Positions 1-64,000 of a DNA stretch of 64,000 bases are shown one piece after another. The stretch lies in contig JAPFFF010000017.1 in the NCBI GenBank assembly GCA_039105265.1, forward strand, positions 3,038,001-3,102,000, written 5' to 3'. Both the position numbers and the translations under genes were made by a program. Within the stretch, counting starts at the first letter, position 1; each line of letters opens with the position of its first letter. The notes under the pieces are model-generated. The model was not told where the DNA came from and ran no database searches. It was given only the letters and a program-made list of their open reading frames with translations. Source of the stretch: Tritrichomonas musculus. Taxonomy: Eukaryota > Parabasalia > Tritrichomonadida > Tritrichomonadidae.

Positions 1-191
1 TTAGTGATTTTGTATTCATTGCCGTCATTAGTGATGATTTTATATATCTTGTTCAAATAGTTTGTCGTTTGTGTTTTCATTTGCTCGATATTCTTTTGAT
101 AGAACAAATTGAACTCTTCAACTGATTTAAACACTTTTGATTCATTAATGTTTTCGTTTATTACTTTAAGTTCATTGATGTTATCATTCAT
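1..191 (-). CDS. Coiled-coil protein, N-terminal part (A), cut by window edge
   Basis: The start codon is at 189-191 on the minus strand and the gene runs off the window start. The visible N-terminus matches the 176-residue protein at 54538-55068 (element B), including the block with E-E-F-(N/D)-L-F and the later T-T-N-Y-L-N-K-I-Y-K-I-I. It is more distantly similar to 36487-36948 in C. The complete homologues end in a predicted coiled coil. Function is unknown. It lies downstream of the pVI-like gene in the same direction, as in B and C, which suggests a virion or assembly role. Too short for the usual length filters. Confidence 0.8.
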   Translation of the reverse strand, partial: MNDNINELKVINENINESKVFKSVEEFNLFYQKNIEQMKTQTTNYLNKIYKIITNDGNEYKIT

Positions 192-221
192 TTGTATTCA
201 ATTTAAAACGTTTCATTATAT

Positions 222-476
222 TTACCCAACTTTATCCAAAATTGATTTACCAACTTTACCAGCTGTATCAGCATAACTGAGACCTCTATCAACGAAATCA
301 ACAACTTGACCGACACCAGGAATGAGACCAGTAATTGGTTTGACTCTATCAATGATTTGCCTTCCAACGTTAACAACTTGAGGAAGCTTTTCAACGACTT
401 TCTTTGCTGTGTCTTTGACTGTTTTGGCAAACTTAGTAAAACCGTTCTTTATCTTCTTGAATATACCTATACCCAT
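222..476 (-). CDS. pVI-like amphipathic minor virion protein (A)
   Basis: An 84-residue protein starting MGIGIFKKIK. An N-terminal amphipathic lysine-rich helix is followed by a hydrophobic, glycine-containing stretch (I-P-G-V-G-Q-V) and a C-terminal S-I-L-D-K-V. Small proteins of this type in Polintons and adintoviruses are compared with adenovirus protein VI, which lies under the capsid and disrupts membranes. That role here is inferred from composition and context. The gene is divergent from the capsid gene with 54 bp between start codons. Close copies occur at 54254-54505 (B) and 36999-37250 (C). Confidence 0.75.
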   Translation of the reverse strand: MGIGIFKKIKNGFTKFAKTVKDTAKKVVEKLPQVVNVGRQIIDRVKPITGLIPGVGQVVDFVDRGLSYADTAGKVGKSILDKVG

Positions 477-530
477 ATTTTAAGAGTAAATAAAAGAGAT
501 AATATATTGATTCTTTTTATTAAATCATAA
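477..530. promoter_or_regulatory. Bidirectional promoter region, pVI-like / capsid (A)
   Basis: A 54-bp gap between divergent start codons. TCATA at 525-529 sits directly before the capsid ATG and fits the Trichomonas initiator consensus TCAYW. The equivalent gap in B (54201-54253) has the same TCATAA before its capsid start. Confidence 0.55.
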
Positions 531-2387
531 ATGTTATACAGAAACGATAGAGCTCACAATTATCAAATAGAGACAGGAAATGTATTGGATGCGTTCAAGG
601 AAATGCGCAACATGATTAACGTTAATGATGGTACTCGTTCATTTTCATTTAGGACAGTTGATTGTCATGACCAACCTGCTCCATTTCATCAAGGACAGTA
701 TTCACAAATCAGTTTAACACATCCTGACCACTTCATCAGTGATGTTGATAAAGGTTTCTTAACATTTCACATCAAATTGAATCTTCAATTAAGCACAGAC
801 ATTGCAAAGCTTAAAGCGATTGAAGACCCTGAAAATCTTTATAAATTATTTGTTGGTTTCAAATCATCAAATCAATTGTTTGACAGGTTAGAGATTCTTC
901 ATAATAATGTCAATGTCGGATATCAACAGAATGAAGCAATTCGTGAAGGTTTCTTGTATTCAGTTCTCAAACCTGAAACAGAAAAGAAAAGACGCCGATT
1001 TGTTCATTCATTATGGGAAAACGTTTGCAGCTATTCACAAACGCATGCAGGTGTTTACGTTAATCTTAATGATTTCAAAGATAACGGAAGAGCTGAGTGT
1101 GAATTTGATTTAAATATACCTTTTGATGATTTGCTCGCATTGCAAGCATTTGATTTATTCCCTAATGGTATCATTGGTGATTTAGCTATTCGTTTTCAAG
1201 TTAGTCCCGCTGGTCTTGTTTGGGCAGTATTAGACCCTTACACAGTTGCTGAAACAAAAGCATTCCTTGAAGATGATGACAAGATATCAATGAAACAACT
1301 TGACCAACTTCGTGAATTGAAAGCTAAAGGAAAACTAAAGAGACAGTTCACACAAATTGGAAATGAAGCATTGATTCCTGGAGTTCTTGATAAATCAATC
1401 AAATTCAAATACAATATCTGTGCTGAACACGGTATACCAGTTAATTCAGAACCAATTGAACTTGAATTTGAATTCACAGATGAAGAATATGAAAGATTTG
1501 GTATCAAACGAACTGATGACTTGAGAGAGATTGCAAGACACAATCCAGATAACACAACAACAGTTGAGTCATATCATACAATTGAAATCGTTGAAGAAAC
1601 ACCAACAATGAAGAAATATGAATCACAAAAGGCTGTATTGACATGCAATCAAATGACAATCACACTTTGCAAATCAAACATGCAAGGCTATGGTGTTTGT
1701 GAAGCAACAAGACAAGGAATTGAAGACATTCTTCGAGAAGGTATCACCATTCCATCACAAAAGGTTGACTATCATGCTTTCCCTATTGCTGCAGCTCAAA
1801 ACGGAATCAAATCAACTTTGAACATTCCATTAATTAATGTGACCACGATGTCTGTACTGTTTCCAAAACATCATAATGATTTGACTGTCTTTGAAAATCC
1901 AGTTTATCAAAACTGTTATTTGAATATTGGTGGCAAGAACTTTCCTGATGAAAACGTTGACACAATCGGTGCAAGATTCTTTGAGAATCAATTAACTGCT
2001 GGAGACCTTGATGCCATTACATTACAATGCACAAAAGAGTTTGAAGACAGTTTCACAATGCCAAAGAACGACACAGAAGGAACAAGATACAAGAATACAT
2101 TAAGAGATGCAACATCATTTGTTTTCAATGTTCAAACTGAAAGGTCGAGTGCTGGATATACATATGACGGTCTTGATGGGGGATTTGGTAATGTTCAAGT
2201 TCAAATCAATGGTCAACCAATTCATACAGGTAAGAATGATACATATTATAATGTTAATGAAGAAGGAACAGTTCACCCGCCCCCAGTTCAATTATGTTTA
2301 TGCCGCGACACCTATTTCCATTTATCACTTGACGGATTGGTTTACGTTGATGATGAAACGCCAAAAGGTTCACAAGCTAATGAATAA
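531..2387 (+). CDS. Major capsid protein, double-jelly-roll type (A)
   Basis: A 618-residue protein starting MLYRNDRAHN. It is the main shell protein by family and context. Length and the N-terminal block S-F-S-F-R-T-V-D-C-H-D-Q-P-A-P-F followed by a T-H-P-D-H-F-I-S-D-V-D-K-G-F-L region resemble Polinton capsid proteins, in which a first beta-sandwich opens with such a segment. The C-terminal half has Y-K-N-T-L-x-D-A-T-S-F-V-F-N and the end P-P-P-V-Q-L-C-L-C-R-D-T-Y-F. It is near-identical to 52332-54200 over most of its length, with a variable block around residues 290-385. It is followed after 58 bp by the integrase. It looks intact. The double-jelly-roll assignment rests on family resemblance, not a structure. 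Confidence 0.85.
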   Translation: MLYRNDRAHNYQIETGNVLDAFKEMRNMINVNDGTRSFSFRTVDCHDQPAPFHQGQYSQISLTHPDHFISDVDKGFLTFHIKLNLQLSTDIAKLKAIEDPENLYKLFVGFKSSNQLFDRLEILHNNVNVGYQQNEAIREGFLYSVLKPETEKKRRRFVHSLWENVCSYSQTHAGVYVNLNDFKDNGRAECEFDLNIPFDDLLALQAFDLFPNGIIGDLAIRFQVSPAGLVWAVLDPYTVAETKAFLEDDDKISMKQLDQLRELKAKGKLKRQFTQIGNEALIPGVLDKSIKFKYNICAEHGIPVNSEPIELEFEFTDEEYERFGIKRTDDLREIARHNPDNTTTVESYHTIEIVEETPTMKKYESQKAVLTCNQMTITLCKSNMQGYGVCEATRQGIEDILREGITIPSQKVDYHAFPIAAAQNGIKSTLNIPLINVTTMSVLFPKHHNDLTVFENPVYQNCYLNIGGKNFPDENVDTIGARFFENQLTAGDLDAITLQCTKEFEDSFTMPKNDTEGTRYKNTLRDATSFVFNVQTERSSAGYTYDGLDGGFGNVQVQINGQPIHTGKNDTYYNVNEEGTVHPPPVQLCLCRDTYFHLSLDGLVYVDDETPKGSQANE

Positions 2388-2426
2388 ATGAATTGATTTT
2401 CATTAAATAATCATCATTAATGAATG

Positions 2427-2437
2427 CTTTATTTTTG
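2427..2437 (+). promoter_or_regulatory. TTTATTTTTG upstream motif, integrase (A)
   Basis: CTTTATTTTTG ends 8 bp before the integrase ATG at 2446. The same motif precedes many starts in the window (for example 39991-40000, 42404-42413, 52221-52230), so it is a candidate core promoter or leader element of these transposons. Confidence 0.5.
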
Positions 2438-2445
2438 CGATTCAA

Positions 2446-3531
2446 ATGGAAGACTACAAAGAATCAATCAATTATCCTTTCAAATCAAAGTACAAGTACA
2501 TCAAAGACACAAACATCAAAACTGAGCCATACATACCTGACTTTCAATTGAAAACAGTAAAGAAACTATCAAAACCTGACTTTTCATTTGAACCATACGC
2601 GTACGAAATCGATATAATGTTTGCATTAAACAAAGCTTATTTAGTAATAATCAATGTAAACACCAAATACCTAATTGTTGAACCAATTAATTACAAGTCT
2701 GAGTTTTATGTAATCAAAGTAATTGATAAACTAGTCAATGAAAGGAATATCAGAATTGAAACAATTAAATGTGATGGTGAAAAGGCTTTCATATCAAATG
2801 CATTCAAAAGTTATTGCAACGGAGACGAGCGACACCAATCAAACAAACCGTCAAAGAAATTCAAAGCACCAAACAAAATAAAGTTAATCATTGATGATTC
2901 ACCTTTCACGAATGCACATAAATGTGTTGATGCAGTAATCAGAACATTACGAAATGCTTTCGGTCAATCACAGCAACGAATGACAAACAATGTATTGATG
3001 CAACAAATGGTTGAATGGTACAATAACACTCCTCATGCATCTCTTCGTTTATTGAATCCTTTATACACATCATTTGACGAAGAAACTGATGAATACCTTG
3101 ACAAACGGCAATCAAAATATATTTATCTAACGCCTCAACAGATGCAAGATGACCGCGACCTTGAATGGCAATACATCAGAGCGAAATCAATGCAATTGAA
3201 AGAGATTCAACAAAAACAAAGATTTAAAGGTCTTCTATCATACAAACCCAAAAATATAATACTTGTTCACACCGATTACGGAAAAACAGAAAAGAAACAT
3301 GAGAAAAGAAGAAGAGTATTCAATGAACTCGCTGAATTCATTTGCTATGAATCTGGAAACGTTAAATGTAAACTATTAAATCCTTTGCGTCAAACTAACA
3401 AAACACTGAAGAATAAAACAATAATAACTGTACCAATCATGTACACAAAATATGTTTGTTCGTCAATAGATGATTTGAATGATGATTATAAAATATTCTT
3501 TTTGGCTTATAAAACGCAAAATGAAAGCTAA
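2446..3531 (+). CDS. Retroviral-type integrase (A)
   Basis: A 361-residue integrase, the enzyme that joins element ends to target DNA. The RNase-H-like core shows an acidic residue in E-I-D-I-M-F (about residue 56), a second in K-C-D-G-E-K-A (about 110), and the third position in H-K-C-V-D-A-V-I-R-T-L-R-N (about 163). That third position is usually glutamate in integrases but is aspartate here, as in the B, C and D copies. The C-terminal part holds an SH3-like stretch (G-N-I-I-L-V-H) and a basic segment K-K-H-E-K-R-R-R. It overlaps the next gene by 11 bp, which implies tight coupling. Copies of 371, 420 and 367 residues occur in B, C and D. Confidence 0.9.
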   Translation: MEDYKESINYPFKSKYKYIKDTNIKTEPYIPDFQLKTVKKLSKPDFSFEPYAYEIDIMFALNKAYLVIINVNTKYLIVEPINYKSEFYVIKVIDKLVNERNIRIETIKCDGEKAFISNAFKSYCNGDERHQSNKPSKKFKAPNKIKLIIDDSPFTNAHKCVDAVIRTLRNAFGQSQQRMTNNVLMQQMVEWYNNTPHASLRLLNPLYTSFDEETDEYLDKRQSKYIYLTPQQMQDDRDLEWQYIRAKSMQLKEIQQKQRFKGLLSYKPKNIILVHTDYGKTEKKHEKRRRVFNELAEFICYESGNVKCKLLNPLRQTNKTLKNKTIITVPIMYTKYVCSSIDDLNDDYKIFFLAYKTQNES

Positions 3532-3871
3532 ACAACCAATCACAAAACGATACTATCACACACAATCAAAAGATTTTATTCTTCCTGATGATTTCGTTTA
3601 TAGTCGCAACAAGAAGTACATTGTCGTTCAATACTGTGGGGCTGTTGTCAATCAACATATTGTCGGTGATTTGATGGTTCATTCAGATATAGTTGAATTC
3701 ATGCCTTTCTGCGACCATTTCATAATGCTTGCTAACAGAAGACAAACGAAATACAGGAAATATGAGTGTCTGAATAACACAAAAAAAGAGTATCATTTAT
3801 GGTTTACAGATATGAAAGGAAACGTTATTGAACCTGAATCATTTATATTCAGTTGCTTATTAATTTATTGA
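3521..3871 (+). CDS. Small conserved beta-rich protein (A)
   Basis: 116 residues starting MKAKQPITKR. An upstream in-frame ATG at 3479 exists, but 3521 is chosen because the B copy starts at the same methionine. It always follows the integrase (B 50757-51107, C 34325-34657, D 61515-61844). The conserved core is Y-F/Y-H-T-Q, S-R-N-K-K-Y-I-V-V-Q-Y, G-D-L-M-V-H-S-D-I-V, F-I-M-L-A-N-R-R-Q-T-K-Y, and an end W-F-T-D-x-x-G-N-V-I-E-P-x-x-F-I-x-S-C-L-L-I-Y. The beta-strand-rich pattern with a D-x-x-G-N turn would fit a small jelly-roll or minor capsid piece, but this is speculation. Function unknown. Confidence 0.85.
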   Translation: MKAKQPITKRYYHTQSKDFILPDDFVYSRNKKYIVVQYCGAVVNQHIVGDLMVHSDIVEFMPFCDHFIMLANRRQTKYRKYECLNNTKKEYHLWFTDMKGNVIEPESFIFSCLLIY

Positions 3872-3878
3872 ATTCAAA

Positions 3879-4409
3879 ATGAATAACAATCATTCACCTC
3901 CAGTGTTTGAAGCTTTTTTTGGACCTTCATCATATAAACCACCTGAATACTATCCAAACACACCAAAATTCGTTAACATCACTGAAGGACCACCACCGAC
4001 ATGTGATTATTATATTCCTCGCAAATTCAGGAATATCAGAAGCCCGCCACCAACATTTAAACAACATCCTGCACTCGAAAGAAGAGTTCGAATAAGAGAG
4101 AAGCTATTTGAACAATTGCAAGATGACCCAATATATGAAGTGTATACCAAAGAAAAACAAAGACAAGCTGAAACAATAAAAGCTAAACAACGAACCAACA
4201 GAATCAAATCATCATTCATTCAACAACCAAACCCTCCTTCACCATCAATGATTTGGAATGATTCGAGATATTGGAATCAATTGAGAAACACCGATGAATC
4301 ACTTGATAAAACTGAAATCACTCCGTTTGATGCTGATTTGAGTCCAACACGTAGACTCAACACATCCAAACATCGAAGACCAAAACGCAAAATGAGTGAA
4401 CAAAAATAA
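3879..4409 (+). CDS. Proline-rich low-complexity protein (A)
   Basis: A 176-residue protein starting MNNNHSPPVF, rich in Pro, Lys, Arg and Asn, with no recognised domain. By position it corresponds to the 321-residue gene of B (49778-50743), the 493-residue gene of C (32752-34233) and the 468-residue gene of D (61848-63254). All are low in complexity and very different in sequence. Its start lies 7 bp after the preceding stop, so it is likely expressed with the integrase cluster. It could be a disordered virion or DNA-binding protein. Not recognised. Confidence 0.7.
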   Translation: MNNNHSPPVFEAFFGPSSYKPPEYYPNTPKFVNITEGPPPTCDYYIPRKFRNIRSPPPTFKQHPALERRVRIREKLFEQLQDDPIYEVYTKEKQRQAETIKAKQRTNRIKSSFIQQPNPPSPSMIWNDSRYWNQLRNTDESLDKTEITPFDADLSPTRRLNTSKHRRPKRKMSEQK

Positions 4410-4462
4410 AAGTAATCAACATGATTCAATGAATATCATTTCATTTATTTTTATTCTCTGAT

Positions 4463-7024
4463 TCATGCTTCTTCTTGAAATATATCAATATCGTATCTGT
4501 TTACATTACTTAATTGGTCTTTCTTCTGTGCATTTAGTTTTTCCTTATATTCGAGATATCCACATTGTTGACCATAGATTTTATCAATCAAGTTATTGAT
4601 TATTCGATTATATTCTTCTTTATTTTCTCTTATCTCTTCTGTAGGTATTTCAGCAGCCAATTGAGTCTTTTCAGCTAGTTTTTGGGGTCTCTGCTTGTCA
4701 TTCATACTGACATTTACTAAGTATGATAGTATCAATGATTCCATTGATTGAATGAAAGCAATTGGCATTCCTTCCCAAGCACTTCTATTAGGATTGAATT
4801 CACCGCTTTCAAAGTTGATGACCTTTGACAAATTATTGATGAATGTTGTCATTCGCTTACCAATCATTTGATTGTACTTTGATTTGTTGATTTTCTTCCA
4901 TGCTAACCATTGAATGTAGTTCATTGGCTGACCACCTTTTTCAATCTCTTTCTTGACATTGTTATCAAAGTAAATACAAAACATGACATTTGAAACTGAA
5001 AGGTATGAAATGATTCTTGTTAATGGTTTGAATTGTGGGAATAATTGCCAGAAGACTTTCCAAACCTTTGCGAAATAGCTTGACCAATATGATGAAGGGC
5101 TTAATCGTTTGCTGACTTTTGGCTTACCCAAACCGAGTTCATTGTGATAGAATTCTGTATATTTCTGGATGGTTTCATTTGGATTAATATTATATTCACC
5201 TTTCTCCCAGTCTACAGAATCCTTTGATTTATTGAATTGTTCATTGAGCCAAACATTGAACGGTTTAGCTTTCCTTTCTTCTGCTGATTTGACAACTGTC
5301 TTCCATACTTTCTTATAAGGAGAAGCAAATACAAGTTTATAGCCGTTTATGACTTGTGGCACTCCTTTCTTATCAACTAATACAATATCATCAATCTTAT
5401 CTCCATTCAGGTCTGTTATTGCTTCACCATTTGGGTCCATTCCATTTGTAGGAAGTAAACGATATTTTGGCTTTCCGTCTTGGTCGAGATGTGTATGACA
5501 GTATATTGTTGCTTGGTCTCTGGTTGAGGCGGCAGGAATGTATTTGATTCTATAATTACCATTAATGATTAAATCAAGGAAGTTTTGTTTATAGTATGTT
5601 GAACTCTTGGCGGGTGATTGAATGTTAAGGTTTGTGAAATCTCTATCGATGTTTTCAAGAACGGTTGGTGCATCTCTGTCCTCACGCTTACCTCTTACTG
5701 TTGCTGCTTTAGCATTTTTAATTAAAGCATTGATTTCATCATCGGTTATTTTTTGTGCAAATGGATTTCCAGGTTTAAATATTTTTTGATTGAATTCAAC
5801 TTTATCACCATCAATGAACTTACCATGCTTCTTTGGTTTATTTGCTTGTTGAGCGTATTCAGTGAATGTTTGATTGAGGTCATCACCATCTTCTCTATCG
5901 AAAACAAATGACTGCGAAAAATCGTCTGCGTCTGTCATGACTCTTTTAGATGCTGAAAAATTATTAACAACATCATCTGGTTTCACAAATGGGACTGGTT
6001 TAATTGATGGTGGTTTGATTGGTTGTATGACATCAGAGCCTTTGATAGGTTTTTTATTAATGATTGTGTCAAACACTCTGAAGAATGATGATAAGCCTGT
6101 AATTGATTTTCGTTCATTGGTTATATCAATGTTTCTCTTCATATTATCTCTAATAGTTTCAAGTGTTTGATGTAATGCATCAACGTTTTCCTTTGCTTGT
6201 TCATCAAGTTTGTTTTGTGGTTTCTTTGCTGCTTCATAACATCTTGGTAGTACATTGAGCCATGGTTGATTATAGCCTAATTGCTTGAGCAATTCAATGT
6301 CATCATCTACCAAATCATAAGGAGACAGCAACAAGGCTGATAGGTTATCTTCATCCTCTTCTTCTAGTTCTGGGAAGTTAAATGATATTGATGGTAGTGA
6401 ATCATCTTGCTCCAAAAAACTTGTATTCAGTAATTCATCAGAATCACTCGGAGTTATGCGTTTTCTTCTTGGTGTTCTTCGTTTATTACTGTCAGGTGTT
6501 GGTTCATGTATGCTTGTTCTCTTTCTTCTTCCTTTGGTGGTTTGTGGTGTTTGAATCTTTCGTGGCGGTTTGATGGGTGATGAACGAAAACCATCAGAAC
6601 TATAATTCAAATCATCGTTGACAACAATATTGAAGTAATTGATAATTGTATCAAGACTTTTTTTGTCTGTTGTGTACTCTCTTAAACTAAGGAATTGATT
6701 GCCTTTGCTTTTAATACCTGCATTGATTTTGTTCATCAATGAAACAAATCGACGAAACTTGACTTTCATTTCACGAATCTTTCCCACACTTCTTCCTGTA
6801 TATTCATTGTTTTGTATTTGATACAACAAATTAATTAAATCATTGGGGTGTTCTAGTTTGTATGTACTGAGAAATGTGTTCCTAAAATAATCTATCGGGT
6901 CCTCTAGTTCTTCATCATCATCATCAGGTTTAGATACCTCGCTGTCAAATATAGTTTCATCATCAATATTGCTCAAATCTAATTCAAAGCTATCAGATGA
7001 ATTATTTTTGTCTTGTTTTGACAT
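4463..7024 (-). CDS. Large conserved element protein, 853 residues (A)
   Basis: A large protein of unknown function starting MSKQDKNNSS. The N-terminal third is acidic (D/E runs), followed by a Ser/Arg/Lys-rich region with T-P-R-R-K-R. The conserved C-terminal half begins near the block N-Y-R-I-K-Y-I-P-A-A-S-T-R-D-Q-A, then D-L-N-G-D-K-I-D-D-I-V-L-V-D, which resembles a calcium-binding D-x-N-G-D-x-x-D-D loop, and later S-P-S-S-Y-W-S-S. Homologues: B 47201-49708, C 30690-32732, D 63251-63967. It is transcribed divergently from the fibre gene with only 22 bp between starts, which suggests co-regulation and a virion role. Not recognised beyond that. Confidence 0.85.
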   Translation of the reverse strand: MSKQDKNNSSDSFELDLSNIDDETIFDSEVSKPDDDDEELEDPIDYFRNTFLSTYKLEHPNDLINLLYQIQNNEYTGRSVGKIREMKVKFRRFVSLMNKINAGIKSKGNQFLSLREYTTDKKSLDTIINYFNIVVNDDLNYSSDGFRSSPIKPPRKIQTPQTTKGRRKRTSIHEPTPDSNKRRTPRRKRITPSDSDELLNTSFLEQDDSLPSISFNFPELEEEDEDNLSALLLSPYDLVDDDIELLKQLGYNQPWLNVLPRCYEAAKKPQNKLDEQAKENVDALHQTLETIRDNMKRNIDITNERKSITGLSSFFRVFDTIINKKPIKGSDVIQPIKPPSIKPVPFVKPDDVVNNFSASKRVMTDADDFSQSFVFDREDGDDLNQTFTEYAQQANKPKKHGKFIDGDKVEFNQKIFKPGNPFAQKITDDEINALIKNAKAATVRGKREDRDAPTVLENIDRDFTNLNIQSPAKSSTYYKQNFLDLIINGNYRIKYIPAASTRDQATIYCHTHLDQDGKPKYRLLPTNGMDPNGEAITDLNGDKIDDIVLVDKKGVPQVINGYKLVFASPYKKVWKTVVKSAEERKAKPFNVWLNEQFNKSKDSVDWEKGEYNINPNETIQKYTEFYHNELGLGKPKVSKRLSPSSYWSSYFAKVWKVFWQLFPQFKPLTRIISYLSVSNVMFCIYFDNNVKKEIEKGGQPMNYIQWLAWKKINKSKYNQMIGKRMTTFINNLSKVINFESGEFNPNRSAWEGMPIAFIQSMESLILSYLVNVSMNDKQRPQKLAEKTQLAAEIPTEEIRENKEEYNRIINNLIDKIYGQQCGYLEYKEKLNAQKKDQLSNVNRYDIDIFQEEA

Positions 7025-7046
7025 TGTTTAGTTTCTAATAAATTGA
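7025..7046. promoter_or_regulatory. Ultra-short bidirectional promoter, 853-residue gene / fibre (A)
   Basis: Only 22 bp separate the two divergent ATGs. Equivalent gaps are 18 bp in C (30672-30689) and 21 bp in B (47180-47200). Core promoter elements must overlap or lie inside the opposite coding sequence. Confidence 0.5.
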
Positions 7047-9392
7047 ATGTTTACGATTGAGCAGAGCGGGCACATAACAAAAACAAATACTATTGACGGA
7101 TTGATTAACGAATACATTAAAAGATATGTCGATAATTATGTTATCAAAGGTGATACATCGAACGGAAACGTAGGAGGTTCAAACGGTCATGGAATCACAG
7201 AGGAACAATTGAATGAAGCTGTTAACGGATTGCGTGATTATGTTATCAACAATTATGCTTTATCAACTGATATACCTGATGACTTGATTAATGAAGAATC
7301 GTTGACGACAAAAATAAATGATGCATTAAAAGGATATGCATTGAAGAGTGAAATACCTGAACCTGTTGACTTGACACCGTATTATACTAGTTCACAAGCT
7401 GATGAGAAGTTTATCGATGAGGATGAATTGGCTTATGAATTAGATAAGTATGCATTGAAGACAGATATACCAGAAGTACTCAAAAATAATGAGTTGCAAT
7501 TGAATCCGAATGAAGAACCAACAGAAGAAGTTCAACAGAAATTGATGAATGATGATAAACCGCTATCAGCACAAGCATCATATATATTAACATCTATGGC
7601 AGTAACTAAAGTAATGGATTTGATTAATCTTGATGAATATGCAAAGCTTACAAACTTAAGCGAGTATCGTAAAATGAATGATTTTAGTACTAACAATGTT
7701 ATCACAAAAGATTTACCTATAACAGTAAAACGTTTTGTGTTTGATAAAGATTTATACAATTATGATACTGCTCATGCACCATTTCATGCAGGAGCTCATT
7801 TAATAGGGACATATGATGTAATTGATGTTAATAATAATATACTTTCTACCAATAATAAGCTTGATATTATATTTGAACCTGTTCAAATCATTGATAAATA
7901 TGAACCTGATTACAGATTTCAAATGTTTTATCATGATGAACTTCATAGTTATTTTGTTTGGGAAGAGTATTCAGGTGCTATATATGGACGAGATGATAAC
8001 ATTGCAAATTCTCTGTTTTTAGTTTCAATAACATCAGCTACAATAGAAACAAATGATGAAATAGCATTGAAGACAGATATACCAGAACCTGTTGACTTGA
8101 CAGCTTATTATACTAGTGCCCAGGCTGATGAGAAGTTTGTCGATGAGGATGAATTGGCTTATGAATTAGATAAGTATGAAACGAAAACAGTCGCTGAAGG
8201 TAAGTATGCATTGAAGAGTTCATTAAATGAATTATTAACAAACAATGTTTATACTTCAGCTGATTTACTAACTAATTCACTTGAAACTACTGATTTCGAT
8301 ATATCTTATTTTAATGAATTGCGTGATATATTCGAACAAAATGAGAAACCAATAACTAATCTAGCTTCATTAATATTATCTAAAGTTGTATTTAAATGTC
8401 AAATGCCTGAATGTTTATCTGAATATTTAACTAAATCAGAATCTGATAATAAATATGTTCCCAAAGAAGGTAATTCAACTATTAAAGGTACATTGTCAAT
8501 ATTAGATACAAATACTACAGAATCAGATTTAAAAACCTTGTTAATAGCAGGCATAGGTACAAATGAAAATGAAGCCGCAACTTTCGGTTTTTATATTGGT
8601 TCAGGTGTTTTAGGTGTTGCAGGTTGTGAAAATATTATTGGTTGGGATATAGAACATACCATTTTTCATAATAACGTTTTTATAACATATGGTGATTTAG
8701 AAATAGATGGTGTAGATGCAGATTGTTTAAAGGTATATCAAGGAAATCCAAATTTATATGAATCGAACATAATTCTTGGTCTTAATTCAGCAAAATGTGC
8801 AAAAATACAATATTATAATCAAGGTAATTTAGCTTATTATAGAGTAATATTGGATAATTCAAACATATTTTCTTATGAAGTTTCTCCATCAGGAAGAAAT
8901 ACAACAATTGGTTCTAATTTACATGTTAATGGTAAGATAACATCAATCGGTTCAAATACAATCACACATTACTCACCGATTGAATCATCAATGAACTCTG
9001 TTAGTGATTTCGTTGTTGGTTCTCCTGTGTATATGACAGGAAAGGTTTACAAACATGTTGGTGATGAATGGAAACCATCAACAGCTGATGATACAACTGA
9101 TTGTATTTGTAGTGTCAAGACATCAGGAACATGGAAGGAGTATATCGGTATATGTGTGAGAATCGATGAACAAAATAAATGTATCACATTCGCAAGTCAT
9201 GGCGATTACATTTGCAAAGTTAATGATTCATCATGTTATTCAATCGGTGATGAGGTGTTTATCGATAATGAAGACAATAAGCTGAAAGTTCTTTCAGGAG
9301 AGACAGCGATAACATCAAAAATAAAACGCATGACTGTTGGAATCATTACAAGCATCATTGATGAAAGAACATTAGCTGTATTCAAAGAGTAA
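7047..9392 (+). CDS. Fibre-like spike protein (A)
   Basis: A 781-residue protein starting MFTIEQSGHI. It contains repeated tail-fibre-like units of the form Y-A-L-K-T-D-I-P-E-P-V-D-L-T-x-Y-Y-T-S-x-Q-A-D-E-K-F, found near residues 100 and 345. The C-terminal 130 residues (from I-T-H-Y-S-P-I-E) are strongly conserved with B and C and include G-D-Y, V-N-D-S-S-C-Y-S-I-G-D-E-V-F-I-D and T-V-G-I-I-T-S-I-I. The middle is unrelated to that of B. A conserved base and tip with a variable shaft is typical of receptor-binding fibres; the role is inferred. The reading frame is intact. Confidence 0.75.
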   Translation: MFTIEQSGHITKTNTIDGLINEYIKRYVDNYVIKGDTSNGNVGGSNGHGITEEQLNEAVNGLRDYVINNYALSTDIPDDLINEESLTTKINDALKGYALKSEIPEPVDLTPYYTSSQADEKFIDEDELAYELDKYALKTDIPEVLKNNELQLNPNEEPTEEVQQKLMNDDKPLSAQASYILTSMAVTKVMDLINLDEYAKLTNLSEYRKMNDFSTNNVITKDLPITVKRFVFDKDLYNYDTAHAPFHAGAHLIGTYDVIDVNNNILSTNNKLDIIFEPVQIIDKYEPDYRFQMFYHDELHSYFVWEEYSGAIYGRDDNIANSLFLVSITSATIETNDEIALKTDIPEPVDLTAYYTSAQADEKFVDEDELAYELDKYETKTVAEGKYALKSSLNELLTNNVYTSADLLTNSLETTDFDISYFNELRDIFEQNEKPITNLASLILSKVVFKCQMPECLSEYLTKSESDNKYVPKEGNSTIKGTLSILDTNTTESDLKTLLIAGIGTNENEAATFGFYIGSGVLGVAGCENIIGWDIEHTIFHNNVFITYGDLEIDGVDADCLKVYQGNPNLYESNIILGLNSAKCAKIQYYNQGNLAYYRVILDNSNIFSYEVSPSGRNTTIGSNLHVNGKITSIGSNTITHYSPIESSMNSVSDFVVGSPVYMTGKVYKHVGDEWKPSTADDTTDCICSVKTSGTWKEYIGICVRIDEQNKCITFASHGDYICKVNDSSCYSIGDEVFIDNEDNKLKVLSGETAITSKIKRMTVGIITSIIDERTLAVFKE

Positions 9393-9598
9393 ACCAATTG
9401 ATTGATTTTCATTTTATTTTTGTTCATTTATTTATTAATTCATGATTTCAATACATATCTGGTCAAAAATAATTTTTCTTCAGAAAAAGTTCTCGAAAAA
9501 TTTTTCGCTAATATTGCTATAAGTGTGTAAACCAATATAGTATATAACCATTTAAATATAAATCTGTAAATGAAAACTATTATTATACGGCAATGATA

Positions 9599-9670
9599 TG
9601 GCATGATGGGTATTGCGTCTACAGAGACCTTGTAAAGGTGGTAGGTTCGATTCACATACATGACACTTTT
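9599..9670 (+). other. tRNA-like internal promoter boxes
   Basis: TGGCATGATGG at 9599-9609 resembles an A box, GGTTCGATTC at 9644-9653 matches a B box, and TTTT follows at 9667-9670. A hairpin ACCTT-GTA-AAGGT lies between. The acceptor stem does not pair and the T-stem is poor, so it is not a functional tRNA as read. It may be a decayed tRNA or a Pol III promoter. Confidence 0.25.
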
Positions 9671-9806
9671 CTGTATTATTTTATATATTATCCTAGAAAA
9701 TGTAGAAAGCAACCGCTGGATTCGAAAGATAATAATATAAGAGAGGCAGAATGTACAACCCGTATACATTAAAACAATTCATGAAAAAAACTATTATAAA
9801 TGGTTT

Positions 9807-9944
9807 CCCACAAAGAACCGTCAAAAACTAAAAACACTTTAACGTGTTCCCACAAAGAACCGTCAAAATACACCGTACTCTTTACATTAATAATCTTTAT
9901 ACATATTACTTTAATAATAACACTGAATGACGGTTCTTTGTGGG
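9807..9944. repeat. 17-bp repeat, two direct and one inverted copy
   Basis: CCCACAAAGAACCGTCA occurs at 9807-9823 and 9849-9865, and its exact reverse complement at 9928-9944. The outer copies can form a stem around about 100 bp of AT-rich DNA. It may be the remnant of a small hairpin or MITE-like insertion, or a binding-site cluster. Confidence 0.7.
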
Positions 9945-10031
9945 TTTTTGCCCGAAGTTCTATATTTTTTTGTTCAATTCAGTGGAGTACAAAAATAAAA
10001 ACATATAAATATATCAATTATTTTTATTCAT

Positions 10032-10787
10032 TCATGATTGAAATTGATTGAAATATTCATCAATGAGTGTGTGTAATTGTTCAAGATGTCTTATTTGAAT
10101 TCTTATCGTACACATATTGATATCGTAATCATCAGCACCAAATGTTCGTTTGACAATACTTTTGATGTCTTTGTTTGGACTCATCGCTATTGGTAAATTA
10201 TCTTTGAAATACCATCTTTCTTCTTCATTACGGTAATGATTAATGATTTGTCGAAAGTTAGACTTATGACGACGGACTAAATGAAGAATAACATTGTCAT
10301 TGTCATTTGGTATTGTTTCTTTCCAAATCAAATATTTATAATCATGTTCTCTATTTGCTGGAACCATTCGAGGACGTTGTTCATTAATTGTTTCAGTTAA
10401 TTGTTGGCGTTCTCGTTCAAAATGAGAATCAAGTAAGTTCATGATATCCCATGTGTATTTTGGTGATGCCCACATAGCAACATGATTGACAAGTAATCGA
10501 TGAATGTAAGTTCCTTTTAATTCATTTGGAAGATTAGGACGATTTTCATATAATTTCTGGTTAGTCGGAATTCCGACCGACCCATTTTCAAGTAATTCTC
10601 GAGTTGATTTGTTCTCAAACCAATGCTTAGCTTGTTTATTTGAATGACAAGCTGTTATGATTGATTGCATTTGATACATATCATCCTGTTTTGAATGAAT
10701 GATTCTTAAATGTTGATTATATTGAATATATTCATAATCATTATTGATGGCTTGAACTGTTGCTGTTTGGTTGTTAGTTGCTGACAT
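10032..10787 (-). CDS. KilA-N domain protein (A accessory gene)
   Basis: A 251-residue protein. Residues about 40-130 match the KilA-N DNA-binding domain: I-I-T-A-C-H-S-N-K-Q-A-K-H-W-F-E-N-K-S-T-R-E-L-L-E, then G-T-Y-I-H-R-L-L-V-N-H-V-A-M-W-A-S-P-K-Y. This domain is common in large DNA viruses and phages and usually binds DNA. The C-terminal part (H-L-V-R-R-H-K-S-N-F, then L-H-T-L-I-D-E-Y) is unassigned. It occupies the slot between fibre and polymerase, where B has an HNH gene and a 354-residue gene and C has none, so it is cargo rather than core. Expression direction is the same as the polymerase. Confidence 0.85.
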   Translation of the reverse strand: MSATNNQTATVQAINNDYEYIQYNQHLRIIHSKQDDMYQMQSIITACHSNKQAKHWFENKSTRELLENGSVGIPTNQKLYENRPNLPNELKGTYIHRLLVNHVAMWASPKYTWDIMNLLDSHFERERQQLTETINEQRPRMVPANREHDYKYLIWKETIPNDNDNVILHLVRRHKSNFRQIINHYRNEEERWYFKDNLPIAMSPNKDIKSIVKRTFGADDYDINMCTIRIQIRHLEQLHTLIDEYFNQFQS

Positions 10788-10897
10788 TGTAGCCTTTTGA
10801 ATTGATGATAAAAAATTGATTTAAAAATAAAACAGCAAAAATAAATTGATTTTCATTGATGATTTTTCGACTGGGGGAAATATCCCACTCGTTTCAT

Positions 10898-13800
10898 TTA
10901 ATGATTCTCAATGTAATAATCCTTTGCAGTGAAACCATTGACATAAGGACAACAACAATGATTTGATAATACCAACATTTTTGAATGTGCTGCTGTTAAA
11001 GCATTTTTGATAACAGTTATTTTACTCATCAGTTGTGAATTCATTTGAAGGTTTATATTCTTTCCTTTCATTATTGATTGCTTTTCAATGACATTTTTGT
11101 AATCACTTGATTTGATGTTGTTCTTCTTCAATGATATGCCTTTGAGCTTTAATGAAATTGTTTTGTCATCTGACCAAATCGTATAACACTTAGCGCACAA
11201 AGCAATTTGATTTGCTCCAAACTTTTCTACACAGCATCCGAGAATCTTTTTCTCATCATATACATCATTGATTGCAGGGTTTGGCATGAAGCTATAAATG
11301 TGTTTGTCATAAAATGTTTTGTCTTTGATGACGTAATCAAACAACTGGTCAATCGGTTTATCCATATCACCAGCGATAGACATGTAAAGACTATCTGTAT
11401 CGACCGAGTTGAAATGAACCTTATTCATATCAATGCATTTATAAATAAAGTCATAAAGGAAAGTCAAATACCAATATTTCGCATTGTCTAATGTCCAAAA
11501 TGATTCTTGAAGACATGTGTTGCATTTGAATGAATGAGGATGTGATTGTATCAAATAACAATCATTTGACAATTTACATCCATTGCGATAAGTATCGGAG
11601 GCTATTAATTGAAAGGCTTTATTTTTATCAACAATTCTGACTTTATTAAAGTTCTCTGAATTCATACCGTCATAACCGTAAGAACCATTCATGCTAATCT
11701 TGTAAAACTTTTCATTGCCTTTTGTCTTTCCTGACAATATATCTTGACGCTTCTTCATAAACTCACAAACAAATTGATTGAATCCGTCATGAGCTTCATA
11801 TAAACTTAAGCTCTTAATGTCATCAACAATAAGTCCGTGGTCAATTAAAAACCATAAATAATAATTCGAGAACGTCATAAATGTACCACATGTATCAAGC
11901 AACATTGTCAGCTTTCTTGTTTCTTTATCTGCTGAATTCAGTTTATTGTCTTTCATGTATTTGTACATATAGCTTCCGATTGTTTGTTCATCATTCATTA
12001 TATTGATATTTCTAAACACAGGAGGGAAATTAATCAAATCGTTGATTTTATTCTTTGGACATCTCAATTTGACTTCAGCTTTGAATATAAACTCAGGGTT
12101 TGCATCAAATCGCTTCTTTGATTGAATGATATTCATTGCAGTATTAAGAACCTTTTCATTCTTGTTTCCTTGTTCATCATAAACATCAAATCGTTTTATA
12201 AATGAACCAGGCATGTACATGATTCCTCCGTGATAAGGATTGAATGAATGTTTTACTGAACTGAATGATGAGGGATACAATGAATTGAAATCAATACCAG
12301 CAACGTGAGAGACTGTGTTTGAAGTGTCATAGCTGATGATTCTGTCATTAACGGCATCATATTTGAGTTTATTGATTAATGTTTGACCTCTAATGTTCAC
12401 TCGATGAAGTACATTTGATAACCCTCCCGTTATATTCTCTCTCAAGTTGTAGTATTCTTTTTCATCAGTTATGAGTGTGGGAAGGTGATGGAGCTTGCAG
12501 AATTTCTTCAATTGTATCTTTGTTCTTGTTATCTTTTCGTCATCACGTTGTCTCAAACGATTACATTCAGCACAAGCCAACAAACAGTTATCAATCTGAT
12601 GTCCTTTGTTGTTATCTATTCGGTCAAGAGTTGGTTTGTTGTTGTAAGTAAAGTGTTCACCACACAAATGACATTTACCTGTTTCATTTGATTCATACAA
12701 TTTCATGAATGCTTCGAAATCCTTTTCACTAACACATTTTGATATATCACGTTGATTTTGGTTCGTTTGATTATGTTTCATGTCTTGTTTTCGATAGTTA
12801 TCACATTTATTTAACCACCATTTCATTGTTGGTTTAAATGTATTTGTTTTATTGATGATTTCATAGTCGTTCTTCGGATTGAAATCTTTATAAGCAAGAG
12901 CATATTTGATACATGATGCGTTCTTTGACAATGAAAGATTGCTAATTAAATCAACTTTGTATTCAGAATTCATTTGAATAAGGTTGTCAATCGGTTTAAT
13001 CATCATCTCAACATCATTGTCATTGTATGATAACAAATAATCCCAACGTGTTGCAAACCTCTTTGAATCAATCAAATACTCTTCATAATCGGATTGTGTT
13101 AAAGGATTCTTTTGATTGAGATAACTGTAGAAGTCTTCATATTTGAATGGTTCACTCTTTGACAACACTTCATTATAATTTTCATTGTTGATTGCTTCAT
13201 AAGGAAATACACCTTTCGAACTGTTAGATATACCACCAAAATCGATTCCAAACTGTCTGAGCGTACCACCAGCAACAAATGCTTGTGCGTCAATGAATCG
13301 TAATCGAATGGGGTACTTTGATGATTTCAATATAAATTGCTTTAATGATGTAGCTGTTCCAATCATTCCGCTATCGATTGACCAATGATTTTTAATCAAT
13401 TGCTCTTTGAATAAGTTTGAATCAAATCGTGATGAATTAAAACCAAATACTGTTATTGTTTTCAATGATGTATCTATTTTATTGAGTTCTTCTTCTGATT
13501 TATCTTTAATGAATGATTTTAAATGGTTCAACTTATCAACATACACATCACATCCAACAACAAATAACCATTCAATCCATTTGGCAATGAAGTCATTTGT
13601 TCGAATATCAAAGTTCTTTGTTATCAAACCTTTATCAAGCTTCACGCATGATGAAACGCTCAAAGGAATCAATCGAGAATTGATAACTGATTTATCACTG
13701 ACTTTCTTTTCAATCTTTTGCTCCATTGTTTCAAAATCATAAGTGATATAATGAATTGTTGGCTTCCATTCAAGTTCATATGAAAGACAATACAAATAAA

Positions 13801-15279
13801 CAGGATTGTTTAAAATGTGTGGACAATATGGCAAAGCTTCTCGTGAAGGTATGAAATCCTTTTTGAATTTACCATCACATTTATCTACATGTCTGTTGAA
13901 TCTGTCAATATTGTTATTTCCTTTGTGAATGTATGAACCACAATGAGGACATATATGAATGTTTGTTAATGCTTCAGCATCAATGATGTACATGATATGA
14001 AGTATCTTATCTTTTGAATACAACAGAGCTGAAAATGTTTTGTTTGATTCATCAGTGTTGTGCCATTGGTCTTGAATATCATAAATATGTTTCTCTTTGT
14101 CATATTCATAGATGTTGACATTGATGTTATGATTCTTGGCTGATTCTTTCATTTCTTCAATCGTGATTCCTTTGAATGTGTTGATTAATTGATTTGCTTC
14201 TTTTGTAGGTTTTGTTGAATAAGTTATTCCGTGTTCTTCACATAATATTTTCTTTGCTGCTTTGGTTCTGTTAGCTGTATTATATTTTGTTTTCTTTTCA
14301 TCTTTGTTTTGATTTGTTAGTTCAGGAAACAAACAACAAGCAAGAAATCGATACCAACACAAATAATCATCAACGTTATCAATAATGATATATTTATTTT
14401 TGCCAAAGAATTCTGAAACTTCATCAATCTTACCCGTTATCTTAACTACACGAGAGATTGTAAATGAAACAGACCAAACGATACATAATTTGATGTTTGA
14501 AGCCGTGGTTTCATATTCATGAATCTTTGATTCAATATACAGTTTAACTTTATCAATATCTTTATTCTCTCTAACGATTATCGGAATTGATGATTTATAA
14601 TTCTTCCATTTGATATCACTTGCTTCATATGTATATCTTTCACTTTCATTCTTTGGTGGTATCTCAAATATACCAGTCAATTGAAAATATATTTTGAACG
14701 GTTTCACTTCATGTTTAAATACTGTTTCAGTCAAATATTCATTGATGTCTTCAATTGATGAAACTCCGTTCTTGTAATATATTTTTATCGGTTCTTTGCT
14801 GTCTTCATCTAATCGTTCAACCTTTTCACTATCGTTTGGGAACTGGTCAATAAAATGACTGCATGCTTCAACTGCTTCATCAAAGTTCTCAGGTTCATTG
14901 ATTATGAAATATGAGTCATGTTTTGAATGCACACCTTTATAGCCAAACTTTTTGAGATATTCAACCAATTCAGTGTTTTCATTGTTAAATCGAATGTCTT
15001 CATATCGTTGTGGCTGTTTGTTTGTCTTTGGTGGTAATGGTCTCAATAATATATTATCAGATTTAATTAATTGAAGGGCTTTGTTGAGTGCATCATGAGC
15101 TATTTTAATGTTGGACTCGATTTGTTGTTGTTTTAGTTTTTGTTCATCATCTTGTTCTTCTTCATGTTCTTCCTCTTCTTCATGTTGTTCCTCTTCCTCC
15201 TCTTCTGCTTGTTCTTCTGCTTCTTTCTTCATTCTATTAACGAAATCTAATATTGATATGTCATCTATTCTATTACCTT
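10898..15279 (-). pseudogene. polB: Family B DNA polymerase, main part (A), split by B
   Basis: Protein-primed-type DNA polymerase, running on the minus strand from the B insertion point to the stop at 10898. It carries the N-terminal acidic stretch, the D-D-Y-L-C-W-Y-R OTU-like motif, a C-P-H-C...H-x3-C zinc finger, exonuclease motifs Y-D-F-E-T, F-N-S-S-R-F-D and Y-N-D-N-D-V, an HNH-type segment C-H-L-C-G...L-D-R-I-D-N...C-A-E-C-N, and polymerase motifs D-F-N-S-L-Y-P-S, N-G-S-Y-G-Y and D-T-D-S. The first 63 codons are at 55917-56106, 40.6 kb away. An internal ATG at 15230-15232 could start a shortened protein lacking the N-terminus. No other lesion is seen. Confidence 0.9.
15274..15279. repeat. 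Target site duplication of B, left
   Basis: TACCTT immediately before the AG terminus of B. It is identical to 55917-55922. In the uninterrupted homologous polymerase gene this hexamer occurs once (complement of AAGGTA near 18993). Confidence 0.95.
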
Positions 15280-15735
15280 AGTAGTGATAGTAGACCAGCT
15301 CGAGGGGTGAAATAAAAGGGGTATCAAAAGGGGTAGGGTTAAAATACATATTTTAAGTTAACGGTAGACACTTTTGAATTTACATCTTTGAACTTGTTTT
15401 AGTAGTATATATCAGTCGGTTTCCGTCAGGCTAAAGCCCGCCGTCAACACGACTAATGAACAAAAATAACACAACTCAAAAAATCGAACTTTCAAAAATT
15501 TTTTATTTTTTTTATCAGCAATTTATAATGTCAAACCAAGCCGAACAATTAAATGACATTCATTAAATGACTACGATAATGATGATATCATAGATGAAGT
15601 ACTAAAAGAGATAAATCACTTTATTAAACAGCTAAAGAAATTCAACGGTCCTGAACAATTAATAGCTGAACTTGAAGAACTCATTTATTAGACAATTCAT
15701 TTAATTCATTCTCAAGCTGATGAACTTTATTTTTG
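15280..15735. repeat. Left terminal inverted repeat of B
   Basis: It matches the reverse complement of 55448-55916 essentially base for base, except for 13 extra bases in the right copy (55526-55538). It begins AGTAGTGATAG, includes a GC-rich palindromic block around 15423-15453, a broken small gene, and the 3' end of the 75-residue coiled-coil gene. It stops exactly at TTTATTTTTG (15726-15735), the promoter-like motif of the next gene. Confidence 0.9.
15528..15691 (+). pseudogene. Broken small gene inside left repeat of B
   Basis: An ATG at 15528 opens a frame that stops after 12 codons. The rest of an acidic, helical coding sequence (D-D-I-I-D-E-V-L-K-E-I to a stop at 15689) continues in another frame. 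The break coincides with a 14-bp direct duplication around ATTAAATGAC at about 15548-15575. Without the extra unit the two frames would be collinear at about 50 residues. The same lesion is in the right copy. Function unknown. Confidence 0.55.
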
Positions 15736-15767
15736 TTTTTTTTGTTTTTTAATTTCATGATAAAGAT

Positions 15768-16226
15768 ATGTCAAGTACACCAAAGGTTTATGATTACATT
15801 AATTCACTTATTGAAATGTTGGATGAATCAGAGAAGTTCAAACAATGTGATTTCTCAATATTGTGTGATAGATACCCGATACCTTGCGGAAAGGCTGCAT
15901 ATAAAGCTAAAGTGATATACATATCATTGAAGAACAAAGATAATGAATTTAAACGATTATATCATGATGAGATTATTAAACTCGGGCTCGAATATATAAC
16001 ATTAACATCAAATGTCAGAAGAAGAATATCAACGAATTCACTTGAGTTCTTCGCTGAAGGTTCAAATGAAGAGCAATCATTTAAAGAATACAAGTATTAT
16101 AATTACAGTATCAGGAAAGTTAATGATAAGAAAACAAAGGAACTCATCGAACAGATGAGACAAAAATATAATATCAATACACCTCAGCTGTTTGTAGGTG
16201 TTCAACAACAAATTGTATTAGATTAA
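15768..16226 (+). CDS. Conserved 152-residue protein (B)
   Basis: Starts MSSTPKVYDY and is near-identical to the 152-residue gene of A (58682-59140); it is missing from C. Mixed alpha/beta composition, with C-D-R-Y-P-I-P-C-G-K-A-A-Y-K-A-K-V, T-S-N-V-R-R-R-I-S, and an end N-T-P-Q-L-F-V-G-V-Q-Q-Q-I. No recognised domain. It is convergent with the packaging ATPase and overlaps its stop by 4 bp. Its start lies 33 bp after the TTTATTTTTG at the inner edge of the terminal repeat. Not recognised. Confidence 0.85.
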   Translation: MSSTPKVYDYINSLIEMLDESEKFKQCDFSILCDRYPIPCGKAAYKAKVIYISLKNKDNEFKRLYHDEIIKLGLEYITLTSNVRRRISTNSLEFFAEGSNEEQSFKEYKYYNYSIRKVNDKKTKELIEQMRQKYNINTPQLFVGVQQQIVLD

Positions 16227-17167
16227 TGAATCTCAATTGTGTTTGTTCTCGTATTGACCAACACGAATTGATGACCTGATAAGTCTTTATATTTTTGCCA
16301 TAAATGTTCAAACTCAATCGGCATCGGAACTTGATGATATACATAACTTAGCTTTTGCCTTGAATAACCACTGAAGATAAAGAATGATGTCGCGTTATGT
16401 TTATATTCAGTTTTGATTGCTTTGAAGAACTGAATATTAATGTAAACGATTGAATGCTTATGTCTGAGCTGTGAAACATAATTTGTAAAGTAATCAGTCT
16501 TTAAAATTAATGAACGGCTCGCATCTTCACAAAGAATGATAGTATTTAGCGGTTTATTCGGTTGACCTAGTTTATTGATATGAAGAAACTCAAACATATC
16601 ATTTAACTTCTTTTCATTTTGCTTCGCAAAAGGGGACTCCGTCCCTTCGATTACTATTTTTGGAGTCGAACAATATTTATCATACAATTCTTTATATAAA
16701 TCAAGTTGTTTAAGATATTCTTCAGCGCCTGAATCACTAATGACTTTGATCGGAAGTTGTATCAATTCACGTTGAGCAATAAATGTAGCGTCATTGATTG
16801 TTCCGCTCTTAGATATATAAACGATTAAATGAAAGTCAGAGTTCTTTAATCTTGACACTTGAATGATATCTCTTAAAACGACATGGCTCTTTCCTCTTCC
16901 TTGATTTCCGACAAGTATGTTCAATGAATTGTATTGTGCATAGATTCCTTTCGCGATCGGTCTGATTGATTCGTTTTTTATTTTTGATTCATTGCGTTGA
17001 TAAGCTTTGTTCATCTCATCATCAATATTAAATGTCTTTTCATTAACTGTTGGCTTGAATGATTCATATTCAAATGCAAAGCTCATTCGGTCATCATCAT
17101 AATCAGAGCTATCAGAGAATAAAATCTCTTTATAATTAAAGTGCGTCGGTTTCATGAAACCTTTCAT
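16223..17167 (-). CDS. A32/FtsK-HerA-like packaging ATPase (B)
   Basis: A 314-residue P-loop ATPase, inferred to pump element DNA into the capsid as in other Polintons. Walker A is V-G-N-Q-G-R-G-K-S (about residue 86) and Walker B is N-T-I-I-L-C-E-D. Compared with A (57779-58693) it carries a 30-bp in-frame insert at 16617-16646 made of two GC-rich hairpins, adding ten residues before the segment K-K-L-N-D-M-F-E-F. Just after Walker B, seven residues are replaced by a GC-rich block near 16517-16537. These changes may impair the enzyme. The gene lies downstream of the 191-residue and small membrane genes on the same strand. Confidence 0.88.
   Translation of the reverse strand: MKGFMKPTHFNYKEILFSDSSDYDDDRMSFAFEYESFKPTVNEKTFNIDDEMNKAYQRNESKIKNESIRPIAKGIYAQYNSLNILVGNQGRGKSHVVLRDIIQVSRLKNSDFHLIVYISKSGTINDATFIAQRELIQLPIKVISDSGAEEYLKQLDLYKELYDKYCSTPKIVIEGTESPFAKQNEKKLNDMFEFLHINKLGQPNKPLNTIILCEDASRSLILKTDYFTNYVSQLRHKHSIVYINIQFFKAIKTEYKHNATSFFIFSGYSRQKLSYVYHQVPMPIEFEHLWQKYKDLSGHQFVLVNTRTNTIEIH
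16617..16646. repeat. GC-rich double-hairpin insert in ATPase (B)
   Basis: 30 bp absent from the A and C homologues. Two adjacent perfect hairpins on the coding strand: GGGAC-GGA-GTCCC and TTTTGC-GAA-GCAAAA, each with a 3-base GNA loop. The insert keeps the reading frame. Confidence 0.8.
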
Positions 17168-17191
17168 TTCTTTAGTTTTCGTTAAAGCTCT

Positions 17192-17323
17192 TCATGAATA
17201 CATTTTTGTTCTTATCTCTTCACTGAGTTCTGGTTCTTTGTCAGGAATCATTAATGATACTTCAACAATCTTCACTAAAAATAAACCTGTTAATAATGAA
17301 ACCACTAATATTTCATATATCAT
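17192..17323 (-). CDS. Small single-pass membrane protein, 43 residues (B)
   Basis: A short gene between the 191-residue gene and the ATPase. One hydrophobic segment (residues about 2-26, E-I-L-V-V-S-L-L-T-G-L-F-L-V) is followed by an acidic/basic tail ending P-E-L-S-E-E-I-R-T-K-M-Y. It is conserved in A (57623-57754) and, with a different membrane segment but the same tail pattern, in C (39836-39985). Conservation of size, position and tail supports a real gene. A role in membrane association of the virion or assembly site is only a guess. Confidence 0.75.
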   Translation of the reverse strand: MIYEILVVSLLTGLFLVKIVEVSLMIPDKEPELSEEIRTKMYS

Positions 17324-17333
17324 TTATTAGTTT

Positions 17334-17909
17334 TTAAATACATGTTTTTAATGAAATGTTATGTCTAATGAGTTCTGTATAAATGCTATTATATTTGTAT
17401 TTCAAGTCATTTGATTCATTATTTTTGTAAACCAATATCCTATCAATTAAAAGATATTTGGAACGAGAAACGCAACCATTACACGAACAATCATCATTGA
17501 CAATTAATTCAACTTTATCTGCTTGTGTTAGTAATTTGATGAGTTCCATTAATGTATTTGAATGACAAATCAATAAATCATTGACTTTTATTGGGTTTGT
17601 TTCATAGATTGATAACAATATCTCAAGGAATTTGTTTTTGGTTTCAAGTTCTGTTATATCAGCTCCTATATCACTGATACCTCTTTCTAGGGAAACGTTG
17701 TTTGTTGGAAGCTGTGATTGATATACTCCATTCATCTGAGGTATAGTAAAATTTGTGGCTTGAGATGATTGTGGTAATGGTTGAACTGATGGATATTCAA
17801 CTGGTTGTGGTTGCTTTGGTTTGATGTTTATATTAATACTGGTTGATTGTTCCTGCTTAACTGATGCATCATTTTCACTGGAAAGAATACGTGCACGGTT
17901 TAAAGACAT
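17334..17909 (-). CDS. Conserved 191-residue protein (B)
   Basis: Starts MSLNRARILS. It has a conserved N-terminal A-R-I-L-S-S-E-N-D-A-S-V-K-Q-E-Q, a Pro/Gln-rich linker (residues about 30-75), and a conserved C-terminal domain with N-K-F-L-E-I-L-L-S-I-Y-E-T-N-P, H-S-N-T-L-M-E-L-I-K and a C-x-G-C-V-S pair. Homologues are at 57037-57612 (A, almost identical) and 39208-39825 (C). It always precedes the small membrane gene and ATPase. In C it directly follows the capsid gene, which points to a structural or packaging role. Not recognised as a known family. Confidence 0.85.
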   Translation of the reverse strand: MSLNRARILSSENDASVKQEQSTSININIKPKQPQPVEYPSVQPLPQSSQATNFTIPQMNGVYQSQLPTNNVSLERGISDIGADITELETKNKFLEILLSIYETNPIKVNDLLICHSNTLMELIKLLTQADKVELIVNDDCSCNGCVSRSKYLLIDRILVYKNNESNDLKYKYNSIYTELIRHNISLKTCI

Positions 17910-17961
17910 TTGAATAAAAATAAAACAACATTAATGATGAGCCATTCATTCAATGATTCAT

Positions 17962-18207
17962 TTATAAAGTCATTTGTTCAGCTGATTTAATACGTTCATC
18001 AATGGTTCTTAATTGTATTTTGATTGATTCAATATCATTAAATAGCTGTTTATATATCGACAGTATGTGAATCATCTTATCAAAAGTTCCGTTTAATGCG
18101 TCATCTTCAGAATTCATACATTTATCAAATATCTTATCCTTTACCCTTCTAAACTGAGCGTGTAAAGATGATGTATCACAACTCAAACCATTAATAGCAC
18201 TATTCAT
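17962..18207 (-). CDS. Conserved 81-residue helical protein (B)
   Basis: Starts MNSAINGLSC. It is predicted to be almost all helical, ending I-D-E-R-I-K-S-A-E-Q-M-T-L. A near-identical copy is in A (56737-56982); none was seen in C. CAAAAATAAAA (complement of the TTTATTTTTG motif) lies 6 bp upstream at 18214-18223. Function unknown. Confidence 0.8.
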   Translation of the reverse strand: MNSAINGLSCDTSSLHAQFRRVKDKIFDKCMNSEDDALNGTFDKMIHILSIYKQLFNDIESIKIQLRTIDERIKSAEQMTL

Positions 18208-18237
18208 TTAAACCAAAAATAAAACTTCAAAATGATT

Positions 18238-18320
18238 TTTGATGACTGATACCTAAAATATAAGTCATTTATTTGATTTCAATTGAAGGTTAAAATTACC
18301 CCTTTTAATAGCTCTTTTTA
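18238..18320 (+). repeat. Dispersed intergenic repeat, copy 1 (B)
   Basis: It starts TGATGACTGATACC and includes GATTTCAATTGAAGG...AGCTCTTTTTAT. It is closely repeated at 43149-43236 and, as the shorter half, inverted at 44323-44375 and 52280-52324. The hairpin ATGACT...AGTCAT lies in the first part. It runs into the 3' end of the neighbouring 135-residue gene and supplies its last codons. Confidence 0.7.
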
Positions 18321-18712
18321 TTATCATTGTCATTATCATTGTCATACGTCTTTTGCCTTTTGAATGTGAGAATCCTGTTAATCATGTATGATGTTATATT
18401 TATATTTAAATGCTTTTGAATCAATTGTTTTGCAAATGATGCTTGTTTATGTTGTGGTAGTTTCATTATTTCTTTCATTCGTTCATCATCAAGGAACTGT
18501 ATAACTAATTCACGGTCATGAGCGTTCAAGAACTTTGATGAATTGAATAAAGCTCGTTTTGGTTTATCATCTTTTATTTGATTCTCTTCATCTGATGAAT
18601 CATTATTGTCATTGTCAAATGAACCTTCATTATCATCTGATTTAGCAATTAATATTGTTAACAAATGATGTATTTCTTCAACATGCTTCATTATCTCTCT
18701 TAATTCTGTCAT
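18305..18712 (-). CDS. Conserved protein divergent from polymerase (B), 135 residues
   Basis: Starts MTELREIMKH. An acidic Asn/Asp-rich linker is followed by a conserved helical domain (S-K-F-L-N-A-H-D-R-E-L-V, then H-K-Q-A-S-F-A-K-Q-L-I-Q-K-H-L-N-I). The same domain occurs in A (56194-56697) and C (22889-23386), each time divergent from or just upstream of the polymerase. It could be a DNA-binding or replication accessory protein, which is inference from position. The C-terminus differs from A because its end lies in the dispersed repeat at 18238-18320. Confidence 0.82.
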   Translation of the reverse strand: MTELREIMKHVEEIHHLLTILIAKSDDNEGSFDNDNNDSSDEENQIKDDKPKRALFNSSKFLNAHDRELVIQFLDDERMKEIMKLPQHKQASFAKQLIQKHLNINITSYMINRILTFKRQKTYDNDNDNDNKKSY

Positions 18713-18800
18713 TTCAATGAAATAAAAAAACTCTAATTATTTTTTTATTTTTTGATTTAACATTTTTTCAAAATTCAAATAATTTGATTTTTTAATTATA

Positions 18801-18805
18801 TCATA
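18801..18805 (+). promoter_or_regulatory. TCATA initiator-like motif before polymerase (B)
   Basis: TCATA immediately before the ATG at 18807 fits the Trichomonas initiator TCAYW. The same arrangement occurs before the A polymerase start (56106, minus) and before starts at 531, 54200 (minus) and 60408. Confidence 0.5.
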
Positions 18806-21478
18806 AATGAGTTCTCGTTATTACTATCAAAAAGATACCAAATCATTTGTTATTGAACAAATCAGGTATATCAATAATGAACTTCAATTAAAACCTCGCT
18901 TATCAACATCTAAACCTAGTGATTATGATGTTAAACACTTCAAGTCAATCTTAGAAAACTATCTGAATTCATTCGGTTTTAGAGAACATGAAGGTAATAG
19001 AATCAATGACATATCAATATCAGATTTCGTTAAAAGAATGAAAAGAGAAGCAGAAGAACCAGAAGAAGAGGAGGAGGAAGAGGAACAATTTGAAGAAGAA
19101 CAAGATGATGAACAACAACAAAAACAAAAACAAATCGAGAACAACATTAAAATAGCTCATGATGCACTCAACAAAGCCCTTCAATTAATTAAATCTGAAA
19201 ATATATTATTGAGACCATTACCACCAAAGACAAACAAACAGCCTCAACGATATGAAGACATTCGATTTAACAATGAAAATGCTGAATTAATTGAATACCT
19301 CAAAAAGTTTGGCTATAAAGGTGTTCATTCAAAACATGACTCATATTTCATAATCAATGAACCTGAGAACTTTGATGAAGCAGTTGAAGCATGCAGTCAT
19401 TTCATTGACCGGTACCCAAATGATAATGAAAAGGTTGAACGATTAGATGAAGACAGTAAAGAACCGATAAAAATATATTACAAGAACGGAGTTTCATCAA
19501 TTGAAGACATCAATGAATATTTGACTGAAACAGTATTTAAACAAGAAGTGAAACCGTTCAAAATATATTTTCAATTGACAGGCATATTTGAGATTCCGCC
19601 AAAGAATGAAAACGAAAGATATACATATGAAGCAAGTGAAATCAAATGGAAGAATTATAAATCATCAATTCCGATAATTGTTAGAGAGAATAAAGATATT
19701 GATAAAATTAAACTGTATATTGAATCAAAGATTCATGAATATGAAACCACGGCTTCAAACATTAAATTATGTATCGTTTGGAGTGTTTCATTTACAATCT
19801 CTCGTGTAGTTAAGATAACAGGAAAGATTGATGATTTACCAAAAGAATTCATTAAAAATAAATATATCATTATTGATAACGTTGATGATTGTTTGTGTTG
19901 GTATCGATTTCTTGCTTGCTGTTTGAATAAACAACTTATTGAAACACGAACATTTAAAATCTCCAACAGAACCGCAGCAGCAAAGAAAATATTATGTGAA
20001 GACCACGGAATAACTTATTCAACTAAACCTACAAAAGCAGCAAATCAATTAATAAACTCATTCAAAGGAATCACGATTGAAGAAATGAAAGAATCAGCGA
20101 AGAAGCATAACATTAATGTCAACATCTATGAATATGACAAAGAGAAACATATTTATGATATTCAAGACCAATGGCATAACACTGACGATAACAATAAAAC
20201 GTTTTCAGCCCTGTTGTATTCAAAGGATAAGATAATTCACATAATGTACATCATCAATGCTGAAGCATTAACAAATATTCATATATGTCCTCATTGTGGT
20301 TCATATATTCACAAAGGACATGAACATATGGATAGATTCAACAGACATGTAGATAAATGTGAGAAGCTAGGAGGTAAATTCAAAAAGGATTTCATTCCTT
20401 CACGAGAAGCTTTACCATATTGTCCACACATTTTAAACAATCCTGTTTATTTGTATTGTCTTTCATATGAGCTTGAATGGAAGCCAACAAAGCACTATAT
20501 CACTTATGATTTTGAAACAATGGAACAAAAGATTGAAAAGAAAGTCAGTGATAAATCAGTTATCAATTCTCGATTGATTCCTTTGAGTGTTTCATCATGT
20601 GTGAAACTTGATAAAGGTTTGATAACAAAGAACTTTGATATAAGAACAAATGACTTCATTGCCAAATGGATTGAATGGTTATTTGTTGTTGGATGTGATG
20701 TGTATGTTGATAAGTTGAACCATTTAAAATCATTCATTAAAGATAAATCGGAAGAAGAACTTAATAAAATAGATTCATCATTGAAAACAATAACAGTGTT
20801 CGGTTTTAATTCATCACGATTTGATTCAAATCTATTCAAAGAGCAATTGATTAAAAATCATTGGTCTATCGATAGCGGAATGATTGGAACAGCTACATCA
20901 TTGAAACAATTCATATTGAAGTCATCAAAGTACCCTATTCGATTGAGGTTCATTGATGCACAAGCATTTGTTGCCGGAGGAACACTCAGACAGTTTGGAA
21001 TCGATTTCGGAGGTATATCTAACAGTTCGAAAGGTGTCTTTCCTTATGAAGCAATCAACAGTGAAAATTATAATGAAGTGTTATCAAAGAGTGAACCATT
21101 CAAATATGAAGACTTCTACAGTTATCTCAATCAAAAGAATCCATTAACAAAAGCTGATTATGAAGAGTATTTGATTGATTCAAAGAGGTTTGCAACACGT
21201 TGGGATTATTTGTTATCATACAATGACAATGATGTTGAGATGATGATTAAACCGATTGACAACCTTATTCAAATGAATGCTGAATATAAAGTTGATTTAA
21301 TTAGTAATCTTTCATTGTCAAAGAACGCTTCATGTATCAAATATGCTCTCGCTTATAAAGATTTCAATCCTAAGAACGACTATGAAACCATCAATAAATC
21401 AAATACATTTAAGCCGTCAATGAAATGGTGGTTAAATAAATGTGATAACTATCGAAAGCAAGATGAAAAACATAACCA

Positions 21479-21522
21479 GAAGCTGCGAACACTCGCTGCC
21501 TCCGACGAACGGAGGACGAAAG
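21479..21522. repeat. GC-rich hairpin insert in polymerase (B), first
   Basis: About 36 extra bases relative to A, in frame, between exonuclease III and the HNH segment. It contains GCGA-ACAC-TCGC and CCTCCG-ACGAA-CGGAGG hairpins. A 19-base string starting GAACACTCGCTGCC is shared with the insert in the right terminal repeat of B. Confidence 0.8.
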
Positions 21523-22406
21523 AAAACCAACGCGATATATCAAAATGTGTTAGTGAAAAAGATTTTGATGCTTTCATGAAATTGTATGAATCAAATGAAA
21601 CAGGTAAATGTCATTTATGTGGTGAACACTTTACTTACAACAACAAGCCGACACTTGACCGAATAGATAACAACAAAGGACATCAGATTGATAACTGTTT
21701 GTTGGCTTGTGCTGAATGTAATCGTTTAAGACAACGTGATGATGATAAGATAACAAGAACCAAAATACAATTGAAGAAATTCTGCAAGCTCCATCACCTC
21801 CCTACACTCATAACAGATGAAAAAGAATACTACAACTTGAGAGAGAATATAACGGGAGGATTATCAAATGTACTTCATCGAGTGAACATCAGAGGTCAAA
21901 CATTAATCAATAAACTCAAATATGATGTCGTTAATGACAGAATCATTAGCTATGACACTTCAAACACAGTCTCTCACGTTGCCGGAATTGATTTCAATTC
22001 ATTATATCCTTCATCATTCAGTTCAGTAAAACATTCATTCAATCCTTATCACGGAGGAATCATGTACATGCCTGGTTCATTTATAAAACGATTTGATGTT
22101 TATGATGAACAAGGAAACAAGAATGAAAAGGTTCTAAATGCTGCAATGAATATCATTCAATCAAAGAAGCGATTTGATGCAAACCCTGAGTTTATATTCA
22201 AAGCTGAAGTCAAATTGAGATGTTCGAAAAATAAAATTAATGATTTGATTAACTTTCCCCCTGTGTTTAGAAACATCAATATAATGAATGATGAACAAAC
22301 AATCGGAAGTTATATGTACAAATATATGAAAGACAATAAACTGAATTCAGCCGATAAAGAAACAAGAAAGCTGACAATGTTGCTTGATACATGCGGTACA
22401 TTTATG

Positions 22407-22412
22407 ACGTTA
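22407..22412. repeat. Target site duplication of C, left
   Basis: GACGTT directly before the AG terminus of C, within the polymerase gene of B. Confidence 0.95.
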
Positions 22413-22736
22413 GTAGTGATGGTTGTTCCGTTCGAAGGTCAAATAGAAATTCATTTATGACCGACACCACTGCCCTAATTTAGAAGGTCATCTTACTATT
22501 TTTGAATTAACCCTAACTGATACTCATAACTAGGAATAAGTGGTCAGCATCATAGGGCCACATTGATGTTCACTTATGATCATTTATGACCGCCACTATT
22601 GCCCTAGTTTAGAAGGTCATCTAACTATTTTTGAATTGACCCTAACTGATACTCATAACTAGGAATAAGTGGTCAGTATCATGGGGTTATATAGATGTTC
22701 ACTTATGACTGCCACTATTGCCCTAGTTTTGAAGGC
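22413..22736. repeat. Left terminal inverted repeat of C
   Basis: Matches the complement of 41026-41350. It begins AGTAGTGATGGTTG. Internally it has two direct units of about 129 bp (from about 22452 and 22581, each starting CATTTATGACCG) plus a partial third near 22700. No gene inside. Confidence 0.92.
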
Positions 22737-22753
22737 TAGGGGTACTTACTACG

Positions 22754-22813
22754 AAAGGTCATACTAAAGGTTATCCTAAAGGTTGTACTGAAGGTTGTAC
22801 TGAAGGTCATACT
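22754..22813 (+). repeat. Five 12-bp tandem repeats (C)
   Basis: Units of the form (A/G)AAGGTYRTACT, 12 bp each, five in a row, just inside the left terminal repeat of C. One unit varies (ATCCT). They are not present at the right end, and may be binding sites for a replication or integrase protein. Confidence 0.8.
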
Positions 22814-22888
22814 AAAGGGACTCTCTTACTACCAATCACATTCCACCAGTAACCTAAATTTGTTAAAATAATATTTTATTTTGTATAA

Positions 22889-23386
22889 ATGGAAATTGAC
22901 ACTGATATACTATTAAAAATTTTAAATGGTATCACCGATTTGTGCCAAGATGTCAAGCATTTGATTAAACGTATGAACCATAAACAGCCATCTCCTAATC
23001 CAAGCACAACGGTACAGCCTAAGAATTTCGTTCGAAGCGACTCACCTCCTGAGACAACTTTGTTGAGTGTGAGCGAACCATCTATTGAACATCCCCATTC
23101 TCGCTTAAATCGAACCCATATATTCAATCGAAGCAAGTTTTTGGATATTAAGGATCACGACCGATTGATCCAATATGTCTCATCAAAGGATGTAATCGAT
23201 GCAGTATCCAACGTGGAACCTCATAAACGTATATCCCTATTGCGTAAACTAATATTCGATAACCTAAATTTAAGTATCTCCATGTATATGACCCAAAAAC
23301 TACTCAACACCCATATGACTATAAATGTTCCTCCTAGTGAAACGACTCTAACCCCCGAAGTTGAGATTGATACAATCGATTTCTAG
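22889..23386 (+). CDS. Conserved protein upstream of polymerase (C), 165 residues
   Basis: Homologue of the 135-residue (B) and 167-residue (A) proteins. The conserved part is N-R-S-K-F-L-D-I-K-D-H-D-R-L-I-Q-Y, H-K-R-I-S-L-L-R-K-L-I-F-D-N-L-N-L. The N-terminal helix is followed by a Ser/Pro-rich linker. In C it is on the same strand as the polymerase and ends 70 bp before the polymerase start, while in A and B it is divergent. Constant association with the polymerase suggests a replication-related role. Function not recognised. Confidence 0.8.
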   Translation: MEIDTDILLKILNGITDLCQDVKHLIKRMNHKQPSPNPSTTVQPKNFVRSDSPPETTLLSVSEPSIEHPHSRLNRTHIFNRSKFLDIKDHDRLIQYVSSKDVIDAVSNVEPHKRISLLRKLIFDNLNLSISMYMTQKLLNTHMTINVPPSETTLTPEVEIDTIDF

Positions 23387-23456
23387 CCAAAATTCAAAAA
23401 TAATGTTTAATCAATATTTTTACCGATTACAATTTTATATTTTTACGTTTGGGCAA

Positions 23457-26400
23457 ATGAGTTGTATCTCGAATAAGAATTTTGGTGCAATTCCTTCATG
23501 GACTATCAAAAATTATATCAATATCATCAACAATGAGTTCGGTGGTAACATCCCAACCAACACTACATTTGTTGCTCAACTGAGCAAACTCACGAAGTAC
23601 CTAAATTATAACTCATTTGTAGCTCGCACAGGTTTCAATCCCAATGGTATACTCCAAGAATCTCATTTTGATACATTCTTTGGACAACTGAGGGCTGAAC
23701 GCCTTGCAGATGATAATGATTACTTCAATAAATTCAATAGAGCTGATTACAAAATTAATGAACCCATTGATGTACTTCAACATATGAATACTCAAGATAA
23801 GTTTCAACAAAAACTTGAAAATGATCGAAGGGAACGCCAAATACAATATAATATTGATGTTGCAAAATGTGCTTTGCAGGAAGCTCAAAAATTGATTCGT
23901 GAAAATGAGTATCCACCAATACTTCCACCTCCCACAACCCATAAGAAACCAATTCGGTATGATGAGCAGCCTTCATATATAAAGAGATTGAATGACAAAC
24001 TGGATAATGATTACTTCAATAAATTCAATAGAGCTGATTACAAAATTAATGACCCCATTGATGTACTTCAACATATGAATACCCAAGATGAGTTCCAACA
24101 GCAATTAGATGATGAACGTAAAGTATATTCATATTTCAACAAATATTATCCCGAATATCTCGATAGAGCTGAAATACAAGATATACTCAAAAACAGGTCT
24201 AAAGTTATAAAACTAGCTCGTATTATTGATGGTAGCACTGATATTGATGGTCTTCCCAAGGATCCTGAAAATAATGAAATATTCGAGTACCTTGGCGAGT
24301 TCGGTCATGAATTCAAATCGAAACACAATGATTTCCTCATGGTGAACTTACCTGAGGACTACGATAAGGCTGTAGAGGCTTGGCAAAAATATGCCAAATA
24401 TGCTGATAATGATTACAATGAACACACGGATATTGATACCTTCGAGCCTATATACATATACTACTTCAACTCGATATCCTCATTGAACAGTATATATGAT
24501 GGCTTGCAACAAGTTTATGAACGTGAGGTGAAACCATTCAAAATCTATTTCCAACTCTCAGGTGTATTTGAGTCCTCCAGTGCTGAGACTGACACATTCC
24601 AATATACAGCTAGGGAAATCACTTGGAATAACTATAAATCTGCTACCCCAATTGTGGTTCGTGATGAGCAATCACTTGATATCATGAAGTACTATATTGA
24701 ATCAGTACTGCACTCATATGAAACCTCAACATCGAGCACCAAGTTGATTCTCGTAGGCACAGTTTCATTCACGGTATCTCGAATGGTCAAGGTTAGTGGA
24801 CCTATCAAAGAATTACCTCCTGAAATCAAAAATAATAGATTCATCATCACAGACAACGTCGATGACAATCTATGTTGGTATCGATTTCTTGCTGCATGTC
24901 TCGATGATCATCTAGTTAACCCCAAATATCATTGTAATACTAAGAATCGTACGAAAGCAGCTAGGAAACTTATATGTGAGGAACACAATATAGTGTATTC
25001 AACTAAACCATCTCAAGCTGCAATCGACTTCCTGAACAACTATCCGGGTACATCAATTGAATCTATGAAGGTATCTGCTGAAAAGCATCATTTGAATGTT
25101 GACATCTATGAGTACAATGTAGAACTCAAGGTGTATAATCTTCAGGACCAGTGGAAATACAATGAGGATAACTCATTAAGGAAATCCGCATTGCTGTTCA
25201 CTCAAAATCGAATCATTCATATAATGTATATCAAGGATGCTGAGAAGCTGACCAACATCCATATCTGCCCAAAGTGTGGTTCATATGCACATTATGGTCA
25301 TCACAATATGAAGCGTTTCGAGAACCATGTTGATAACTGTACTGGTGTATTTCGAAAACAATTCATACCTAATCGTGAACCACTACCATACTGTCCACAT
25401 ATACTCGGCAATCCGGTGTACGAATATTGTTTAGCATATGGTCTAGAATGGAAACCCAACATATATTACATCACTTATGATTTCGAAACTGTTGAACAAC
25501 CTGTGAATACATCTATTGGTTCATCAACAACTATCAACTCTCGACTGATTCCCCTTAGCGTATCATCATGTGTCAAGTCGCAATCTGGTTGCTACACACA
25601 ACACTTCTCATTAAGAGATTCAACTGAGTTCATCATCGAATGGATTGAGTGGTTGTTTGAACAATCCCAGCAAGTGTATCACGATAAGGTTCAATATATG
25701 AAAACCTTTATTAATCAACCAATTGATACTCTTAATAAAATCGATCGCAACTTGAATGTGATAACCGTATTTGGGTTCAATTCGAGTAGATTCGATAGTA
25801 ACCTATTCAAGCAGTATCTCAATTACGATTTCTGGAGTGTCGAGCCCAACAGTATCATCGGTACCGCATCATCATTGAAGCAATTCATATTGAAGTCCTC
25901 AAAATATAACACCAAGTTGAGATTCATCGATGCACAATCATTCGTTGCTGGAGGTACATTACGACAATTTGGTGTAGACTTTGGGGGAGTTGCAAATAGC
26001 AGTAAAGGTGTGTTCCCATATGAAGCTATCAATACTGAGAATTACAATGAGGTTCTCTCACAAACGGAGCCCTTTGAATATGAAGCATTCTACAGCTACC
26101 TCAACCAAAAGAATCCATTGACACCAGATGATTACAAACTATATCTCGAGGATGCCAAAAATTATAAAACCCGATGGGATTACCTGTTGGCATACAATGA
26201 TAATGATGTTGAGATGATGATTAAACCCATTGATAACTTGATAACCCTCAATGCTCAGTACAACGTTGATCTCATATCGAATCTCTCGTTGAGTAAGAAT
26301 GCATCTTGTATCAAGTATGCACTTGCGTATAAGGAATTTGATCCCAATACTGAATACTCTATACAAAACCCATCGAATACTTTCAAACCAAATCTCAAGT

Positions 26401-28346
26401 GGTGGAGATTCAAATGTGAGAACTACTATAACCAGGATGTCAAATATAATCAATCCCATAAGGACTCTCCCAGAAACCTTGATAAATGTGTTTGCGAGGA
26501 GCAGTTTGATGAATTCATGAAAATGTACAACAATCCTGATACCGGTAAGTGTCATCTCTGTGGTGAACACTTCACGTGGACCAATAAGCCTACCCTCGAT
26601 AGAATCAATAACGATATCGGTCATGAACTCAGCAACTGTAAACTCGCTTGTGCGGAATGCAACAGACTTCGCAGCCGTGATGACCCCAATATAACCAAAC
26701 TCCGAATTCAGCTGAAGAAGTACTGCAAGATGATGCATCTCCCAACACTCATCAATGATGAACAGGAATATTATAGCTTACGGAACAACATCACTGGAGG
26801 TCTATCCAATGTTATGCACCGTGTCAACATCAAGGGCCACACTAATATAAATCGTTTTAGATACAACGCCGTTGACCACAAGGTAATCTCATATGATACC
26901 CCTCACACTATGACTCACATTGTTGGAGTTGATTTCAATAGCTTATACCCATCAGCATTCAGTTCAACCAAACATGATTTCAATCCATATCACGGAGGGG
27001 TTATGTATATGCCAGGTTCCATGTTGGAGAGATTCGATGTTTATAACAATGGTACCAAAAATATGAAAACCTATAACTCATGTATGCATATCATCAACAG
27101 CCGGAATTTACGAAAGCATCCTAAATATTTGTTCAAAGCGGAGGTCATATTGAAATGCCCAGTATCTAAAATCAATAACTTCATCAATTTCCCACCAGTA
27201 TTTCGCAATTTTGATATCACGAACGATGAAACAACCATTGGTTCATACATGCACAACTACATGACTCACAACAAACTCCCATCCGCTGATAAAACTGAAC
27301 GAAAGCTAACTATGTGTGTCGATACGATGGGTACCTATCAAACATTCTCAAATTATTATCTCTGGTTCCTACTCGACCATGGGCTTGTCATCGAAGATAT
27401 CAAAAGTCTCACTAAATATGAAGCTCATCGTGGTTTCAACCCATTTGTTAGTGAGTTCATGAAACGTCGTCAGGATATCATTTCTGGAGCTGTATCCGGC
27501 AATGAAAAGTTCTACAAGATTAGCATGAATGGTTCATATGGGTACGATGGTATGAACACCGAGAAGTTCTCCAAAATCAAGATATGCTCACGCGATAAGA
27601 CCTTCCAGAATATCATCTACGATAACTATGTTAGTGGGATCAAATTGAGTGATGACAACTACCTACTCCAAATGAACCCAAAGAGCTTCAAATGTACGAC
27701 TTGCCTTCAGGAGTCATTCTGGACACTAGATAATGCCAAATTCTGGTATCTCACATTCATATACGATTTCATGTACAAGTGCCTTGATGTGGAACGATTT
27801 CATTTCATAGAGGGAGACACCGATAGTGCATATTTTGCGGTTGCTGGTGATGAATCCAAGGGTTCCAATCAAGAGTTCAAATACATCATCAAGAATAGAG
27901 CATTCTATGATGAGAACATATATAAGTTCATGCCGAATCCCAATATAAACACAATCGCTGATGAGAAGAAAATACTGGGTCTCTGCATTGAGAAGTATGG
28001 TGAGAATATGATTGCGTTAGCCCCCAAGTGCTACACCATATTTAATAGTGGAGCTGTAACCAAGGCACTCAAACTCAAGGGGGTCTCCCTCAAGAAAAAC
28101 CATATTACAAGTGATGATTACAAGGACATCATCGACAATGGTGGTGTGAAGGTTGGCAAAAATATCAATCTGCAATTGACTCGCAATACCAAAATCCAGA
28201 GCAAAATCAGTGAGATGACGATGTCCAAGATCACGGTAAACAAGAATGCTCTCACCGGGACACACACCAAAATGATTGTCCTCGCGAACCAATCCTGTGC
28301 CCCATTCATCCATGGACTCACATCAGGGGACTATATTATGCTCTAA
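23457..28346 (+). CDS. polB: Family B DNA polymerase (C), intact
   Basis: The only unbroken polymerase here, about 1629 residues. The start at 23457 (MSCISNKNFG) is preferred over in-frame upstream methionines because it aligns with the A/B N-termini and avoids overlap with the previous gene. Order: N-V-D-D-N-L-C-W-Y-R (about 468), zinc finger C-P-K-C...H-x3-C (about 600), exonuclease Y-D-F-E-T, F-N-S-S-R-F-D, Y-N-D-N-D-V (about 674, 772, 914), HNH segment (about 1031), polymerase D-F-N-S-L-Y-P-S, N-G-S-Y-G-Y, G-D-T-D-S (about 1159, 1354, 1453). Long N-terminal extension with an imperfect internal duplication (23712 and 24003). No separate terminal-protein gene is obvious; the N-terminal extension is a candidate. 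Confidence 0.93.
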   Translation: MSCISNKNFGAIPSWTIKNYINIINNEFGGNIPTNTTFVAQLSKLTKYLNYNSFVARTGFNPNGILQESHFDTFFGQLRAERLADDNDYFNKFNRADYKINEPIDVLQHMNTQDKFQQKLENDRRERQIQYNIDVAKCALQEAQKLIRENEYPPILPPPTTHKKPIRYDEQPSYIKRLNDKLDNDYFNKFNRADYKINDPIDVLQHMNTQDEFQQQLDDERKVYSYFNKYYPEYLDRAEIQDILKNRSKVIKLARIIDGSTDIDGLPKDPENNEIFEYLGEFGHEFKSKHNDFLMVNLPEDYDKAVEAWQKYAKYADNDYNEHTDIDTFEPIYIYYFNSISSLNSIYDGLQQVYEREVKPFKIYFQLSGVFESSSAETDTFQYTAREITWNNYKSATPIVVRDEQSLDIMKYYIESVLHSYETSTSSTKLILVGTVSFTVSRMVKVSGPIKELPPEIKNNRFIITDNVDDNLCWYRFLAACLDDHLVNPKYHCNTKNRTKAARKLICEEHNIVYSTKPSQAAIDFLNNYPGTSIESMKVSAEKHHLNVDIYEYNVELKVYNLQDQWKYNEDNSLRKSALLFTQNRIIHIMYIKDAEKLTNIHICPKCGSYAHYGHHNMKRFENHVDNCTGVFRKQFIPNREPLPYCPHILGNPVYEYCLAYGLEWKPNIYYITYDFETVEQPVNTSIGSSTTINSRLIPLSVSSCVKSQSGCYTQHFSLRDSTEFIIEWIEWLFEQSQQVYHDKVQYMKTFINQPIDTLNKIDRNLNVITVFGFNSSRFDSNLFKQYLNYDFWSVEPNSIIGTASSLKQFILKSSKYNTKLRFIDAQSFVAGGTLRQFGVDFGGVANSSKGVFPYEAINTENYNEVLSQTEPFEYEAFYSYLNQKNPLTPDDYKLYLEDAKNYKTRWDYLLAYNDNDVEMMIKPIDNLITLNAQYNVDLISNLSLSKNASCIKYALAYKEFDPNTEYSIQNPSNTFKPNLKWWRFKCENYYNQDVKYNQSHKDSPRNLDKCVCEEQFDEFMKMYNNPDTGKCHLCGEHFTWTNKPTLDRINNDIGHELSNCKLACAECNRLRSRDDPNITKLRIQLKKYCKMMHLPTLINDEQEYYSLRNNITGGLSNVMHRVNIKGHTNINRFRYNAVDHKVISYDTPHTMTHIVGVDFNSLYPSAFSSTKHDFNPYHGGVMYMPGSMLERFDVYNNGTKNMKTYNSCMHIINSRNLRKHPKYLFKAEVILKCPVSKINNFINFPPVFRNFDITNDETTIGSYMHNYMTHNKLPSADKTERKLTMCVDTMGTYQTFSNYYLWFLLDHGLVIEDIKSLTKYEAHRGFNPFVSEFMKRRQDIISGAVSGNEKFYKISMNGSYGYDGMNTEKFSKIKICSRDKTFQNIIYDNYVSGIKLSDDNYLLQMNPKSFKCTTCLQESFWTLDNAKFWYLTFIYDFMYKCLDVERFHFIEGDTDSAYFAVAGDESKGSNQEFKYIIKNRAFYDENIYKFMPNPNINTIADEKKILGLCIEKYGENMIALAPKCYTIFNSGAVTKALKLKGVSLKKNHITSDDYKDIIDNGGVKVGKNINLQLTRNTKIQSKISEMTMSKITVNKNALTGTHTKMIVLANQSCAPFIHGLTSGDYIML
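23712..24104 (+). repeat. In-frame internal duplication in polymerase (C)
   Basis: About 100 bp starting GATAATGATTACTTC at 23712 recurs nearly unchanged at 24003, 291 bp (97 codons) later, giving two copies of D-Y-F-N-K-F-N-R-A-D-Y-K-I-N. A and B lack it. Confidence 0.85.
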
Positions 28347-28379
28347 ATTTGGGTGACAGCAAAATTGCTGCGACCTACA

Positions 28380-30671
28380 TTATGATTTGAATACAGCTAA
28401 TGTGGATCCGTTGATGATACCAGTTATGATACCCACGGTCATACGATTTATTTTTGAGGTTATCGCAGTCTCACCAGTGAGTATCTTCAGTTTATTATCA
28501 GCGTTATCGATGAATACCTCATCCCCAATGGAATAGCATGAGGAGTCCTCGACCTTAACCATGTAATCCCCATGAGTGGCGAATGTGATACAACCATTGG
28601 CTTCATCGATTCTCACGCATATACCAACATACTCCTTCCAGGTGCCAGTAGTCTTCACACTACATATGCAATCAGTGGTGTCAGCTTCAGTGCTAGGTAC
28701 CCATTTCGAATCCTCACGATGATACACCTTACCGGTCATATATACTGGGGCTCCAATGACGAAATCGGTGATGGTGTTAACCGATGGCTCGATTGGGGAG
28801 TAGTGAGTGATGGTTGTACTGGCGATTGCGTGTAGTTTATCAACATATGACTTCAATGCAAAGTTATCAGTCACATATTTCACCGAAGTAATCATATCAT
28901 TGCTCACAAGTCGGCGGCGGATTAATGTGATAGATGCATCATATATATTGGTCAGTGTATCGTCTTCAGCTCTCAATGAGATAATATGGGTATTATAATT
29001 AATATTTATTAATGCACCACTGGTTGATTTGTAAATCATATTCAAACTCTTAAATAAACTGTATCCGTATTCAGCTTCTTCATATGATGCATCATCAGCA
29101 TTTCGTTTGAATTTGACGATAATAGTTTCGGTAGTGAATACTTTCCTTACATCATCATCAGGAACTATACAACCACGATCATTCTGTGTACATTGAATTG
29201 TGATTTGTTGGGAGCCTTCATTAGTAATACTCTCAGTTTTTACAAATGGTGATTCGATTTGAGCTTTAATGACATTCATTAACCATTGAGTATTGCCACT
29301 TGAATTATACACCATAAATTCACCACGATCATACCATACAATATATGATCCATTATCTAACACCATTCTATACCCTCGCTTATATTTTTCATAAGGCTTG
29401 AATATCAAATCAAAATGTTGTATATTGTTAATGTAATCCGTGTTAGAACCCCAATTAACATCAAATATCACATGTATATCGGTTTCTGGTAAGTATGGTT
29501 TTACGAATATATAATCACGAACTGGATCCGGATATTCAATATTCAATTCAGTGCCATATAGTGCGGTACTCAGTGCAGATTCATTAACCAAATCTGTGGG
29601 GATCTCAGGGATATCCGTTTTGAGAGCAAATTCTTTGAGAGTTTGGGTTGTTGCAATAGACACTTCTGGAGTATTTAGCCTGACAACAGAGACATTTTTC
29701 GGAGGCTCAACAGTTCCGCTCGGGCCAACAAAATAATCATTGAGAAGTCCATCAAAATCCTTTATGATACGAATTATTGATGATTTATTTGTTTCATGGC
29801 TAAATAAATATCTTGTATCATTAGTTCCATCATAGACATAATTTCCATTTTCATAATTTTCACATTCAATATAAAATCCATATTGTATGAGGTCGGCTAG
29901 TAGTTTGTCGCAATTTGGAGTAACAAATTTAGATAAATACGGATCATTACATTCAAAATCAATATTCTCACCTCCAGCTTGTATTGGAATATCATTTATG
30001 ACATTGTCTTTTGAAATATACTTCCCATTAGCCACATCCTTGGTCTCATACTTATCTAATTCATATGCGAGCTCATCTTCATCGACGAACTTCTCATCGG
30101 CCTGACCACTAGTATAATATGGTGTCAAGTCAACTGGTTCTGGGATATCCGTTTTGAGTGCATACTCACCTAAGTTTGCAAGCTTCGCGTACTCGGTCAT
30201 ATCTGGTAAGTCCTGAGTCTTCGCGTACTCACTTAAGTCCTGGGTCTTAGCAAATGGTTCCAAAGCAGTACTCAATGAATCACTCGTAACGATGTTCTCA
30301 GGGAGTGCACAGTTTTTGGCGATGTAATCACGTAATTCCCCAATGGCACCATCTACATCTTCACTAGATGCGTACTTCAGCATCTCCGTATTGAAATCCT
30401 CGGTTTTCACATAGTCGAATAGCTGGGTTTGCAAAGCGTATGACTCAAGGTCCTTGGCTAAGGCATATTTTTCGAGTTGCTCACCAACTGTACTCGTAAT
30501 GAGTTCCTTGATTTGCTCCTGGTTGGAACCAGTTATATTTGAGCCATTGGACCCAGAAGGTACTTCGCACTTGTTATGGCACATGCATGCATACTTCTTA
30601 ATATATTCAATCAATAGCTCGTCGATAGTGGCCCCTTTTATAGAAAATCCACTCTGTTCTATGCTGAACAT
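28380..30671 (-). CDS. Fibre-like spike protein (C)
   Basis: 763 residues, starting MFSIEQSGFS. N-terminal base, then heptad-like repeats of Y-A-K-T-Q-D-L / Y-A-L-K-T-D-I-P units, a fibre unit E-P-V-D-L-T-P-Y-Y-T-S-G-Q-A-D-E-K-F, a variable middle, and the conserved C-terminal tip from T-H-Y-S-P-I-E. Its 3' end lies only 33 bp from the polymerase stop, so C has no cargo genes here. Its ATG is 18 bp from that of the divergent large-protein gene. Role as receptor-binding fibre is inferred. Confidence 0.75.
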   Translation of the reverse strand: MFSIEQSGFSIKGATIDELLIEYIKKYACMCHNKCEVPSGSNGSNITGSNQEQIKELITSTVGEQLEKYALAKDLESYALQTQLFDYVKTEDFNTEMLKYASSEDVDGAIGELRDYIAKNCALPENIVTSDSLSTALEPFAKTQDLSEYAKTQDLPDMTEYAKLANLGEYALKTDIPEPVDLTPYYTSGQADEKFVDEDELAYELDKYETKDVANGKYISKDNVINDIPIQAGGENIDFECNDPYLSKFVTPNCDKLLADLIQYGFYIECENYENGNYVYDGTNDTRYLFSHETNKSSIIRIIKDFDGLLNDYFVGPSGTVEPPKNVSVVRLNTPEVSIATTQTLKEFALKTDIPEIPTDLVNESALSTALYGTELNIEYPDPVRDYIFVKPYLPETDIHVIFDVNWGSNTDYINNIQHFDLIFKPYEKYKRGYRMVLDNGSYIVWYDRGEFMVYNSSGNTQWLMNVIKAQIESPFVKTESITNEGSQQITIQCTQNDRGCIVPDDDVRKVFTTETIIVKFKRNADDASYEEAEYGYSLFKSLNMIYKSTSGALININYNTHIISLRAEDDTLTNIYDASITLIRRRLVSNDMITSVKYVTDNFALKSYVDKLHAIASTTITHYSPIEPSVNTITDFVIGAPVYMTGKVYHREDSKWVPSTEADTTDCICSVKTTGTWKEYVGICVRIDEANGCITFATHGDYMVKVEDSSCYSIGDEVFIDNADNKLKILTGETAITSKINRMTVGIITGIINGSTLAVFKS

Positions 30672-30689
30672 TTTCTATAAAATAAAGGT
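30672..30689. promoter_or_regulatory. 18-bp bidirectional promoter gap (C)
   Basis: Divergent ATGs of the fibre gene and the 680-residue gene are separated by TTCTATAAAATAAAGGT only. It contains TATAAAATAAA, but no long motif fits. Confidence 0.45.
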
Positions 30690-32732
30690 ATGAGTACCAG
30701 TATTGAGGAACCCTTTGAGGAAGAGGAGGAGGAGGCGGAACTAGAACCAATTCCTGAAATCTCATATCCGCGTGCAGATAGGATTGATAGTGATATGAGT
30801 GTGCTGAGATCAAAAGGTATACTCCCCGATGACATCATTAATGTATTACCCAAATACTATCGCATTGCGGATGACCCTGAGAAATATTCACCACGTGAAC
30901 TTAGCAACCCCGAGATTAAAGAGGTCCGGGATATGGTTGATGATATCATACGTAACTTGGATTCAATCTTGGACAAGCGATCGCTTTTCGTAGAGTCTCC
31001 AGAGGCAAAGACTGAGGTAGCTAATATACAAAAATATATTCCTAAGATTATGAGCTATGAGTTTATCGAAGCTGACTATAGAAAAGATGCTGATAATGAG
31101 AATGCGGATAAAAACATTTTTTCTACACCTAAAGTACTCATGAGTCATAAATCTTCAAAGAAAGTATTAGCAACACCATCAGCAGGCAATGATGATGATC
31201 AAGCACTGGATACCGAAGAAATCGATGATTTAGAAACCAGTGGCACTGACGATGATAATAACGATGATAATAACAATGATAATAACAATGATAATAACGA
31301 TGAAGATTCTCAAATTCCATATGATTATGTTAGGACACCTGCTAGAAAACATCTTAAACATGGAATTAAATTCAACCCTGATATACAAGATTCGGCATTC
31401 AAACCAAAATCCAAATTTACTAAAACCAATGAATATAACTATGTTATGAAAGAGGTTGAACCATCAAGTGTTACCTTAGGTAGACGTAATGGCAAAAACT
31501 ATGAAAATGTCAAAGGACGTTTAGGTGAATTCGGCAATCTATCACTCACAGGTGATTCAACAGCTTTCAAGAAGAACTTCCTAGATATGATTATAAATGG
31601 CAATTTCCGGGTTAAATACATTCCATTAGCTGCAGCACGTGATACTGCAAAGGAATATTGTTTGAACCACCTTGATGAAAATGGAGTTCCCAATTACAGA
31701 TTATTACCACCTAATTCTTATGACCCATTAGGAAATGAGATTACAGACCTCAATGGTGACCAGGTTGATGATATCATATTGGTAGATAAACGTGGAATTC
31801 CAGCTATTGTCAACGGATACAAATTAGTCCATGCATCTCCTTATAAGAAGGTTTGGAAAACAATTTGCAATTCAAAAGCTAAGCGTAAAGCAACTCCATT
31901 CAACGTTTGGCTCAAGCAGCAATTTGATAAGAATATTAACAAAGTTGATTGGAATACTGGTGAATATCAATTGACCAAATCTAATCAATTATTGGCTCTA
32001 GAAAAGGCATATGGTGGCTCCGGTCTTGGAAAGGCACATATTAGCAAGCGCTTATCACCTAACAGCTATTGGGCATCTCTGTTCTCGCACATATGGAATA
32101 CGTTCTGGGATCAAAAGAAATTTTATAATTGGCTCGAACTCAAGAAATTGACCAATTTTCTAGCAGTATGCAATACCATATATATTTACTACTTTGACCT
32201 TCCTATGAAAAATGCTATTGAGAAAAATAAATTTGATAGTAAATCATTATCATGCCCAGCTTGGTCAAATTGGAAGCGTACACATAAGCAAGATTATATG
32301 AAAGCAGTTGGTCCCAATATCGATAAATGGGTTAAAATCATTGCCAAAATAGTTAACTTACAAACTGGTGTTCGAAATAAAAATCAACCACCTAGGGAAA
32401 TGCTTGGAATGCTAGCACTGGTAGAGGAAGTTGTATTTAAATGGGGATTTGGAATGGATTTCAAGACTGGGCTTGTAAAACAAACTGATGAGCAAGGCCA
32501 TCAAACACCCCCATTTTATGCACAACTGATTACATTCATACAAGAGGAGGCTCCTGAAGAATTGAATAGAGCTCGCAAATCATTTATTGAAAACATCGAT
32601 AATTTAATTGAACTTAGATTATATGGAGAAGATAGTGGATACACTGCTATGAAATCCAAAAATAAGGCAGCTAGGGATTCTAAGAAAGATGATGCGGACC
32701 GATTTAATGTTGTATTTAATAAACAAAAATAA
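30690..32732 (+). CDS. Large conserved element protein, 680 residues (C)
   Basis: Homologue of the 853-residue gene of A. Acidic N-terminus, a D/N-rich repeat (about residues 185-205), then the conserved region with N-F-R-V-K-Y-I-P-L-A-A-A-R-D, D-L-N-G-D-Q-V-D-D-I-I-L-V-D, K-R-L-S-P-N-S-Y-W-A-S. Shorter than A/B because the N-terminal linker is reduced. Convergent with the 493-residue gene (19 bp between stops). Function unknown; its presence in all four elements indicates a core role, possibly structural. Confidence 0.85.
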   Translation: MSTSIEEPFEEEEEEAELEPIPEISYPRADRIDSDMSVLRSKGILPDDIINVLPKYYRIADDPEKYSPRELSNPEIKEVRDMVDDIIRNLDSILDKRSLFVESPEAKTEVANIQKYIPKIMSYEFIEADYRKDADNENADKNIFSTPKVLMSHKSSKKVLATPSAGNDDDQALDTEEIDDLETSGTDDDNNDDNNNDNNNDNNDEDSQIPYDYVRTPARKHLKHGIKFNPDIQDSAFKPKSKFTKTNEYNYVMKEVEPSSVTLGRRNGKNYENVKGRLGEFGNLSLTGDSTAFKKNFLDMIINGNFRVKYIPLAAARDTAKEYCLNHLDENGVPNYRLLPPNSYDPLGNEITDLNGDQVDDIILVDKRGIPAIVNGYKLVHASPYKKVWKTICNSKAKRKATPFNVWLKQQFDKNINKVDWNTGEYQLTKSNQLLALEKAYGGSGLGKAHISKRLSPNSYWASLFSHIWNTFWDQKKFYNWLELKKLTNFLAVCNTIYIYYFDLPMKNAIEKNKFDSKSLSCPAWSNWKRTHKQDYMKAVGPNIDKWVKIIAKIVNLQTGVRNKNQPPREMLGMLALVEEVVFKWGFGMDFKTGLVKQTDEQGHQTPPFYAQLITFIQEEAPEELNRARKSFIENIDNLIELRLYGEDSGYTAMKSKNKAARDSKKDDADRFNVVFNKQK

Positions 32733-32751
32733 GCATATATTATTGCATATA

Positions 32752-34233
32752 TTATTGCTTGAATCGGTCAAAGAAATTCTTGCGTTTTTGGCTACGTTTG
32801 GATATTATTTTTGCATTGCGTTTATGCTTGCGAGGTGGCTCAGGTTCAGGTTCACGTTCAGGCTCCTCCTCCTCATATTGAGAACTTAGCTCCTGCTCAC
32901 TATATTCAGGAAGTGTTCCATACTCACGACTACTCTCATACTCAAATGTGGTGTCCATGGTATTCCCCTTGAATTGTGGTGTGAATTTCTCCCGATATGG
33001 TTTAAATGATTTACCAAATTTCACAGACTGCGATGTCTTCACTGAACTGGAATGCTTTCTAGATGAAGTACGAAGTACCTTCTGCTCAGGTGTTCTAGTA
33101 TTGGAGTTATCTTGTGATTCCTGCTCACGAGTCCTGTCTCTAAGTCCATTACGATACAGACTGTGCTGTCTACGTGAACTACTTCGTGGAGCATAATCAT
33201 CATCAACATTTGATTCACTAGAATACTCATCATCGCTCCTAGTGTCGAGCCTCTGCGAGTAACCACTCTGCGAGTCATATGTACTTCTAGGATTGAGAGT
33301 TTGAGCGTCACCCTGATATTTTTGATATTTATATGACTGCTTGCGTCGTATATCAGTCATCGCACGTTTCCCAACTCGATATTCTTGGAGTGAACCATTT
33401 GTTTTTCGAGCAACAACGGACTTCGTACCTGGTCTCTTATCGGTAGACATATATACACCACTTGGACTAATTTTATTTTGATTTCTCACCTGATAATCCC
33501 TATACTCAGCTTCATGCGGGTCATATGTATTTTGTTCATTATCACTACTCTCACTAGCCTCATCCGTGTAATCATTACATATAAGTTTTTGTCGAGGGTG
33601 ATATGATGTGTGTTCATGATACCAATCCTTAGTTTTTTTCTCAAATGGGGCAGTCCCATTATTAACCAAAATATTTTTACTAGGTGGAGACTTACTAAAA
33701 ACTTCATCGCTTGAGAATGAAAATTGAATGGGTTTTGGACGACTATCTTGTTGAGCTGTCTGGTTTGACGGGTATAAAGGATCTTGTTCAAAACAATATA
33801 TTTCTGGTAGAAGCAAATGATTTGAATAAACCGCTATCTCAAACCCTATAACATAATCACCAGGTCTTTTAGTTGTGTTTGCAAGAACAGTTTCCTTGAA
33901 AATATTTCTGTGATAGGCGATATACGATTTTGGATAAAGTTTATGATTATTGGGTCCTCGAACTAGTATCATACAAAAGTCATTCGCTGATGGCACATAT
34001 CTAGATTCCCATATGTATGTAGGAACTTTTTCATGTGATGTCATTGTGAATGTAGCTCCATTTTTATCAATCGTGTAGTCATGAACGACTGGTGGTGGAA
34101 CTAAATCACGTGGGAAATATAATTTAGTAGATTTATCGACATCAAGGTATACCGCTGATAAATATTTTGAATATTTTAATTCACGATATTGACCTGGTTT
34201 CAATGTATAAACCTCAAAGTAGTCATCATTCAT
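32752..34233 (-). CDS. Variable Ser/Arg-rich protein with beta-rich N-terminus (C)
   Basis: 493 residues, starting MNDDYFEVYT. The first about 170 residues look globular and beta-rich (Y-L-D-V-D-K-S-T-K-L-Y-F-P-R-D, then Y-V-I-G-F-E-I-A-V-Y). The rest is low-complexity Ser/Arg/Glu-rich and ends basic (K-R-N-A-K-I-I-S-K-R-S-Q-K-R-K). By position it is the counterpart of A 3879-4409, B 49778-50743 and D 61848-63254. CAAAAATAAA at 34239-34248 lies just upstream. The basic tail could bind DNA. Not recognised. Confidence 0.75.
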   Translation of the reverse strand: MNDDYFEVYTLKPGQYRELKYSKYLSAVYLDVDKSTKLYFPRDLVPPPVVHDYTIDKNGATFTMTSHEKVPTYIWESRYVPSANDFCMILVRGPNNHKLYPKSYIAYHRNIFKETVLANTTKRPGDYVIGFEIAVYSNHLLLPEIYCFEQDPLYPSNQTAQQDSRPKPIQFSFSSDEVFSKSPPSKNILVNNGTAPFEKKTKDWYHEHTSYHPRQKLICNDYTDEASESSDNEQNTYDPHEAEYRDYQVRNQNKISPSGVYMSTDKRPGTKSVVARKTNGSLQEYRVGKRAMTDIRRKQSYKYQKYQGDAQTLNPRSTYDSQSGYSQRLDTRSDDEYSSESNVDDDYAPRSSSRRQHSLYRNGLRDRTREQESQDNSNTRTPEQKVLRTSSRKHSSSVKTSQSVKFGKSFKPYREKFTPQFKGNTMDTTFEYESSREYGTLPEYSEQELSSQYEEEEPEREPEPEPPRKHKRNAKIISKRSQKRKNFFDRFKQ

Positions 34234-34324
34234 TTACCCAAAAATAAACTCATTTAGAGGCTTATTCGGTAACCCAAGCAGGAAGCAATTTCATTGCCGA
34301 GCGCTAGCGAACTGCATTCTATAT

Positions 34325-34657
34325 TCAATATATTAGCAAGCATGATAGCACGAATGCATCAGGTTTTATCTCATTGCCATACAGGTCTGTGAACCATATT
34401 TTGAAATCCCGCTTGGTCCTGTTGAGCATCTCATATTTGCGATACTTAGTTTGCCGCCTGTTGGCTAGCATTATGAAGTGGTCGCAGTATGGGTCGAATT
34501 CAACAATGTCTGAGTGTACCATTAAATCACCGATTATGGTCTTATTTACGATAGCCCCTACATACTGCACTACGATGTACTTCTTATTGCGACTATATAT
34601 GAAATCCTCAGGTAATGTAAATTCGGTGGTTTGCGTATGAAAATAGCGTTTGGGCAT
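34325..34657 (-). CDS. Small conserved beta-rich protein (C)
   Basis: 110 residues, starting MPKRYFHTQT. Homologue of the 116-residue gene of A and B: S-R-N-K-K-Y-I-V-V-Q-Y, G-D-L-M-V-H-S-D-I-V, and the W-F-T-D-L-Y-G-N...S-C-L-L-I-Y end. Starts 3 bp after the integrase stop. Function unknown; possibly a minor capsid piece. Confidence 0.85.
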   Translation of the reverse strand: MPKRYFHTQTTEFTLPEDFIYSRNKKYIVVQYVGAIVNKTIIGDLMVHSDIVEFDPYCDHFIMLANRRQTKYRKYEMLNRTKRDFKIWFTDLYGNEIKPDAFVLSCLLIY

Positions 34658-34660
34658 TTA

Positions 34661-35923
34661 TTAGACAGCAAAGTACTGCTTATAGTCTTCACCCAATGAT
34701 TCATAATTGGGTGCCACGAATCGGGTGTACATGATGGGGATTGTTATAGTAGCTCGCTCATCATCAGTCATTGGCGTTCGACCAGTTTTGGTTTTGATAT
34801 ACGGCACATAGAACGCAGTTCCTGCTTGTTTATCAGCATTCAACTGGAATCTACGATATGGGTTCAGCAATTTGCATTCGACGTTCCCATTATGGTATCT
34901 TATGAATTCAGCAATCTCATTGAACACACGCCTCTGCTTCTCATGCTTCTTCTCAGTTTTGGATGTATCGTAATGGATCAATATGATATTACCCTTGTGA
35001 TAGCTCAGTAGACCATCCATTTGCATATTATTTTTGATTCGACGTAGCCTCCGTTGGCAATCCCTGATGTATTTCCATTCCAAATCAGGGTTGTGCTGCA
35101 TTTGATTGGGTGTATAGTATATCCACTTAGGCTCTTTAGCCAGATACTGGTCATAATACTCATCATCTCGATAATTGGGATTGGGCATTCGTAGAGAACG
35201 ATGCGGTGTGTTGTTATAGTAGTGGACCATCTGTTGCATCAGGAAAGGGTCTCCAATTCGACGATTATCTAAACCGAATGCATTACGGAGTGTCCTAATG
35301 GTTGCATCAACGATTTTGTGAGAGTTGCTATGTTTGGATTTATTAACGATCAGTGCATTTTTATTGAATAGCACATTTTTAGTGCCATTGGCTATTTCCC
35401 TATTTTCATCAGTTTGATTTGCCACATCAAGCACTTTTAGTAGATTATTTTCACCATCACATTTGATGGTATTAAATTTGAAGTCATCATATTTATCGAG
35501 AATGATTTTGGCGTATGCATCCTTAATGGTATCAGCTAGTTTGTCCTTAAGCGGTTCCACAATTAGATATCGCGTGTTGACATTCACCATGATGAGGTAA
35601 ATGGTTTCATGGGGTACCAATTTATAACCAGGAGGTATTCCATGTTCCTTCGTAGTGTACTTCACAAACATCAAATCGACCTCCCAGCAGCCAGGTTCAA
35701 ATGAGAAATCCGGTTTTGAATAAGAATTACATGGTTTCAATTTGAAGTCCTTAACGAATGGTTCATGATGATACTCGGGGTTGACGATAAACAGTGATGG
35801 GTCCAATTTTGATATTTTAGATTTGAATGGGTACTTGAGCAATGACTTGTACTCATTATCGAATATCTTGAATGATTTCTTGTTATCAGTCATCCCCTGT
35901 GGGACTGAGAGCTTGTGCATCAT
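34661..35923 (-). CDS. Retroviral-type integrase (C)
   Basis: 420 residues. Core acidic positions: W-E-V-D-L-M-F (D about 83), K-C-D-G-E-N, and H-K-I-V-D-A-T-I-R-T-L-R-N, where the usual glutamate is aspartate. An insertion relative to A lies near the C-terminus (Y-R-R-F-Q-L-N-A-D...T-G-R-T-P). CAAAAATAA at 35932-35940 precedes the start. It leads the operon-like cluster integrase / 110 / 493 on the minus strand. It appears intact and could be the enzyme that placed C inside B. Confidence 0.9.
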   Translation of the reverse strand: MMHKLSVPQGMTDNKKSFKIFDNEYKSLLKYPFKSKISKLDPSLFIVNPEYHHEPFVKDFKLKPCNSYSKPDFSFEPGCWEVDLMFVKYTTKEHGIPPGYKLVPHETIYLIMVNVNTRYLIVEPLKDKLADTIKDAYAKIILDKYDDFKFNTIKCDGENNLLKVLDVANQTDENREIANGTKNVLFNKNALIVNKSKHSNSHKIVDATIRTLRNAFGLDNRRIGDPFLMQQMVHYYNNTPHRSLRMPNPNYRDDEYYDQYLAKEPKWIYYTPNQMQHNPDLEWKYIRDCQRRLRRIKNNMQMDGLLSYHKGNIILIHYDTSKTEKKHEKQRRVFNEIAEFIRYHNGNVECKLLNPYRRFQLNADKQAGTAFYVPYIKTKTGRTPMTDDERATITIPIMYTRFVAPNYESLGEDYKQYFAV

Positions 35924-35994
35924 TTAATGTGCAAAAATAATGGTCTCAATCGGGAGAATGGAATACATCCTAGCAATATTGCGACCCTGGGAAT

Positions 35995-36228
35995 TTAATG
36001 GTTATCGCTTGATAATTCAGCTAACTCATTCTCGAGTTTGGCAACCTTTTCCTTCAAACTATTAATATCTTCAATCAGTGATTCACGAACGGCAAGACCA
36101 TTGCTACCCAGCATGCCACCTTTGATGTTATTGAGATGACCCTTATACAAATAGCACTTCTCCTTGAGATCATGCTTGATGCGCTTCAACTCTGGAATCT
36201 CTTTCTTGTATTCACTCAATTCAGTCAT
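35995..36228 (-). CDS. Short coiled-coil protein (C), 77 residues
   Basis: Starts MTELSEYKKE. Leu/Glu/Lys heptads (I-N-S-L-K-E-K-V-A-K-L-E-N-E-L) predict a coiled coil. A central G-M-L-G-S-N-G-L-A-V-R-E-S-L-I-E-D block is nearly identical in B (55275-55502). Divergent from the 75-residue gene with 34 bp between starts. Function unknown. Confidence 0.82.
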   Translation of the reverse strand: MTELSEYKKEIPELKRIKHDLKEKCYLYKGHLNNIKGGMLGSNGLAVRESLIEDINSLKEKVAKLENELAELSSDNH

Positions 36229-36262
36229 TTAGATACGAAAAAAAGTGTTTTTTCAAGATTAA

Positions 36263-36490
36263 ATGTCTTATGAGGAACGCCGTGTATTAAAAGATTCTAA
36301 TGGGCTTACGTATTTCAATCACCTGGAACGCCACATGCGAAATATGCGAACCATGAGTTGTACCAAACCTACAATCCAAAAATATGAAGATAAGGGGTGT
36401 ATTATACATGACCCAGTTATTAAATCAACATCATCAGCGATACACCACTCGCTCAATCACCAGGTAGTCCCAAATAATTCAAAAATTTAA
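36263..36490 (+). CDS. Small conserved protein (C), 75 residues
   Basis: Starts MSYEERRVLK. Homologue of the minus-strand 77-residue gene of B at 55027-55260: shared Y-F-(N/D)-x-L, P-T-(I/V)-x-K-Y/C-x-x-K-G, and S-L-N-H. It overlaps the end of the convergent 153-residue gene by 4 bp. Basic and His-rich. Function unknown. Confidence 0.75.
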   Translation: MSYEERRVLKDSNGLTYFNHLERHMRNMRTMSCTKPTIQKYEDKGCIIHDPVIKSTSSAIHHSLNHQVVPNNSKI

Positions 36491-36948
36491 TGTCTTAGGA
36501 GGTTGTTCACAGCATCAGTACATTCATTCACAGTATTGGTGAGCTGATTTATTTTTGTAGTGATCATGCCAATGGTGTTCTCCAAAGTGGTAATCCGTTT
36601 GGAATACGAATCTAATGATGACTGTAATACATTTATGTCAGCTCGAATGTTTGCAAATTGGATCTCCACGAGGTTATCGTTATCGGCTTGCTTAGAGATT
36701 TTCTTGAGAAACACATTATTGGAGCCATCCTTGCCGGTGCGTTTGGTAATCCTGTACTCACACTCAGGGGTGATAATTTTGTAGGTTTTATTGAGATAAT
36801 TGGTGGTCTTCTCATTGAACATATCCTTGTACTTCTGGTAGAACAGGTCGAACTCCTCTACTGAGTTGAACGTACGCTGCTCCAGCTTATTATCGTTTAT
36901 GACCTTAATATCGCATTGGGCTAAATGTTTCACATTATCTGTATTCAT
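36487..36948 (-). CDS. Coiled-coil protein (C), 153 residues
   Basis: Homologue of B 54538-55068 and of the partial gene at 1-191. N-terminal S-V-E-E-F-D-L-F-Y-Q-K and T-T-N-Y-L-N-K-x-Y-K-I-I, C-terminal heptad region (I-T-T-L-E-N-T-I-G-M-I-T-T-K-I-N-Q-L). CAAAAATAAA at 36960-36969 lies just upstream of the start. Possibly a trimeric virion protein. Not recognised. Confidence 0.82.
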   Translation of the reverse strand: MNTDNVKHLAQCDIKVINDNKLEQRTFNSVEEFDLFYQKYKDMFNEKTTNYLNKTYKIITPECEYRITKRTGKDGSNNVFLKKISKQADNDNLVEIQFANIRADINVLQSSLDSYSKRITTLENTIGMITTKINQLTNTVNECTDAVNNLLRH

Positions 36949-36998
36949 TTCAAAACAGGCAAAAATAAATTCATATGTATGTGGATATTTGGTGATGA

Positions 36999-37250
36999 TT
37001 AAACTTTATCCAATATGGATTTACCTATTTCACCAGCCTTACCAACCGTTCCCAAACCTCTATCAATTGTATCAAGTAGTCCACCTGCACCAGGTATCAA
37101 TCCTGCAATTGGTTTGACCCTATCAATGATTTGTCTACCAACATTGACAACTGTAGGTAGCTTATCAACAACTCTCTGCGCGACATTCCTGAGTGTAGAT
37201 CCCACTTTGCGGAATCCATCTTTTATCTTCCTGAAGATACCAATGCCCAT
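36999..37250 (-). CDS. pVI-like amphipathic minor virion protein (C)
   Basis: 83 residues from the conserved MGIGIFRKIK; the upstream in-frame ATG at 37287-37289 is not favoured because A and B start at this methionine. Amphipathic N-terminal helix, then I-I-D-R-V-K-P-I-A-G-L-I-P-G-A-G-G-L-L and S-I-L-D-K-V. Divergent from the capsid gene (46 bp). Role in membrane disruption is inferred by analogy with adenovirus protein VI. Confidence 0.75.
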   Translation of the reverse strand: MGIGIFRKIKDGFRKVGSTLRNVAQRVVDKLPTVVNVGRQIIDRVKPIAGLIPGAGGLLDTIDRGLGTVGKAGEIGKSILDKV

Positions 37251-37296
37251 TTGGTATATAAAAAAATGTGATTTCCTGGTTTTTTCCAAGGTACAA

Positions 37297-39165
37297 ATGA
37301 AATATAGGAACGAAAGAGCTCACAACTTGATGTACGAGGCTGGTAATGTTATGGAGACATTCCAGAAGATGAGAAACATTATTAATACCAATGATGGTAC
37401 CAGAAGCTTCTCATTTAGAACTGTTGATTGCCATGACCAACCAGCACCATTCCATCAAGGTCAGTACTCACAGATTTCATTAACGCACCCCGACCACTTT
37501 ATTAGTGATGTTGATAAAGGTTTCCTCACATTCCACATCAAACTTGATTTGCAATTGAACACCGATACTGCTAAATTACAATTGATTGAAGATCCTGATA
37601 ACCTCTACAAATTGTTTGTGGGATTCAAGTCCTCGAACCAATTATTCGACAGGCTGGAGATTCTCCATAACAATGTCAATGTTGGATATCAGCAAAATGA
37701 ATGCATTCGTGAGGGCTTCCTATACTCAGTTTTGAAACCAGAAACCGAGAAGAAACGCCGCAGATTCGTTCACAGCTTATGGGAGAATGTTTCAAATTAT
37801 AGTCAAACTCATGCAGGTGTTTATGTTAATCTCAATGATTTCAAAGCCAATGGGAAGACCACTACTGAATTCGATTTGAATATACCATTTGATGACTTGC
37901 TTGCATTGCAGGCATTCGATTTATTCCCCAATGGAATCATTGGTGATTTATCTATTAGATTCCAAGTCAGTCCAGCAGGTCTTGTATGGGCAGTCATTGA
38001 TCCATATACGGTTGCTGAAGCAAAGGCATTCTTGGAAGATGATGATCATATTACAATGAAGCAGTTGGAGCAATTGCGTGAGATCAAGGCTCGTGGTAAA
38101 CTCAAGAGGCAATTTACGCAAATTGGTAATGAAGCACTTATACCAGGGGTATTCGATAATACAATCAAATTTAAGTACAATATTTGTGCCGAACATGGAA
38201 CTCCAGTTAATGATACACCAATTGAAATCACTTTCGAATTTACAGATGAGGAATATGAGAAATTCGGTATTAAGAAGACTATGAATTTAAAGGAGATTGC
38301 ACGCCATAATCCCGATTACACAGGTACTATTGAAGACTATATGACAATTGAAATCGTTGAAGAGAATAATGAACTTAAATATGAATCGCAACCGGCAACT
38401 CTCACCGTTAACCGAATGACTATCACTTTATGTAAATCCAACATGCAAGGATATGGTGTTTGTGAAGCCACTCGTGCGGGTATCGAATCCATATTACGTG
38501 AAGGACTGATAATTCCATCCCAAAAGGTAGATTATCATGCATTCCCAATTGCTGCTGCATCCAATGGAATCAAATCTACATTGAATATCCCATTAATAAA
38601 TGTCACAAGCATGTCATTATTGTTCCCCAAGCATCACAACGATTTGACCGTATTTGAGAATCCCGTTTACCAAAATTGTTATTTGAATATTGGTGGTAAG
38701 AACTTCCCAGATGAGAATGTTAGTACCATTGGTGCTAGATTCTTCGAGAGTCAACTAACAGCTGGCGATTTGGATAGCATCACACTCCAATGTACTAAGG
38801 AATTTGAGGATAGCTTCACTATGCCCAAGAATGATGTTGATGGAAATAGATATAAGAATACATTGAGTGATGCCACATCATTTGTATTCAATGTCCAAAC
38901 TGAGAGAGCATCTGCTGGATACTGTTATGATGGCTTAGATGGTGGTAAAGGTAATATCCAAATTCAAGTCAATGGTCAACCAATATTCACTGGCAATAAT
39001 GATACATATTATAATATTATTGAACCAAGTGGAGCTGTTGTTAGACCACCACCTGTACAACTCTGTTTATGTAGAGACACATACTTTAAGCTCTCACTCG
39101 ATGGTCTTGAATATGTTGATGATGAATCACCAGCTGGCTCACAAGTTGACCCAGAAATGGCTTAA
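37297..39165 (+). CDS. Major capsid protein (C)
   Basis: 622 residues starting MKYRNERAHN at 37297. A longer open frame from 37015 overlaps the pVI-like gene on the other strand and is not used. Very similar to the A and B capsid proteins: S-F-S-F-R-T-V-D-C-H-D-Q-P-A-P-F, K-K-R-R-R-F-V-H-S-L-W-E-N-V, and the C-terminal P-P-P-V-Q-L-C-L-C-R-D-T-Y-F. Intact. In C it is followed directly by the 205-residue, membrane and ATPase genes, forming a capsid-packaging module. Confidence 0.88.
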   Translation: MKYRNERAHNLMYEAGNVMETFQKMRNIINTNDGTRSFSFRTVDCHDQPAPFHQGQYSQISLTHPDHFISDVDKGFLTFHIKLDLQLNTDTAKLQLIEDPDNLYKLFVGFKSSNQLFDRLEILHNNVNVGYQQNECIREGFLYSVLKPETEKKRRRFVHSLWENVSNYSQTHAGVYVNLNDFKANGKTTTEFDLNIPFDDLLALQAFDLFPNGIIGDLSIRFQVSPAGLVWAVIDPYTVAEAKAFLEDDDHITMKQLEQLREIKARGKLKRQFTQIGNEALIPGVFDNTIKFKYNICAEHGTPVNDTPIEITFEFTDEEYEKFGIKKTMNLKEIARHNPDYTGTIEDYMTIEIVEENNELKYESQPATLTVNRMTITLCKSNMQGYGVCEATRAGIESILREGLIIPSQKVDYHAFPIAAASNGIKSTLNIPLINVTSMSLLFPKHHNDLTVFENPVYQNCYLNIGGKNFPDENVSTIGARFFESQLTAGDLDSITLQCTKEFEDSFTMPKNDVDGNRYKNTLSDATSFVFNVQTERASAGYCYDGLDGGKGNIQIQVNGQPIFTGNNDTYYNIIEPSGAVVRPPPVQLCLCRDTYFKLSLDGLEYVDDESPAGSQVDPEMA

Positions 39166-39207
39166 GAAATATAGCATTAGGGGTAAAAATATTTTTGTAC
39201 TTTGGAA

Positions 39208-39825
39208 ATGACTCTCCATAAGGCTAGAATTCTATCAAGTGAAAATGATGCTAGTGTTAAACAGGAGCAGAATGTGAATATTAAGATTGCTGCGAATAGA
39301 CCTCCACCAGTTCAACCAGTATCATACCCTCAAGTCCCACAGATGCAACCTCAAGTGCAACCTCAAATGGGATATACTGAAGGGGGATATCCTCAAAATG
39401 GCACCCAGAATGCAAATTTTACTACACCCTCGACAACTGGTGCATATCCATCAGTTGCTCCAATAAACAATCCTCCTCTAGAACGTTCAATAGAACTTGA
39501 TGGTGAGGACTTGGATACCAAAAATAAATTCCTCGAGATATTGCTGAGTATCTATGAAACGAATCCATTGAGGATGAACAACTATCTTGTGTGCCATAGC
39601 AACACATTGATGGAGCTCATTAAAATACTCACTAAGGCTGACAAGGTTGAGTTGGTTATAAATGAGGATAGTGGGTGTACAGGCTGTGTTTCAAACTCGA
39701 AGTACATGAAGATTGATAAGATATTGGTATCCAAAAATGGGGTATCCAATGAATTGAAATATGGATATAACCATGTATGGACCGAGCTCATAAGACACTC
39801 AATATCACTCAAAATTTGTATTTAA
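39208..39825 (+). CDS. Conserved 205-residue protein (C)
   Basis: The ATG at 39208 (MTLHKARILS) is chosen to match A and B. Conserved A-R-I-L-S-S-E-N-D-A-S-V-K-Q-E-Q at the N-terminus, a long Pro/Gln-rich linker, C-terminal N-K-F-L-E-I-L-L-S-I-Y-E-T-N-P, H-S-N-T-L-M-E-L-I-K and C-T-G-C-V-S. An ATATTTTTG motif at 39189-39197 precedes it. Function unknown; packaging or capsid-associated role suggested by context. Confidence 0.85.
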   Translation: MTLHKARILSSENDASVKQEQNVNIKIAANRPPPVQPVSYPQVPQMQPQVQPQMGYTEGGYPQNGTQNANFTTPSTTGAYPSVAPINNPPLERSIELDGEDLDTKNKFLEILLSIYETNPLRMNNYLVCHSNTLMELIKILTKADKVELVINEDSGCTGCVSNSKYMKIDKILVSKNGVSNELKYGYNHVWTELIRHSISLKICI

Positions 39826-39835
39826 ATTTTCATAA

Positions 39836-39985
39836 ATGTCACTGGCAAGCGAGATCATCATGAATATATTATTAGGATTCATACTAGCGACCAACATCAT
39901 TGAACTGCTAATATTGGTATCATTTACTGCAGAGGATGAACCACCTGAGTTGACCGATGAGCTGAGACGCACATTATACGCATAA
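39836..39985 (+). CDS. Small single-pass membrane protein, 49 residues (C)
   Basis: Starts 10 bp after the previous stop. Hydrophobic segment at residues about 7-34 (I-I-M-N-I-L-L-G-F-I-L), then E-D-E-P-P-E-L-T-D-E-L-R-R-T-L-Y. The tail matches P-E-L-S-E-E-I-R-T-K-M-Y of the A and B genes at the same position. Conservation across diverged elements supports reality. Confidence 0.75.
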   Translation: MSLASEIIMNILLGFILATNIIELLILVSFTAEDEPPELTDELRRTLYA

Positions 39986-39990
39986 AAAGC

Positions 39991-40000
39991 TTTATTTTTG
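39991..40000 (+). promoter_or_regulatory. TTTATTTTTG motif, ATPase (C)
   Basis: Perfect TTTATTTTTG ending 5 bp before the ATPase ATG at 40006. Confidence 0.55.
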
Positions 40001-40005
40001 ATTAA

Positions 40006-40947
40006 ATGTTGTATTATAAACGTCTGCAACCAACTCTTTTTGATTATACATCTATCGAATTATCAGACAGTTCCAGTGGAGAGCCAATAGATTTTGACAC
40101 ATTTGAGCAGGAACTGCGTTCTATGTTCCAGAAGCAGCAACCGGTTTCCAAGAGGTTTGATGTTGATGAAGCCATGAGTGAAGCCTATTCCAAAAATAGG
40201 GATAAAATCACGAATGCATCCATAAGACCAATCGCTAACGGAATATATGCTTGGTACAATACTTTGAACATACTGGTAGCTTCTCAAGGTAAAGGCAAGA
40301 GTCACACAGTTATTCGCGATATCATTCAAATGAGTAGACTCAAAAATAACCCATTTCATATGATAGTCTATGTGAGTAAGAATGGTATTATAAATGATTC
40401 TACATTTGAATCTCAACGTGAACTCATCAACTTACCCATAGAGGTTGTCGCTGATAGTAATGCCGAACGATACTTGAAGGAACTCGATTTATGGAAAGAG
40501 TTGTATAACAAATATAGTTCAGTTGGGAAGATTATTGTCGATGAACAGAAGTTGCAGCAAATGTTTGAGTTCCTTCATATCAACAAACTTGGGAAACCCA
40601 ATGTACCACTCAATACGATAATCCTTTGTGAGGATTTCATTAAGAGTAAGCTGTTGAAATCATCATACTTCACAAACTATATTACACAGTTGCGCCATAA
40701 GAATTCAATCGTTTACATCAATATCCAGTTCTTCAAAGGTGTGCCAACTGATTACAAAAATAATTGTACATCATTCTTCATATTCAATGGGTTCTCACGA
40801 CAGAAACTCAATTACATATATCAGCAGGTGAGCATTCCTTGCGAATTTGAAGAGTTGTGGCAAAAATATAAAACCTTATCTGGACATGATTTCATATTGG
40901 TGAACACTGTTGAACACGATATGCAAGTTATATATAGTAAGATTTAG
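40006..40947 (+). CDS. A32/FtsK-HerA-like packaging ATPase (C)
   Basis: 313 residues. Walker A region V-A-S-Q-G-K-G-K-S (about 93), Walker B N-T-I-I-L-C-E-D (about 204), then L-R-H-K-N-S-I-V-Y-I-N-I-Q-F-F-K, as in related ATPases that package DNA. It has no hairpin insert where B has one (I-I-V-D-E-Q-K-L-Q-Q). It is the last gene before the right terminal repeat. Intact. Confidence 0.9.
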   Translation: MLYYKRLQPTLFDYTSIELSDSSSGEPIDFDTFEQELRSMFQKQQPVSKRFDVDEAMSEAYSKNRDKITNASIRPIANGIYAWYNTLNILVASQGKGKSHTVIRDIIQMSRLKNNPFHMIVYVSKNGIINDSTFESQRELINLPIEVVADSNAERYLKELDLWKELYNKYSSVGKIIVDEQKLQQMFEFLHINKLGKPNVPLNTIILCEDFIKSKLLKSSYFTNYITQLRHKNSIVYINIQFFKGVPTDYKNNCTSFFIFNGFSRQKLNYIYQQVSIPCEFEELWQKYKTLSGHDFILVNTVEHDMQVIYSKI

Positions 40948-41025
40948 ACAAAATCAATATTCAAATTTAAAAATAGGTTTATTTTTGGGGTCAATGCGAA
41001 TGCATAAATGCAAAAATAGATAGGG

Positions 41026-41350
41026 GCCTTCAAAACTAGGGCAATAGTGGCAGTCATAAGTGAACATCTATATAACCCCATGATACTGACCACTTATTCC
41101 TAGTTATGAGTATCAGTTAGGGTCAATTCAAAAATAGTTAGATGACCTTCTAAACTAGGGCAATAGTGGCGGTCATAAATGATCATAAGTGAACATCAAT
41201 GTGGCCCTATGATGCTGACCACTTATTCCTAGTTATGAGTATCAGTTAGGGTTAATTCAAAAATAGTAAGATGACCTTCTAAATTAGGGCAGTGGTGTCG
41301 GTCATAAATGAATTTCTATTTGACCTTCGAACGGAACAACCATCACTACT
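41026..41350. repeat. Right terminal inverted repeat of C
   Basis: Reverse complement of 22413-22736, ending CATCACTACT. The sequence between the ATPase stop and this repeat (40948-41025) is short AT-rich DNA with TTTATTTTTGG near 40979 and no gene. Confidence 0.92.
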
Positions 41351-41356
41351 GACGTT
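41351..41356. repeat. Target site duplication of C, right
   Basis: GACGTT directly after the CT terminus of C. The polymerase reading frame of B resumes with CTCGAATTATT. Confidence 0.95.
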
Positions 41357-42365
41357 CTCGAATTATTATTTATGGTTTTTAATTGATCACGGACTTATAG
41401 TTGATGACATTAAGAGCTTAAGTTTATATGAAGCTCATGACGGTTTTAATCAATTTGTTTGCGAGTTTATGAAGAAGCGTCAGGATATATTGTCAGGAAA
41501 GACAAAAGGTAAAGCTGCTAACGGCAGCCTTGCAAACGAAGTTTGTAACGAAAAGTTTTACAAGATTAGCATGAACGGATCTTACGGATATGACGGTATG
41601 AATTCAGAGAACTTTAATAAAGTCCGAATTGTTGATAAAAATAAAGCTTTTCAATTGATAGCATCCGATACTTATCGCAATGGATGTAAATTGTCAAATG
41701 ATTGTTATTTGATACAATCACAACCTCATTCATTCAAATGTAATACATGTCTTCAGGAATCATTTTGGACTTTAGACAATGCGAAATACTGGTATTTGAC
41801 TTTTCTTTATGACTTTCTATACAAATGCATTGACATGAATAAGATTCATTTTAACTCGGTCGATACAGACAGCCTGTACATGTCAATCGCTGGCGATATG
41901 AATAAACCGATTAATCAGCTGTTTGATTACGTCATCAAAGACAAAACATTTTATGATAAACACATTTATTCATTTATGCCAAATCCTGCAATCAATGATG
42001 TATATGATGAGAAAAAGATTCTCGGTTGTTGTGTAGAAAAGTTCGGAGCAAATCAAGTTGCTTTATGCGCTAAATGTTATACGATATGGAGTGATGACAA
42101 AACAATTTCATTAAAGCTCAAAGGTGTTTCATTGAAGAAGAACAACATCAAATCAAGTGATTATAAAGATGTCATTGAAAAGCAATCAGTAATGAAAGGC
42201 AAGAACATAAACCTTCAAATGAATTCACAACTGATGAGTAAAATAACTGTTATCAAAAATGCTTTAACAGCGGCGCATTCAAAAATGTTAGTGTTATCGA
42301 ATCAGTGTTGTTGTCCCTACATTTACGGAATGAATGCATCAAAGTATTTCATTGAAAACCATTAA
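41357..42365 (+). pseudogene. polB: Family B DNA polymerase, 3' part (B)
   Basis: Continuation of 18807-22412 after the GACGTT duplication. It carries polymerase motif B (K-I-S-M-N-G-S-Y-G-Y-D-G, nt about 41552) and motif C (V-D-T-D-S, nt about 41860). Upstream in-frame codons from 41292 come from C and are not native. A 36-bp GC-rich double-hairpin insert is at 41511-41546. It cannot make a working enzyme on its own because motif A and the exonuclease are on the other side of C. Confidence 0.9.
41511..41546. repeat. GC-rich double-hairpin insert in polymerase (B), second
   Basis: 36 bp in frame, absent from A and C: GCTGC-TAACG-GCAGC followed by CAAAC-GAA-GTTTG. It adds 12 residues just before motif B. 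Confidence 0.82.
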
Positions 42366-42403
42366 ACAATTAATTTGATGATTTTATTTTAAAAAATCAT
42401 TTT

Positions 42404-42413
42404 TTTATTTTTG
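42404..42413 (+). promoter_or_regulatory. TTTATTTTTG motif, HNH gene (B)
   Basis: Perfect TTTATTTTTG ending 6 bp before the ATG at 42420. Confidence 0.5.
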
Positions 42414-42419
42414 TTATAA

Positions 42420-43067
42420 ATGAGTCAACCAACTGAACAAGCACAAATTGAAACTGAAAATGAAGCCGAATTTGAACCGTTGAAAGACTTTGAAAATGAT
42501 TATGAAATTCAAACAACTTTCCCTTATAACATCAGAAAGAAGAAAACAGGACGAATATTAGCTGAAGGTGAATACAGACAAAATGTTTATCCGTGTGTAA
42601 GCCTAAATAACAAAATATATTATAAACATATTCTTGTAGCAAAGCAATTTATAACTAATGATGACCCTGAACATAAAACTCAAGTCGATCATATCAGTCA
42701 TGATAGGAGTGATTATCATTTATCTAATCTTCGATGGGTTTCACCGACAGAAAATCAACAAAATAAATCATCACATCTAAGTATAAAATATGAGTTTGTT
42801 GATGATATACCTGATGAAGCTATGATTATTGATTTCTATGAAACAAAGACAGAAAGAAGAGAGTTTGAAGAAAACAAGTATTATTATTACTTTGATGAAT
42901 CTAATAATGAAGACAAGTTTTATGCAAAGATTACTGATAATATTTATAAAATTCTTCATATCAATACAAATAAATCAGGCAATGAATTTGTTTTACTTCG
43001 TGATGTTGAAAATAAACCAGTCGGTGTATATATCAATCGATTTAAACATCAACATGATTTGATTTAA
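42420..43067 (+). CDS. HNH homing-type endonuclease (B accessory gene)
   Basis: 215 residues. The N-terminal half resembles NUMOD4-type DNA-binding segments (Y-N-I-R-K-K-K-T-G-R, then V-S-L-N-N-K-I-Y-Y-K-H-I-L-V-A-K-Q-F-I). The HNH core is Q-V-D-H-I-S-H-D-R-S-D-Y-H-L-S-N-L-R-W-V-S-P-T-E-N-Q (about residues 84-110), with the expected D-H and N-x-x-x-N residues. The C-terminal 90 residues are acidic and unassigned. It sits 54 bp after the polymerase stop, in the cargo slot used by KilA-N in A. Probably a DNA nickase or double-strand nuclease; target unknown. Confidence 0.85.
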   Translation: MSQPTEQAQIETENEAEFEPLKDFENDYEIQTTFPYNIRKKKTGRILAEGEYRQNVYPCVSLNNKIYYKHILVAKQFITNDDPEHKTQVDHISHDRSDYHLSNLRWVSPTENQQNKSSHLSIKYEFVDDIPDEAMIIDFYETKTERREFEENKYYYYFDESNNEDKFYAKITDNIYKILHINTNKSGNEFVLLRDVENKPVGVYINRFKHQHDLI

Positions 43068-43148
43068 ATGATGCATAAATATGTTTTATTTTTGTTATCA
43101 TTGGTTTCATTCGATTGAAACACTAAAAATAATAATCATTGAATGATT

Positions 43149-43236
43149 TTGATGACTGATACCTAAAATACAGGTCATTATTTCGATTTCGATTGAAGGT
43201 TAAAAATATCTCTTTTTATATCCCTTTTCATTTTCA
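43149..43236 (+). repeat. Dispersed repeat, copy 2; left inverted repeat of 354-residue gene cassette
   Basis: The first part TGATGACTGATACC... matches 18238-18274. The part 43185-43236 (GATTTCGATTGAAGG...CATTTTCA) is inverted at 44323-44375. Its last three bases are the stop codon of the 354-residue gene. Confidence 0.8.
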
Positions 43237-44298
43237 CTTTCTGTTAACATATTTGACGTTCTTTGACGACGTTATATTGAATCTACCTGTTTTTTCAATC
43301 ATTGATGCCAGTTCATCTTGCTTCACAAACAATCCGAATGATGTTTTATACTTCTTTTGGACGTCAGATAGTGTGAATCGCTCCATGGTCGGGTAGTTCT
43401 TTGTCATAAATGAATCAATATTATATTTGTTCTCAGCTGGTTGTTCTTTGTATTCTTCATCAGCTTTTGTTTGTTCTTTCAAATCATCTCTCATATCTTG
43501 TAGCTCGCGAACACAATATTCATACTTTCGTTTAATGGCTTCACATTTTGAACATGTTTTGACTGATTTTGAATTACATTCAGCTATCTTTCCGTTCAAT
43601 TGAATAATGTTATCAATGACGTCTTGAATCAATGACGGGTCAATTCGTAGCATCCATACCTCATATGTGTCTGGCGGCGTATAACATCCGCATCTCATCA
43701 TTTCCTTATCTTCTTCAGTCATAACATAACTCTCAGCATCATCGTTAATGCATATACATCTCATGATTGATACACATTTTGATACAAATCTTTTATAAAC
43801 CCCGTACTCAGTGCTTTTATATACGTCAGTAATGTTTTTATATATCTTATCGCACTTTTCATCTATTGTTGAATGATTGCAATGATAACCCATGAATTCA
43901 AAGTTACATTTTCTGATGAATTTCTTTATCTCAACAGTATCTGTACGTTCTTTCTTTATTTCTTCAAAGACAGGAATCACTGGTTTTGATGAATGAAGGT
44001 CATTGATGGACGGTATGGCTTTGAATGCGTTAAATACATTATCCATCAAATCACTGTATCGCTGAATCTTCAAAACATACTTTGAACGATTACCTTCAAT
44101 CAAATCAAACAGCCTTTCAATGGCTTCTTTTGCAGATTTCTCGATGATATTATTTCTGATTTGTTTATCACTGAGGAACAAATTAAGAAGTCTGTTTGCT
44201 TGTTCAATCATTAGTTGATTTGGATTAAATGATTTGACTGATGAGGTCTCAACGATTGAAGAGCTTTCATTGTTTTGATTTGTTTGAATGACGGTCAT
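43234..44298 (-). CDS. 354-residue protein of unknown function (B cargo cassette)
   Basis: Not found in A, C or D within the window. It starts MTVIQTNQNN. Features: helical N-terminus, a Cys-containing stretch M-R-C-G-C-Y-T-P-P-D (about residue 205), a C-S-K-C pair followed by a coiled-coil-like segment (about 245-290), and a C-terminal block Y-P-T-M-E-R-F-T-L-S-D-V-Q-K-K-Y with K-T-G-R-F-N-I. The gene is framed by about 52-bp inverted repeats, one ending exactly at its stop codon. No family recognised. Confidence 0.75.
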   Translation of the reverse strand: MTVIQTNQNNESSSIVETSSVKSFNPNQLMIEQANRLLNLFLSDKQIRNNIIEKSAKEAIERLFDLIEGNRSKYVLKIQRYSDLMDNVFNAFKAIPSINDLHSSKPVIPVFEEIKKERTDTVEIKKFIRKCNFEFMGYHCNHSTIDEKCDKIYKNITDVYKSTEYGVYKRFVSKCVSIMRCICINDDAESYVMTEEDKEMMRCGCYTPPDTYEVWMLRIDPSLIQDVIDNIIQLNGKIAECNSKSVKTCSKCEAIKRKYEYCVRELQDMRDDLKEQTKADEEYKEQPAENKYNIDSFMTKNYPTMERFTLSDVQKKYKTSFGLFVKQDELASMIEKTGRFNITSSKNVKYVNRK

Positions 44299-44322
44299 TT
44301 TATAAAAAATAAAAAATCAAAA

Positions 44323-44375
44323 TGAAAAATAAAAAGGGATATAAAAAGAGCTATTTTTAACCTTCAATCGAAATC
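44323..44375 (-). repeat. Dispersed repeat, copy 3; right inverted repeat of cassette
   Basis: Reverse complement of 43185-43236 with few differences (AGCTCTTTTT in place of ATCTCTTTTT). It lies 25 bp upstream of the start codon of the 354-residue gene. Confidence 0.8.
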
Positions 44376-44420
44376 AAAAATGAAGCCCTAAATGCCGCCC
44401 GTGAATGAAAATCAATTGAT

Positions 44421-47179
44421 TTACTCTTTGAATACAGCTAATGTTCTTTCATCAATGATGCTTGTGATGATTCCGACAGTCATACGTTTTATTTTTGATG
44501 TTATCGCTGTCTCACCACTAAGAACTTTCAGCTTATTGTCTTCATTATCGATAAACACTTCATCACCGATTAATAACATGATGAATCATTAACTTTCAAA
44601 AGATAATCACCATGACTTGCGAATGTGATACATTTATTTTGTTCATCAATTCTAACACAAATACCGACATATTCTTTCCATGTTCCTGAAGTCTTGACAC
44701 TACAAATACAATCAGTTGTATCATCTGCTGTTGAAGGTATCCATTCATCACCGACATGTTTGTAAACCTTACCTGTCATATACACAGGAGAACCAACAAC
44801 GAAATCATTAACAGAGTTCATTGATGATTCAATCGGCGAGTAATGTGTGATTGTTGTGTTTGATTGCGTACCGTAAATAGCAGCCTTGAATTTTGCTAAA
44901 TATCCTGGTACCATGATTTGTCTTGAATATATTTGTCTAGCATCTAATAATTCTTGAGTAGTTGTCCAATTATATCCAGCCATCGGGACACGATATGTAA
45001 GTGGTCTTCCTGATGATAAATCAAGAATTTCTTCATAATACGCTGAATATTGAAAATTATCAAAATATATAGTTCTTTGATATAATAATATTACTATGTT
45101 ATGGGGATTTGCGGCTGTATCATAAAATAATATCCTTATTTCATTTCTTTCTGCATTATTTCCGACTACGTATTCCAGTTGAATTGTGTTATTTATAATT
45201 TTTAGAAGATGAATTGATATATCAGCACCCTCCGTAAATGTACCGCAATCAATAGCACATTTTTTTATTAGTTGTTCTTCTGTTAAAACATTTGACTTCA
45301 ATACAAATTTTTCATCACAATCTACCTTATCATAATAAGTTGAATCCAATTGTTCAACAAGACTATCATAATAATTATCCAATTGAGTTAATTTTGTATC
45401 TGTTTCACTTTTCAATGCATAATTTGAGAATTTGTTATCAATAGCTGTTAGTTGTTTTTCAAGTAAATTAGCTTTTTTATCAATTAGATTACTTTCAAAT
45501 ATTGTCTGATATGTATTTACAACATAATCTAATGATGGAACAGCTGCTGTTGCATCACATTCAGTTTCATCAGATTGAACAACAAGCGGAATCTCACTTT
45601 TCAAAGCATATTTACCTTCAGCAACTGTTTTCGTTTCATACTTATCTAATTCATAAGCCAATTCATCCTCATCAACAAACTTCTCATCAGCTTGTGAACT
45701 AGTATAATACGCTGTTAAGTCAACAGGTTCAGGAATATCTGTCTTCAATGCTATTTCATCCGTTCCGTCTTCATACAAAATTGATATAATATAAACCATC
45801 GGGCCTTTACAATATGTTGTTGAATTTTCTAATAGTAATGTACCATCATACTTCCAAAACAAACTGTATTCAGTACCTTCAACATTAATGAAGTTATCAC
45901 ACCAATATCCTAGTGAACTAAAATTGCCTGTTGTGAATACATAATCATATTCAATATCATTATATCTAAATTTGATGAAACATTTTTCATAAACATGATC
46001 ACAAATACCGTTTTCTTCTATACTTCTATCAATTTCAAGTTGAGTTAACTTTGTTATACTTAAATCATTCATTTTACGATACTCGCTTAAGTTTGTAAGC
46101 TTTGCATATTCATCAATATTAATCAAATCTTTTACTTTAGTTACTGCCATAGATGATAATATATATGATGCTTGTGCTGATAGCGGTTTATCATCATTCA
46201 TCAATTTCTGTTGAACTTCTTCTGTTGGTTCTTCATTCGGATTCAATTGTAGTTCATTATTTTTGAGTACTTCCGGAATATCTGTCTTCAATGCATATAC
46301 ATTTAATTGAGTGCTTAGGTCATCTTTGCTGACATATTTTTTATTTGTATAATCTATGGTCGGGATTGATGAGTTATCCATTACATAGAACTCTGTAATA
46401 TCAGTCGGAGGTGCCCAGCTACTGCTATTACTTATAAAGTGATCATAATTGTCTGAACTGGTTGCGTAATAGATACAAATTCCTTTGTAGTTTACATTTT
46501 TTGCAGTACCAGATAATTTATATTCAACACAAGCATCAGTTTCACGCGAAAACACATAATATCCGTCAGTATAATCACTCGTTTTTTCGAAATAGATATA
46601 TATACCTAAATCACGAGCTTTCGTAAGAAATTCTGAGTCTTTTGTAAGATTATGACTGACAGTGCCTGTTTCAAATCTCAAGTTATTAAATCCATCAATT
46701 TTACTAGAATCACTGTATAAATTATCTTTCGTTAAACAGTTTCCGAGGTCATTTTTCAATTCAGCTAATTTATTTTCAACGTCATCTGATAAAACATACT
46801 TATCTAATTCATAAGCCAATTCATCTTCATCAACAAACTTCTCATCAGCTTGTGCGCTTGTATAATACGCTGTTAAGTCAACAGGTTCAGGAATATCTGT
46901 CTTCAGTGCATATCCTTTCAGTGCTTCATTTATTTTTGTCGTCAACGATTCTTCATTAATCAAGTCATCAGGTATATCAGTTGATAAAGCGTAATTGTTG
47001 ATGACATAATCACGCAATCCGTTAACAGCTTCATTCAATTGTTCCTCTGTGATTCCGTGACCGTTCGATGAATCACCTTTGATAACATAATTATCGACAT
47101 ATCTTTTAATGTATTCGTTAATTAGTCCGTCAATAGTATTTGTTTTTGTTACGTGACCGCTCTGCTCGATCGTAAACAT
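44421..47179 (-). pseudogene. Fibre-like spike gene with 3' frameshift (B)
   Basis: The start is the ATG at 47177-47179. The frame stays open for about 869 residues and stops at 44570 after N-D-S-S-C-Y. In A the same place reads TTATTCAATCGG; here it reads TTATTAATCGG, so one C is missing and a TAA arises. The rest of the conserved C-terminus continues in another frame to a TAA at 44421-44423. The N-terminal about 80 residues match A closely; the middle is unrelated, with extra Y-A-L-K-T-D-I-P-E-P units. The product would lack about 50 C-terminal residues. Confidence 0.85.
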
Positions 47180-47200
47180 CAATTTATTAGAAACTAAACA
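47180..47200. promoter_or_regulatory. 21-bp bidirectional promoter gap (B)
   Basis: CAATTTATTAGAAACTAAACA lies between the ATG of the fibre gene and that of the 835-residue gene. It is nearly the same as the A gap at 7025-7046 in inverse orientation. Confidence 0.45.
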
Positions 47201-49708
47201 ATGTCAAAACAAGATAAAAATAATTCATCTGATAGCTTTGAATTAGATTTAAGTGGTAATATTGATGATGATTCTGTATTTGATAGTGAGGTATCTAAAC
47301 CTGATGATGATGATGAAGAACTAGAGGACCCGATAGATTATTTTAAGAAAACGTTTCTCAGTACATACAAACTAGAACACCCCAATGATTTAATTAATTT
47401 GTTGTATCAAATACAAAACAATGAATATACAGGAAGAAGTGTCGGAAAGATTCGTGAAATGAAAGTTAAGTTTCGACGATTTGTTTCATTGATGAACAAA
47501 ATCAATGCAGGAATTAAAAGTAAAGGTAATCAATTCCTTAGTTTAAGAGAGTACACAACAGATAAAAAAAGTCTTGATACAATTATCAATTACTTCAATA
47601 TTGTTGTCAACGATGATTTAAATTATAGTTCTGACGGTTTTCGTTCATCACCCATCAAACCTCCGCGAAAGAGTCAAACACCACAAACCACCAAAGGAAG
47701 AAGAAAGAGAACCAGCATACATGAACCAACACCTGACAGCAGTAAACGAAGAACTCCGAGAAGAAAACGCATAACTCCGAGTGATTCTGATGAATTACTG
47801 AATACAAGTTTTTTAGAGCAAGAAGATTCCCTTCCGTCAATATCATTCAACTTCCCGGAACCAGAAGAAGAAGAAGAAGATAACCTATCATCCTTGTTGC
47901 TGTCTCCTTACGATCAGGTAGATGATGATATAGAATTGCTTGAGCAATTAGGCTATAACCAGCCCTGGATCAAAGTACTTCCAAGATGTTATGAAGCAGC
48001 AAAGAAACCACAAAACAAACTTGATGAACAAGCGAAAGAAAACGTTGATGCATTACATCAAACACTAGAAACTATCAGAGACATGATGAAGAGAAACATT
48101 GATATAACCAATGAACGAAAATCAATTACAGGCTTATCATCATTCTTCAGAGTGTTTGACACAATCATTAATAGAAAACCTATCAAAGGCTCTGATGTCA
48201 TACAACCAATCAAACCACCATCAATCAAACCAATAACAAACAATAATAATAATAATTTTTCGAGTAATAAAATGAATGATGATACAACATTTATTGCTAA
48301 CGAGGATGATGAAACAGAACTTAATGAAACGTTTCAACAGTACAATGAACGTGTAAAGAGACCTGCCAAAAAAGTTAAGTTCGGTAAGCTTAATTCTTTC
48401 GATGAATCACGTTTTAAGAAAGGAGCAGAATTTGAGTCACCAACATCTGAAGAAGAAATTCAACGATTATTGCAACAATACAAACAAGAAATCAAAACAA
48501 CAGGTAAACGTGAAAACAGAGATGCTCCGACAGTTCTTAGCAATATCGGTAAATTCGGGAACTTAGATATTCAATCACACACACAAAACAGCTCATTTTA
48601 CAAACAAAACTTCCTTGATATAATCATTAACGGAAATTACAGAGTTAAATACATTCCTTCAGCCGCTACACGAGACCAGGCAAAAGTTTATTGTCACACA
48701 CATCTTGACCCGGACGGAAAACCAAAATACAGATTACTTCCTACTAACGCTAAAGACCCGTCAGGAGAGATTGAAATAACAGACCTGAACGGTGATAAAG
48801 TTGATGATATTATATTAGTTGATAAACGAGGTGTTCCACAAATCATTAACGGATACAAGCTTGTATTTGCTTCTCCTTACAAGAAGGTTTGGAAAACAAT
48901 GGTTACTACACCAGAAGCACGAAAGAAATTACCGTTTAATGTCTGGCTTGATGAAATGTTTGAGAAAAGCAAAGACAAGATTGATTGGAATACAGGTAAA
49001 TATATTCTTCAAGACTCAAGCAAAACACGACTCGCTCCGTACATTCAATACTATTCTGATTTGAGATTAGGAAAACCAAGAGTCAGCACCAGAGCATCAC
49101 CAAATTCATTCTGGAGTAGTCTCTTTTCTAAGATATGGAAGGTTTATTGGGAGATATTCAGTGAAATACATCCGTTATCAAAAGTTGTTAATTATCTTAC
49201 TATATCAAATGCATTATTTGTATATCACTTTGATAATCCCGTTAAGAAAGCAATTGAAACAGAACATAATTTGAAGCCAATGAATTACGTTGAATGGATG
49301 AATTACAGGAAAACACAAAAATCTGATTATAACAAGAAATGTATTGCTCTCATACAAGATTTCATAAACAAATCTAAAAAGACAATCGTCTTCGAAACAG
49401 GTAAATGGTCTAGAGATATTAATAACTGGAATCCTGAGTTTAAGACCATTATCGAAAACATTAATTACTTAATTCAGAAAGTTGCACCCGCAGGTACTGA
49501 TGTTAATGAAACAATAGCTTACATCAATGTTGCTAGCCCGACAGATATTCAAACGTTAAAGGATGTTTCAAATAATAATATCGCCGTCTGGATTGATACA
49601 GTTTACGGTAAGGGTTGCGGATATATTGAATATAAGATTCAAATGTCTAAACAAAAGCTTGAGAGACTATCAGCAGCAGAAGGATATGATATCAAAGTAC
49701 CTGAATAA
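47201..49708 (+). CDS. Large conserved element protein, 835 residues (B)
   Basis: Homologue of A 4463-7024; near-identical in the first 330 residues, then diverging in the linker, with conserved N-Y-R-V-K-Y-I-P-S-A-A-T-R-D-Q-A, D-L-N-G-D-K-V-D-D-I-I-L-V-D and a later S-P-N-S-F-W-S-S. The C-terminal third differs clearly from A, so the gene is a mosaic. Frame intact. Function unknown. Confidence 0.85.
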   Translation: MSKQDKNNSSDSFELDLSGNIDDDSVFDSEVSKPDDDDEELEDPIDYFKKTFLSTYKLEHPNDLINLLYQIQNNEYTGRSVGKIREMKVKFRRFVSLMNKINAGIKSKGNQFLSLREYTTDKKSLDTIINYFNIVVNDDLNYSSDGFRSSPIKPPRKSQTPQTTKGRRKRTSIHEPTPDSSKRRTPRRKRITPSDSDELLNTSFLEQEDSLPSISFNFPEPEEEEEDNLSSLLLSPYDQVDDDIELLEQLGYNQPWIKVLPRCYEAAKKPQNKLDEQAKENVDALHQTLETIRDMMKRNIDITNERKSITGLSSFFRVFDTIINRKPIKGSDVIQPIKPPSIKPITNNNNNNFSSNKMNDDTTFIANEDDETELNETFQQYNERVKRPAKKVKFGKLNSFDESRFKKGAEFESPTSEEEIQRLLQQYKQEIKTTGKRENRDAPTVLSNIGKFGNLDIQSHTQNSSFYKQNFLDIIINGNYRVKYIPSAATRDQAKVYCHTHLDPDGKPKYRLLPTNAKDPSGEIEITDLNGDKVDDIILVDKRGVPQIINGYKLVFASPYKKVWKTMVTTPEARKKLPFNVWLDEMFEKSKDKIDWNTGKYILQDSSKTRLAPYIQYYSDLRLGKPRVSTRASPNSFWSSLFSKIWKVYWEIFSEIHPLSKVVNYLTISNALFVYHFDNPVKKAIETEHNLKPMNYVEWMNYRKTQKSDYNKKCIALIQDFINKSKKTIVFETGKWSRDINNWNPEFKTIIENINYLIQKVAPAGTDVNETIAYINVASPTDIQTLKDVSNNNIAVWIDTVYGKGCGYIEYKIQMSKQKLERLSAAEGYDIKVPE

Positions 49709-49777
49709 ATAAAAATAAATTAATGATTATTTGATGAAGCTACCTTGAACCTCTTTTGCAAAATGATGATTTTATTT

Positions 49778-50743
49778 TTATGACGGTCTTCTTCTTCTCC
49801 TCCTTCTCGTTGAGTCACTGCCCGCAGTATTTAAAGAATCATTATGTATTGGAAACGGTTGTGAATTCGTTTGTTTTTTACTGTGTTTACCCTTTGAATC
49901 ACTTTGTTTTTTATTTTTTGGTGATCCGTTAGGGAATGTATCGGAAGATGAATCAGAAAGTAATGAATCAGATGAAGATGAAAATGTTTTTCTTATTGAA
50001 TACGGTTGAGGTGATTCATCATCACTGAAAGCAATCCATCCGTACTTTATTGGCGGGTTATCATTATCGTCGTCAGATGAAGAAGATACATGATAAACTT
50101 TCGCATTTGCAAATGATACTTCTTCATTTTGTGGTGATTTGAAAGGAGATGTTGCAGCATTAGCAAACTTATTTGTTTGTGGGGGTGATTTGTAGGGAGA
50201 TGTCCCGAAATCCTTCAGATACGGTGATGTAGTCGCGTCAGCAAATTGAATATGTTTATTTATTTTTGGTGTTTGTGGAGGTGAATTGATAACAGGTATT
50301 GAGTATGTTGATGTCTGTGGCGGTTGATTAAATTGATTCATTTGTGGTGGTGGTTGATTTCCGAAACACGTTTGTTTCGTCTTCTGGTATTCCTCTTGAA
50401 CATCATCAATATGTTGATTTCGATTAATGTATTGATAATCTTGCAGCTTTCTTTTCAAACGAAAATCATTATGTTCCTGTTGTTCATTTAATACCAAATT
50501 ATTTGTTTGTCTTTGGTAATCCAGTAAATTAGTTCTCGGTGGTAATTGAGTCCTCAATACATTTGCTTGTGTTTGATATAATTGTGCATTTGCATTTCCA
50601 ATCTGTTGTACTTCATATGCTTTATTTCTTATATCACGTGCCCGTTCACGGACTTTCTGTCTTTGTATACGTATCGCTTTCTCTCGTTCTTCTCTCTCGA
50701 TTTGTTCCTTTGTTTTAAACAAATTACCGAGATTATTAAACAT
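49778..50743 (-). CDS. Variable Ser/Pro/Gln-rich protein (B), 321 residues
   Basis: Starts MFNNLGNLFK. N-terminal charged coiled coil (E-R-E-E-R-E-K-A-I-R-I-Q-R-Q-K), then Gln/Asn/Pro-rich repeats of the type N-A-A-T-S-P-F-K-S-P, then a Ser-rich region and a basic Arg-run C-terminus. Positional counterpart of the 176-, 493- and 468-residue genes in A, C and D, with no clear sequence match. Possibly a disordered DNA-binding core protein; not recognised. Confidence 0.72.
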   Translation of the reverse strand: MFNNLGNLFKTKEQIEREEREKAIRIQRQKVRERARDIRNKAYEVQQIGNANAQLYQTQANVLRTQLPPRTNLLDYQRQTNNLVLNEQQEHNDFRLKRKLQDYQYINRNQHIDDVQEEYQKTKQTCFGNQPPPQMNQFNQPPQTSTYSIPVINSPPQTPKINKHIQFADATTSPYLKDFGTSPYKSPPQTNKFANAATSPFKSPQNEEVSFANAKVYHVSSSSDDDNDNPPIKYGWIAFSDDESPQPYSIRKTFSSSSDSLLSDSSSDTFPNGSPKNKKQSDSKGKHSKKQTNSQPFPIHNDSLNTAGSDSTRRRRRRRPS

Positions 50744-50756
50744 ATTCTTTGATACT

Positions 50757-51107
50757 TCAATAAATTAATAAACAACTGAATATAAATGATTCAGGTTCAA
50801 TAACGTTTCCTTTCATGTCTGTGAACCATAACCTGTATTCTTTCTTTGTGTTGTTCAGACACTCATATTTACTGTATTTGGTTTGTCTTCTGTTAGCAAG
50901 CATTATGAAATGGTCGCAGAAAGGCATGAATTCAACTATATCTGAATGAACCATCAAATCACCAACAATATGTTGATTGACAACAGCCCCACAATACTGA
51001 ACAACAATGTACTTCTTGTTGCGACTATAAACGAAATCATCAGGAAGATTAAAATCTTTTGATTGTGTGTGATAGTATCGTTTTGTGATTGGTTGTTTAG
51101 CTTTCAT
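50757..51107 (-). CDS. Small conserved beta-rich protein (B)
   Basis: 116 residues, almost identical to A 3521-3871. Starts inside the 3' end of the integrase (11-bp overlap). Same conserved S-R-N-K-K-Y-I-V-V-Q-Y and S-C-L-L-I-Y motifs. Confidence 0.86.
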   Translation of the reverse strand: MKAKQPITKRYYHTQSKDFNLPDDFVYSRNKKYIVVQYCGAVVNQHIVGDLMVHSDIVEFMPFCDHFIMLANRRQTKYSKYECLNNTKKEYRLWFTDMKGNVIEPESFIFSCLLIY

Positions 51108-52212
51108 TTTGCGTTTTATAAGTCAAAAAGAATATTTTATAATCATCATTCAAAGCATCTATTGATGAACAAACATATTTTGTGTACATGATAGGAACTG
51201 TTATTATTGTTTTATTCTTCAGTGTTTTGTTAGTTTGACGCAAAGGATTTAATAGTTTACATTTAACGTTTCCGGACTCATAGCAAATGAATTCAGCGAG
51301 TTCATTGAACACTCTTCTTCGCTTTTCATGTTTCTTTTCTGTTTTCGCGTAATCGGTGTGAATGAGTATTATATTTTTTGGTTTATATGACAGAAGACCT
51401 TTAAATCGTTGTTTTTGTTGAATCTCTTTCAATTGCATTGATTTCGCTCTTATGTACTGCCATTCAAAGTCGCGGTCGTCTTGCATCTGTTGAGGTGTTA
51501 GATAAATGTATTTTGATTGTCGTTTGTCAAGGTATTCATCAGTTTCTTCATCAAATGATGTGTATAAAGGATTCAATAAACGAAGAGATGAATGAGGTGT
51601 GTTATTGTACCATTTAACCGTTTGTTGTATCAATACATTGTTTGTCATTCGTTGTTGTGATTGACCGAAGGCGTTTCGTAAAGTTCTGATTACTGCATCA
51701 ACACATTTATGTGCGTTCGTGAAAGGTGAATCATCAATGATTAACTTTATTTTGTTTGGGGCTTTGAATTTAATTGACGGTTTGTTTGATTGGTATCTTT
51801 CGTCTCCGTTGCAATAACTTTTGAATGCATTTGATATAAAAGCCTGTTCACCATCACATTTAATTGTTTCGATTCTGATATTCCTTTTATTAACTAGTTT
51901 ATCAATTACTTTGATTATAGTTAACTCAGTTCTGTCCGCAATCGGTTCAACAATTAAGTATTTCGTGTTTACATTGATTAGGACGAGATAAGCTTTGTTT
52001 AATGCAAACATTATATCCATTTCCCAACAATGAGGCTCAAATGAGAAGTCAGGTTTTGATAGTTTCTTTACTGTTTTCAATCGGAAATCCTTAATATAGG
52101 GCTCAGTTTTAATGTTTGTGTCTTTGATGTACTTGTATTTAGATTTGAAAGGATAATTAATTGATTCTTTGTAGCTGCGTGCACTCGCTATGTCTTCGAT
52201 GTATTCATTCAT
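51097..52212 (-). CDS. Retroviral-type integrase (B)
   Basis: 371 residues, near-identical to A except the first residues, where a GC-rich stretch (52171-52194) lengthens the N-terminus (E-D-I-A-S-A-R-S). Core residues: W-E-M-D-I-M-F, K-C-D-G-E-Q, H-K-C-V-D-A-V-I-R-T-L-R. The third acidic residue is aspartate. CAAAAATAAA at 52221-52230 precedes the start. Intact frame. Confidence 0.9.
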   Translation of the reverse strand: MNEYIEDIASARSYKESINYPFKSKYKYIKDTNIKTEPYIKDFRLKTVKKLSKPDFSFEPHCWEMDIMFALNKAYLVLINVNTKYLIVEPIADRTELTIIKVIDKLVNKRNIRIETIKCDGEQAFISNAFKSYCNGDERYQSNKPSIKFKAPNKIKLIIDDSPFTNAHKCVDAVIRTLRNAFGQSQQRMTNNVLIQQTVKWYNNTPHSSLRLLNPLYTSFDEETDEYLDKRQSKYIYLTPQQMQDDRDFEWQYIRAKSMQLKEIQQKQRFKGLLSYKPKNIILIHTDYAKTEKKHEKRRRVFNELAEFICYESGNVKCKLLNPLRQTNKTLKNKTIITVPIMYTKYVCSSIDALNDDYKIFFLTYKTQNES

Positions 52213-52220
52213 TTTGATCG

Positions 52221-52230
52221 CAAAAATAAA
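52221..52230 (-). promoter_or_regulatory. TTTATTTTTG motif, integrase (B)
   Basis: CAAAAATAAA, the complement of TTTATTTTTG, starts 8 bp upstream of the integrase ATG. Same spacing as in A (2427-2437). Confidence 0.55.
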
Positions 52231-52279
52231 GCCTTCAAATGCCGCCCGTGAACGGAAACAGTCAAAGAATCACAAAAAT

Positions 52280-52324
52280 AAAAAGAGCTATAGAAAGGGG
52301 TAATTTTAACCTTCAATCGAAATC
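52280..52324 (-). repeat. Dispersed repeat, copy 4 (B, after capsid gene)
   Basis: Complement of GATTTCGATTGAAGG...AGCTCTTTTTAT, directly downstream of the capsid stop. Matches 18275-18320 and 44323-44375. In A the capsid-integrase gap has no such sequence, so it was added in B. Confidence 0.75.
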
Positions 52325-52331
52325 AGTTTAT

Positions 52332-54200
52332 TTATTCATTAGCTTGCGAACCTTTTGGCGTTTCATCATCAACGTATTCTAAACCTTCGAGAGATAATTT
52401 AAAGTATGTATCACGGCACAAACATAACTGACAGGGGGGTGGATGAACTGTACCTTCTTCATTTACATTATAATATGTATCGTTCACACCTGTGTGAATT
52501 GGTTGACCGTTGATTTGAATTTGAACATTACCAAAACCTCCGTCTAAACCATCATAACAATAACCTGCAGATGATCTTTCAGTTTGAATATTGAATACAA
52601 ATGATGTTGCATCAGACAAAGTGTTTTTGTATCGATTACCTCGTGAGTCGTTCTTTGGCATAGTAAATGAATCTTCAAATTCCTTTGTACATTGAAGTGT
52701 AATTGCGTCTAAATCACCGGCAGTCAATTGATTTTCAAAGAATCTTGCACCGATGGTATCTACGTTCTCGTCAGGGAAGTTCTTACCGCCTATGTTCAAA
52801 TAACAGTTTTGATAAACAGGGTTTTCAAATACAGTCAAATCATTATGATGCTTTGGAAACAGAACCGATATCGTTGTAACGTTAATCAAAGGTATGTTCA
52901 ATGTTGATTTGATTCCGTTTGCGGCGGCAGCAATCGGAAATGCATGATAATCAACCTTCTGTGAAGGAATTACTAAGCCTTGTCTCAAAATGTTTTCAAT
53001 ACCTTGACGTGTTGCTTCACAAACACCGTAGCCCTGCATGTTTGATTTGCAAAGAGTGATTGTCATTTGATTGCAGGTCAATGTTGCAACACCGTTTGAA
53101 TATTCAATGTCTTTATGTTTTGTTTCTAAGATTTTAACAACATCGCCCGGAGCTAACGGAGCATCGGGATTTGCCGATGCAATCATTTCTGCAAACGTTC
53201 CTTTATTAACATCAGACTCTTTCACATGAAACTTCTCATAATCATCAGTTGTGTAATGAAATACAACTTCTTTTGGTGTTTCATCTTCCTCAACAGGATT
53301 ACCTGCATGTATTCTTTGATATTTGATTGTAAGTGTTTGATCAAACACGGAAGGAATGGTTGCTTCATTACCGATTTGTGTGAATTGACGTTTAAGTTTA
53401 CCGCGAACCTTTAAATCACGAAGTTTATCTAATGATTCAGCAGAAACAGATTCATCATCTTCGAGAAATGCTTTTGTTTCAGCAACTACATACGGATCAA
53501 TAACAGCCCAAACAAGACCGGCGGGGCTGACTTGAAAACGAATTGATAAATCACCGATGATTCCGTTAGGGAACAGATCAAATGCCTGTAATGCTAGTAA
53601 GTCATCAAACGGAAGGTTTAAATCAAATTCAACTTGTGCTCTTCCGTTCTCTTTGAAATTCATCAGATTTACATACGTTCCTGCCATTGTTTGTGAATAT
53701 TGACTTACATTTTCCCATAAAGAATGAACGAATCTACGTCTTTTCTTTTCTGTTTCTGGTTTAAGTGCAGAATATAAGAAACCTTCACGAACACATTCAT
53801 TCTGTTGATATCCGACATTAACATTATTATGTAGAATCTCTAAACGATCGAACAACTGATTTGATGATTTGAAACCGACAAACAGTTTGTAGAAGTGTTG
53901 AGGGTCTTCAATGGTTCGCAATTTATCAAGATCGGTATTCAACTGTAAATCTAGTTTGACATGAAATGTTAGAAATCCTTTGTCAACATCACTTATGAAA
54001 TGATCAGGATGAGTTAAACTGATTTGTGAGTATTGACCTGCTGTAAACGGTGCGGGCTGATCATGACAGTCAACAGTTCTGAATGAAAATGAACGTGTTC
54101 CGTCATTAACGTTAATCATATGACGCATCTCTTCAAATGCATGCAATACATTTCCTGTTTCGATTTGATGGTTATGTGATCTCTCATTACGATATAACAT
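52332..54200 (-). CDS. Major capsid protein (B)
   Basis: 622 residues, starting MLYRNERSHN. Highly similar to A (531-2387) and C (37297-39165) except a divergent block around residues 290-385, where the three proteins differ in sequence and length; this is a candidate surface loop. N-terminal R-T-V-D-C-H-D-Q-P-A-P-F-T-A-G-Q and a C-terminal L-C-L-C-R-D-T-Y-F-K-L-S-L. TCATAA precedes the start. Intact. Confidence 0.87.
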   Translation of the reverse strand: MLYRNERSHNHQIETGNVLHAFEEMRHMINVNDGTRSFSFRTVDCHDQPAPFTAGQYSQISLTHPDHFISDVDKGFLTFHVKLDLQLNTDLDKLRTIEDPQHFYKLFVGFKSSNQLFDRLEILHNNVNVGYQQNECVREGFLYSALKPETEKKRRRFVHSLWENVSQYSQTMAGTYVNLMNFKENGRAQVEFDLNLPFDDLLALQAFDLFPNGIIGDLSIRFQVSPAGLVWAVIDPYVVAETKAFLEDDESVSAESLDKLRDLKVRGKLKRQFTQIGNEATIPSVFDQTLTIKYQRIHAGNPVEEDETPKEVVFHYTTDDYEKFHVKESDVNKGTFAEMIASANPDAPLAPGDVVKILETKHKDIEYSNGVATLTCNQMTITLCKSNMQGYGVCEATRQGIENILRQGLVIPSQKVDYHAFPIAAAANGIKSTLNIPLINVTTISVLFPKHHNDLTVFENPVYQNCYLNIGGKNFPDENVDTIGARFFENQLTAGDLDAITLQCTKEFEDSFTMPKNDSRGNRYKNTLSDATSFVFNIQTERSSAGYCYDGLDGGFGNVQIQINGQPIHTGVNDTYYNVNEEGTVHPPPCQLCLCRDTYFKLSLEGLEYVDDETPKGSQANE

Positions 54201-54253
54201 TTATGATTTAATAAAAAGAATCAATATATTATCTCTTTTATTTACTCTTTAAA

Positions 54254-54505
54254 ATGGGTATAGGCATATTCAATAAGATAAAGAACGGTTTCAAGAAGTT
54301 CGGAAACAAAATCAAAGACGTAGCAACAAAGATTGTTGATAACATCCCTAAAGTCGTTGATGTCGGAAAACAGATTATCGATAAAGTTAAACCGATAACG
54401 AAATTCATTCCAGGCGTCGGTCAAGTTATTGACACTATTGATACAGGTTTAAGTATGACAGGCCGAGTTGGAACGGTCGGAAAGTCAATATTAGATAAAG
54501 TTTAA
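54254..54505 (+). CDS. pVI-like amphipathic minor virion protein (B)
   Basis: 83 residues, MGIGIFNKIK start. Amphipathic lysine-rich helix, I-I-D-K-V-K-P-I-T-K-F-I-P-G-V-G-Q-V-I core, S-I-L-D-K-V end. Divergent from the capsid gene. Membrane-active role inferred. Confidence 0.75.
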   Translation: MGIGIFNKIKNGFKKFGNKIKDVATKIVDNIPKVVDVGKQIIDKVKPITKFIPGVGQVIDTIDTGLSMTGRVGTVGKSILDKV

Positions 54506-54537
54506 TGATATCTATAAACGTTTTATCATAAACTCAA

Positions 54538-55068
54538 ATGAATGAAAACATCAATGAAGTTAAAATAATAAATGAAAACAGAAATGAAGTTAAAGTATTT
54601 AAATCACTTGAAGAATTCGATTTGTTCTGTCATAAAAATATTGATCAAATGAAATCACAAACGACAAACTATTTGAACAAGATTTATAAAATCATCACTA
54701 ATGACGGAAATGAATACAAAATAACTAAACGTAATTGCAAAGAAGGAAAACGATGTGACGGAGACATTTATTTGAAGAAAGTCGGGAATACAATCACTAA
54801 AACACTTGAGAATGACAATATCACCGCTGATATTATTATTCTGAGAGAAACAGTTGATGCGATATCTTCCAAAACTGATGAACTTCGCGATTTGTTTGAC
54901 AGTAAGTTGATTCACGTTGATATCATCATTAAACAGCTCATCGATAAAAATAAAATACTTGAAGAACATATCAATAAGCTTTCAAATGTTGTTGATCAGC
55001 AATCAAAAGTCATTAATGAATATGTATTAAATGTTGTTGCTCCTGACAACCACAGAATGATTAAGTGA
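54538..55068 (+). CDS. Coiled-coil protein (B), 176 residues
   Basis: Starts MNENINEVKI. N-terminal S-L-E-E-F-D-L-F-C-H-K and T-T-N-Y-L-N-K-I-Y-K-I-I; C-terminal half strongly heptad-patterned (I-I-K-Q-L-I-D-K-N-K-I-L-E-E-H-I-N-K-L). Full-length homologue of the partial gene at 1-191. Its 3' end overlaps the convergent 77-residue gene by 42 bp. Function unknown. Confidence 0.83.
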   Translation: MNENINEVKIINENRNEVKVFKSLEEFDLFCHKNIDQMKSQTTNYLNKIYKIITNDGNEYKITKRNCKEGKRCDGDIYLKKVGNTITKTLENDNITADIIILRETVDAISSKTDELRDLFDSKLIHVDIIIKQLIDKNKILEEHINKLSNVVDQQSKVINEYVLNVVAPDNHRMIK

Positions 55069-55260
55069 ATCATGATGATTTAATGATTTAGTCGTTTTTG
55101 GCTGTGGTTCATGAAATACATTACCTTTTTCATTATAACATTTCACTGTCGGAGCTGAGTTTATTTTTGTTCTATTCTTTTGCATCGTTAATTGTAATCT
55201 ATCAAAATAGTTTTTGTGTTTATCATCATGAACGGTTCTCATTTGATTAATAACAGACAT
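55027..55260 (-). CDS. Small conserved protein (B), 77 residues
   Basis: Homologue of C 36263-36490 with shared Y-F-D-R-L, P-T-V-K-C-Y and S-L-N-H. Basic, His/Asn-rich. Its start is 14 bp from that of the divergent coiled-coil gene; the gap TTAATTGTTATTAA is nearly palindromic. Function unknown. Confidence 0.75.
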   Translation of the reverse strand: MSVINQMRTVHDDKHKNYFDRLQLTMQKNRTKINSAPTVKCYNEKGNVFHEPQPKTTKSLNHHDSLNHSVVVRSNNI

Positions 55261-55274
55261 TTAATTGTTATTAA

Positions 55275-55502
55275 ATGAGTGAACTAACAGAATACAAGAA
55301 AGAAATTCCTGAATTAAAACGTATCAAACGAGGATTGAAAGAAAAGTGTTATGATTACAAACAATATCTCAACAATATCAAATCAGGAATGCTTGGCTCT
55401 GACGGTCTCGCTGTTCGTGAGTCTCTTATAGAAGACATCAACAGCCTCAAAAATAAAGTTCATCAGCTTGAGAATGAATTAAATGAATTGTCTAATAAAT
55501 GA
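55275..55502 (+). CDS. Short coiled-coil protein (B), 75 residues
   Basis: Starts MSELTEYKKE. Heptads (L-K-N-K-V-H-Q-L-E-N-E-L-N-E-L) and the G-M-L-G-S-D-G-L-A-V-R-E-S-L-I-E-D block. Its last about 18 codons lie inside the right terminal repeat of B, so fragments of its 3' end also occur at the left repeat (15680-15735) and near the end of A (59171-59248). Homologue: C 35995-36228. Confidence 0.83.
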   Translation: MSELTEYKKEIPELKRIKRGLKEKCYDYKQYLNNIKSGMLGSDGLAVRESLIEDINSLKNKVHQLENELNELSNK

Positions 55503-55916
55503 GTTCTTCAAGTTCAGCTATTAATCGGAGGCAGCGAGTGTTCAGGACCGTTGAATTTCTTTAGCTGTTTAATAAAGTGATTTATCTCTTTTAGTACTTC
55601 ATCTATGATATCATCATTATCGTAGTCATTTAATGAATGTCATTTAATTGTTCGGCTTGGTTTGACATTATAAATTGCTGATAAAAAAAATAAAAAATTT
55701 TTGAAAGTTCGATTTTTTGAGTTGTGTTATTTTTGTTCATTAGTCGTGTTGACGGCGGGCTTTAGCCTGACGGAAACCGACTGATATATACTACTAAAAC
55801 AAGTTCAAAGATGTAAATTCAAAAGTGTCTACCGTTAACTTAAAATATGTATTTTAACCCTACCCCTTTTGATACCCCTTTTATTTCACCCCTCGAGCTG
55901 GTCTACTATCACTACT
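55448..55916. repeat. Right terminal inverted repeat of B
   Basis: Complement of 15280-15735 plus a 13-bp GC-rich insert (CGGAGGCAGCGAG, 55526-55538). Contains the end of the 75-residue gene and the broken small gene. No other gene between 55503 and 55916. Confidence 0.9.
55492..55668 (-). pseudogene. Broken small gene inside right repeat of B
   Basis: Mirror copy of 15528-15691. The start codon is at 55666-55668. It has the same 14-bp duplication and early stop, plus the 13-bp insert at 55526-55538. It overlaps the end of the 75-residue gene on the other strand. Confidence 0.55.
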
Positions 55917-55922
55917 TACCTT
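55917..55922. repeat. Target site duplication of B, right
   Basis: TACCTT immediately after the CT terminus of B. Second copy of the 6-bp duplication. Confidence 0.95.
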
Positions 55923-56106
55923 CATGTTCTCTAAAACCGTATGAATTCAGATAGTTTTCTAAGATTGATTTGAAGTGTTTAACATCATAATCACTAGGCT
56001 TAGATGTTGACAAGCGAGGTTTTAATTGAAGTTCATTATTGATATACCTGATTTGTTCAATAACAAATGATTTGGTATCTTTTTGATAGTAATAACGAGA
56101 ACTCAT
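55917..56106 (-). pseudogene. polB: Family B DNA polymerase, N-terminal 63 codons (A)
   Basis: Starts MSSRYYYQKD at 56106 and is collinear with the B polymerase until the TACCTT duplication. Continues at 15279 after B. Divergent from the 167-residue gene. A stop follows a few codons into B, so alone it encodes about 64 residues. Confidence 0.9.
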
Positions 56107-56193
56107 TTATGATATAATTAAAAAATCAATTTATTTGAAATTTGAAAAATGTTAAATCAAAAAAAAATAATTCAGTTTTTTTATTTCATTGAA

Positions 56194-56697
56194 ATGACAG
56201 AATTAATAGAGATATTGAAACATGTTGATGCAATCCGTCATTTGTTAACAATATTGATTGCTAAATCAGATGACCATGAAGCTTTCAGGAACCTTGTGAA
56301 TAATGTTTCATTTGACAATGACAATAATGATTCATCATCAGATGAAGAAAATCTGCCCCATTTCTCTAAACAAAATAGTTTATTGAATGATATAACACCA
56401 AAAAGTGATAAACCAAAGCGCTCCTTATTCAATTCATCAAAGTTCTTAAACGCTCATGACCGTGAATTAGTTATGCAGTTCCTTGATGAAGAACGAATGA
56501 ATGAAATTAATAAGTTGCCAGCACATAAACAAGCATCATACACAAAACTATTAATCAAAAAGCATTTAAACATAGATATATCAACGTACATGGTTAACAA
56601 GATTCTCACATTGAAAAGGCAACAGACTCATGACAATGATGATGAAGACAATGATAACAATAACAATAACAATCAAAGAAGACCACAATTGATTTAA
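56194..56697 (+). CDS. Conserved protein divergent from polymerase (A), 167 residues
   Basis: The ATG at 56194 (MTELIEILKH) is preferred over the in-frame ATG at 56149 because it matches B. Ser/Asp-rich linker, helical domain S-K-F-L-N-A-H-D-R-E-L-V-M-Q-F-L-D-E-E-R and H-K-Q-A-S-Y-T-K-L-L-I-K-K-H-L-N-I, Asp/Asn-rich C-terminus. Longer linker than in B. Role near replication suggested only by position. Confidence 0.8.
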   Translation: MTELIEILKHVDAIRHLLTILIAKSDDHEAFRNLVNNVSFDNDNNDSSSDEENLPHFSKQNSLLNDITPKSDKPKRSLFNSSKFLNAHDRELVMQFLDEERMNEINKLPAHKQASYTKLLIKKHLNIDISTYMVNKILTLKRQQTHDNDDEDNDNNNNNNQRRPQLI

Positions 56698-56736
56698 ATT
56701 CATTGAATCATTTGAAGTTTTTATTTTTGGTTTAAA

Positions 56737-56982
56737 ATGAATAGTGCAATTAATGGCTTGAGTTGTGATACATCATCTTTACACGTTCAGTTTCGAATAG
56801 TTAAAGACAAGATATTCAATGAATGTATGAATTCTGAAGATGACGCATTAAACGGAAAGTTTGATAAGATGATTCACATTTTGACAATATATAAACAACT
56901 ATTTAATGATATTGAATCGATTAAAATACAATTGAGAGCTATTGATGAACGTATCAAATCAGCTGAACAGATGACTTTGTAA
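56737..56982 (+). CDS. Conserved 81-residue helical protein (A)
   Basis: Near-identical to B 17962-18207. TTTATTTTTG at 56720-56729 lies 7 bp upstream of the ATG. Unknown function. Confidence 0.8.
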   Translation: MNSAINGLSCDTSSLHVQFRIVKDKIFNECMNSEDDALNGKFDKMIHILTIYKQLFNDIESIKIQLRAIDERIKSAEQMTL

Positions 56983-57036
56983 ATGATTCATTGAATGGCT
57001 CATCATTAATGTTGTTTTATTTTTATTCAAACATTC

Positions 57037-57612
57037 ATGGCATTATCAAAAGCTCGTATATTAAGTAGCGAGAACGATGCATCAGTTAAGCAGGAACAAT
57101 CAACCAGTATTAATATAAACATCAAACCAAAGCAACCACAACCAGTTGAATATCCATCAGTTCAACCATTACCACAATCATCTCAAGCCACAAATTTTAC
57201 TATACCTCAGATGAGTGGAGTATATCAATCACAGCATCCAACAAACAACGTTTCCCTAGAAAGAGGTATCAGTGATATTGGAGCTGATATAACAGAACTT
57301 GAAACCAAAAACAAATTCCTTGAGATATTATTATCCATCTATGAAACCAATCCAATAAAAGTCAATGATTTATTGATTTGTCATTCAAATACATTAATGG
57401 AACTCATCAAATTACTAACACAAGCTGATAAAGTTGAATTGATTGTCAATGATGATTGTGCGTGTAATGGTTGCGTTTCTCGTTCCAAATATCTTTTGAT
57501 TGATAGGATTTTGGTGTACAAAAATAATGAATCAAATGACTTGAAATACAAATATAATAGCATTTATACCGAACTCATTAGACACAACATTTCATTAAAA
57601 ACATGTATTTAA
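57037..57612 (+). CDS. Conserved 191-residue protein (A)
   Basis: Starts MALSKARILS. Almost identical to B 17334-17909, with the same Pro/Gln linker and C-terminal N-K-F-L-E-I-L-L-S-I-Y-E-T-N-P domain and C-x-G-C pair. Preceded by TTTTATTTTTA. Unknown function, likely packaging- or capsid-linked. Confidence 0.85.
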   Translation: MALSKARILSSENDASVKQEQSTSININIKPKQPQPVEYPSVQPLPQSSQATNFTIPQMSGVYQSQHPTNNVSLERGISDIGADITELETKNKFLEILLSIYETNPIKVNDLLICHSNTLMELIKLLTQADKVELIVNDDCACNGCVSRSKYLLIDRILVYKNNESNDLKYKYNSIYTELIRHNISLKTCI

Positions 57613-57622
57613 AAACTAATAA

Positions 57623-57754
57623 ATGATATATGAAATATTAGTGGTTTCATTATTAACAGGTTTATTTTTAGTGAAGCTTGTTGAAGTATCATTAATGATG
57701 CCTGACAAAGAACCAGAACTCAGTGAAGAGATAAGAACAAAAATGTATTCATGA
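57623..57754 (+). CDS. Small single-pass membrane protein, 43 residues (A)
   Basis: Identical in layout to B 17192-17323: hydrophobic residues 2-26, then P-E-L-S-E-E-I-R-T-K-M-Y. 10 bp after the 191-residue gene and 24 bp before the ATPase. Confidence 0.75.
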   Translation: MIYEILVVSLLTGLFLVKLVEVSLMMPDKEPELSEEIRTKMYS

Positions 57755-57778
57755 AGAGCTTTAACGAAAACTAAAGAA

Positions 57779-58693
57779 ATGAAAGGTTTCATGAAACCCA
57801 CTCAGTTTAATTACAAAGAGATTTTATTCTCTAATAGCTCTGATTATGATGATGACCAAATGAGTTTTGCATTTGAATATGAATCATTCAAGCCAACAGT
57901 TAATGAAAAGACATTTAATATTGATGATGAGATGAATAAAGCTTATCAACGCAATGAATCAAAAATAAAAAACGAATCAATCAGACCAATCGCAAACGGT
58001 ATTTATTCATATTACAATTCATTGAACATACTCGTTGGTCAGCAAGGTAAAGGAAAGAGTCATATAATGCTACGAGATGTTATTCAAATGTCTCGAATGA
58101 AGAACGCTGGCTTTCATTTAATTGTTTATGTATCACGAAACGGAACAATTAACGATGCTACATTCGAAAGCCAACGCGAATTGATACAGCTACCAATAAA
58201 AACTGTTGCTGACAGCAATGCTGAAGAATATCTTAAACAACTTGATTTATATAAAGAATTGTATAACAAATATTCATCAACACCAAAAATAGTAATCGAT
58301 GAAAAGAAGTTAAACGATATGTTTGAGTTTCTTCATATCAATAAACTAGGTCAACCAAATAAACCGCTAAATACTATCATTCTTTGTGAGGACTTTTTGA
58401 AATCGAAACTAATTAAATCATCCTATTTTATCAATACCATTAGTCAGCTTCGACACAAGAATCTAATCATATTCGTTAACATTCAGTTCTTCAAAGCTTT
58501 AACAACAGAATGGAAAAATAATGCAACATCATTCTTCATCTTTAGTGGTTATTCACGACAGAAACTTGGCTACATATATCAACAAGTTCCATTCCCAATA
58601 GAGTTCGAAGAGTTATGGAATCGATACAGAACAATGAAAGCACATCAATTCGTTTTAGTCAATGTTCGAACTAATAACCTTTCATTCATCTAA
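57779..58693 (+). CDS. A32/FtsK-HerA-like packaging ATPase (A)
   Basis: 304 residues. Walker A V-G-Q-Q-G-K-G-K-S (about 86), Walker B N-T-I-I-L-C-E-D (about 200), L-R-H-K-N sensor-like segment. No hairpin insert; it is the reference state for the disrupted B copy. Convergent with the 152-residue gene, 12-bp overlap. Confidence 0.9.
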   Translation: MKGFMKPTQFNYKEILFSNSSDYDDDQMSFAFEYESFKPTVNEKTFNIDDEMNKAYQRNESKIKNESIRPIANGIYSYYNSLNILVGQQGKGKSHIMLRDVIQMSRMKNAGFHLIVYVSRNGTINDATFESQRELIQLPIKTVADSNAEEYLKQLDLYKELYNKYSSTPKIVIDEKKLNDMFEFLHINKLGQPNKPLNTIILCEDFLKSKLIKSSYFINTISQLRHKNLIIFVNIQFFKALTTEWKNNATSFFIFSGYSRQKLGYIYQQVPFPIEFEELWNRYRTMKAHQFVLVNVRTNNLSFI

Positions 58694-59140
58694 TACAATT
58701 TGTTGTTGAACACCAACAAACAGTTGAGGTGTATTGATATTATATTTTTGTCTCATCTGTTCAATGAGTTCCTTTGTTTTCTTATCTGTTGCCTTTCTGA
58801 TACTGTAATTATAATACTTATATTCTTTAAATGATTGTTCTTCACTTGAACCTTCAACGAAGAACTCAATTGACGTTGTTGATATCCTTCTTCTAACATT
58901 TGATGTAAGTGTTATATATTCGAGCCCGAGGTCGACTATCTTGTCGTGATAGAATCGTTTGAATTCATTCTCTTTGTTCTTCAATGATATGTACAACACT
59001 TTAGCTTTATATGCAGCCTTTCCACAAGGTATTGGATATCTATCACACAGAATTGAGAAATCACATTGTTTGAACTTCTCTGATTCATCCAACATATCAA
59101 TAAGTGAATTGATGTAATCATAAACCTTTGGTGTTGTCAT
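58682..59140 (-). CDS. Conserved 152-residue protein (A)
   Basis: Near-identical to B 15768-16226 (C-D-R-Y-P-I-P-C-G-K-A-A-Y-K-A-K-V, T-S-N-V-R-R-R-I-S). Absent from C. Unknown function. Confidence 0.84.
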   Translation of the reverse strand: MTTPKVYDYINSLIDMLDESEKFKQCDFSILCDRYPIPCGKAAYKAKVLYISLKNKENEFKRFYHDKIVDLGLEYITLTSNVRRRISTTSIEFFVEGSSEEQSFKEYKYYNYSIRKATDKKTKELIEQMRQKYNINTPQLFVGVQQQIVLDE

Positions 59141-59170
59141 GTCTTTATCATGAAATTAAAAAATAAAAAC

Positions 59171-59248
59171 GTCATTGAAGACATCAACAGTCTCAAAAAT
59201 AAAGTTCATCAACTTGAGAATGAATTAAATGAGTTGTCCAATAAATGA
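59171..59248 (+). pseudogene. 3' remnant of short coiled-coil gene in terminal region of A
   Basis: Matches the last about 25 codons of 55275-55502 (E-D-I-N-S-L-K-N-K-V-H-Q-L-E-N-E-L) with its stop at 59246-59248. As in B, the terminal repeat has captured the gene end. Downstream (59280-59385) the sequence matches the B terminal repeat, including the GC-rich GGCTTTAGCC block, then diverges. Confidence 0.7.
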
Positions 59249-59395
59249 ACATCAATTGATGGTAATCATTAAATGAGTTCATATTATTTTTATTCATTAG
59301 TCGTGTTGACGGTGGGCTTTAGCCTGACGGAAACCGACTCATATATACTACTAAAACAAGTTCAAAGATGTAAATTCAAAGATGAAGATTCAAAA

Positions 59396-59432
59396 GTGGC
59401 GACCGTCAATCTCAATTTTTATCTGACCGTCC
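59396..59432 (+). repeat. Direct repeat flanking 119-residue gene, copy 1
   Basis: GTGGCGACCGTCAATCT followed, after a short spacer, by TTATCTGACCGTCC. Recurs at 59868-59909. Confidence 0.8.
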
Positions 59433-59461
59433 AAAAATAAAACATTAATAAAGCAATTCAT

Positions 59462-59821
59462 TTATTTATTCGTTGCGTTTCCCTTACGAATTGGTATTTT
59501 ACGAAATCTTTTATTCGGATGATTAAAGAAGTCATTGATAGAAGCTAACATTACACGTTCGGGTTCATTTCTTCTATAAAATCGAACGAATTCAATAATC
59601 ATCATGTCTTTAGGATATGTGTATATCTCACAATCATATTCATTAAAGAATTCATCAAATTGTTCTTTGGTGGCTTTATAATTGCAACGCTTCAAGGCAA
59701 ATTCCTTGTCATTATTGATTTTCGTCAAGAATTCTTTAATTGACTTATCCCACATATTTAAGCGTTTCTTCGGTGTGTAAAATACACGAACCCCATCATC
59801 AACATAATACATTACTTTCAT
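59462..59821 (-). CDS. 119-residue protein of unknown function near end of A
   Basis: Starts MKVMYYVDDG. Mixed alpha/beta, basic at the C-terminus (R-K-I-P-I-R-K-G-N). Aromatic-rich middle Y-P-K-D-M-M-I-I-E-F-V-R-F-Y-R-R. No homologue elsewhere in the window and no recognised family. It lies within the terminal region of A between two direct repeats of about 40 bp, so it looks like an added cassette. Confidence 0.65.
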   Translation of the reverse strand: MKVMYYVDDGVRVFYTPKKRLNMWDKSIKEFLTKINNDKEFALKRCNYKATKEQFDEFFNEYDCEIYTYPKDMMIIEFVRFYRRNEPERVMLASINDFFNHPNKRFRKIPIRKGNATNK

Positions 59822-59867
59822 AAACGATAAAAAATTAAATTAAAAAATCAAAGATATTAAATTTAAT

Positions 59868-59909
59868 GTGGCGACCGTCAATCTAGAACATCAATTTATC
59901 TGACCGTCC
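59868..59909 (+). repeat. Direct repeat flanking 119-residue gene, copy 2
   Basis: Second copy of GTGGCGACCGTCAATCT...TTATCTGACCGTCC, 472 bp after the first and 21 bp before the proposed terminus of A. Confidence 0.8.
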
Positions 59910-59930
59910 ATTTACACAATAATACTCTCT

Positions 59931-59936
59931 AAGGTT
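59931..59936. repeat. Probable target site duplication of A, right copy
   Basis: AAGGTT follows a CT dinucleotide and opens the in-frame capsid sequence of D. Its first A fits the third base of the alanine codon seen at this place in the other capsid genes (A-R-F-F-E). The partner copy would be outside the window, so this is an inference. Confidence 0.55.
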
Positions 59937-60348
59937 CTTTGAAAATCAACTTACTGCAGGAGACCTTGATGCGATTACTCTTCAATGCACAAAGGAGTTC
60001 GAAGACAGTATGACAATGCCTAAGAATGATGCTAATGGTGTTCGCTACAATAATACTCTTAGTGATGCCAGTAGTTTTGTCTTCAATATTCAAGCTGAAA
60101 GATCTTCTGCAGGTTATTGCTTCGACGGAATTGACGGAGGTTTTGGCAACGTACAGATTCAAGTACAAGGACAACCCATTTATTCTGGTGCAAATGACAC
60201 TTACTATAATGTAATCGAACCTTCAGGGAACGTGGTCCATCCACCCCCTGTAAACCTATGGTTAACAAGAGATTCTTACTTCTTAATGAATCTCGATGGA
60301 CTTGTTTATGTTGATGATCAAAGTCCTGAAGGTAGTCAAGTAGAGTAA
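59932..60348 (+). pseudogene. Major capsid protein, C-terminal part (D)
   Basis: About 138 codons in frame from R-F-F-E-N-Q-L-T-A-G-D-L-D-A to a stop at 60346. Homologous to the last fifth of the A, B and C capsid proteins, ending P-P-P-V-N-L-W-L-T-R-D-S-Y-F. The 5' four fifths are missing at the proposed insertion site of A and are expected left of the window. Confidence 0.88.
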
Positions 60349-60401
60349 GTAATCTTCTTTCTTTTTTTGTTTCCGTCAACCTAATTTAACTATTGCTTTC
60401 A

Positions 60402-60406
60402 TCATA
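60402..60406 (+). promoter_or_regulatory. TCATA initiator-like motif, integrase (D)
   Basis: TCATA directly before the ATG at 60408, fitting TCAYW. No TTTATTTTTG upstream in this element. Confidence 0.45.
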
Positions 60407-60407
60407 A

Positions 60408-61511
60408 ATGCTTGCTTACCCATTTAGTAGTAAGTACAAGTTTTTTGAATTCAAGAACGTTCCTAGGGAGCCTTATGTACCAGACTATAAACTAAAAGCT
60501 TGTAAACAATATATGAAGCCAAATTTCAGTAACGAACCTGGTTGTTGGGAAGCTGATCTAATGTTTGTGAAGAACACTATCTATCTTGTTTTGATAAACG
60601 TTAATACTAGATTCTTAATAGTTGAGCCAATAGAGAGTAAAGAAACAAGAGTATTATCAATAAAGATAACAGATATTATAGTTAATTATGATGTTGATAT
60701 CTTTACTATTAAATGTGATGGTGAAAAAGGATTGCAAGCAGTACAAAATGATATAATCGCACTTCGTACCAACGATGATGGAATTGTATTTGTTCCAGCA
60801 ATTCACAATATTGTTCGTGAAAGTAGAATGAGGGGTAAAGAAAAAATATTAAATGAAATAATTAATAAACATAACACCAATGTACTAAAAACAATATTGT
60901 CAGAATACAATGATAAGATTGATGTAAATACTATTAAATCATGGTCAGTATACAGAATCAAATTTGTAGTAAACTCTTCTCCATATGCACTAGCCCATAA
61001 AACAGTTGATTCAGTTATAAGAACTTTACGTAATGCTTTTGGTACAAAAATAGCAAACAATAATTATATGCAACAGATGGTCAATTATTACAATAATACT
61101 CCGCATAATTCACTACGAGTAAGAAACTATAATTATGAAAGTGATAGTAAATATATTTATTATACTCCTGCTCAAATGCAAAACGATATTGACCTTGAAT
61201 GGAAATATATAAGAATGATGAGAAGCAAATTACAAAGTATACACAAAAAACAACAACATAAAGGCCTATTAACATACAAGAAAGGAAATATAATTCTTGT
61301 TCATGTTGATTATGGTAAGACTAAAAAGAAATTTGATAAACGACGAAGAGTGTTTAATGAGATAGCTGAATTCTTAGCGTACTCTAATGGTAATGTTATA
61401 TGTAAACTTCAAAATGGCAATCTGATACAAGTACCTATTGCGTACACAAAGAAAATTGTAAATAGCTATGATGAACTAAATAAAGATTATAAACTGTACT
61501 TTGGTATGTAA
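60408..61511 (+). CDS. Retroviral-type integrase (D)
   Basis: 367 residues. Core: W-E-A-D-L-M-F, K-C-D-G-E-K-G, H-K-T-V-D-S-V-I-R-T-L-R-N-A-F-G, again with aspartate at the third position. C-terminal basic K-K-K-F-D-K-R-R-R-V-F. More diverged from A/B than C is in places. Intact, with the 109-residue gene 3 bp downstream. Confidence 0.9.
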   Translation: MLAYPFSSKYKFFEFKNVPREPYVPDYKLKACKQYMKPNFSNEPGCWEADLMFVKNTIYLVLINVNTRFLIVEPIESKETRVLSIKITDIIVNYDVDIFTIKCDGEKGLQAVQNDIIALRTNDDGIVFVPAIHNIVRESRMRGKEKILNEIINKHNTNVLKTILSEYNDKIDVNTIKSWSVYRIKFVVNSSPYALAHKTVDSVIRTLRNAFGTKIANNNYMQQMVNYYNNTPHNSLRVRNYNYESDSKYIYYTPAQMQNDIDLEWKYIRMMRSKLQSIHKKQQHKGLLTYKKGNIILVHVDYGKTKKKFDKRRRVFNEIAEFLAYSNGNVICKLQNGNLIQVPIAYTKKIVNSYDELNKDYKLYFGM

Positions 61512-61514
61512 TAA

Positions 61515-61844
61515 ATGACTAAACTATACTTCCATACGCAAGATAAAGAATTTCAGCTTCCTCTAGAATTTGTGAGTAGTAGGAACAAAAGATATATTGT
61601 CGTTCAGTATGTAGGTGCAATAGTGAAAGATACGCTTGTTGGCGATTTGATGGTGCACAGTGATATCGTTCAGCAATATGGTTACTGTGATCAATTTATA
61701 ATGCTAGCCAATAGAAGACAAACCAAATATAGAAAGTATTTGTTTCTTGGACATGAACGAAACTATAAAATCTGGTTCACTGACCTTTACGGAAATGTTA
61801 TTGAACCTTCTGCATTCATACTTAGTTGTCTTCTTATTTATTAA
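61515..61844 (+). CDS. Small conserved beta-rich protein (D)
   Basis: 109 residues. S-R-N-K-R-Y-I-V-V-Q-Y, G-D-L-M-V-H-S-D-I-V, F-I-M-L-A-N-R-R-Q-T-K-Y, W-F-T-D-L-Y-G-N and S-C-L-L-I-Y as in the other elements. Strict conservation over four elements shows it is core. Function unknown. Confidence 0.86.
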   Translation: MTKLYFHTQDKEFQLPLEFVSSRNKRYIVVQYVGAIVKDTLVGDLMVHSDIVQQYGYCDQFIMLANRRQTKYRKYLFLGHERNYKIWFTDLYGNVIEPSAFILSCLLIY

Positions 61845-61847
61845 TAA

Positions 61848-63254
61848 ATGACTGTAAGACCTGGAAAAGAAATTATATGCGATGATGTTAACTATTCAAC
61901 TCTTGCTGTAAGCACCAAAGGATATGTGATATACGCGTTTCCAATAAAATATGAATTGCCAAAAATGTGTTTGAGCAAAGGACAAGCTGTAATAGATAGC
62001 TATCCGTGCTATTATATCAAACTTGAAAAAGACTATTTTCCAACTATAATACTTGTCATACGTTTTATTTGTGGAAGAGAGGTTGTTGTTCTAATGAAGG
62101 ATAGAGATATAGATTATAGTAAAGCAAGAATATTATATGCTTTTGATCTTGAAGCCTTCAAGCCAAAGTTCGCAGAAATAAAAGTTGTAAGCAAATTAAC
62201 AGAATCAAGTGAGTTCATATATCCTTTCAAACTTGATCCTGATTGTGACGATGATATTAAAGAAAAGTATGTAAGCCAACTTTCACAAAAAGTTGATCAA
62301 ATTCACCCAGAAATCAAACCAGAAAATTATTCTCAACGACACTGGTATAATTTTTGCTGTTACCAGGATAATAGAGCCCGTACACAAGAACCTCCTACCT
62401 TTCCTTGTTTATCTCCTCAAGAAAGAGCAGAACTTAAAGAAAAACGAAGATTAGAGAAAGAAGAACAAGAAAAACAAATGAAAAAGGCTGAACAAAGGAA
62501 AAAGAAAAAAGAAGCTGAATATCATAAAAAGAGACAAGAAGAAATAAGAAGAATCAATGAAGCACCGAAGCTTGATATTCAAACAGGAAAAATAATATAT
62601 AACAAACCTTTTGATCTTGTTGGAGAAGGTAGGTACAAAGCTATAATATATAAGAGACAGAATGCTAATGTAAATACAAATTTACATGACTTTCCAACAG
62701 AAAAAACAGAACTTGATATTGATCCTAATGAATCATTAATATTTGACAATCAGAGGCCAGCATTACAGTATCAAGAAGTACCAAAACCTCCGAAACCACC
62801 AGTACCGAAGAAGACTGTGCCGCTCCGACCGAGCCTACGCGAGGCAGGAACTAAGAGAAAAGAAATTATACCAAAATCTACAAAGCTTGTCAGAGATAGA
62901 ATAAGACGAGCGCATAATGAAAAGCGCTATGATTATCCCAGTGATAGTGATAGTGATAGTGAGCCTATGGAAATTCAATATGGATATCTTGTTATGAATG
63001 ATGAACCACCTCCACCAAGCTCAGGCCGAGCCTTCCTGCCTCGTTCGACACTCGGAGAACGCGCGAAGGCCCAACAACAACCACCTCCACAAATCGCTGC
63101 GAGCTCTCGCGAAGCACCAAAACAACAACAACAAATTTTCCCACCGAGGCCACAAGCCATGAGAATTGTAAAAGATGAACCTAAAAGAAGACAAACCAAA
63201 AATAAAAAAGTTCTATCTCCATCAGAAATTGACGATTCTATTTTAAATATTTAA
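61848..63254 (+). CDS. Variable protein with charged coiled coil and Pro-rich tail (D), 468 residues
   Basis: Starts MTVRPGKEII. N-terminal about 150 residues globular with hydrophobic strands; then a K/E-rich helix (about residues 195-240, E-E-Q-E-K-Q-M-K-K-A-E-Q-R-K-K-K-K); then a Pro/Gln-rich tail. The tail carries three GC-rich blocks (about 62818-62849, 63021-63077, 63100-63118) unlike the AT-rich surroundings. Positional counterpart of the A, B and C variable genes. Overlaps the next convergent gene by 4 bp. Not recognised. Confidence 0.75.
   Translation: MTVRPGKEIICDDVNYSTLAVSTKGYVIYAFPIKYELPKMCLSKGQAVIDSYPCYYIKLEKDYFPTIILVIRFICGREVVVLMKDRDIDYSKARILYAFDLEAFKPKFAEIKVVSKLTESSEFIYPFKLDPDCDDDIKEKYVSQLSQKVDQIHPEIKPENYSQRHWYNFCCYQDNRARTQEPPTFPCLSPQERAELKEKRRLEKEEQEKQMKKAEQRKKKKEAEYHKKRQEEIRRINEAPKLDIQTGKIIYNKPFDLVGEGRYKAIIYKRQNANVNTNLHDFPTEKTELDIDPNESLIFDNQRPALQYQEVPKPPKPPVPKKTVPLRPSLREAGTKRKEIIPKSTKLVRDRIRRAHNEKRYDYPSDSDSDSEPMEIQYGYLVMNDEPPPPSSGRAFLPRSTLGERAKAQQQPPPQIAASSREAPKQQQQIFPPRPQAMRIVKDEPKRRQTKNKKVLSPSEIDDSILNI
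62818..63118. repeat. Three GC-rich palindromic blocks in D gene
   Basis: 62818-62849 contains GCTC-CGACC-GAGC and GCCT-ACGCG-AGGC. 63021-63077 contains several C/G-rich inverted segments. 63100-63118 contains GCGAG-CT-CTCGC. All are in frame and stand out from the AT-rich background, as in the B inserts. Confidence 0.65.
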
Positions 63255-63967
63255 GCTTCATCCTCATCATCTTCATCACTTGTAAGTGCATCTACGGTTT
63301 TGATATCATAGCGATAAACATCATTCTTACGGTCTATTTGTTGTTGCTTGTATTGTTCTTTATAAGTTGCATATCTACTACCACTACCATAAAGTTTATC
63401 CACAATAGCTGTCAAACGTTTTGTATAGTAAGCTTTGTTCTCTTTAAGTTCTTTTGGTGTTGCAGACAGAACTTGTTCTTGTATAAGTTCTTGTATAGCT
63501 TCTTGTCCAGGCTTCTCTCCTAACATGAGTATTTCTGCGAAAACTAATAGGAACAATCTTTCTATAAGTCTAATGAAAGCAGCATGAGTTTTATTACTCT
63601 TTTCAAGATTTTCTACTTTAATTTCACCCGTCTTGATATCTATGATAGGATCTATGTAATCTGTTCCTATTTTTACAACTTTTGGTCCTGCTCTTTCGTT
63701 ATAAGCTGCTTTGTGATCTCGTTTGTAGTTTGCCCAAGCAGGGTATGTTAGAAGTTTACCTCCAAAATCTTTTGTTTCTATTTCTCGTTTGACACCAAGA
63801 TCAACAACAATAATGTACATAGCATTAGAAACTCCTAAATAGTTAAGAAGTCTTATTACAGATTTGTATTCTGGATACGCTACTTCCCAAAAGAACTTCC
63901 AAAGATAAGAGAAAATAGATGCCCAATACGAACTAGGTGACTTATCATTGATTATATAAGAAAGTAT
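63251..63967 (-). CDS. Large conserved element protein, C-terminal part (D)
   Basis: An open frame of 239 codons with S-P-S-S-Y-W-A-S-I-F, V-S-N-A-M-Y-I-I, F-P-like A-W-A-N-Y-K-R-D-H and an acidic C-terminus, matching the ends of A 4463-7024 and C 30690-32732. Similarity stops near 63940 and an in-frame stop lies at 63968-63970. In another frame 63965-63995 shows a possible match to an earlier part (L-A-N-H-L-D), so an internal deletion is likely. Cut by the window end; probably broken. Confidence 0.75.
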   Translation of the reverse strand: MLSYIINDKSPSSYWASIFSYLWKFFWEVAYPEYKSVIRLLNYLGVSNAMYIIVVDLGVKREIETKDFGGKLLTYPAWANYKRDHKAAYNERAGPKVVKIGTDYIDPIIDIKTGEIKVENLEKSNKTHAAFIRLIERLFLLVFAEILMLGEKPGQEAIQELIQEQVLSATPKELKENKAYYTKRLTAIVDKLYGSGSRYATYKEQYKQQQIDRKNDVYRYDIKTVDALTSDEDDEDEA

Positions 63968-64000
63968 TCATGTCAAGGTGGTTTGCAAGGAGTGAATACT

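Follow-up and report, generated by a model that had tools for sequence, protein, structure and literature searches.

Among parabasalids, the closest described counterparts of the elements reported here are the Mavericks of Trichomonas vaginalis, for which both nested and end-to-end fused copies are on record (PMC7845603) and for which one capsid family carries a name, DUF4106 (PMC10120064). For the EMALEs of Cafeteria, the authors saw no sequence-specific integration (PMC8547959). In Tritrichomonas musculus, a protist of the mouse gut, we find five complete Mavericks of about 20,000 bases each, nested inside one another. The window, that is, the whole stretch of 64,000 bases that was analysed, belongs to assembled contig C17; coordinates below are window positions, and negative values or values above 64000 lie outside the window on the same contig. 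From the inside out, C lies in B, B in A, A in D and D in E, and E itself sits inside the polymerase fragment of yet another element, G, the sixth. The net sizes of C, B, A, D and E are 18.9, 21.7, 20.7, 20.8 and about 20.6 kb. In the letters of the contig, each of the five layers begins with AG, ends in CT and is flanked by a perfect 6-bp target-site duplication (TSD). It is therefore very probable that at least five successive precise Maverick/Polinton insertions took place here, the outermost one into the polymerase fragment of G. The layers, their terminal inverted repeats (TIRs) and their duplications are as follows (unstranded unless a strand is given).

22412..41350: element C, complete and innermost, 18,939 bp; AG...CT ends, TIR 325 bp with 0 mismatches, TSD GACGTT
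22406..22411: left TSD of C, GACGTT, from the junction letters
41351..41356: right TSD of C, GACGTT, from the junction letters
22412..22736, plus strand: left TIR of C, mate at 41026-41350
15280..55916: element B, 40,637 bp including C, own length about 21.7 kb; AG...CT ends, TIR 378 bp with 0 mismatches, TSD TACCTT
15274..15279: left TSD of B, TACCTT, from the junction letters
55917..55922: right TSD of B, TACCTT, from the junction letters
15280..15657, plus strand: left TIR of B, mate at 55539-55916
1..59930: element A as seen in the window; full extent -1401..59930 (C17:3036599-3097930), own length about 20.7 kb; TIR 757 bp with 0 mismatches, TSD AAGGTT at -1407..-1402 and 59931..59936
59931..59936: right TSD of A, AAGGTT, from the junction letters
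59931..64000: element D as seen in the window; full extent -9727..72443 (C17:3028273-3110443), own length about 20.8 kb; TIR 973 bp with 2 mismatches, TSD TAGGTT on both sides
1..64000: enclosed entirely by element E, -18692..106292 (C17:3019308-3144292), own length about 20.6 kb; TIR 1148 bp with 0 mismatches, TSD AGCATT on both sides

An earlier note, made from the window alone, had proposed a four-deep nest of C in B in A in D, and the junction letters, the duplications and the continuity of the interrupted genes bear this out. Its AG...CT ends and duplications for B (TACCTT) and C (GACGTT) hold, with the start of C at 22412 rather than 22413. For A, where it had a CT end and codon continuity at 59931 to go by, the left end now closes the layer. 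The right end reads ...CTCTCT up to 59930, and AAGGTT occupies 59931-59936; the terminal 531 bases of A recur in inverted orientation, at 100%, at -1401 (C17:3036599). The letters across this left junction are ...GCAAGGTT on the outer side and AGAGAGTATT on the inner side, so that AAGGTT followed by AG stands where the note had said it should be looked for. A left flank lacking the 5' part of the D capsid-like gene would have spoken against the layer; that part is present at -3014..-1404. D is likewise complete and closed outside the window, with ends at -9727 and 72443 and TAGGTT on both sides. The end motif is AGAGAG in A and AGTAGT in B to F, with TIRs of 325-1148 bp. The 6-bp duplications also match in F and F2, two further copies at the locus. 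Unrelated ends would share a given 6-mer with a chance of 1/4096, or about 0.6% once the target motif described below is allowed for, and identical 6-mers occur in 4 of 1326 pairs of sites, as against five of five layers in the stack.

Each insertion can be followed through the gene it interrupts. The flanks were compared separately with an uninterrupted relative, and for C, B, A, D and E they align to adjoining residues of it, in line with the earlier claim that the genes broken by B and C rejoin in frame. C entered the B polymerase at residue 1207 (reference: the 1543-residue copy in F), B entered the A polymerase at residue 63 (reference: the copy in E) and A entered the D capsid-like gene at residue 486 of 622. 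D entered a conserved gene of E to which no function is assigned. The notion that every layer broke a core gene of the one outside it thus holds in three cases for the polymerase (C into B, B into A, E into G) and in one for the capsid-like gene (A into D), and for D extends only as far as conservation of the gene. The pieces within the window are these.

18807..22411, plus strand: B DNA polymerase B, N-terminal piece, residues 1-1207 of the F copy, cut by C
41351..42362, plus strand: B DNA polymerase B, C-terminal piece, residues 1207-1543, by alignment to the relative
10901..15279, minus strand: A DNA polymerase B, C-terminal piece, from residue 63 of the E copy, cut by B
55917..56106, minus strand: A DNA polymerase B, N-terminal piece, residues 1-63, by alignment to the relative
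59931..60345, plus strand: D capsid-like gene, 3' piece, from residue 486 of 622; 5' piece at -3014..-1404

Continuity of frame says little that the duplications do not already say, because any precise entry into an open gene that duplicates 6 bp will necessarily leave the frame continuous. Hits in genes are likewise to be expected, since open frames taken as genes cover about 87% of element F by our own sum over the frame list. Overall, the locus is a nested transposon stack in which TSD-flanked inner elements lie within otherwise continuous outer elements; its ends, duplications, gene continuity and insertion order are all shown.

The elements are Mavericks/Polintons: they combine 6-bp TSDs, AG...CT ends with an (AG)3 or (AGT)2 motif, TIRs and an rve integrase. 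The unbroken genes and the integrases assigned in the window are listed here.

23352..28343, plus strand: C DNA polymerase B, unbroken, 1664 residues, by homology to PF03175-bearing relatives
531..2384, plus strand: A capsid-like gene, unbroken, 618 residues, by predicted structure and Foldseek
52335..54200, minus strand: B capsid-like gene, unbroken, 622 residues, by homology
37003..39162, plus strand: C capsid-like gene, unbroken, 720 residues, by homology
2407..3528, plus strand: A integrase, PF00665 E 0.0011, 89% identical to the F integrase
51100..52269, minus strand: B integrase, PF00665 E 1.2e-6, 29.2 bits against a curated cut-off of 32.6
60408..61508, plus strand: D integrase homologue, 45% identical to the F integrase (tblastn)
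34664..35923, minus strand: C integrase homologue, 43% identical to the F integrase (tblastn)

For the C polymerase, 12 of the 93 relatives found carry PF03175, at 39-44% identity, and four relatives come from Streblomastix strix (three named DNA-directed DNA polymerase, one uncharacterized). No polymerase family scored in a Pfam scan of the protein itself, and a polymerase profile had no match among the sequences of solved structures. For the A capsid-like protein, and through it for its D homologue, a double-jelly-roll major capsid fold is a candidate; the model of the A protein has a pLDDT of 66.5 and a pTM of 0.49. Searched with Foldseek against the PDB, it gave 49 matches at E <= 0.001, 48 of them viral capsid or coat-protein entries, at TM-scores of no more than about 0.3 and an rmsd of mostly about 30 A; E values are recorded as 2.2e-7 for the best match and 1.5e-8 for the best viral one, again with low TM-scores. 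A capsid profile against solved-structure sequences reached E 0.91 at best, with a G-protein subunit. The capsid-like protein has no sequence match to DUF4106, and a DUF4106 search of the genome gave no match, but neither did its control, so that this negative carries no weight. Neither the polymerase nor the capsid received a name in PHROGs and NCBIfam scans. Among the 36 open reading frames of the window, no Pfam family for a packaging ATPase or capsid-maturation protease appeared in a scan of low sensitivity, which missed the polymerase too.

The earlier note also took the stack to give relative ages directly, with D oldest and C youngest. The order of C, B, A and D stands, but D is not the oldest layer of the locus, since D itself lies in E and E in the G fragment; nesting gives order only, and the ages are not separated because the TIRs hardly differ (2 differences in 3,581 positions for the five elements together). 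These differences are too few for dating the layers. Decay besides the insertions consists of a frameshift near the end of the B p1000 gene, a stop in the D polymerase and a frameshift in the E capsid-like gene, the tested genes of A having no decay beyond the insertion. We rejected gene decay as a clock as well: the lesions are too few for a trend, and C and F, which served as references, are open by choice.

Might the depth of the stack be the work of the assembler? The assembly was made with canu from PacBio HiFi reads averaging 8.9 kb, and Nanopore data served for scaffolding and gap filling (PMC11978803). A HiFi read of mean length cannot span an element, because the elements measure 19-22 kb, so near-identical Mavericks of different loci could have been joined and the true stack be shallower. 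Moreover, 298 duplicate contigs were removed for annotation (PMC11978803), and contigs C17, C29 and C352 overlap, with C29 carrying an F copy whose left and right TSDs, CACCAG and TGCCTG, are mismatched. C352 carries the right-hand junctions 55916, 59930, 72443 and 73461 again; over 25.2 kb it differs from C17 by 6 mismatches and one 13-bp gap, and it may not be independent of C17. The arrangement on the right side of E, where F and F2 are near-identical copies of equal length with identical ends, spaced 33,794 bp apart, and where contigs overlap, is uncertain. However, if elements had been wrongly joined, in some layer the TSDs should fail to pair and the interrupted gene should not continue; in all five layers both are intact. 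Queries across the left B and left C junctions each found one full-length match (best 40 scored of 335 and 295). For the first 151 bases of the B ends, no full-length match above 95% was found elsewhere among the 40 scored, save C352, a copy of the locus; some of the scored matches attain 97%, but solely within bases 27-151. Internally, A diverges from A2, the element whose ends are closest to its own, by up to 27% per 500-base window in the fetched part of A2. We therefore consider a misassembled stack improbable.

Exchange between neighbours may have left its traces: A is a mosaic whose core is mostly 97-100% like E, while its ends and some stretches of 1-2 kb are 100% like A2, and unequal crossing-over would fit both the hybrid F copy and the distance of 33,794 bp between F and F2. 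Yet recombination, segmental duplication or gene conversion cannot create matching TSDs that differ by layer, nor interrupt genes precisely at those sites, and that part of the layering arose in this way instead of by transposition seems to us slighter still as a prospect. Successive transposition remains the preferred reading.

The insertion sites of these Maverick families favour a symmetric target. Across 52 duplications the common palindromic motif is NA(C/G)(C/G)TN, and the two central bases are G/C in 46 of the 52, against a background of 10.6%, the motif having been defined and counted on one and the same set. This statistical preference is clear in four terminal-repeat families, and in the fifth (that of E) 2 of 4 sites follow it. 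Judging from its family, the retrovirus-like integrase of each element would make staggered cuts 6 bp apart in the target and join the AG/CT ends to it, leaving the 6-bp duplication. We saw no sign that the motif steers elements towards Maverick DNA (core density 7.0/kb in 27 Maverick-like flanks versus 6.1/kb in 23 others). Nor is the polymerase gene a hot spot: four of the seven insertions at the home locus hit it (C, B, E and F2; not A, D and F), but elsewhere 5 of 26 flanks with a blastx match (of 50) did so, roughly the polymerase share of element length.

On two grounds the present stack is not exceptional. Matching 6-bp duplications flank 12 further long Maverick spans (36-104 kb) elsewhere in the T. 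musculus genome, and when insertion is modelled as random, with Mavericks making up 38-62% of the DNA, the deepest stack averages 4.7-6.5. In a sample of 50 Maverick pairs from elsewhere in the genome, 45 bear the same signature and 5 lack a matching TSD. Mavericks cluster in islands, which is less expected than the stack itself. There a fresh insertion would often strike an older copy, and mostly one of its genes, as genes make up most of an element; no special preference for Maverick genes would be needed. Whether the whole picture holds, with Maverick integrases recognising a symmetric target centred on the TSD, elements stacking and recombining in islands, and A being a recombinant of its two kinds of neighbour, with an E-like core and A2-like ends, is to our minds an even call. 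If it does, the islands would record, layer upon layer, a virus-like lineage whose members go on exchanging parts. The motif can be tested across parabasalids and bears on site choice by polinton-type integrases, and a TSD-intact stack offers insertion order without a molecular clock, a yardstick for TIR divergence and gene decay.

Set beside the T. vaginalis Mavericks (PMC7845603), these elements share a parabasalid host, very high copy number, integrase, KilA-N, polymerase B and nesting, but differ in host genus and in a capsid-like protein without a DUF4106 match; in that account, as far as it is drawn on here, nothing is said of how deep stacks go, of the order of TSDs or of a target motif. 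With vertebrate Mavericks, which reside in animal hosts, they have in common the 6-bp TSDs and the end motifs, (AG)3/(CT)3 as in A and (AGT)2/(ACT)2 as in B, C, D, E and F (PMC8097293). The mavirus-like EMALEs of Cafeteria with Ngaro insertions are similarly virus-like elements interrupted by a mobile element, but there the guest is a retrotransposon and TSDs are mostly 3-5 bp (PMC8547959). Ginger1 and Ginger2, with Gypsy-like integrases, offer a related integrase type and a symmetric target preference (PMC2836005); Ginger1 targets CCGG (or CCGT) with a 4-bp TSD and Ginger2 targets RTATAY, compared with a 6-bp TSD and NA(C/G)(C/G)TN here. Stacks are expected in a Maverick-rich genome, and the shared target motif is less so.

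The 64-kb window (C17:3038001-3102000) lies within C17, one of 746 contigs in a 193.4-Mb Tritrichomonas musculus assembly, and its nested Mavericks proved to continue well beyond both of its edges. Read directly from the bases, the junctions of B are TACCTT/AG at 15280 and CT/TACCTT at 55916, those of C are GACGTT/AG at 22412 and CT/GACGTT at 41350, and the right junction of A is CT/AAGGTT at 59930. The left junction of A is outside the window. The terminal 531 bases of A recur inverted at -871..-1401 with 100% identity, giving the junction AAGGTT/AGAGAG. An earlier note had predicted exactly such an end, preceded by the 5' part of the D capsid gene, and an open capsid-like frame is indeed found directly to the left. 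This frame (-3014..-1404) corresponds to residues 1-486 of the 622-aa copy in F, a sister element, and to the right of A the capsid-like gene of D resumes at residue 486. Self-comparison of the extended region revealed two additional inverted end pairs, and a systematic test for inverted pairs having AG...CT ends and equal 6-mers returned C, B, A, D, E and F. A further pair passing this test, 15664..95171, joins like stretches of B and F by internal coincidence and is not counted as an element.

Elements outside A and their 6-bp target-site duplications (TSDs), in window coordinates extended past both edges
D, -9727..72443, TAGGTT on both sides
E, -18692..106292, AGCATT on both sides
F, 73461..95669, in the right part of E, TGCCTG
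F2, near-identical copy of F, from 107255 with its other end at C29:64357, CACCAG on both sides

E itself interrupts a sixth element, G. The G polymerase gene is cut by E into adjoining pieces, -19274..-18693 and 106293..107252, which match residues 1334-1526 and 1027-1335 of the 1529-aa copy of H. The same gene is cut a second time, at residue 1027, by F2. Its homology stops at C29:64985 (residue 817), and the next 15 kb contain no match to the proteins of this region at E 1e-5. Taken together, the junctions, inverted pairs and G pieces place C within B, B within A, A within D, D within E and E within a fragment of G. The fourfold order proposed in the earlier note (C innermost, then B, A and D) is upheld, but D is not the outermost layer.

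The right side of E is less certain. C17, C29 and C352 overlap near 73461-107255, and C29 starts in sequence identical to 98901..107500. The F copy at C29:8355-30563 has the left TSD of the G site (CACCAG) and the right TSD of the E site (TGCCTG), whereas a second F copy on C29 has CACCAG on both sides. F and F2 have the same length, 22,209 bp, with two differences in 2,984 compared bases, a comparison that covers F2 outside its interior. The copy with the hybrid TSD may stem from unequal crossing-over of F with F2, yielding an extra 33.8-kb unit. It may also reflect an assembly error, and reads of 8.9 kb (PMC11978803) could hardly resolve F-type copies. Whichever of the two applies, the layers inside D are untouched.

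How unusual is such depth? Genome searches that took the terminal sequences of A, B, C, D and E as queries, with up to 40 candidates scored in each, yielded at least 69 plus/minus end pairs, paired by position and including the two extra copies of F on C29. In the C family, pairing drew on the 40 of 83 matches beginning at the first base, and in the E family on 26 of 29, with the weakest three set aside. Nineteen of the 69 pairs span more than 30 kb (none of the 18 in the C family). Four of these belong to the present locus, and 13 of the other 15 were fetched at both ends. Matching TSDs flank 12 of the 13, including spans of 98, 104, 95 and 56 kb; the 156-kb pair has no matching TSD. Overall, AG...CT ends with a perfect TSD were present in 45 of the 50 pairs (of 69) that were fetched, which were hand-picked so as to include long spans. 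The long spans at C11:5158341-5256442 (98 kb), C1:7057411-7161833 (104 kb) and C64:597193-692225 (95 kb), all with perfect TSDs, are probably deep stacks too.

We compared the depth with a simulation of random insertion, where equal elements enter a growing genome uniformly (200 runs per setting). At 38, 39, 48 and 62% final Maverick DNA the mean deepest stack was 4.7, 4.9, 5.4 and 6.5, and a depth of at least six was reached in 6, 10.5, 40 and 98.5% of runs. Under these assumed Maverick fractions, five or six layers therefore equal or somewhat exceed the maximum to be expected; total repeats of the genome are 42.67% (PMC11978803). Deep stacking is also made easier by clustering. Among 66 pairs (the 69 minus the two C29 copies and the pair without a TSD), 57 lie outside any other listed pair. 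The 41 of these on contigs above 3 Mb form 23 neighbour pairs within 100 kb, whereas 2000 random placements gave 4.9 on average and never more than 19. Left flanks looked Maverick-like in 27 of 50 cases. Islands of Maverick ends are seen at C1:6.97-7.31 Mb, C2:4.45-5.23 Mb, C17:2.68-3.15 Mb and C11:4.86-5.42 Mb.

The TSDs share a symmetric target motif, NA(C/G)(C/G)TN, spotted and counted on the same 52 TSDs (45 from elsewhere plus A, B, C, D, E, F and F2). Position 2 is A in 39 and position 5 is T in 36, while positions 3 and 4 are each C/G in 49; positions 1 and 7 show weaker skews, and none beyond them reaches p 0.05. Cores ACGT, ACCT or AGGT account for 22 of 52 TSDs but 0.66% of flank positions, and both centre bases are C/G in 46 of 52 against a background of 10.6%. 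The motif is clear in four terminal-repeat families (both centre bases C/G in 9/10 sites for A, 12/12 for B with F and F2, 13/13 for C and 10/13 for D) and less clear in the fifth, E (2/4 sites); the TSD of E here, AGCATT, does not fit. Only one TSD of 52 is a perfect palindrome; symmetry is a property of the preference. Our literature searches, partial in coverage, brought up no earlier report that we recognised, and we do not claim novelty.

The terminal inverted repeats are nearly free of mismatches (E 0/1148, D 2/973 and these adjacent, A 0/757, B 0/378, C 0/325); all five elements are recent or homogenised. Homogenisation is a live possibility because A is a mosaic of stretches resembling E and A2, its nearest end-twin. 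Where alignable, 500-base windows of A and E are 92-100% identical, mostly 97-100%, yet the two have no terminal sequence in common. By contrast, both ends of A and parts of its polymerase (N-terminal half) match A2 at 100%. A2 lies 25 kb left of A, and its capsid-like gene is 73-82% like that of A; the comparison covered the right 23.7 kb of its 42.3-kb span, where another element may be nested within A2. The map of A (-1401..15279 and 55923..59930) has an E-like core and A2-like ends. None of this alters the order of nesting.

The large gene interrupted in B, A and G codes for a family B DNA polymerase: its product has no Pfam polymerase hit of its own, but PF03175 occurs in 12 of the 93 relatives found (identity 39-44%). 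The integrases give weak PF00665 matches. The gene cut by D is p1000, repeat-bearing and without assigned function, with relatives in all six elements A-F. Accessory genes vary, with HNH and DUF3839 genes in B (42420-44316) and a KilA-N gene in A (10035-10820). Mid-protein, at residues about 1040-1155, the C polymerase (23352-28343) has an HNH/endonuclease VII-like stretch. Lesions besides the insertions are a frameshift near the end of the B p1000 gene (44424-47203), a stop in the D polymerase (67036-71448) and a frameshift in the E capsid-like gene (-16369..-14517).

The gene cut in D is predicted to be capsid-like. The modeled structure of the A copy (mean pLDDT 66.5) gave 49 Foldseek matches in the PDB at E <= 0.001, 48 of which belong to entries for viral capsids or coat proteins (best E 2.2e-7), and a best E of 1.5e-8 in a viral library, with TM-scores of at most about 0.3. 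In a scan of a 31-sequence capsid-like alignment, none of the 14 families listed is DUF4106, to which PMC10120064 assigns the T. vaginalis capsid. Thus, unlike that capsid, the protein studied here (531-2384 and homologues) has capsid-fold matches without a DUF4106 match. Nested Mavericks were previously known in T. vaginalis (PMC7845603), and vertebrate Mavericks have the same end motifs as the present elements (PMC8097293).
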